Shown here in pieces: positions 1 to 21,441 of a DNA stretch of 21,441 nucleotides (positions are counted from its first letter, which is position 1; every line of letters begins with the position of its first letter). Location of the stretch: positions 1-21,441 of IMG/VR virus record IMGVR_UViG_3300045996_003142; one strand, given 5' to 3'. This DNA is from a virus. Under the pieces are notes generated by a model that saw nothing but the letters and a program-made list of their open reading frames with translations, did not search any database and was not told where the DNA came from. Both the position numbers and the translations under genes were made by a program.

Positions 1-684
1 ATCGCTATACGCCACGGCAAAGCGAAAATTCCGGAAATCATCACTCTCAGAAACGCCGACACTTTCTAAACCACGCACCGTGCATTGCCATCCGCTGTTA
101 GGCTCGTGTGGCGCGGAATTGGTACGGCGGTATGCTTGCCACAAACCCCCACGATAAAACACCATCTCTTGCGGCAGATAATCGCGACCGGACTCGTACT
201 CCGCCGCCGAGGTTATGCGACCATCGCGGCCCGGCTCACCGCGTTCCCCCTTCGGCAACTGTATACGTGCAAGCTCTTCGCGAATTTTTTCACCCAAGCT
301 TACCGAAAAACCGGCCATGCGTTCACGAAGCAAAGCTTCGCGTTGGCGTTCACCTTCCTGCAAATTGGCTAAGCTATCACGCAGAACAGCATCCCTTTGC
401 CGCTCTCCTTCCTGCAAGCTAGCTGAATTCACACGCTGTGACTCTTGAAGCGACAACCGCGAATCGCGAATTGATAACTCAATATCTCTGCGAAGCTCCG
501 CAAACTGCTTCTCAATCAGCGCCACCACTTCATGTGTGATGCGCTCCATGTTCTCGCGGAGTGCCGACTCACTTGATTCCAACTTTCCAAGAGCGGAGTC
601 CACCTCAGCACGTAAGCCAGCAACAGCCGCAGAAGCCGCAGCGGTGATGACACGCGCCAAGCTTTGCTCAGAGAGTCCCACCAC
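1..684 (-). CDS. Fibre-like structural protein: coiled coil, collagen-like linker, possible carbohydrate-binding module (5' part, truncated by window)
   Basis: The frame stays open from a GTG at 684 to the window edge (228 codons), so the C-terminus is missing. The start overlaps the end of the portal gene by 17 nt, and a strong AGGGGGG lies 6 nt upstream of GTG-GTG. Residues about 1-140 are helical and charged and contain a repeat of about 17 residues (LQEGERQRDAVLRDS, then LQEGERQREALLRER), typical of a trimeric coiled coil. A short collagen-like stretch (PKGERGEPGRDG) follows. Then comes an aromatic module (FYRGGLWQAYRRTN, later PNSGWQC) resembling small chitin/carbohydrate-binding domains of phage fibres. 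I infer a virion surface or head fibre expressed with the head genes. The coding call is firm; the function is moderate. Confidence 0.72.
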   Translation of the reverse strand, partial: MVGLSEQSLARVITAAASAAVAGLRAEVDSALGKLESSESALRENMERITHEVVALIEKQFAELRRDIELSIRDSRLSLQESQRVNSASLQEGERQRDAVLRDSLANLQEGERQREALLRERMAGFSVSLGEKIREELARIQLPKGERGEPGRDGRITSAAEYESGRDYLPQEMVFYRGGLWQAYRRTNSAPHEPNSGWQCTVRGLESVGVSESDDFRNFRFAVAYSD

Positions 685-2158
685 CTGTTGCCCCCCTGAG
701 TGTCAATTCTGACTGTACCGCAGAGACCAAGCGCTCTATCATGGCTTGCTCTGCGATTGCCGCTTCAACTTCGCCGTTTGCGTCTTCTCCGTCTTCGTTC
801 TCTGTCTCATCAGTGTCTTGTGAGTCGTCTTCATCATTTTGCGGCGGAGAAACTTGCGGATTCGGTGGAGTTGCCCCCGCAACCCCTCGCCCTTCCGCAG
901 CGATGCGAAGCGGAATCATCTGTTGCTGAACATACACTTCATTGCCACCGGGAACCGGGCCGAGACCTTCCTTGCCGCGCGCTTCATCCGGTTTCATAAT
1001 CCCACCTTGAACAGCCGTCTTTAGCGTGTTCATGCGCACATCGGACTCGGCTCTAAACAATTCATCCAAATCAAATCTAACTTCAAAATCCTCACCTAGA
1101 TCATGGAAGACGTTCATTCGATCTTCAATGGAACGACAATAATAAGAGAGAGAACCAGCATAGTAATTCCTCATAAGAACTTCGCTATTTCTGTAGCTGG
1201 CTTTCGTCATGTCTCCAAGCATAAAAATTGGTACTCTATAAACACGCGCTACATCCTCAACAGTGAAGCGCAACTGTTCGATAAGCTGCGAATCCGCAGC
1301 CGTCATGGTCATTGGCTTCCATTCCAAGCCATCTTCAAGAACCGCGACCTTGCCCGCATTACCGGGATTGTCGCCGTATACCTGTTGCCACTGCGTGCGC
1401 AGACGGTCCGCAACATCACCGTCAAGCATGCGCGGGCTTTGCAACACACCACTAGGCCGCGCCATGCGACGAAAAAACGCTGAACTTTGCCGCAAAATGC
1501 TAAGGCCAGTGCTCGCGCTGTAAGCCGCAGCCTGCAATGGACTGATGCCGATTAACGGATGCTGGTAAGTCTGATGCCGAAAATGCATAACAAAGCGAGC
1601 CGGAATCAAAGATGTTTCCGGAATTTCGGGAATCGTCAACGGATCGGGTGAAATATTATAATAAACTTCACCTTCCGGCGTCACCCATGGAGAGACATGA
1701 CTCGGATGTATGACTCGCATCTCGTCCGGCAAATTACCGCCATTCCGAGTTACGTACACATAGGCATTGCCGTTAATCAATAGTGACGCCATTAACTGTT
1801 GCAAAAATTCCGTCGCTGTCTGATATGTATTCGGCTTGTACAACGTGTAAGACACAAACCCGGCGCGGCCACGGTCCTTAATACTGACCGAAGACCGAGC
1901 GCCATTCGGTTCCTTACGCCATACCCGCAGCGGAAGCTTTGAAACATCCTGCGAGAGCACAGACATACACGCATACACCGCAGAAAACGCAGTAAGTTCA
2001 GCATACCCCGACCTACCGCCTAGATCGCGCTGCCACGTGCCCGGCGCTCCATCGTCACCCGGCCATAAAAGACGCGCAGACACAGAACCACGGGCAACGG
2101 AATTTCCGTAGCCCGTGAATCTCCCAACCGCCCCGCCAAGGCGTTGGAACAATCCCAT
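668..2158 (-). CDS. Portal protein, HK97 family
   Basis: 496 aa, a normal length for HK97-type portals (Phage_portal, PF04860). The portal is the dodecameric ring at the head vertex through which the terminase packages DNA. Family features include GNAYVYVTRNGG followed by MRVIHPSHVSPW, the ISPLQAAAYSAS helix, the VEDVARVYRVPIFMLGD segment near residue 310, and the MKPDEARGKEGLGPVPGGNEVYVQ segment near 400. The last 65 residues are very acidic (DEDDSQDTDETENEDGED). The ATG lies 1 nt after the stop of the upstream 94-aa gene (TAG-A-ATG), so translation is probably coupled. The gene lies downstream of the capsid gene, whereas portal normally precedes protease and capsid in this family. Confidence 0.96.
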   Translation of the reverse strand: MGLFQRLGGAVGRFTGYGNSVARGSVSARLLWPGDDGAPGTWQRDLGGRSGYAELTAFSAVYACMSVLSQDVSKLPLRVWRKEPNGARSSVSIKDRGRAGFVSYTLYKPNTYQTATEFLQQLMASLLINGNAYVYVTRNGGNLPDEMRVIHPSHVSPWVTPEGEVYYNISPDPLTIPEIPETSLIPARFVMHFRHQTYQHPLIGISPLQAAAYSASTGLSILRQSSAFFRRMARPSGVLQSPRMLDGDVADRLRTQWQQVYGDNPGNAGKVAVLEDGLEWKPMTMTAADSQLIEQLRFTVEDVARVYRVPIFMLGDMTKASYRNSEVLMRNYYAGSLSYYCRSIEDRMNVFHDLGEDFEVRFDLDELFRAESDVRMNTLKTAVQGGIMKPDEARGKEGLGPVPGGNEVYVQQQMIPLRIAAEGRGVAGATPPNPQVSPPQNDEDDSQDTDETENEDGEDANGEVEAAIAEQAMIERLVSAVQSELTLRGATGGGTL

Positions 2159-2159
2159 T

Positions 2160-2444
2160 CTATTTCCGCCGATTGATCACACGCGTTTCGGGGGCCGCTT
2201 TCATCTGCCGATCAGCATAGACACCCGGTTCGCTATCTTCCTTGGATGGTTCTTGGTTTTGGGAGTCCTCGCCTTCCTCCGCCTTCTGCTGCTTCCTCGC
2301 TCGCATCTGACGCGCCTTCACCTGCATCTTCTCGCCGTGCATCGCGTCCACTCGACTCAAATCCATCTCCCCGCCGTTCTCCGGCGTCAAATCCTTCTCC
2401 GGATGCTTCACCTTGAATTCGCGCGTTCCCGGAATCTCTGACAT
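2160..2444 (-). CDS. Small charged hypothetical protein upstream of portal
   Basis: 94 aa, rich in Lys, Glu and Gln, with long helical stretches (KMQVKARQMRARKQQKAEEGED), no membrane segment and no recognised domain. It starts at an ATG with GGAG 10 nt upstream and ends 1 nt before the portal start, as expected for a coupled late operon. It overlaps the end of the preceding gene by 212 bp in another frame. Codon third positions in the overlap are G/C-rich in this frame and less so in the other, which favours this frame as coding. It could also be the C-terminal part of a frameshift product of the preceding gene. Confidence 0.62.
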   Translation of the reverse strand: MSEIPGTREFKVKHPEKDLTPENGGEMDLSRVDAMHGEKMQVKARQMRARKQQKAEEGEDSQNQEPSKEDSEPGVYADRQMKAAPETRVINRRK

Positions 2445-2682
2445 TGCCGCCTGTCTCCATAGGGTTAGGGGTTGGAACCTCGACCACCTGTGGACCGGGT
2501 TTAATGTTCTGCGATTGCCAATTCATGTAAGCGGATTCGCTGACCGGAAAGAGATAGCCAATATTCACTTCCTGTGTAACACGTCCCGCATCCACTTGGA
2601 TTACCTCACCGGGATTCAGCCAACGCCGATTCCCGGATTCTTCCTTGTAAATATGCGGTACGTCACACCGAAAATAAGCCAT
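2233..2682 (-). CDS. Hypothetical protein between capsid and portal
   Basis: 149 aa, starting 27 nt after the capsid stop with a good AAGGGG about 7 nt before the ATG. Residues 1-75 look like a genuine folded domain (MAYFRCDVPHIYKEES, WLNPGEVIQVDAGRV). Residues 80-149 are low-complexity Gly/Glu/Arg/Ser, as expected when the true coding frame has changed. No family recognised; the position suggests a minor head or connector-region protein. The last 212 bp overlap the 94-aa gene. Either the genes truly overlap, or a frameshift near 2440 joins the first domain to the lysine-rich tail in a protein of about 174 aa. Confidence 0.7.
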   Translation of the reverse strand: MAYFRCDVPHIYKEESGNRRWLNPGEVIQVDAGRVTQEVNIGYLFPVSESAYMNWQSQNIKPGPQVVEVPTPNPMETGGNVRDSGNARIQGEASGEGFDAGERRGDGFESSGRDARREDAGEGASDASEEAAEGGGRRGLPKPRTIQGR

Positions 2683-2709
2683 TGGCTACCCCTTACCGAG
2701 TTCTAAAAC

Positions 2710-4128
2710 TTACGCATACTTCCACGTGACGTATGCAACGCTTGCATCGCGACGACGCTTCCACGTATGCGAAGCGCGAATACGGAAGAACGTCATGTCT
2801 TGCTGAAATGCGCTGATCAGCGGAGTCGGGGGCGTGGCGGGAGCGGAATCAGCCTGAATTGCAGCCTGATCCGACACGTCCACAACCGGAGTCTGATCCT
2901 CCGCATAAATAATATCCGACGCATCAACAAGAGCAAGGAACGTCGTGCTCGCCGCACCAAATGCTGTCGGCACGTTATTCGTCGCAAGCACCGGATACCC
3001 AAACAGCGTACCCGCATCTAGTTCCGTGCGATACATGAAGCGATCATTGTTATCGCGCAGGAATCGCAGATATTCACGCACGAGATTATGCGTGATCCAA
3101 ACCGGCGTGCGCATTGGAACATTAGAAGTGCGCATTGCATTGACCAGAACCGCCGCTGCATTCGCCGTTGCCGCGACCGGATCAAAGCCCACTGCGGCAA
3201 GATCAACCGCACCGGCTGCCGTCGCGGTAACACCATTCAAAATACCGGCCGGAGCCGCAGAAGCCGCAGCCGCCGAAAGAAACGACACGTCAAGCAGTTC
3301 CGCCACCGCGTTAACCATGTCCGTCCGAATCATCGCCTCAATGGACGGATTCGAACGACGAAGCAGTTCATTAGTGACGGGAACAATCGTCGCCATCTTC
3401 GAAGGAGTCAAAGAAAGCTGACCGAAGGAAAGACGGCTAACGCGAATGCTGTTGCCCTCACCAACATACCCGGCAACAGAACCACCAGCCTGCGACGGCA
3501 CAGTGATCGCACCATCACCACCGAAATCGAGCCGCAGCATGCCCGGCAGACGACCAACAATCGTTTCCGGACGAAGCAGTTCAATAAACTCGGCGGTAAG
3601 ATTGCGTGTCGTGATTAGATAGCTACCACCACCCGCCGCAAGATTCTCATCCGTAGACATGGGATCAACAGCGGCGCGCTGCTGAATCCCCGGAAGATCG
3701 GACATAAGCATGCCCTTTAGGGCATTCGAAATGTCGGGATCATCCGGCCAGCGATTTTGCGCATAGTCAATCGGGCTAACACCAATACGCTTCGCCTCTG
3801 CCATCGCAATCCCGAGGCGTGCGAATCCAACCCCCTTTTCGCGAAGGGGCTTTGCTTGTGCCGGAACCGTGCCGGGATTCGGCGCACCACCATTCGGTGC
3901 AGCGACCACCGGCCGCGCCGTTGCAGCCTTCCGACGCTCCAAAGTTTCGAGGTTCTTTAGCTGCGCATCTGCCTTCTGTACACCCGACTCAGCGGCATCA
4001 AATTCCGACTGTTCGGACTCAGTAAGCTCCCGAGTCTCTTCCGCCGCCTTGGCTAGAAGAGTCTCCATCGTAGAAATAAAGCCGCTCCGTCGCTCTTGCG
4101 CGGCGGCAATCTGTTGAGCAATGTTCAT
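2710..4128 (-). CDS. Major capsid protein, HK97 fold with N-terminal delta (scaffold) domain
   Basis: 472 aa, matching the Phage_capsid family (PF05065). Residues about 1-70 are a charged coiled coil, the internal scaffolding delta domain that the prohead protease normally removes. A Pro/Gly/Ala-rich linker (about 72-95) follows, then the HK97 fold. Typical segments are the AAGGGSYLITTRNLTAEFIELLRP N-arm, the AITVPSQAGGSVAGYVGEG E-loop region, ATIVPVTNELLRRS of the spine helix, and the AAPAGILNG and APVWITHN-type P/A-domain elements (here RTPVWITHN). The gene lies 12 nt downstream of the protease gene, as in many head operons. AGGG precedes the ATG by 9 nt. Confidence 0.97.
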   Translation of the reverse strand: MNIAQQIAAAQERRSGFISTMETLLAKAAEETRELTESEQSEFDAAESGVQKADAQLKNLETLERRKAATARPVVAAPNGGAPNPGTVPAQAKPLREKGVGFARLGIAMAEAKRIGVSPIDYAQNRWPDDPDISNALKGMLMSDLPGIQQRAAVDPMSTDENLAAGGGSYLITTRNLTAEFIELLRPETIVGRLPGMLRLDFGGDGAITVPSQAGGSVAGYVGEGNSIRVSRLSFGQLSLTPSKMATIVPVTNELLRRSNPSIEAMIRTDMVNAVAELLDVSFLSAAAASAAPAGILNGVTATAAGAVDLAAVGFDPVAATANAAAVLVNAMRTSNVPMRTPVWITHNLVREYLRFLRDNNDRFMYRTELDAGTLFGYPVLATNNVPTAFGAASTTFLALVDASDIIYAEDQTPVVDVSDQAAIQADSAPATPPTPLISAFQQDMTFFRIRASHTWKRRRDASVAYVTWKYA

Positions 4129-4140
4129 CGTCTGATGCCC

Positions 4141-5094
4141 TTAAAGCGTGATTGAACGATTGCCCGAGACACCGAGCCGCGCGAGTCGAAGCCTATTCCG
4201 CAAAAGAGAGTGCGAGGCGCGGACACGCGCAATGCTCTCTTCCGTTGGAATAAAAAGCTTCGATGTAGAATTTGAATCCAATCCAACCTTGCGCGCCACC
4301 GTCAAAGCCGCAGGATTGGCAGGGACAGGAACAACACTGAGTTCCAAAAGCTGTTGCTTGGTGAACTCGTAACCGAGCCATTCACCATCAGCACCCTTGC
4401 GCATGTCCCATTCAACCGGCATGAAACCGACTGACACCGCGCGCAAGAAACCTAGCTGAACCATTTTCCAAATTTTATCTGCGAAATCATGTAAACCTTC
4501 GGGCATGAATTTCGCACGCGCCAAAAGTCGATTCTTTTCGACTCGAATATCCGTCACCGTTCCAATTGGTGGTTCGCTGGAATTATGCGCCCAAAGAAGA
4601 ACAGGATTCTTTTTGAAATCGCGCAACTGCCAACCATCGGCGCGGATAATATCGCCCATACGGTCAACAGTCTCGTCACTTGCGATGAAGGAGACGATTC
4701 GATTCTCTTCGTCTTCAATGCCAAGTGCTGCCGCCTTATGCTGAGTCTGCGGCTTGCCATCCTTCATAATAGAACGTGCCAGATGCGGAGGCTTGCCGAC
4801 CTGTTCCCCCTCCGGGGCTGCCTCTTCAACCGGCATTTCGCAAACTACGCCCTGAACGCCGACCGGGAAATTTTCGGTAATCGTCCGAAAGGAATTTGTT
4901 TCACACTCGTCTGGATCGAGTTGCCGCGCCCAAAGCCGCGCGCCCTCTTCCTCACCGGCTTCCGGAACATCGTCCTTAAAATCATGCGCGCGGCACCAAG
5001 CCGCCGCATCGTCACGCGTCCAACCCTGCCCGTTATTCACGTCATCAGGGGATTCACTGCGGCTAAATGATACAGCCTGCATCCGCATGGACAC
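4141..5094 (-). CDS. Prohead maturation protease (U35/HK97 gp4 type) with N-terminal extension
   Basis: 317 aa. Residues about 130-270 match the HK97 prohead protease family (PF04586), a herpesvirus-assemblin-like serine protease. His170 lies in LLWAHN, the nucleophile Ser221 in RAVSVGF and Glu251 in LLELSVVPVPANP. It should cleave the capsid delta domain during head maturation. Residues about 20-90 form a separate module (GWTRDDAAAWCRAHDF, then RQLDPDEC, then FRTITENFPVGVQGV) seen in other phage head proteins; its role is not known to me. The GTG at 5094 is preferred because GGGGAG lies 8 nt upstream; in-frame ATGs follow at 5088 and 5082. It is the first gene of the minus-strand head operon. 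Confidence 0.95.
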   Translation of the reverse strand: MSMRMQAVSFSRSESPDDVNNGQGWTRDDAAAWCRAHDFKDDVPEAGEEEGARLWARQLDPDECETNSFRTITENFPVGVQGVVCEMPVEEAAPEGEQVGKPPHLARSIMKDGKPQTQHKAAALGIEDEENRIVSFIASDETVDRMGDIIRADGWQLRDFKKNPVLLWAHNSSEPPIGTVTDIRVEKNRLLARAKFMPEGLHDFADKIWKMVQLGFLRAVSVGFMPVEWDMRKGADGEWLGYEFTKQQLLELSVVPVPANPAALTVARKVGLDSNSTSKLFIPTEESIARVRASHSLLRNRLRLARLGVSGNRSITL

Positions 5095-5203
5095 GGTAAC
5101 GGCTCCCCCGCGCTACGAAACTTTGCCTTGTATGCGGTAATGCTCGCCAAAAGCAAGCGGTTCCATAGCGGAAAAGTTTGGGCTGATCGCTCCAATCTTC
5201 GTC

Positions 5204-5224
5204 TGTAAGGTTCGCGACGTTACA
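5204..5224. promoter_or_regulatory. Operator-like 21-bp dyad without promoter
   Basis: TGTAAGG-TTCGCGA-CGTTACA has the half-sites and 7-bp spacing of the repeated dyad, with one changed base in the right half. No -10 follows at the usual place, so it may be an auxiliary binding site that also affects the leftward head operon. Confidence 0.55.
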
Positions 5225-5250
5225 GCCGGGACACCAGAGCGTCTTTTCAC

Positions 5251-5271
5251 CGCAAGGCTAAACACCTCACA
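5251..5271. promoter_or_regulatory. Degenerate operator copy
   Basis: CGCAAGG-CTAAACA-CCTCACA, followed after one C by TTCGTT. It keeps the spacing of the full cassettes, but both the -35 (CCGCAA) and the -10 (TTCGTT) are poor. It is probably a weakened operator/promoter copy 47 bp from the upstream dyad and 63 bp from the next. Confidence 0.4.
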
Positions 5272-5312
5272 CTTCGTTTATCGAAAAAGGCTGCTGTAGC
5301 GACGTTTTCTTG

Positions 5313-5383
5313 TTGTAAGGCTGCCGACCTTACGCTATGTTCCATGCATCGGCAGGCAAGATAGCCTCCCGGCAGATAGGAGA
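5313..5383 (+). promoter_or_regulatory. Promoter-operator-leader cassette 1
   Basis: The -35 TTGTAA (5313-5318) and -10 TATGTT (5336-5341) are 17 bp apart. The spacer is filled by the dyad TGTAAGG-CTGCCGA-CCTTACG (5314-5334). The leader starts near 5348, forms a short hairpin (AGGC 5354-5357 with GCCT 5364-5367), then has CAGATAGGAG with SD 5378-5383. It drives the genes at 5391, 5647 and 5904. Confidence 0.8.
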
Positions 5384-5390
5384 CACAAAA

Positions 5391-5645
5391 ATGTCTAGCG
5401 AAGGCAAGATCACCACCCGCGATGACGGATTCATTGACATTCGCCACGACAACCATTCCTTCGTGATCTTTCCGGAGCGCAACGGCAAGCGGTTTATGAC
5501 CGCACACAATGACGAATGGGCAAGTGTACCGGTTGGCGATTTCGCGACGCTTGGGGATGCGATCAACCGTGCAATGCAGCCTTTCCGGTTTCCGGATCAT
5601 GCCAAGCTCCGCGCCGCGCTCGCGGATATCAAGGGGAGCCGCTGA
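5391..5645 (+). CDS. Small hypothetical protein, first gene of plus-strand block
   Basis: 84 aa. The ATG at 5391 is chosen because AGGAGA lies 7 nt upstream; an upstream in-frame ATG lies in the -10 of the promoter and cannot be on the mRNA. The N-terminal half looks beta-rich (DDGFIDIRHDNHSFVIFPERNGKRF) and the C-terminal half helical (LGDAINRAMQPF). No membrane segment or known motif. It heads a three-gene unit with the genes at 5647 and 5904, under cassette 1. Function unknown. Confidence 0.75.
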   Translation: MSSEGKITTRDDGFIDIRHDNHSFVIFPERNGKRFMTAHNDEWASVPVGDFATLGDAINRAMQPFRFPDHAKLRAALADIKGSR

Positions 5646-5646
5646 T

Positions 5647-5847
5647 ATGACGACACTCCCCGAGACATTCGCTTTCAACGCGGTAACAACCGCTACTGAC
5701 GCAACAAGGCTATTACGCACACTTGGCTTCCGCCTAATTGATGCAACACAGCCAAAAAGCACATATTGGACAAACGATGCCGGGCTAGAGGCTGGCACGG
5801 AAAAACTAGCAGACGGTCAAATTAGGCTAATTATCGGACCACGCTAA
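5647..5847 (+). CDS. Small hypothetical protein
   Basis: 66 aa, starting 1 nt after the stop of the 84-aa gene (TGA-T-ATG), with GGGGAG about 9 nt upstream, so translation is probably coupled. The protein has an alpha/beta look (ATDATRLLRTLGFRLIDATQ, then LADGQIRLIIGPR). No recognised domain. Promoter-less within the cassette 1 unit. Confidence 0.68.
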   Translation: MTTLPETFAFNAVTTATDATRLLRTLGFRLIDATQPKSTYWTNDAGLEAGTEKLADGQIRLIIGPR

Positions 5848-5860
5848 ATCCTGAAACCAA

Positions 5861-5893
5861 CCGGGCGGGGCAATCCCGCCCGGCAGATAGAGG
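5861..5893 (+). promoter_or_regulatory. Intra-operon leader hairpin plus CAGATAG/SD, no promoter
   Basis: A perfect 9-bp stem, CCGGGCGGG (5861-5869) with CCCGCCCGG (5875-5883) around a GCAAT loop, is followed directly by CAGATAGAGG. It is the same hairpin-CAGATAG-SD layout as in the promoter cassettes, but no -35/-10 or dyad precedes it. This shows that the leader module works, or is inherited, independently of the promoter. Confidence 0.75.
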
Positions 5894-5903
5894 CAACAAA
5901 AGA

Positions 5904-6125
5904 ATGTGTGACCTAAAAACCGTTCGAGTCTTTCGTACCCTCGCGGGAAAAGGCCGAGTCGGCTTACTCGGAACCGCTGTGCGCGCTTCCGATGGTTGGC
6001 GCTTCGTCCCAAATGTTTTCGGACACTCACGCAGCCGTCGCGCGTGGCATTCTTGGGAAGCCTGCCTGCCACGTTGGGTTGGCTATCCGAATGCGTGCGA
6101 AACCGAAGCAGTAACGCGCGAGTGA
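5904..6125 (+). CDS. Small basic hypothetical protein
   Basis: 73 aa, basic and Trp-rich (TVRVFRTLAGKGRVGLLGTAV, then GWRFVPNVFGHSRSRRAWHSW). It starts 10 nt after the AGAGG of the preceding hairpin module. The Gly/Arg-rich beta-strand pattern could fit a small barrel, but no family is recognised. Last gene of the cassette 1 unit. Confidence 0.7.
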   Translation: MCDLKTVRVFRTLAGKGRVGLLGTAVRASDGWRFVPNVFGHSRSRRAWHSWEACLPRWVGYPNACETEAVTRE

Positions 6126-6156
6126 AAATAAAAATCGGCAGCTTTGCATTTTTCCC

Positions 6157-6224
6157 TTGCAAGGCTGCCGACCTTGCACTAGGTTATGTGCATCGGGCAA
6201 CCCCGCCCGGCAGATAGATGGAGG
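6157..6224 (+). promoter_or_regulatory. Promoter-operator-leader cassette 2
   Basis: -35 TTGCAA (6157-6162), spacer 17, -10 TAGGTT (6180-6185). The dyad TGCAAGG-CTGCCGA-CCTTGCA (6158-6178) has perfect 7-bp arms. Upstream, 6135-6148 is a near-exact inverted copy of 6158-6171 (14 positions, one C-to-T change) around a T-rich 9-nt loop. Leader hairpin CGGGC (6194-6198) with GCCCG (6205-6209), then CAGATAG and GGAGG (6220-6224). Confidence 0.8.
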
Positions 6225-6229
6225 CACCG

Positions 6230-6742
6230 ATGACCGAATATCTCCGCCAGCCCCCGGCCCCCACCGCCGCGCAACTCGCGGAAATCGAGCGGCTGGAAGC
6301 CTCGTCCAAGCGCTCTTACGAAGCGGCGGAAGAGTCCTTTCAGCGCTGCGACACAGACGGCTTCCTGTCCCAATGGGCGCTGCAATCCTCTTCCAGCGTG
6401 GACAACGCCAACATCCGCATCTTGAAGAACGGCGGATATGTTGCCGTGCGCGTGCTGTGCGATGCCGAAGGCAACATCGTATCTGATCGCATCCGCACTT
6501 TCCCGCACCCCATGTTTGAGTGGCGTTCGGTTTCGAAGTGGGATTTGGGCCGCAATGCAGAGCGGCGTTGGGTTCCCATGGGTGACAAGAGCCGCGTGCA
6601 AAAGCAACTCGGCTTGCACGAAGAAAGCCGGTACGTGCGCGGTTATGCCAAGATCACGGCACCGGCCGGAGCGCGCGGGCTTTCCGGTTGCGCCTCCGCC
6701 TATGTCGGGCATTTCCGCAGCGACACAGACGAAGAGGTTTGA
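6230..6742 (+). CDS. Conserved-looking phage hypothetical protein
   Basis: 170 aa. The ATG at 6230 is preferred over an in-frame ATG at 6218, because GGAGG (6220-6224) sits 5 nt before 6230 and overlaps the earlier codon. Residues 15-45 are a helical pair (AQLAEIERLEASSKRSYEAAEESFQRC) followed by a TDGFLSQWALQ segment; the rest is mixed alpha/beta with a VAVRVLCDAEGNIVSDR hairpin. It resembles cytoplasmic hypothetical proteins of other phages, but I know of no function. Single-gene unit between cassette 2 and a terminator. Confidence 0.85.
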   Translation: MTEYLRQPPAPTAAQLAEIERLEASSKRSYEAAEESFQRCDTDGFLSQWALQSSSSVDNANIRILKNGGYVAVRVLCDAEGNIVSDRIRTFPHPMFEWRSVSKWDLGRNAERRWVPMGDKSRVQKQLGLHEESRYVRGYAKITAPAGARGLSGCASAYVGHFRSDTDEEV

Positions 6743-6749
6743 CACCGCC

Positions 6750-6780
6750 GGGCGGGGGAAACCCCGCCCTAAATTATTTT
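6750..6780 (+). terminator. Rho-independent terminator
   Basis: The 8-bp stem GGGCGGGG (6750-6757) with CCCCGCCC (6762-6769) is closed by a GAAA tetraloop and followed by TAAATTATTTT. It lies directly after the 170-aa gene and before cassette 3. Confidence 0.8.
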
Positions 6781-6801
6781 CGGCGGGACCGCATTTTTCC
6801 C

Positions 6802-6872
6802 TTGTAAGGTCTCGCGCCTTACACTATGTTCTGTGTATCGGGAGGCAAGAAAGCCCCCGGCAGATATAGGAG
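6802..6872 (+). promoter_or_regulatory. Promoter-operator-leader cassette 3
   Basis: -35 TTGTAA (6802-6807), 17-bp spacer, -10 TATGTT (6825-6830). Perfect dyad TGTAAGG-TCTCGCG-CCTTACA (6803-6823). Leader hairpin CGGG-A-GGC (6839-6846) with GCC-CCCG (6853-6859), one bulged A, then CAGATATAGGAG (SD 6868-6872). Confidence 0.85.
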
Positions 6873-6878
6873 CCGAAA

Positions 6879-7469
6879 ATGTCCCGCCGCTTCTCTCTGA
6901 CCCGCGAAATGATGATCCCGAACGGCGCGCAGCCGGTTGCCGATCCTGAGAGCAGCGCAGTTGTCTATATCTCCCGCGACGGCAAGAACCGCCCCTGCGC
7001 AATGTTCTTCCGTGGCAAGAGCGCCAAGCCTGCCGCGAATTATGTCTATCTCTCGCAAGAGTCGCTGGAAAAGGCAGTCTGCAACTTCTTCAAGGCGGTT
7101 CGCACCAGCGAGCAGCGCAAGCACGATGCGCGCGAGGCTCGGAAGGCTTGGACGAATGACTACAAGGTTGGTGATGTGCTCGTGTCCACTTGGGGTTATG
7201 AGCAAACCAACAAGAATTTTTATGAGGTTACAGCGATTTCCGGCAAGATGCTTACCCTTCGCGAAATAGCCAGCGAGCGGGAAGAAGATATGCCGATGCA
7301 GGGCAGGGCGGTTCCGCTGCCCGGCCAGTTCACGGGTGAAGCCTTCCGCCGTCGCGCCTCTGAGCACGGAATCAAGATTGAGTCCTTCGAATACGCGCAC
7401 CGCGCCGAATTCACCAACACCCCGGCCGGGCGCATCTACAAGCCGCATCGCTGGACGGCATACGCCTAA
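6879..7469 (+). CDS. Conserved phage/plasmid hypothetical protein (WGYEQTN family)
   Basis: 196 aa, AGGAG 6 nt upstream of the ATG. The central segment YKVGDVLVSTWGYEQTNKNFYEVTAISGKMLTLREI is a recognisable signature of an unnamed family common in phages and plasmids; the reaction is unknown. A positively charged helix (RTSEQRKHDAREARKAW, about residues 75-90) precedes it. The C-terminus ends in an Arg/Tyr/Trp-rich tail (RIYKPHRWTAYA). Cytoplasmic by composition. First of two genes in this unit. Confidence 0.87.
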   Translation: MSRRFSLTREMMIPNGAQPVADPESSAVVYISRDGKNRPCAMFFRGKSAKPAANYVYLSQESLEKAVCNFFKAVRTSEQRKHDAREARKAWTNDYKVGDVLVSTWGYEQTNKNFYEVTAISGKMLTLREIASEREEDMPMQGRAVPLPGQFTGEAFRRRASEHGIKIESFEYAHRAEFTNTPAGRIYKPHRWTAYA

Positions 7470-7478
7470 GTCCCAAAG

Positions 7479-7502
7479 CCCCGCCGGAGCAATTCGGCGG
7501 GG
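7479..7502 (+). promoter_or_regulatory. Intercistronic GC hairpin
   Basis: The 8-bp stem CCCCGCCG (7479-7486) with CGGCGGGG (7495-7502) lies between the 196-aa and 63-aa genes. No T-tract follows, so it is more likely an mRNA-stability or partial-termination structure than a full terminator. CAGATAG is absent here. Confidence 0.5.
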
Positions 7503-7529
7503 TTCCACTACCGCAAAGGAAAACGGACC

Positions 7530-7721
7530 ATGACAACGCGCCTTCCGGTCAAATGCGGGCTGACAACCCTTCCTCGCCCAATGACTCGCGACCAAGCGCA
7601 AAAATGGGGTGAACGGAACATGCCTGCTGATCTTCGCCGAGCCGGATTCGTATGCGTCGTGGCTAAAACCGATCCTGAGTTGCATGGTGGAGAATGGTTC
7701 CGAGTAAACTACGGAAAATGA
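7530..7721 (+). CDS. Small hypothetical protein
   Basis: 63 aa, with AAAGGA about 9 nt before the ATG. It contains a helix-like RDQAQKWGERNMPADLRRAGF and ends GGEWFRVNYGK. The pattern (VCVVAKTDPELHGGEWFRV) suggests a small alpha/beta protein. It has no promoter of its own and is read with the 196-aa gene. No family recognised. Confidence 0.65.
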   Translation: MTTRLPVKCGLTTLPRPMTRDQAQKWGERNMPADLRRAGFVCVVAKTDPELHGGEWFRVNYGK

Positions 7722-7761
7722 GCTAGACTAAATTTTTTCGGGCGATTTTTGCATTTTTCCC

Positions 7762-7828
7762 TTGTGAGGTCGCGCGCCTTGCACTATGTTCTGTGTATCG
7801 GTCAGGGTAGCCCGACAGATAGTAAGGA
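7762..7828 (+). promoter_or_regulatory. Promoter-operator-leader cassette 4
   Basis: -35 TTGTGA (7762-7767), 17-bp spacer, -10 TATGTT (7785-7790). Dyad TGTGAGG-TCGCGCG-CCTTGCA (7763-7783). The leader hairpin differs from the common one: GGTC/GACA replaces GGGC/GGCA. The two changes allow an alternative GTC/GAC closing pair over GGG-TAG-CCC. SD AAGGA 7824-7828. Confidence 0.8.
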
Positions 7829-7835
7829 AACGAAA

Positions 7836-8117
7836 ATGACCAGCAAGACCGCCCTTCCCATCCACCACCGCGAGATGATTCGCGCCTTCGCTGCTGACTA
7901 TCCCGCCGAGCGGTGGCTTGCGGTGGCAGATGTTTCACTGGCGCGCGAACTCGGCGCGCGGCAACTTCGCAAGCCACTTCTAACTGCGAACCAGAGCCGT
8001 GATATTGCCACGGGCAACACGCTCCGCGTTCTTGCCGCCATTTGGGATGATATTGGCAATATTTTTGCCTTGCTGCCGAATGGACACCGCATCCAGTTGA
8101 TTGGTACGGGGAGATAA
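7836..8117 (+). CDS. Small hypothetical protein
   Basis: 93 aa, with AAGGA 7 nt before the ATG at 7836. The upstream in-frame ATG at 7749 precedes the promoter and is excluded. The protein is helical at the N-terminus (REMIRAFAADYPAERWLAVADVSLARELGARQL) and ends in short strands (NIFALLPNGHRIQLIG). No motif recognised. Single-gene unit. A possible stem (ACGGGG/CCCCGT) spans its stop codon, with a T-rich stretch about 16 nt later. Confidence 0.72.
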   Translation: MTSKTALPIHHREMIRAFAADYPAERWLAVADVSLARELGARQLRKPLLTANQSRDIATGNTLRVLAAIWDDIGNIFALLPNGHRIQLIGTGR

Positions 8118-8168
8118 TGCCCCGTTACACGCCGCTTTTATTTTTTCGGGCGATTTTTGCATTTTTTC

Positions 8169-8233
8169 TTGTAAGGCTGCATACCTTACACTATGTTCTG
8201 TGTATCGGGCAGGGTAGCCCGGCAGATAGGAGA
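8169..8233 (+). promoter_or_regulatory. Promoter-operator-leader cassette 5
   Basis: -35 TTGTAA (8169-8174), 17-bp spacer, -10 TATGTT (8192-8197). Perfect-arm dyad TGTAAGG-CTGCATA-CCTTACA (8170-8190). Leader hairpin CGGGC (8206-8210) with GCCCG (8217-8221), then CAGATAGGAGA (SD 8228-8233). Drives the genes at 8241 and 8449. Confidence 0.85.
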
Positions 8234-8240
8234 AGCCAAA

Positions 8241-8435
8241 ATGTCCCGCTCCGAATTGCTCAGCACCATCCGCCAGCATCGCGGCGAAATCTTCGTTGGC
8301 GTACTAGCACGAAGCGATGTAATTTACGTGAAAGCCGTCAAGTCAGATTTGCTGAGCGCTCTAAAGAATATTGGCGATGACGAATTGACCGCCAGCATAA
8401 GCTTCGGCTCTCTGTACATTGACAACGCCTCGTAA
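8241..8435 (+). CDS. Small hypothetical protein
   Basis: 64 aa, with AGGAGA 7 nt before the ATG. An upstream in-frame ATG inside the -10 is rejected. The alternation of RGEIFVGVLARSDVIYVKAVKSDLLSALK suggests two strands then a helix. It resembles very small phage proteins of unknown role. Its TAA stop is part of the next gene's ribosome binding site (TAAGGAGAGG), so the two genes are tightly coupled. Confidence 0.75.
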   Translation: MSRSELLSTIRQHRGEIFVGVLARSDVIYVKAVKSDLLSALKNIGDDELTASISFGSLYIDNAS

Positions 8436-8448
8436 GGAGAGGGACAAA

Positions 8449-8664
8449 ATGCGCACCGCTCACGAAATCTATATTTCCAACGTGCGCGAAACTCACGCGC
8501 ACTTTGACTCCAAGGAAGAGGCGGTTCGCCTCTCTTGGCTCAACTCCAATATGGAAATTGACGAACTAGACCGGCGGATTTCCGCCATCCGGCGCGAATG
8601 CGCCTTCTACCTCAACCAAGAGGTAAAACTTTATCATCTGAACCAAAAAGGGGAGCGGGGGTAA
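8449..8664 (+). CDS. Small helical hypothetical protein
   Basis: 71 aa, almost entirely helical and charged (HFDSKEEAVRLSWL, then NMEIDELDRRISAIRRECAF), probably a coiled-coil or helical hairpin. The SD AAGGAGAGG begins in the stop codon of the upstream gene. Its own stop codon lies in the loop of the terminator that follows. No function recognised. Confidence 0.76.
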   Translation: MRTAHEIYISNVRETHAHFDSKEEAVRLSWLNSNMEIDELDRRISAIRRECAFYLNQEVKLYHLNQKGERG

Positions 8665-8683
8665 AACCCCGCTTTAATTTTTT
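8654..8683 (+). terminator. Rho-independent terminator
   Basis: Stem AGCGGGG (8654-8660) with CCCCGCT (8667-8673), loop GTAAAA, followed by TTAATTTTTT. It ends the 8241-8449 unit. The stop codon of the 71-aa gene lies in the loop. Confidence 0.88.
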
Positions 8684-8705
8684 CGGCTGATTCTGCATTT
8701 TTCTG

Positions 8706-8770
8706 TTGTAAGGCCGCGCACCTTGCACTATGTTCTGTGTATCGGGCAGGGTAGCCCGGCAGATAGGAGA
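8706..8770 (+). promoter_or_regulatory. Promoter-operator-leader cassette 6
   Basis: -35 TTGTAA (8706-8711), 17-bp spacer, -10 TATGTT (8729-8734). Dyad TGTAAGG-CCGCGCA-CCTTGCA (8707-8727). Leader hairpin CGGGC (8743-8747) with GCCCG (8754-8758), then CAGATAGGAGA (SD 8765-8770). Confidence 0.85.
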
Positions 8771-8777
8771 CCGAAAA

Positions 8778-9068
8778 ATGCAAGTCGCGCAGACCATCCT
8801 TTCCCAACTCGGCGGTTCCCGCTTCGTGGCGATGACCGGTGCGAAAAACCTAGTTGCAGGACATAACAGCCTGTCAATGCATATCGGTCAGAACGCGAAG
8901 AAAGTAACCCATGTTCGAATTCGCCTTGACCCATCTGACACCTACACTGTTGAATTTGTTCGGATAAGCAAGAGCAACTTTAAGGTTCTCACCACAGTTT
9001 CCGATGTGTATTGCGACATGCTGCAAGAGATTTTCACACAGCACACCGGACTACACACCAGCCTGTAA
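8778..9068 (+). CDS. Conserved hypothetical protein (LGG-RF-AMTGAKN family)
   Basis: 96 aa, AGGAGA 7 nt before the ATG. The N-terminal signature TILSQLGGSRFVAMTGAKNLV, the central VRIRLDPSDTYTVEFVRI strand pair and the C-terminal VYCDMLQEIFTQHTGL helix match an unnamed family widespread in phages and mobile elements. No function is established to my knowledge. It starts a two-gene unit with the gene at 9127, separated by another hairpin module. Confidence 0.88.
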   Translation: MQVAQTILSQLGGSRFVAMTGAKNLVAGHNSLSMHIGQNAKKVTHVRIRLDPSDTYTVEFVRISKSNFKVLTTVSDVYCDMLQEIFTQHTGLHTSL

Positions 9069-9079
9069 GGCTCTAGGGA

Positions 9080-9118
9080 GGGGGCGTACAGCCCCCGAAC
9101 CCCGGCAGATAGGGGAGG
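9080..9118 (+). promoter_or_regulatory. Intra-operon leader hairpins with CAGATAG/SD
   Basis: A 6-bp stem GGGGGC (9080-9085) with GCCCCC (9091-9096), loop GTACA, is followed by GGCAGATAGGGGAGG. A second possible stem, CCCC (9100-9103) with GGGG (9112-9115), would bury part of the SD. No promoter or dyad precedes it. Confidence 0.7.
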
Positions 9119-9126
9119 CACCACCG

Positions 9127-9456
9127 ATGCCCGTTCCCGCTCTCAGCTACCGCCGCAGCGTCGAAAAGCTGCCTGTGCAGCGTGACTCGCTGTACGCCAA
9201 GGTTTGGCACCGTCAGGAAATCACCTATGAGATTTTGGCGGATGGTAAACCAATCGGTTATGTGTCGTGCGTTTCCTCGCACTCTGCATACCGGCGCTAT
9301 GGCAGGTTGGAATACGGGCCGAAGCGTCGCTCTAACTGGCACGTGCGCCTGTCCTATGCCGGGTGCTTCCGGCAATGGGATATTCCCTACCGTCGCGGAA
9401 GCGACGACGTTCTAGCCGAAATCCGGCAATGGGTAGAGCGCCAGACGAAAAACTAA
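9127..9456 (+). CDS. Small basic hypothetical protein
   Basis: 109 aa; the ATG at 9127 is 8 nt after AGGGGAGG, while the longer in-frame ORF would start inside the upstream gene. It is basic and aromatic-rich (AYRRYGRLEYGPKRRSNWHVRLSYAGCFRQWDIPY), with an EITYEILADGKPIGYVS strand pair before that and a C-terminal helix (DDVLAEIRQWVERQ). The composition would suit nucleic-acid contact, but no domain is recognised. Second gene of the cassette 6 unit. Confidence 0.74.
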   Translation: MPVPALSYRRSVEKLPVQRDSLYAKVWHRQEITYEILADGKPIGYVSCVSSHSAYRRYGRLEYGPKRRSNWHVRLSYAGCFRQWDIPYRRGSDDVLAEIRQWVERQTKN

Positions 9457-9482
9457 AAATTCCTCAGCCTTGCATTTTTCCC

Positions 9483-9546
9483 TTGTAAGGCTGCGCACCT
9501 TGCACTATGCTCTGTGCATCGGGCAGGGTTGCCCGGCAGATAGGAA
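9483..9546 (+). promoter_or_regulatory. Promoter-operator-leader cassette 7
   Basis: -35 TTGTAA (9483-9488), 17-bp spacer, -10 TATGCT (9506-9511). Dyad TGTAAGG-CTGCGCA-CCTTGCA (9484-9504). The upstream arm CAGCCTTGCA (9465-9474) pairs with 9484-9493 over TTTTTCCCT. The leader hairpin CGGGCA (9520-9525) with TGCCCG (9530-9535) gains an A-T pair relative to cassettes 5 and 6. SD AGGAA 9542-9546. Confidence 0.85.
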
Positions 9547-9553
9547 CGGCAAA

Positions 9554-9811
9554 ATGGCGAACATGAAATATTTCTCCGGCCATACCGAACTTGCCAACGT
9601 CTGGCATGATGGTAGCCCGTTCGCCAGCGCCAAGCACTTTAGCGGCACGCTCCCAAACGGAAATCGCGTTGTCGCTGATCGCGTGATTGAGTTTAAGCGT
9701 AATCCTTCCCTGCACAAGTGCGACGCTCGTTGCACGAATGCGCGCGGATTCAAGTGCGAATGCTCTTGCCGTGGCAAGAACCACGGAGCCGGTTCTTTTT
9801 CCTGCAACTGA
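9554..9811 (+). CDS. Cys/His-rich small protein, predicted metal-binding
   Basis: 85 aa, AGGAA 7 nt upstream of the ATG. The C-terminal third carries His54, Cys56, Cys60, Cys68, Cys70, Cys72 and His77 in the pattern HxC-x3-C-x7-CxCxC-x4-H (HKCDARCTNARGFKCECSC, then GKNHG). This is a recognisable but unnamed phage motif that probably binds zinc. The N-terminal part is polar with VVADRVIEFKRN. First of two genes in its unit. Confidence 0.8.
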   Translation: MANMKYFSGHTELANVWHDGSPFASAKHFSGTLPNGNRVVADRVIEFKRNPSLHKCDARCTNARGFKCECSCRGKNHGAGSFSCN

Positions 9812-9825
9812 ACAAACAACCGGTC

Positions 9826-9856
9826 GGGGGGCAAAAGCCTCCCGGCAGATAGGGAG
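9826..9856 (+). promoter_or_regulatory. Intra-operon leader hairpin plus CAGATAG/SD
   Basis: Stem GGGGGGC (9826-9832) with GCCTCCC (9837-9843; one G-U pair), loop AAAA, then GGCAGATAGGGAG (SD 9851-9856). There is no promoter. It couples the Cys-rich gene to the 104-aa gene. Confidence 0.72.
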
Positions 9857-9864
9857 CACTTCCG

Positions 9865-10179
9865 ATGACGAATTACGCACAGATTGAGGAACGCTCTTCC
9901 TTCCTGTTTTCCGATTTTGGCGAGAACCTTGCCCGGCAGTGGTTCGGCAATGAGACCGTGGACGCTTTGCCGAAGTTCCAGCGTGGCAAGCACAAGGGCA
10001 AGCCGAAGGGTGTTCTCGTTTGGCAAAAAGTCGTCAAGGGCGGTTGGGTACGAGAGGGCTTTGAAACCGGTTACGTTGAAAACCGCGTTGGGCACGTCAT
10101 TAAGCGCCAACTGCGCGAAATGGCAGATTTTGCGAGCGGTGAGCGCTACGGCAAGCTGATCGAGGAAAAGCGAGGATAA
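9865..10179 (+). CDS. Hypothetical protein with basic glycine-rich centre
   Basis: 104 aa, with AGGGAG 8 nt before the ATG. The central segment LPKFQRGKHKGKPKGVLVWQKVVKGGWVREG is very basic and beta-like; helices flank it (SDFGENLARQWFGNE before, VGHVIKRQLREMADFAS after). Similar short proteins occur in other phages without known role. Second gene of the cassette 7 unit. Confidence 0.8.
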   Translation: MTNYAQIEERSSFLFSDFGENLARQWFGNETVDALPKFQRGKHKGKPKGVLVWQKVVKGGWVREGFETGYVENRVGHVIKRQLREMADFASGERYGKLIEEKRG

Positions 10180-10209
10180 TTAAAAATTCGGCAGCCTTGC
10201 ATTTTTCCC

Positions 10210-10282
10210 TTGTAAGGCTGCCAGCCTGACACTAAATTTTCAGCACCGGGACGGCGGCAACCGCCCGGAAAATCAACGGAGG
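10210..10282 (+). promoter_or_regulatory. Promoter-operator-leader cassette 8 (divergent form)
   Basis: -35 TTGTAA (10210-10215), 17-bp spacer, -10 TAAATT (10233-10238). Dyad TGTAAGG-CTGCCAG-CCTGACA (10211-10231). The upstream arm 10190-10201 pairs with 10211-10222 (12 bp, one G-T) over TTTTTCCCT. The leader has a GGCGG/CCGCC hairpin (10253-10265) but lacks CAGATAG; SD GGAGG 10278-10282. Confidence 0.75.
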
Positions 10283-10287
10283 CTAAA

Positions 10288-10524
10288 ATGTCCGGCGTTT
10301 CCGTCTATTTCGCAGCCCCCGCCATCGCAGCGCGCATCGCGACCGGGCTGTTTTCGGGTGACTACAGCAACGATGATTGCGAGCAAGTTGCGCTGGCGCA
10401 TTATGGCGAGCACGACATGCGCGGCACCATCGCGCATGTCAAAGGTCGCAGAATCGTCCATGTCTCGCTGATCAACAACGAGACCGGCGAAACCGAAGCC
10501 ACCTATAATTTCAGCATGCATTGA
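10288..10524 (+). CDS. Small hypothetical protein, paralogue of the next gene
   Basis: 78 aa, with GGAGG 5 nt before the ATG. The segment AARIATGLFSGDYSNDDCEQVAL aligns with AERLFSGELTEADCKRLPL in the 81-aa protein at 10578. Both continue with a similar run of strands (GTIAHVKGRRIVHVSLINNETGE here). They look like a tandem duplication that has diverged strongly. No known domain; function unknown. Confidence 0.76.
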   Translation: MSGVSVYFAAPAIAARIATGLFSGDYSNDDCEQVALAHYGEHDMRGTIAHVKGRRIVHVSLINNETGETEATYNFSMH

Positions 10525-10534
10525 AATTTCGGGG

Positions 10535-10554
10535 CGGGGCGGATAACCGCTCCG
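10535..10554 (+). promoter_or_regulatory. Intercistronic hairpin
   Basis: The 8-bp stem CGGGGCGG (10535-10542) with CCGCTCCG (10547-10554; one G-U pair), loop ATAA, lies between the two paralogous genes. Just after it, CTTCCC (10555-10560) can pair with the GGGAGG SD (10566-10571) over TTTTC, which may limit initiation at 10578. No promoter is seen. Confidence 0.5.
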
Positions 10555-10577
10555 CTTCCCTTTTCGGGAGGCTAATC

Positions 10578-10823
10578 ATGCAAGACTTCACCACCATGGC
10601 AGCGTTTTTCAAAAATTCTAAGAACGTTGCCGAACGTCTGTTTTCCGGAGAACTCACCGAGGCGGATTGCAAGCGTCTTCCGCTTGGTGACTCTGGTTTC
10701 CACATGGAAGCACGACTTGGCAGGATGAATGCGCGGGTATATGCGCGCGTGCTGCTGATCGAAACCGCGACAGACGACGCGATTCTCGCCTATGATTATA
10801 ACCGGGACGTGATCGCAGTTTAA
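10578..10823 (+). CDS. Small hypothetical protein, paralogue of the preceding gene
   Basis: 81 aa, with GGGAGG 6 nt before the ATG. It shares the LFSG-(D/E)-x-(S/T)-x-x-DC motif and the following strand pattern with the 78-aa protein at 10288. The N-terminus adds a helical MQDFTTMAAFFKNSKNVAE segment. Read from cassette 8 with its paralogue. No function recognised. Confidence 0.77.
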   Translation: MQDFTTMAAFFKNSKNVAERLFSGELTEADCKRLPLGDSGFHMEARLGRMNARVYARVLLIETATDDAILAYDYNRDVIAV

Positions 10824-10854
10824 ATTTTTTCGAGGCGACCAACGCATTTTTCTC

Positions 10855-10927
10855 TTGCAAGGTTGGTCGCCTTACACTATGTTCTGTGTATCGGCAGAGG
10901 CAATCCCGCCTCCCAGAGATTACGGAG
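10855..10927 (+). promoter_or_regulatory. Promoter-operator-leader cassette 9
   Basis: -35 TTGCAA (10855-10860), 17-bp spacer, -10 TATGTT (10878-10883). Dyad TGCAAGG-TTGGTCG-CCTTACA (10856-10876), with a core unlike the other copies. Upstream AGGCGACCAAC (10833-10843) is the exact inverse of GTTGGTCGCCT (10862-10872), so the unusual core is mirrored. Leader hairpin GAGGC (10897-10901) with GCCTC (10908-10912); SD GGAG 10924-10927. Confidence 0.82.
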
Positions 10928-10933
10928 CCTAAA

Positions 10934-11146
10934 ATGTCCGTCGCGCAGCAAATCGCTTCTCGTCACTTCGGCCGGAAGATGGTCTCTGCGCTCTCCCGCA
11001 AGGGAATCCGCGTGATCGGGCTGCAAGCGCTGCCGGATATGTCTTCTTCTATGCCCTACGCCAACGCGTCAACCGGCTATATCGTTGACGATAACGGTTG
11101 CGGGCGGATTTGGACGCACCGCGAAGTGACGGAGGCGGCGCGGTAA
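10934..11146 (+). CDS. Small conserved hypothetical protein
   Basis: 70 aa, GGAG 6 nt before the ATG. The N-terminal helix VAQQIASRHFGRKMVSALSRKGIRVIG and the strand ASTGYIVDDNGCGRIWTHREVTEAAR follow a pattern familiar from small phage proteins of unknown role. A hairpin (11135-11153) overlaps its stop codon. Single-gene unit under cassette 9. Confidence 0.77.
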   Translation: MSVAQQIASRHFGRKMVSALSRKGIRVIGLQALPDMSSSMPYANASTGYIVDDNGCGRIWTHREVTEAAR

Positions 11147-11153
11147 GCGCCGC
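11135..11153 (+). terminator. GC-rich hairpin at gene end, possible weak terminator
   Basis: Stem GCGGCGC (11135-11141) with GCGCCGC (11147-11153), loop GGTAA containing most of the stop codon. The T-tract is poor (AATTTCATT only 13 nt later), so termination is uncertain. Confidence 0.4.
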
Positions 11154-11174
11154 TCGCTGCCTCGAATTTCATTC

Positions 11175-11240
11175 TTGACAGGCTACCGACCTGACGCTAT
11201 CTTTTTCACATCGGGCACGGCCCGGCAGATAAAACGGAGG
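11175..11240 (+). promoter_or_regulatory. Promoter-operator-leader cassette 10 (best -35)
   Basis: -35 TTGACA (11175-11180), consensus; 17-bp spacer; -10 TATCTT (11198-11203). The dyad is altered: TGACAGG-CTACCGA-CCTGACG (11176-11196). Leader hairpin CGGGC (11212-11216) with GCCCG (11220-11224), loop ACG, then CAGATA and GGAGG (11236-11240). The CTTGACA...GCTATCTT form resembles the alphaproteobacterial sigma-70 consensus. It probably drives the genes from 11247 rightward, including the tRNA-like elements. Confidence 0.85.
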
Positions 11241-11246
11241 CACCCA

Positions 11247-11669
11247 ATGCTTTATTTCATTCACAACAGCGAAACCGGCAAACTAGAACACGTTTCCGAA
11301 GAGCATCCTAAACATACCACCAACTATGTGTGCCGAAATGATATCAAAACCTTTGTTGATGCTCAGCTACTCGCGCAAGACGCCACAGCGCTTACGGGTG
11401 ATCTTCACATCGCACTTGACAGGGGAAACCATCATTACCCGCGCTTTGACGTGATCCGCGCGCCGAAGGTTGGGGATGCTGTGTCCTACGGCTTCAATGG
11501 CGATTACTACCCCTGCGGCACCGTGACGAACATCAGCAAGACTCTTAAAGTCATCCGAACCAGCACGAATGACACGTTTTACCGTCGGGGGCTGACTGGC
11601 ACATGGCTTCGCAGCGGAACATGGGCACTCGTGCAAGGCACGATTGACAAACGGAATCCTCACTTCTGA
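11247..11669 (+). CDS. Conserved phage/plasmid hypothetical protein (VSYGFNGDYYPCGT family)
   Basis: 140 aa, GGAGG 6 nt before the ATG. The C-terminal half, starting at APKVGDAVSYGFNGDYYPCGTV and ending LVQGTIDKRNPHF, carries a distinctive signature of an unnamed family common in phage and plasmid genomes. The N-terminal 50 residues are less conserved and contain several His and Asp. The strand pattern suggests a small beta-barrel, but I know of no activity. Followed immediately by the first tRNA-like element. Confidence 0.88.
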   Translation: MLYFIHNSETGKLEHVSEEHPKHTTNYVCRNDIKTFVDAQLLAQDATALTGDLHIALDRGNHHYPRFDVIRAPKVGDAVSYGFNGDYYPCGTVTNISKTLKVIRTSTNDTFYRRGLTGTWLRSGTWALVQGTIDKRNPHF

Positions 11670-11676
11670 ATCGCTT

Positions 11677-11756
11677 GGGGCGCGGGTGATGCTAGATCAC
11701 CAATCGGGTAGGGGAGTTCTAGCCTCCCCAAGATGGTTCGAATCCATCCCGCTCCA
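11677..11756 (+). tRNA. tRNA-like element with CUA anticodon loop (possible amber suppressor, irregular)
   Basis: Visible parts: a perfect T-arm GATGG-TTCGAAT-CCATC (11732-11748); a 3' acceptor strand CCGCTCC plus A (11749-11756) that pairs with GGGGCG at 11677-11682 (one G-U; the seventh pair is C-C); and an anticodon-type hairpin GGGGAG-TTCTAGC-CTCCCC (11711-11729) whose 7-nt loop has T33 and anticodon CTA. The D-arm is wrong. A 5-bp hairpin GGTGA-TGCTAGA-TCACC (11685-11701) plus a 9-nt linker take its place, giving 80 nt. A competing pairing CTTGGGG (11674-11680) with CCCCAAG (11726-11732) is possible. It may be an atypical suppressor tRNA, a decayed tRNA or a tRNA mimic. Confidence 0.38.
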
Positions 11757-11783
11757 TCTCCCACACAACACGGAAACAAACAC

Positions 11784-12119
11784 ATGATGGATTATCGCAA
11801 GCTTGCGCGGTATGCGTATTTCGGCATGCTCAGCACAATTGCCGATAAGCAAAGGCGACTCATTGACATGGAATTGCGGCACGCGACATTTGGCTCTGAT
11901 GCAGTTCCGGAAAACGAATTCCTGCACCGGCTAGATACTCTTTCGCCGCTGATGCCGAAAGATTTTGATGAAGAGATGACAAAGCGGCGCGCGGAACTTG
12001 ACGAATTGACTCGCGAGGCGCGCGAACTTGGCAAGCTTCTCACGGCTGACAACGATGCAGCATGGGCACAAGCCGTGAAGGACATTGCCCAACGCCACGG
12101 CTTGAAGCCAAGGGAGTAA
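11784..12119 (+). CDS. Helical hypothetical protein between two tRNA-like elements
   Basis: 111 aa. The ATG-ATG at 11784/11787 is chosen because the longer ORF starts inside the tRNA-like T-arm. The SD is weak (CGGAAA about 8 nt upstream). The protein is nearly all helix: KLARYAYFGMLSTIADKQRRLIDMELRH, then FDEEMTKRRAELDELTREARELGKLL, a probable coiled coil, then a VKDIAQRHGL tail. Cytoplasmic; no domain recognised. Confidence 0.72.
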   Translation: MMDYRKLARYAYFGMLSTIADKQRRLIDMELRHATFGSDAVPENEFLHRLDTLSPLMPKDFDEEMTKRRAELDELTREARELGKLLTADNDAAWAQAVKDIAQRHGLKPRE

Positions 12120-12135
12120 GGGGCTAAACCCTAAA

Positions 12136-12205
12136 GCCCCCTTCCGCAAGGGCGGGCCGAGAACTTCAAATCTATGGTTGGGCGGTTCGATTCCGTCAGG
12201 GGGCA
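12136..12205 (+). tRNA. tRNA-like element with UCA anticodon loop (possible opal suppressor, irregular)
   Basis: The acceptor GCCCCCT (12136-12142) pairs perfectly with AGGGGGC (12198-12204), followed by discriminator A. The T-arm GGCGG-TTCGATT-CCGTC (12181-12197; one G-U) abuts the acceptor as in a real tRNA. The loop CTTCAAA (12164-12170) fits positions 32-38 with U33, anticodon UCA and A37, as in opal-reading tRNAs. The middle is irregular: the D-arm is reduced to CCGC-AAGG-GCGG (12144-12155), and the anticodon stem pairs only with bulges (CC-G-AGA with TCT-A-TGG). Total 70 nt. It may be degenerate or atypical. Confidence 0.45.
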
Positions 12206-12276
12206 TCAAACAGAGGCGCACATGATCCGACTGCACGACTTCTGAATTCCTGCGATGGGCGCGAGGTCCGCCGCAC

Positions 12277-12315
12277 TCTCCTAACGGCAAGTTCACACCG
12301 ACGCACGTTAGGAGA
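12277..12315 (+). promoter_or_regulatory. Hairpin that sequesters a ribosome binding site
   Basis: The perfect 10-bp inverted repeat TCTCCTAACG (12277-12286) with CGTTAGGAGA (12306-12315) surrounds a 19-nt loop. The right arm contains the whole SD (AGGAG) of the gene at 12323, so the closed form should block initiation there. This suggests post-transcriptional control by a protein, small RNA, ligand, temperature or upstream translation; which one cannot be told. Confidence 0.65.
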
Positions 12316-12322
12316 ATGATCA

Positions 12323-12688
12323 ATGTCAACGATTCATCTGAAAATCAAAATCAAGTCGCTTGCTGCGGAATCCCGCATCATCCGACGCGAGGAAAAACGC
12401 CACCCCGGCGAGAGCTACAATCGAACGTCGCTTTACCTCCATCGTATCGGCATTGTGCGCAGCGAAGCACGAGCGGCATTGCTGGCGTATGGCTACCTAC
12501 GCGGCAAACGGTATGCACAGCTTGAAGCCAAGTGCCACACGCCACCCGACGCGAAGCGAACGCTCAGCCTGATCAACAAGTATGCGGGCTGTGCGGAACC
12601 AGCCTTGACCGCTGAGCAGTTCCAAGAATGGCACGAGAACAACGCACCGGGGCGGGAGCGAAAAACCGTGACGCAACGCGCGGCTTAA
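12323..12688 (+). CDS. Conserved basic phage hypothetical protein
   Basis: 121 aa, very basic. The first 65 residues carry a pattern familiar from many phages (KIKSLAAESRIIRREEKRH, then LHRIGIVRSEARAALLAYGYLRGKRYAQLE); no function known. The C-terminal half is helical (QFQEWHENNAPGRERK). The SD AGGAG is 8 nt upstream and lies within the hairpin at 12277-12315. Its charge fits a nucleic-acid-binding role, but that is inference. Confidence 0.86.
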   Translation: MSTIHLKIKIKSLAAESRIIRREEKRHPGESYNRTSLYLHRIGIVRSEARAALLAYGYLRGKRYAQLEAKCHTPPDAKRTLSLINKYAGCAEPALTAEQFQEWHENNAPGRERKTVTQRAA

Positions 12689-12725
12689 TCTATCCACCGT
12701 CAGCCATGGTACGGAGCACATTGCC

Positions 12726-13121
12726 ATGGCTGACACTCCCCCTGATCGGGTTATTCGGATCGGCGGAACGCTTATCGAAATTTGGTCCGGAAACTGCGCA
12801 CGCACGACGCTGCCGACCGGCCGCGTTCTAATGGCCGCTCCGCAAGACAATGCCGCCTACCGACAACGCGCCATTGAACTTGGATATGGGAAAGATACAT
12901 TCAGGATGTGTGTTGAGCACGAGACCGCACATACCATGATCGCGTGCGCCCTTGGCTTGCCCTACAGCCAAACTTTGGACAAGGCAGCACAGGCGATCAC
13001 CGGAACCGCTCTGCATGACCGGGAAGAAGCCATAATCTTAGCGCTGCAAGATTTCTGTAATGCTTCCGGAATTGATTTGCTTGCGGCGGCTGAAAGTTTG
13101 GGAAACCTTCTGCCACAATAG
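12726..13121 (+). CDS. Small protein with HExxH motif, possible zinc peptidase-like
   Basis: 131 aa, CGGAG about 10 nt before the ATG. His65-Glu66-Thr-Ala-His69 (CVEHETAHTMIACALGLPYS) forms an HExxH zinc-binding motif in a helix, and Glu100/Glu101 in the following helix (DREEAIILALQDF) could be a third ligand. Similar short HExxH-bearing phage proteins exist, but activity is not established to my knowledge. A Cys-containing N-terminal segment (IEIWSGNCARTTLPTGRVLMA) looks beta-rich. It may be a real metalloprotein or a non-catalytic relative. Confidence 0.82.
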   Translation: MADTPPDRVIRIGGTLIEIWSGNCARTTLPTGRVLMAAPQDNAAYRQRAIELGYGKDTFRMCVEHETAHTMIACALGLPYSQTLDKAAQAITGTALHDREEAIILALQDFCNASGIDLLAAAESLGNLLPQ

Positions 13122-13165
13122 CGTTTCGCTATACGGCCAATACCGGCCACAACGGAGGATGGCAG

Positions 13166-13420
13166 ATGAACGACAAGCCCAAGGGTGCCAACACCGGCAA
13201 CGTTAAGCGCGACGAAGCGCACGCTCGCCGCGACGAGCGGCAAGCAGGCAAGGTTTACACGTTCACTGATCCAAACGCGGGCGGTATTACGCGCCAAGTT
13301 ACCATCGTGAGCAAGGATCAGGGAAGCCGCCTTGTGCGTGACGTGGCGACGGGTGAGGAATTCACCGTTTCCGCTGATTATCTGTCGCGAGATGACGACT
13401 CGGAAGAAGGCACAGCCTGA
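13166..13420 (+). CDS. Small hypothetical protein with basic N-terminus and beta domain
   Basis: 84 aa; GGAGG (13154-13158) is 7 nt before the ATG at 13166. Residues 1-30 are charged and disordered-looking (KPKGANTGNVKRDEAHARRDERQAGK). The rest is a compact strand pattern (ITRQVTIVSKDQGSRLVRDVATGEEFTV) ending in an acidic tail. No family recognised. A strong terminator follows, so this ends a transcription unit. Confidence 0.76.
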   Translation: MNDKPKGANTGNVKRDEAHARRDERQAGKVYTFTDPNAGGITRQVTIVSKDQGSRLVRDVATGEEFTVSADYLSRDDDSEEGTA

Positions 13421-13430
13421 CTTTCCACCA

Positions 13431-13463
13431 ACGGCCCGTTCGCAAGAGCGGGCCGTTTCTTTA
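13431..13463 (+). terminator. Strong Rho-independent terminator
   Basis: The 11-bp stem ACGGCCCGTTC (13431-13441) with GAGCGGGCCGT (13446-13456; one G-U pair) is closed by a GCAA tetraloop and followed by TTTCTTTA. It lies just before the small membrane-protein gene, whose SD starts 10 nt after the stem. Confidence 0.9.
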
Positions 13464-13477
13464 TGGAGGATTTCAAG

Positions 13478-13648
13478 ATGTTGGAAATTATTCTAATCAT
13501 CTTGCTAGTTCTCATGCTGAGCGGAGGGATTGCATATCCTCACTACGTATCTTCAACCAACCAAGTTGTACCTAGCGTTATCTGGTTGCTATTCATTATT
13601 TTGCTAATTTTTCTAATTTTCCGTCTAACTGGTTTGCTGCATTGGTAA
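13478..13648 (+). CDS. Small two-helix membrane protein, DUF3309-like
   Basis: 56 aa; GGAGG is 8 nt before the ATG at 13478, whereas an in-frame ATG at 13463 overlaps the SD. Two hydrophobic segments (LEIILIILLVLMLSGGIAY, and VIWLLFIILLIFLIFRLTG) are joined by a polar turn with Pro and His. Size and layout resemble the short DUF3309 proteins of proteobacteria. A holin-like role is possible from topology, but nothing lytic is seen nearby. It is AT-rich compared with neighbours and follows a strong terminator without an evident promoter. Confidence 0.78.
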   Translation: MLEIILIILLVLMLSGGIAYPHYVSSTNQVVPSVIWLLFIILLIFLIFRLTGLLHW

Positions 13649-13656
13649 TCGCAGGC

Positions 13657-13869
13657 ATGCCGCGTTCAGATGCCGAATTGCTGCAACTCATAGAGCAACA
13701 CCGCTGGTCAATATATCCAACGCTCGCGGGACGTTGGTACGTGCGCACTGATTACGGCATCTCCGGCCCCCTCGCCTCGCTACGTGAGGCGTTAGAAAGC
13801 GCTGAAAGAATCCACGACTCCAGACGTTCACGGCTACGTCATAGCGGCAAGCTTTCCGAGGAAAGCTAA
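13657..13869 (+). CDS. Small hypothetical protein
   Basis: 70 aa from ATG 13657; an in-frame TTG at 13642 overlaps the end of the membrane-protein gene and is an alternative. AGG lies close upstream, so initiation may depend on coupling. The N-terminal SDAELLQLIEQHRWSIYPTLAGRWYVRTDYG and the helix SLREALESAERIHDSRRSR look like a real small protein. No family recognised. Confidence 0.66.
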   Translation: MPRSDAELLQLIEQHRWSIYPTLAGRWYVRTDYGISGPLASLREALESAERIHDSRRSRLRHSGKLSEES

Positions 13870-13877
13870 TTTTTAGC

Positions 13878-13943
13878 TTGTAAGGCTGCACGACTTGCGG
13901 TAACTTCCATGAACCGGGCAACATCGCCCGGCAGATATGGAGG
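13878..13943 (+). promoter_or_regulatory. Promoter-operator-leader cassette 11
   Basis: -35 TTGTAA (13878-13883), 17-bp spacer, -10 TAACTT (13901-13906). Degenerate dyad TGTAAGG-CTGCACG-ACTTGCG (13879-13899). Leader hairpin CCGGGC (13914-13919) with GCCCGG (13926-13931), loop AACATC, then CAGATAT and GGAGG (13939-13943). At the expected start distance the sequence reads ACCGATAACG, where cassette 2 has ACCGATG, so no ATG is in place. Confidence 0.75.
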
Positions 13944-13958
13944 AACCGATAACGTGCC

Positions 13959-14075
13959 ATGTCACACGCACAGTGGAGACGCAACGCCTTCCACCGTTTC
14001 ACAAAGCGGTGGCGCTACCGCAGAAACCTAGACGAATTCATGTTTGCGGAGCGGCCATGGAGGCTCATGCTTTGA
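13959..14075 (+). CDS. Possible short basic protein overlapping the next gene
   Basis: A 38-aa frame, MSHAQWRRNAFHRFTKRWRY continuing RRNLDEFMFAERPWRLML, starts 15 nt after the GGAGG of cassette 11. That spacing is longer than usual, so initiation is doubtful. The Arg/aromatic composition is protein-like, more so than the overlapping frame read from 13937. Its stop overlaps the ATG region of the gene at 14057, which would permit coupling. Low confidence. Confidence 0.32.
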   Translation: MSHAQWRRNAFHRFTKRWRYRRNLDEFMFAERPWRLML

Positions 14076-14443
14076 GTCCCGTTCGATTTATCCACACCAC
14101 AGCGGAAGTTTTTGAATGGGCGCTTGCAAACGGATTCCACCGGGTTTCTGATCAACGGGTTGAATGCATTTATTTCCCCGGCGTCGTGGTTGCTATTGCG
14201 GTGCCGGGGAAACGAAACCTGATCGTAACCCTAGAAATTGACAATTTTCGGCCGGAAGTTATCGGGCGATTTCGCCCAACTCGCGGCCAATGGTTTTATA
14301 TAAACGATTGGGGAGTCTTGGAAGGGATTGGACTCTCACAAGCATTCGTGCTGAGCATGCACTACAGGAAATGGCATGCTGTCCCGCCATGGTTCACGCG
14401 CGAATATGCGAATCTTATGTTGGGAACGATAGGAAACAAATAA
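14057..14443 (+). CDS. Hypothetical protein
   Basis: 128 aa from ATG 14057, with GCGGAG 5-6 nt upstream. The frame also runs from ATG 13937 (168 aa), but that ATG overlaps the SD and the extra 40 residues look non-coding. The sequence starts with a helix (TAEVFEWALANGFHRV) followed by many aromatic-rich strands (VECIYFPGVVVAIAVPG, GQWFYINDWGVLEGIG) and ends HYRKWHAVPPWFTREYANLM. No family recognised. Start choice uncertain; coding region well supported. Confidence 0.74.
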   Translation: MEAHALSPVRFIHTTAEVFEWALANGFHRVSDQRVECIYFPGVVVAIAVPGKRNLIVTLEIDNFRPEVIGRFRPTRGQWFYINDWGVLEGIGLSQAFVLSMHYRKWHAVPPWFTREYANLMLGTIGNK

Positions 14444-14444
14444 C

Positions 14445-14843
14445 ATGCGAGATATGGGAAAACACCCGATTACCCGAGAGGAAGTCATTGACTGCCTAGA
14501 CACGCTGCAAAAAGAAATGGCAGCGGAAAACCGGGCTGGTGACATGCGACCGATCTTGCTGAAAACGGCTGCGGATATCCTGCGTAATCCGGAAATCCTG
14601 CTAAAAGATGCCATACGCGATAGACTCATGGAAGAGATACGACAGGCTATCGTTGCAATGCAAAACGACGATGCAAACATGGCGATGGAAATTGCAGAAC
14701 GCGAAGAGACGCACCCGGAAGGGAAAAGAGCGTTAAACGCGTTTGCCATGTTGCTAAAGCTGTGTGCTGTTGATCTTAACAATGCTCCTATTGACGAGAT
14801 TGTTGCAGCGGCGCGCAAGAGGCAAGCGGCGAAAGCCAACTGA
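14445..14843 (+). CDS. Helical hypothetical protein
   Basis: 132 aa, starting 1 nt after the previous stop (TAA-C-ATG), with AGGAA 10 nt upstream. Almost wholly alpha-helical and charged: TREEVIDCLDTLQKEMAAE, then RDRLMEEIRQAIVAMQ, then a C-terminal LLKLCAVDLNNAPIDEIVAAARKRQAAK. No transmembrane segment or known motif. Read together with the 128-aa gene from cassette 11. Confidence 0.8.
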   Translation: MRDMGKHPITREEVIDCLDTLQKEMAAENRAGDMRPILLKTAADILRNPEILLKDAIRDRLMEEIRQAIVAMQNDDANMAMEIAEREETHPEGKRALNAFAMLLKLCAVDLNNAPIDEIVAAARKRQAAKAN

Positions 14844-14859
14844 CGAAGGGAAAAACGCA

Positions 14860-15546
14860 ATGCTCAAACAACTCTTGCTTAGCGCTATGCTAACTTTTTC
14901 ATCTAGTGCCAACGCACAGACTGCAACCCCCGGCCCGCTATGGGATGCGGAGGGCACACCACCCGACCCGAAGTGGAGTGAGACTTATTATCCCGTTGCA
15001 CAGGGTGCGGTCATGCCGCGAACACCACTAGCAGACGAACGCCCGTCGCAAACTGCTGAACTTGATCGCGCATGGGAAGCTGGCATTCGCACCTATCTTC
15101 GTCGCGTGTCACATATGGTGGCAGGCATGAATTTGCCTGACCAAGACGAACGAATGCGCGAATGCGGAAAAATGGCAGCACTGGTGCATGATAATTTTGA
15201 TCATACCGAAGGACGGAGGCGCGGCCATGCATTCCGCAGCAAAAGCCAGCTTGTGCGGGCTTGCCATGCACGCGCCTTCCTGCTGAGCGGATTCTACGCG
15301 CTATCCATCCGGGCGGTTGCTGTTTCTGATCGTCTGGTACAAGTGCGTACCTGCTATTACCATGACCAATACAACGACCCACTTGTGACCGGTGGCGGGC
15401 ATGTGCTGCCCAACGGCAGGCAAGCCATTCCTCGCGTCTCTGTGGAGACCGTGCAACGCCAACCCAATGGAGAATGGCAAATCATCCTGCATGTTGCGTT
15501 GGATAGCGACGAAGAGATGATTCGTCGCGGCTGTCGCGGCGGCTAA
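14860..15546 (+). CDS. Predicted exported protein with signal peptide
   Basis: 228 aa from ATG 14860, AAGGG about 9 nt upstream; the longer in-frame ORF lies inside the previous gene. Residues 1-20 (MLKQLLLSAMLTFSSSANAQ) form a signal peptide with an ANA-Q cleavage site, so the mature protein should be periplasmic or secreted. The mature part has Cys residues near RECGKM, VRACHAR, RTCYYHD and RRGCRGG that could form disulfides. No lytic or receptor-binding motif recognised. It could act at the host envelope, for example in exclusion, but this is inference. Confidence 0.83.
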   Translation: MLKQLLLSAMLTFSSSANAQTATPGPLWDAEGTPPDPKWSETYYPVAQGAVMPRTPLADERPSQTAELDRAWEAGIRTYLRRVSHMVAGMNLPDQDERMRECGKMAALVHDNFDHTEGRRRGHAFRSKSQLVRACHARAFLLSGFYALSIRAVAVSDRLVQVRTCYYHDQYNDPLVTGGGHVLPNGRQAIPRVSVETVQRQPNGEWQIILHVALDSDEEMIRRGCRGG

Positions 15547-15587
15547 TTGGTTTCACCCACAAATTCCAAGTTTGTGGGTGAAACCAA
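15547..15587. repeat. Perfect 17-bp inverted repeat
   Basis: TTGGTTTCACCCACAAA (15547-15563) is exactly inverted at 15571-15587 around TTCCAAG. The stem is uninterrupted and not followed by a T-tract on either strand, so it is not a standard terminator. It starts right after the stop of the exported-protein gene and ends 17 nt before the next ATG. It could be a protein-binding site, an mRNA-processing stem or a recombination site. Confidence 0.85.
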
Positions 15588-15604
15588 AACGTGAGGGAAA
15601 ATCA

Positions 15605-15997
15605 ATGAGCGACGAAGACGACAAGCCGGATTGGCAACCTCCCGAATTGTGGACGCGAGAGCATGCCGAACGAACGCTAAAGCGCTTTGTACGTGAAGAT
15701 TCCACCACATACGGGCTGCAACTACTGGAATGGATGGAATGGAAGAAAGACCCGGAAGCCTACCGCCAAGAGCAAATCGCGCGCATCATCGCCAATCGAA
15801 AAACCGCGCGAACACCGACAAGTCACGCCATCGCACACAAGCTGTTATCTCTACCAGATTTGCCGCTTGTGTTCCTGAATGACATTTTCAACGTACTCGC
15901 GGTAGATGCTGTGTTGGAACAGAATGGCGAAGTCATGGTTGACGGAGAATTTGTCAAAGGCCCAACCATCACACTGAAAGAGCATGGAGACGACTAG
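15605..15997 (+). CDS. Acidic hypothetical protein, last gene of the plus-strand block
   Basis: 130 aa; GAGGGA is 8 nt before ATG 15605. Acidic N-terminus (MSDEDDKPDW), then helices with many charged residues (ERTLKRFVREDSTTYGLQLLEWMEWKKDPEAYRQEQIARII) and a strand hairpin near the end (NGEVMVDGEFVKGPTITLKE). No known domain. It ends with TAG inside CTAG at 15994-15997, and the terminase gene on the other strand ends in the same CTAG, so the two convergent genes overlap by 3 bp. Confidence 0.78.
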   Translation: MSDEDDKPDWQPPELWTREHAERTLKRFVREDSTTYGLQLLEWMEWKKDPEAYRQEQIARIIANRKTARTPTSHAIAHKLLSLPDLPLVFLNDIFNVLAVDAVLEQNGEVMVDGEFVKGPTITLKEHGDD

Positions 15998-18078
15998 AGC
16001 ACCAGCAACCCACGCTCGCGCCGATCCGGAGTCTTGATATATCCGCTTCGGCGCTTCTCGCCCTCCGCATCAATGCGTTGCGCTGCGTACCACACATCAC
16101 GCGCACGCAGCGCCATGGAGAGCGCCACAAGTCCGTCAATGCGCGAGGTGGATTTCGCCTTGTCGAACTTCCGACCCCCGGCAGGATCTTTATTCACCTT
16201 CGCCCCAAGGGCAGAATAACGCAACACCGGATGACCACCATGCATCAAACGACGATTCAACAAAACTTCTTCCAGCGATTCGATTTGCAGGCTTGCATCC
16301 TTGAATCCTTGGCCCATCGGCTCTAGCGGAATGTCAAGATTGATTTCTTTAAGCCAACCCTTCAACACGTCAATGCGCCACCGGTCAAACCCGGTCAACA
16401 ATGGCGTATAACTCGTGTTCAATTGCGAAAGGCGCTTGGCTACATAGCCATAATCAATCGCCGTTCCTTCCGGCGCTTCCATGTATCCCTGCTTAACCCA
16501 TACGTCATACGGCACCTTATCACGCTCGCTGCGTATTTTCATGGTATCCGCCGGAGTCCAAAAGAACGGCAACACCGCGAGCGGCCCGGTTTCGCCTTCC
16601 AACTCAAACACCATGACGAACGCCGTTAAGTCGGTGCGCGCCGACAAATCGAGGCCAGCCCAACAGCGCAAGCCAACCAGATTTTCAGCGGGCCAATATC
16701 CTGCATTCTCTTCCCACACCTCGCGACTGATCGCCGTTTGAACCTGCGAGATGCGCCGATTGTGGTAGAGGTTAAGAAATGAGCCTTCCGCCGCTGGTGA
16801 TTCCTTCGCTTTGCGCGCGTAATTGCGCATTTCGTCAAGACTGCGAAACACCCCCAAGGCGGGATTCGCGTGATACCAATTCTTTTCGTCCCATGGGTCC
16901 AACCCATCGGGCAGACTGAAAAATGTCAAATGAAAAGTTGGGTCCACGATATCACCGGATTGCACCTGCAACCCGTAATCAATCAACTCACTCAGCACCG
17001 CATCGTCACTATCAGCCTGTGTACTGATGGTCAGCATTAGCGGCTGTTCCTGCGCGCCAAACGAAGTTTCCATCACATCGAACAGCGCGCGGTCAGAGCC
17101 GAATTGCGCAAGCTCATCGAAGATTACGAAGTTTGGATTTAGACCGTGCTTGCTCCGCGACTCGGCACTCAGCGCTTGATACGTGCTGTTGGTCCATGGC
17201 GTGTAAATTTTCTTAGTGGAATCCGTGATGGAAAACTGATGCGGAAAAAGCAAATCCTGTCGAATGATGGACGCCAAAGAACGAAAGATGATCGCCGCTT
17301 GATTCCGCTCATAAGCGACGCTGAAACATTGGCCGCCCCACTGCGAAACCGGCCCAATCATGTGCGACATGAGCAACCCCGCCGCAAGGCTGCTCTTCCC
17401 GTTCTTCCGCGCCAGACTCCAAACCGCTTTTTGAATCGCCCTAATCTGTTTGCCACTGCTGTTGATAAGAGTCGGTTCATACACCTCCCTTATCATTTCA
17501 ATCTGCCAATCCATCAGATTGATTAATGATCCGGCTTGCGGTCCATCCGGAACTTTCATGGTTTGGATGAACGCAACCACCTTCTGCCACACCGGCCACC
17601 TTACGCGCGGATCATGGACACGCCACAGCCCCGGCCGATCCTGCCTAGGCGCTGCCGGGAGCGCTGCACGTGGCTCCGGCTCCACCGACGCTAGGGCAGG
17701 CTCCGGCGCGGGCTGGACGCGCTGCACGGGCTGCGCAGGCTCCGGCAGAGGGTGCTTGCGCGGTCGCCCCCGAGGGCGCTTCGCTGGCGGCGTGCCGGGC
17801 AACTCGTCTGTCTGTGCCGCCCGCAACTCGGCGGCAAACCGTGTCGGGCGGCTTGGGTCTAGCCGCTCCCGCGCTTCGCGAGCGGTGCCAATCCCGACCT
17901 GTCCGGCTTGGAAATTCTCCCAACGCTGCAACGCTTCCTTCCGGTCCCGCGCTGCTTCCTCTTCCAAAATCGCGCGCTCCCGCTCCACCCGCTTGCGCGC
18001 TATCTCACCGCGCTTGTAGCGCACCGGATTACGTCGCGTGTACTTCCCCCGCACGCGCGAACTATCGTCTTCGGTCAT
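15994..18078 (-). CDS. Terminase large subunit (Terminase_1 type) with long N-terminal extension
   Basis: 694 aa, longer than the usual 500-570. It is the ATP-driven packaging motor and nuclease that feeds DNA through the portal. Walker A ARKNGKSS (about 223-230), Walker B FVIFDE (317-322) with catalytic Glu322, and a nuclease aspartate in GLDLSARTD (Asp477) are visible; a C-terminal RIDGLVALSMA segment supplies another acidic site. Residues 1-150 are an extra module: basic helix, an AT-hook-like RPRGRPRKHP at 101-110, then Pro/Glu/Ala-rich linker. The ATG is 1 nt after the stop of a small membrane-protein gene. Confidence 0.96.
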   Translation of the reverse strand: MTEDDSSRVRGKYTRRNPVRYKRGEIARKRVERERAILEEEAARDRKEALQRWENFQAGQVGIGTAREARERLDPSRPTRFAAELRAAQTDELPGTPPAKRPRGRPRKHPLPEPAQPVQRVQPAPEPALASVEPEPRAALPAAPRQDRPGLWRVHDPRVRWPVWQKVVAFIQTMKVPDGPQAGSLINLMDWQIEMIREVYEPTLINSSGKQIRAIQKAVWSLARKNGKSSLAAGLLMSHMIGPVSQWGGQCFSVAYERNQAAIIFRSLASIIRQDLLFPHQFSITDSTKKIYTPWTNSTYQALSAESRSKHGLNPNFVIFDELAQFGSDRALFDVMETSFGAQEQPLMLTISTQADSDDAVLSELIDYGLQVQSGDIVDPTFHLTFFSLPDGLDPWDEKNWYHANPALGVFRSLDEMRNYARKAKESPAAEGSFLNLYHNRRISQVQTAISREVWEENAGYWPAENLVGLRCWAGLDLSARTDLTAFVMVFELEGETGPLAVLPFFWTPADTMKIRSERDKVPYDVWVKQGYMEAPEGTAIDYGYVAKRLSQLNTSYTPLLTGFDRWRIDVLKGWLKEINLDIPLEPMGQGFKDASLQIESLEEVLLNRRLMHGGHPVLRYSALGAKVNKDPAGGRKFDKAKSTSRIDGLVALSMALRARDVWYAAQRIDAEGEKRRSGYIKTPDRRERGLLVL

Positions 18079-18079
18079 G

Positions 18080-18226
18080 TCAATTCATTTTCCACAACAC
18101 GACAAGCAACATAAGAGTCACTGAAACAGACGAAAAACCCATGGCACACCAGAAAAATATTTCCGACCACAGACTCGTGTCGAAACTTTCCAACGTTTCG
18201 TAAATGGCGTCTCGCACCCTTTGCAT
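18080..18226 (-). CDS. Small one-pass membrane protein upstream of terminase
   Basis: 48 aa from ATG 18226 (GGGAAAG a few nt upstream); the frame also runs from a GTG at 18286 (68 aa), which lacks an SD and overlaps the upstream gene. An amphipathic N-terminal helix (MQRVRDAIYETLESFDTSLW) is followed by a C-terminal membrane span (IFFWCAMGFSSVSVTLMLLVVLW). It ends 1 nt before the terminase ATG. A small membrane protein at this place is unusual; a lysis or membrane-anchoring role is possible but unproven. Confidence 0.62.
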   Translation of the reverse strand: MQRVRDAIYETLESFDTSLWSEIFFWCAMGFSSVSVTLMLLVVLWKMN

Positions 18227-18243
18227 ATGGCTTTCCCATATTG

Positions 18244-18462
18244 CTATGTCGCTACATTTTTCCTGCGAATCCCGTCGCCATCGCACACCGTACAGAGGCG
18301 AGTCAATGTTTCAATGATATGAACGTCTTCTTTTATTTCTGTGAGTTCCGAAGTCTCGCATGTGAGAACCGGAGTTTGTATCTTCTCGCGCGGAATCGGG
18401 CGACAAACCTTGAACGCTACATATCCGTTTCCGTTGCACACAGCACAAATTTCCGTTTGCAT
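18244..18462 (-). CDS. Small Cys-rich protein with two CxxCxGxG zinc-finger-like motifs
   Basis: 72 aa, GGAG 9 nt before the ATG. Cys6-AV-Cys9-NGNG and Cys57-TV-Cys60-DGDG are DnaJ-type CxxCxGxG motifs that together could hold one zinc ion in a ribbon. The 45 residues between them (with Cys20 and Cys35) include an acidic helix (SELTEIKEDVHIIETLTRL). Such mini zinc ribbons are common in phages, often without known partner. It lies in the leftward terminase unit. Confidence 0.74.
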   Translation of the reverse strand: MQTEICAVCNGNGYVAFKVCRPIPREKIQTPVLTCETSELTEIKEDVHIIETLTRLCTVCDGDGIRRKNVAT

Positions 18463-18492
18463 TGCTCATGCTCCATTGGCGCTTGCCAATTG

Positions 18493-18876
18493 TTAACGTT
18501 CAGTTTTCACCGCTCCCGCTCCACCTTCCAGCGACAAAGGTTCCCCGTGCTCTGAAAGAATTGTATCGCCGGTTGTCGGTGGATTTTGCTGGTTCAGTGC
18601 ATTCAGCATGAGCGTTTGCAATTCAGTCGGTATTGTCACCCGAGATGAACGCCTTGTCTGCGCATTCACCACCGCAATGCGCTGCGTTTTAAGTGCGTCA
18701 GTTAACGCCTGTCGTGTAACTGCTGGATATGTCGCGCGTAACGCGTCTTCCGATTCGTCTAATTTGGTTTTTTGCAAAAGTTCAACCTTAGATTCCGACC
18801 ATCGTTGAGTGATGTTCTGAATTGCTGCGCGAAATGCACGAGCCAAGCCCGGCTTTGAAGTTTGATCATCCGGCAT
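18493..18876 (-). CDS. Helical basic protein, first gene of the terminase unit (possible small terminase)
   Basis: 127 aa from ATG 18876, chosen because GGTGGAG is 8 nt upstream; the longer frame to 19122 would run into the tail-spike gene. It has helices at about 12-95 (LARAFRAAIQNITQRWSESKVELLQKTKLDESEDAL, then VTRQALTDALKTQRIAVV), an Arg-rich turn (QTRRSSRVTIPTEL) and a flexible C-terminus. No helix-turn-helix is evident. Its place ahead of the large terminase makes a small-terminase role possible, but sequence evidence is lacking. Confidence 0.76.
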   Translation of the reverse strand: MPDDQTSKPGLARAFRAAIQNITQRWSESKVELLQKTKLDESEDALRATYPAVTRQALTDALKTQRIAVVNAQTRRSSRVTIPTELQTLMLNALNQQNPPTTGDTILSEHGEPLSLEGGAGAVKTER

Positions 18877-18971
18877 TGCGTGTGCTCCACCTTTGGCAAT
18901 CAAGCCTCTTCGCTTGAAAGTTTCGCCCGCCAAGAGCATAACCCGATGCGGCCCGTAGGGGAACACTAACG
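18877..18971. other. Divergent intergenic region between terminase unit and tail spike
   Basis: 95 bp separate the leftward 127-aa gene from the rightward tail spike. The repeated dyad operator is absent here. TTGAAA (18911-18916) followed after 18 bp by ATAACC could be a weak rightward promoter; I do not consider it supported. This unit therefore appears to be regulated differently from the small-gene block. Confidence 0.4.
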
Positions 18972-20642
18972 ATGGCGCAACAAATCGTTCAGCTTGGCAC
19001 CGGCCCTGGCACCCCCGGTGCGGACTCCCAATACGAAGCGCACCGCAAGCACAAAGAAAATACCGCAGAGCTTTATGGGCTGATGCTGAGCGGCGCAACG
19101 GGTTCCGTGTTCCGCACGCCACTAAATTCCGGTTTCACCGTTGACCCAAACGGCTCTGCGGATTCCACCGCCGGACTCAATGCCTTCTGTGCCCTTCTCG
19201 CCTCGACAGGCGATCCCGGATTTCTCCCCCCTGGCACCTATCGCACCACCGCCGAAGTCGTGTACCCGAACGGCTACCTTTATTTTATTGGTGCTGGTCC
19301 GGCGCGCTGTGTCATCAAACCTGATGCAAACACATACAACGGCGTTCGCATCAATGCAGGAACCGGCACCGGTCTAGGCGGATCGCTCCGCCCGCAAGGC
19401 ATTGTTGGAGGTTTCTGTGTGCGCGGCCCAAATGCCTCGCCTCCACAAAACGGAAAAGCTGGATTCGTGCTTGACGCCACGACACAATGCGTGGTGCGCG
19501 ACGTTCTTGTTGAGGGATTTGATATCGGCTTTGACCAAATTAATAATTGCTTCAACAGCAATTACGAAAACATCTTCACGTCGCGAAATGTCGGGACCGT
19601 CAACGTTGGATACAACGCGCGCACCGACAATCAGAATGGTTGTGATATCTGCTTCTACAACGCACAGCTAACCGGCAAGCTTGCTGCGATGTGCTTTAGC
19701 GGGACGGGTGGCGGATATCGCGTGTTCGGTGGCTCTTTCGGCACCTCACAAACCGCCGTGCTGGATAAGCTTGGCGTTATTACCATGGGATGGAATTATA
19801 TCAGTGACGTAGAAGCCGGTGGACTCGGCTCCATGCTGTTCACCGGATTGCATATCGAAGGCTGGCGCGGTCAACATGCGTTTCGCGTGTATGGTAGCGT
19901 GACATTCGGCGTTCAGGGAACCGGCTTCAATCCAAGCGCCAGCGATGTTCCGGCTTCCGGCATCGTACACCACAGCAATGCGCAAGGCTCTTCGCAAACT
20001 TGGCTGCACAATGACATTGGCAACGGATACTTTTCGAGCAACGCGGTTGCCACCATCACCGGTGAAAACGACGATTTCCAAATGTTGGAACTCGGTTGGG
20101 CATCCTCTTCGATGGCATCCGTTGGTGGCACTTCGCGCAATCGCTCTTGGATGAAATCGCTTCTGCGCACGTCGAACACCTTCCAGGGTGGCGACCCCAA
20201 ATGGATGCGCGGGCTTTCCTACTACAGCGATGCCTACCCCGTATTGCTGCTTGGCCGCATGCACGTGAAACCGGATGCGGGCGCGGGAACATGGGCGCAA
20301 TCGTTTGATGGCACGAATTGGGATGTTTTCGGCAGACCATTCGCGGTTTCCGAGGGCGGCACCAATCATAACGTTGAACCATGGTACGCCCCCGGCCGTA
20401 TCACCATGACCAGTGCCAGTGCAAACACCGTCACCGTGCGCACCGATGCAACCGCAACCTGTCCGGTAGGAACGAAGGTGCAAGTCGTGCAAGCTGGCAG
20501 CGGCAACACGACAATTACCCCAAGCGGCGGCGTGACAATTAATCGTCGCGTCGGTTTGCGCCTCGCCGGGCAACACGCCGTCGCATTTATCGAAAAAGTC
20601 GGCACCAACGCATGGATTGCGTATGGTGATTTGATCGCGTGA
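18972..20642 (+). CDS. Tail spike / receptor-binding protein, pectate-lyase-like beta-helix
   Basis: 556 aa, AGGGG 10 nt before the ATG. The N-terminal about 40 residues (QIVQLGTGPGTPGADSQYEA, then HKENTAELYGLM) resemble the adaptor that docks fibres on the virion. From about residue 60 (DPNGSADSTAGLNAFCALLASTG, LPPGTYRTTAEV) the pattern is that of pectate-lyase-like right-handed beta-helices, continuing to about 400. The last 80 residues (ITMTSASANTVTVRTDAT, VGTKVQVVQAGSGNTTI, GVTINRRVGLRLAGQ) are a C-terminal module common in phage fibres. It probably binds or depolymerises host surface polysaccharide; catalytic residues cannot be assigned. Confidence 0.9.
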   Translation: MAQQIVQLGTGPGTPGADSQYEAHRKHKENTAELYGLMLSGATGSVFRTPLNSGFTVDPNGSADSTAGLNAFCALLASTGDPGFLPPGTYRTTAEVVYPNGYLYFIGAGPARCVIKPDANTYNGVRINAGTGTGLGGSLRPQGIVGGFCVRGPNASPPQNGKAGFVLDATTQCVVRDVLVEGFDIGFDQINNCFNSNYENIFTSRNVGTVNVGYNARTDNQNGCDICFYNAQLTGKLAAMCFSGTGGGYRVFGGSFGTSQTAVLDKLGVITMGWNYISDVEAGGLGSMLFTGLHIEGWRGQHAFRVYGSVTFGVQGTGFNPSASDVPASGIVHHSNAQGSSQTWLHNDIGNGYFSSNAVATITGENDDFQMLELGWASSSMASVGGTSRNRSWMKSLLRTSNTFQGGDPKWMRGLSYYSDAYPVLLLGRMHVKPDAGAGTWAQSFDGTNWDVFGRPFAVSEGGTNHNVEPWYAPGRITMTSASANTVTVRTDATATCPVGTKVQVVQAGSGNTTITPSGGVTINRRVGLRLAGQHAVAFIEKVGTNAWIAYGDLIA

Positions 20643-20682
20643 GTATTTATAGGTAAGATTTTTGTGAATCACGAATTTAGGT

Positions 20683-20730
20683 TTGACAGACTGCCGACCT
20701 TGCGCTATGTTATTTTCATAAGCAAGGGAG
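20683..20730 (+). promoter_or_regulatory. Promoter-operator cassette 12, short leader
   Basis: -35 TTGACA (20683-20688), 17-bp spacer, -10 TATGTT (20706-20711). Degenerate dyad TGACAGA-CTGCCGA-CCTTGCG (20684-20704), with the core identical to cassettes 1 and 2. The leader is short and lacks the hairpin and CAGATAG, going straight to SD AAGGGAG (20724-20730). It is a copy of the regulon promoter 6.8 kb from its nearest relative. Confidence 0.8.
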
Positions 20731-20738
20731 CTAGGCAA

Positions 20739-20933
20739 ATGGACCGCGATTTTCTCATCTCCGCCGCCGCCACGGACAAGGCTTTCGTGATCGGTATGTT
20801 GAAGCACGAAATTGCGGAAAACAGCCGCAAGCTTATGTCCGCTCGTCGTTCCTACTGCCCGTATGCAATTGGTGGTTTTGAAAATCGCGCACGGGAGTTG
20901 AAGGACATTTTAAAGGAAATTGAGGGGCGATAA
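20739..20933 (+). CDS. Small helical hypothetical protein
   Basis: 64 aa; AAGGGAG is 8 nt before ATG 20739, and the longer in-frame ORF starts upstream of the promoter. All-helical: DKAFVIGMLKHEIAENSRKLMSARR, then GGFENRARELKDILKEIEGR, giving a likely helical hairpin. No family recognised. It is a single-gene unit, bounded by cassette 12 and a terminator overlapping its stop codon. Confidence 0.77.
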   Translation: MDRDFLISAAATDKAFVIGMLKHEIAENSRKLMSARRSYCPYAIGGFENRARELKDILKEIEGR

Positions 20934-20946
20934 AGCCCCTCTTTTT
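20922..20946 (+). terminator. Rho-independent terminator
   Basis: Stem GAGGGGC (20922-20928) with GCCCCTC (20935-20941), loop GATAAA containing the stop codon, followed by TTTTT. On the other strand the stem is followed by AATTTCC, so it may also slow leftward transcription from the 114-aa gene. Confidence 0.9.
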
Positions 20947-20960
20947 GATTCATGCGCAGC

Positions 20961-21305
20961 CTAGCCGCTCTGGTAGCGCTTTCCGGCTGCCAGCAATAGA
21001 CGACCGGCGGGACGGCCACCTTGTCTCCCGCCATCACTGCGCGCGGTAGATTCACCCTTATTCCCTTTGCCACGCTCGACAGTCATTTCCCCACTTCCGA
21101 ATGATTCGCTAAAATTTGCGCGCACAGCCTGTGCCGTTGAAGCAGGAAGCAAGCTATACTCGTCTTCGGTCAAAATAGAAGACAACACAACCGCTCCGGC
21201 AACCGGCCATTGACTGTTAGGCGTGTCACCTAACAACGGACGACGCGCTTCTATTAGTGCGATTGCGTCATCTTCGATGAATCTTTGCTTCTCGTTTTCC
21301 GACAT
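20961..21305 (-). CDS. Hypothetical protein
   Basis: 114 aa from ATG 21305, with AGGAG 5 nt upstream; the frame continues upstream to 21407 but without an SD. N-terminal helices (NEKQRFIEDDAIALIEARRPLLG) and a middle segment (WPVAGAVVLSSILTEDEYSLL, then ASTAQAVRANFSESF) are protein-like. The C-terminal 40 residues are Gly/Arg-rich and probably disordered (VERGKGNKGESTARSDGGRQ). No domain recognised. It converges with the 64-aa gene across the terminator. Confidence 0.74.
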   Translation of the reverse strand: MSENEKQRFIEDDAIALIEARRPLLGDTPNSQWPVAGAVVLSSILTEDEYSLLPASTAQAVRANFSESFGSGEMTVERGKGNKGESTARSDGGRQGGRPAGRLLLAAGKRYQSG

Positions 21306-21441
21306 GGTGACTCCTGAATTTTCCTGAACGCATTTAAATTGCGTCGTGCGATTCCTGACGAATGCAAATTGCGCGAAATACTTTTTCACGAAACTTACGT
21401 ACAACACTTAACCAGATGGTGAGGTATGGGTACTTTTGCTT

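Follow-up and report, generated by a model that had tools for sequence, protein, structure and literature searches.

The window, by which we mean the whole 21,441-nucleotide stretch analysed (IMG/VR record IMGVR_UViG_3300045996_003142, positions 1-21,441), is virus DNA from an incomplete phage fragment. It carries twelve plus-strand promoters with small genes behind them, defined by a -35 of TTGNNN and a -10 of TANNNT, and in all twelve the hexamers are 17 bp apart, a sigma-70-like spacing. The -35s read TTGYAA or TTGACA and the -10s TAnnnT, with a T5 tract just 5' of the -35. Across the spacer lies a dyad, TGYAAGG-N7-CCTTRCA, whose first position is base 2 of the -35 and whose last lies one base 5' of the -10. 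It has at most one mismatch at nine of the twelve promoters and is degenerate at three; two further dyads, at 5204 and 5251, stand without a promoter, leaving 12 of 14 inside promoters.

5204..5224, strand not assigned: dyad (by the dyad pattern) without promoter hexamers, 6/7 pairs
5251..5271, strand not assigned: degenerate dyad, 4/7 pairs, matrix score 8.3; probably a decayed promoter unit
5313..5341, +: promoter with spacer dyad 6/7, upstream of gene 5391-5645
6157..6185, +: promoter with spacer dyad 7/7, upstream of gene 6230-6742
6802..6830, +: promoter with spacer dyad 7/7, upstream of gene 6879-7469
7762..7790, +: promoter with spacer dyad 5/7, upstream of gene 7836-8117
8169..8197, +: promoter with spacer dyad 7/7, upstream of gene 8241-8435
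8706..8734, +: promoter with spacer dyad 6/7, upstream of gene 8778-9068 (phrog_9437)
9483..9511, +: promoter with spacer dyad 6/7, upstream of gene 9554-9811
10210..10238, +: promoter with spacer dyad 6/7, upstream of gene 10288-10524
10855..10883, +: promoter with spacer dyad 6/7, upstream of gene 10934-11146
11175..11203, +: family promoter, -35 TTGACA, degenerate dyad 5/7, upstream of gene 11247-11669
13878..13906, +: family promoter, degenerate dyad 4/7
20683..20711, +: family promoter, -35 TTGACA, dyad mostly lost (3/7), without CCGGCAGATA on its 3' side, upstream of gene 20739-20933

A weight matrix derived from the twelve promoters and scanned over the window scores them at 34.5-46.1 bits, against at most 8.3 elsewhere, and each still reaches 26.8-44.6 in a leave-one-out matrix. 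The promoters, their positions, strand and 17-bp spacing, and the placement of the dyad relative to both hexamers, are as an earlier sequence-only reading had described them, and the matrix sets the family far above the rest of the window. The same reading had the dyad filling all twelve spacers, which holds at nine but not at 11175, 13878 and 20683 (5/7, 4/7 and 3/7 pairs); of its two extra dyads without a promoter, that at 5204 is good (6/7) but that at 5251 is weak (4/7). With up to three mismatches allowed, the dyad pattern has 16 matches in the window where 2.3 are expected, a number reached by none of 100 shuffles. Over the twelve sites 68 of 84 dyad cells are paired, against at most 38% for other symmetry centres of these 29-mers, and between the hexamers the columns of AAGG and CCTT come close to the hexamers themselves in conservation. 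Four of the dyads were flagged by a terminator scan, but CTATGTT and no U run follows them and their arms coincide with the promoter, which rules them out as RNA terminators.

The conserved unit (about 110 bp) runs well past the interval from -35 to -10. Its order is upstream arm, T5 tract, promoter with dyad, 5'-UTR hairpin, CCGGCAGATA, Shine-Dalgarno (SD) and small gene; the operator-in-promoter description was correct as far as it went, but lacked the upstream arm, the UTR hairpin and CCGGCAGATA. The upstream arm is complementary to the 5' half of the dyad and the loop that follows it. CCGGCAGATA, with which GGAG was noted, is followed by a variable SD, and three of its copies have no promoter.

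6135..6148, +: upstream arm TCGGCAGCTTTGCA, pairs with 6158-6171 (14 bp including one T-G)
6783..6790, +: upstream arm GCGGGACC, pairs with GGTCTCGC at 6808-6815
9465..9474, +: upstream arm CAGCCTTGCA, pairs with 9484-9493
10190..10201, +: upstream arm GGCAGCCTTGCA, pairs with 10211-10222
10834..10843, +: upstream arm GGCGACCAAC, perfect complement of GTTGGTCGCC at 10862-10871
5369..5378, +: start-associated element CCGGCAGATA, before the SD
Starts 5880, 6207, 6857, 8219, 8756, 9102, 9533, 9842, 11222 and 13928: other exact CCGGCAGATA copies
Start 7812: CCGGCAGATA copy with one mismatch
8205..8221, +: 5'-UTR hairpin TCGGGC-agggta-GCCCGG, an example of the hairpin found in nearly all units
6750..6769, +: intrinsic-terminator-like hairpin, end of the preceding unit
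8652..8675, +: intrinsic-terminator-like hairpin, end of the preceding unit

The same layout occurs in the Agrobacterium phages Milano, OLIVR4 and 7-7-1 (Schmittlotzvirus), where an unrelated dyad, TACAAATNATTTGTA, similar to 434-type operators, fills a 17-bp spacer and abuts the -10. The promoter form there is TTGACN-NN-TACAAATNATTTGTA-TAnnnT, present in 7-9 copies (Milano 9, OLIVR4 8, 7-7-1 7), nearly always directly 5' of small genes with a conserved leader. Apart from the dyad sequence, these phages differ from the window in having the SD within the leader hairpin, no complementary upstream arm and another virion type. In Milano and OLIVR4, as in the window, one of the spacer-dyad promoters is followed by a phrog_9437 gene. 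Among the scanned phage stretches, a de novo rule (TTGNNN-N17-TANNNT occurring four or more times, with a common palindrome in the spacer) returned only the window (5, by the strict rule), Milano (9), OLIVR4 (8) and 7-7-1 (7); no comparable family was present in the scanned Rhodobacter, Rhizobium, Sinorhizobium, Ochrobactrum, Brevundimonas, Dinoroseobacter, Luteibacter and Morganella phage stretches. Three IMG/VR contigs carry the Agrobacterium-type dyad promoter, as a single copy each with uninformative neighbours. The 7-7-1 paper gives five promoters and no dyad (PMC3517404), and the TACAAATNATTTGTA set includes two of the promoters predicted there; in the literature searched, the layout common to these alphaproteobacterial phages appears not to have been described. 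The sequence itself shows the promoter repeats, the dyad and where it lies, the hairpin/CCGGCAGATA module and the independent recurrence of the layout, and the same design on unrelated sequences in the window phage, the Agrobacterium phages and, loosely, mycobacteriophages suggests repeated independent invention.

We interpret the twelve promoters as a set of host-sigma promoters that is probably repressed coordinately, a dimeric protein across the spacer blocking each of them. The matrix and symmetry statistics argue for this, as do the conservation of AAGG and CCTT, not needed for sigma factor contacts, and the persistence of the 5204 dyad without promoter hexamers. So do the same geometry with the unrelated TACAAATNATTTGTA dyad, together with a Cro/CI-type HTH protein, Milano_085 in Milano, encoded in the block with the TACAAATNATTTGTA promoters in all three Agrobacterium phages, and the shared placement of phrog_9437. 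Since all spacers have the optimal 17 bp, no activator should be needed for the promoters to function. Published precedents also repress: in acr-aca operons, phage HTH proteins bind inverted repeats within core promoters and repress (PMC9410906), and phage promoters with an operator engineered into their 17-bp spacer are tightly repressed (PMC6127294). The proposal first made from the sequence, of small genes whose promoters each contain an operator, is supported, with the dyad degenerate at three of twelve, and so is the steric-block option.

Some observations count against a repressed set. No DNA-binding or HTH protein was recognised among the proteins of the window, itself an incomplete fragment, and the same holds there for a MerR-family regulator, an Aca-like protein or aca HTH gene, and a Cro/CI-type HTH gene; three of the twelve dyads are degenerate; and the Cro/CI-type protein, a candidate repressor for TACAAATNATTTGTA, is tied to it by proximity only, its own gene having no dyad just upstream. 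The operator-binding regulator is probably encoded in the missing part of the phage. The promoter pattern had no other copies in the viral and bacterial genome contigs searched, and a relaxed pattern gave two isolated matches only, in unrelated context; the leader 16-mer gave seven single matches, all unrelated. Terminase, capsid and one small protein had only distant matches among viral contigs, none with the unit, and terminase had no match among genome contigs. Rfam gave no match at the gathering threshold, and phiC31-type operators brought up nothing in the literature searched.

We envision a plus-strand small-gene block of a tailed phage that would be driven by a repeated cassette comprising a host sigma-70-type promoter, an operator for one dimeric protein, a 5' stem-loop and a translation-start element. 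Once free host RNA polymerase encounters the phage DNA, presumably early, the promoters would fire together, and the 5' stem-loop would stabilise the mRNA; as the operator-binding protein accumulates, it would sit between -35 and -10, keep RNA polymerase off and silence the set jointly. This binding, repression, timing and stabilisation are inferred. Phages have many small genes that are presumed to target the host, and how such genes are turned on and off jointly is known for few phages. An operator in each spacer, if true, would let one protein directly control scattered genes with no long operon, and the layout seems to be a recurring phage way to fire many small genes jointly and then shut them off jointly.

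We consider it unlikely that the dyad instead binds an activator, of phage or host origin, which would turn the set on, for example as middle genes. The -35s are often TTGTAA or TTGCAA, not TTGACA, and there are imperfect -10s such as TATGTT, making intrinsic strength uncertain; yet 17 bp is the optimal spacing, RNA polymerase would usually be shut out by a dimer sitting between the hexamers, and like-placed operators repress in both published precedents. Quite unlikely is a single promoter cassette copied many times, its dyad accidental (some host sigma-factor preference) and binding nothing. The loop is partly conserved, with CTGCCGA exact at three sites, as recent duplication predicts, but the arms are retained where loops and flanks differ, the 5204 dyad survives without a promoter, and unrelated sequences adopt the same geometry in Schmittlotzvirus phages and, more loosely, in cluster K mycobacteriophages.

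It is very unlikely that nucleic-acid structure is what matters, with hairpins in DNA or read-through RNA controlling the unit junctions as the upstream arm pairs with the 5' half and loop of the dyad, or the two halves of the dyad with each other. Over 8 units the arms do pair better with their own loops than with those of other units (sum -99.1 versus -71.4 kcal/mol, permutation fraction 0.0006), including a perfect 10-bp pairing at 10856, in quite different sequence, and one of 14 bp at 6158. However, pairing is weak at 8170 and 8707 and was not seen at 5314, 11176, 13879 and 20684, the Schmittlotzvirus set lacks the arm, and the arm may be no more than a hairpin at the 3' end of the gene before it, or a product of templated mutation. 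We give the slimmest chance to a chain of linked switches in place of twelve independent operators, with two mutually exclusive inverted repeats per unit that both use the dyad 5' half: the protein-bound dyad would compete with the covarying upstream-arm hairpin, coupling read-through from the preceding gene to initiation at the next promoter. Activation of the MerR type, which the sequence-only reading had allowed, is unlikely because all twelve spacers have the optimal 17 bp, and we reject it on this length, as MerR-type promoters have over-long spacers of 19-20 bp.

The closest described system is ESAS/SAS of cluster K mycobacteriophages (Pope et al. 2011, PMC3203893; Adephagia, PMC11373665). 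Like the window, it has repeated intergenic sigma-70/SigA-like promoters with an inverted repeat and spacers of 17-18 bp (17 in the window), a start-associated element 3' of the promoter (GGGATAGGAGCCC there; CCGGCAGATA plus GGAG here) and a served subset of small non-structural genes, and some SAS lack an ESAS, as three CCGGCAGATA copies here lack a promoter. It differs in its conserved 13-bp GGGATAGGAGCCC at the start codon, of which the window shares only the GATAGGAG core in some copies, and in its imperfect inverted repeat of 15-17 bp (in Adephagia one arm lies over the -35, the other from -10 to about +10), whereas the window has 7-bp arms of unrelated sequence within the spacer and adds the 5'-UTR hairpin and complementary upstream arm. 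Since Milano, OLIVR4 and 7-7-1 are culturable and encode a candidate repressor, the function of an ESAS-type element would be directly testable there.

The acr-aca operons share with the window an inverted repeat in the core promoter of phage small genes, but each is a single autoregulated operon rather than a dispersed set. The 17-bp dyads of cluster O (Corndog) have many dispersed copies and 7-bp arms, but no tie to promoters, about one third lying within genes (PMC4351075). The stoperator comparison drawn in the sequence-only reading captures the dispersed set but is otherwise loose: cluster A stoperators (mycobacteriophage L5 type) are sites at which one regulator binds, scattered over the phage genome, but they are asymmetric, orientated, often distant from promoters (PMC4351075) and act in transcription units, whereas the window's dyads are symmetric and 12 of 14 lie in promoters. 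The acr-aca operons, ESAS/SAS and the Agrobacterium phage spacer-dyad promoters are nearer parallels.

Each of the twelve plus-strand promoters proposed in the sequence-only reading was found in place (-35s, by which the units are named here, at 5313, 6157, 6802, 7762, 8169, 8706, 9483, 10210, 10855, 11175, 13878 and 20683), and a position matrix leaves a gap of >25 bits between these twelve and the remainder of the window. The dyad across their 17-bp spacers, TGYAAGG-N7-CCTTRCA, occurs far in excess of shuffles. Across the twelve 29-mers there is a single strong symmetry centre, with 68 of 84 cells paired (every other centre ≤38%), and the near-invariant columns comprise TTTTT directly 5' of the -35, TTG..AGG, CCTT.C.C, TA..TT and a downstream ATCGG. 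Since AAGG and CCTT, lying between the hexamers, are not contacts of the sigma factor, they argue for an operator. The claim that the dyad fills all twelve spacers holds for most units, but at 11175, 13878 and 20683 the promoter is kept with the dyad lost in part or for the most part; conversely, the site at 5204 keeps the dyad with the promoter absent, as had been proposed. A perfect dyad at 21215–21235 (TGTTAGG-N7-CCTAACA, two changes from the consensus), within a minus-strand reading frame, may be a chance occurrence.

The unit extends past the promoter into a leader hairpin (TCGGGC-loop-GCCCGG and variants), the start-associated element CCGGCAGATA, a Shine-Dalgarno sequence and the start codon, which is 71–79 nt away from the -35 except in the final unit, 20683, where the distance is 56 nt. 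CCGGCAGATA is present at gene starts in 11 exact copies and one with a single mismatch; because three exact copies (5880, 9102 and 9842) precede genes without a window promoter, it reads as a separate leader or translation-level element. On the other side of the promoter, an upstream arm varies in sequence by unit and is complementary to part of the dyad in the same unit, namely the 5' half plus the N7 loop; when arms were shuffled among eight units, an equally good pairing sum arose in 0.06% of permutations.

Upstream-arm pairing in the clearest units, by dyad start (plus strand)
6158: pairing of 14 bp
10211: pairing of 12 bp
9484: pairing of 10 bp
10856: pairing of 10 bp, the paired sequence being entirely different

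The arm is strongest mainly at units whose preceding gene has no ordinary terminator, and terminator-like hairpins close some preceding units. In Rhodobacter phage RcSpartan, three promoters (36067, 36856 and 40475) carry TTGAC within the loop of a 13–16 bp inverted repeat, whose arms differ in sequence among the three and keep their complementarity, reminiscent of this outer repeat.

Binding, direction of control, timing and the identity of the protein are inferred. Bound to the dyad, a protein dimer would lie over the DNA between the -35 and the -10, and strong, probably early, promoters would be repressed together. Such coordinated repression is favoured because published precedents of the same geometry repress, and because the spacer length speaks against MerR-type activation, the other option of the sequence-only reading. 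Aca proteins repress through inverted repeats within core promoters (PMC9410906), and repression was also obtained with EilR operators engineered into the 17-bp spacers of phage promoters, where a 5' stem-loop was also thought to raise output (PMC6127294); the window's leader hairpin might act likewise. No helix-turn-helix (HTH) protein was found among the proteins of the window fragment.

The closest described system is that of cluster K mycobacteriophages, in which a start-associated sequence (SAS) is preceded in about half of cases by an inverted repeat, the ESAS (PMC3203893). In the cluster K phage Adephagia, the ESAS was later recognised as SigA-like promoters with 17–18 bp spacers, possibly repressed via the inverted repeat (PMC11373665). 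The layout is analogous; however, in the seven Adephagia units inspected the arms begin at TTGACA and run across the -10 past the start site, and because both sequences and arm placement differ, we do not assign the window to this system.

The window promoter pattern had zero exact matches in IMG/VR contigs and the genome collection. The evidence comes from one fragment, for which close relatives were not found. Phages sharing the phrog_9437 gene, which follows unit 8706, led to Agrobacterium phage Milano, where searching for dyads that recur brought up a family of the form TTGACN-NN-TACAAATNATTTGTA-TAnnnT, unrelated in sequence to the window's dyad. All of its copies have a 17-bp spacer, and each stands directly 5' of a small gene whose leader is conserved. 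The Agrobacterium phages OLIVR4 and 7-7-1 show the same arrangement; both the anatomy and its recurrence are direct observations. A rule applied de novo, which required a promoter with 17-bp spacing, a palindrome in the spacer and a family of similar spacers, recovered families only in the window, Milano, OLIVR4 and 7-7-1, with none in the other phage stretches scanned or in shuffles; being strict (5 of 12 window units and 0 Adephagia units recovered), it undercounts. Two of the five predicted promoters listed for 7-7-1, in a paper that found no evidence of temporal regulation (PMC3517404), coincide with the spacer-dyad set. All three phages encode a Cro/CI-type HTH protein in the same block, linked to their dyad by proximity. 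Judged only from open-licence papers, the spacer-dyad layout in alphaproteobacterial phages appears to be without earlier description. The conserved leader of the Agrobacterium phages (e.g. GGTATCTC...GGAGATACC) would place the Shine-Dalgarno sequence in a hairpin stem. Three IMG/VR contigs from a different type of phage each contain TTGACTGC-TACAAATNATTTGTATA once, with conserved sequence upstream of it.

At 21,441 bases, the window spans the entire virus record and is probably a fragment of a genome. The terminase, portal and capsid proteins, all HK97-like, are encoded on its minus strand, and its plus strand carries about two dozen small genes at ~5.3–14 kb. Because several of these have relatives in phages of Agrobacterium, Sinorhizobium, Rhizobium, Rhodobacter and Brevundimonas, an alphaproteobacterial host is plausible; relatives also occur in large Vibrio and Aeromonas phages. 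At 5094–18078, a 10-kb opposite-strand small-gene block sits between the terminase gene and those for protease, capsid and portal. Two tRNA-like sequences lie between the small genes, at 11676–11756 and 12136–12204; ARAGORN detected neither, and their matches to Rfam tRNA-Sec were weak, at 27.4 and 21.7 bits, respectively, which is under the gathering score. The former has an anticodon-like loop, TTCTAGC, whose CTA would read amber UAG.
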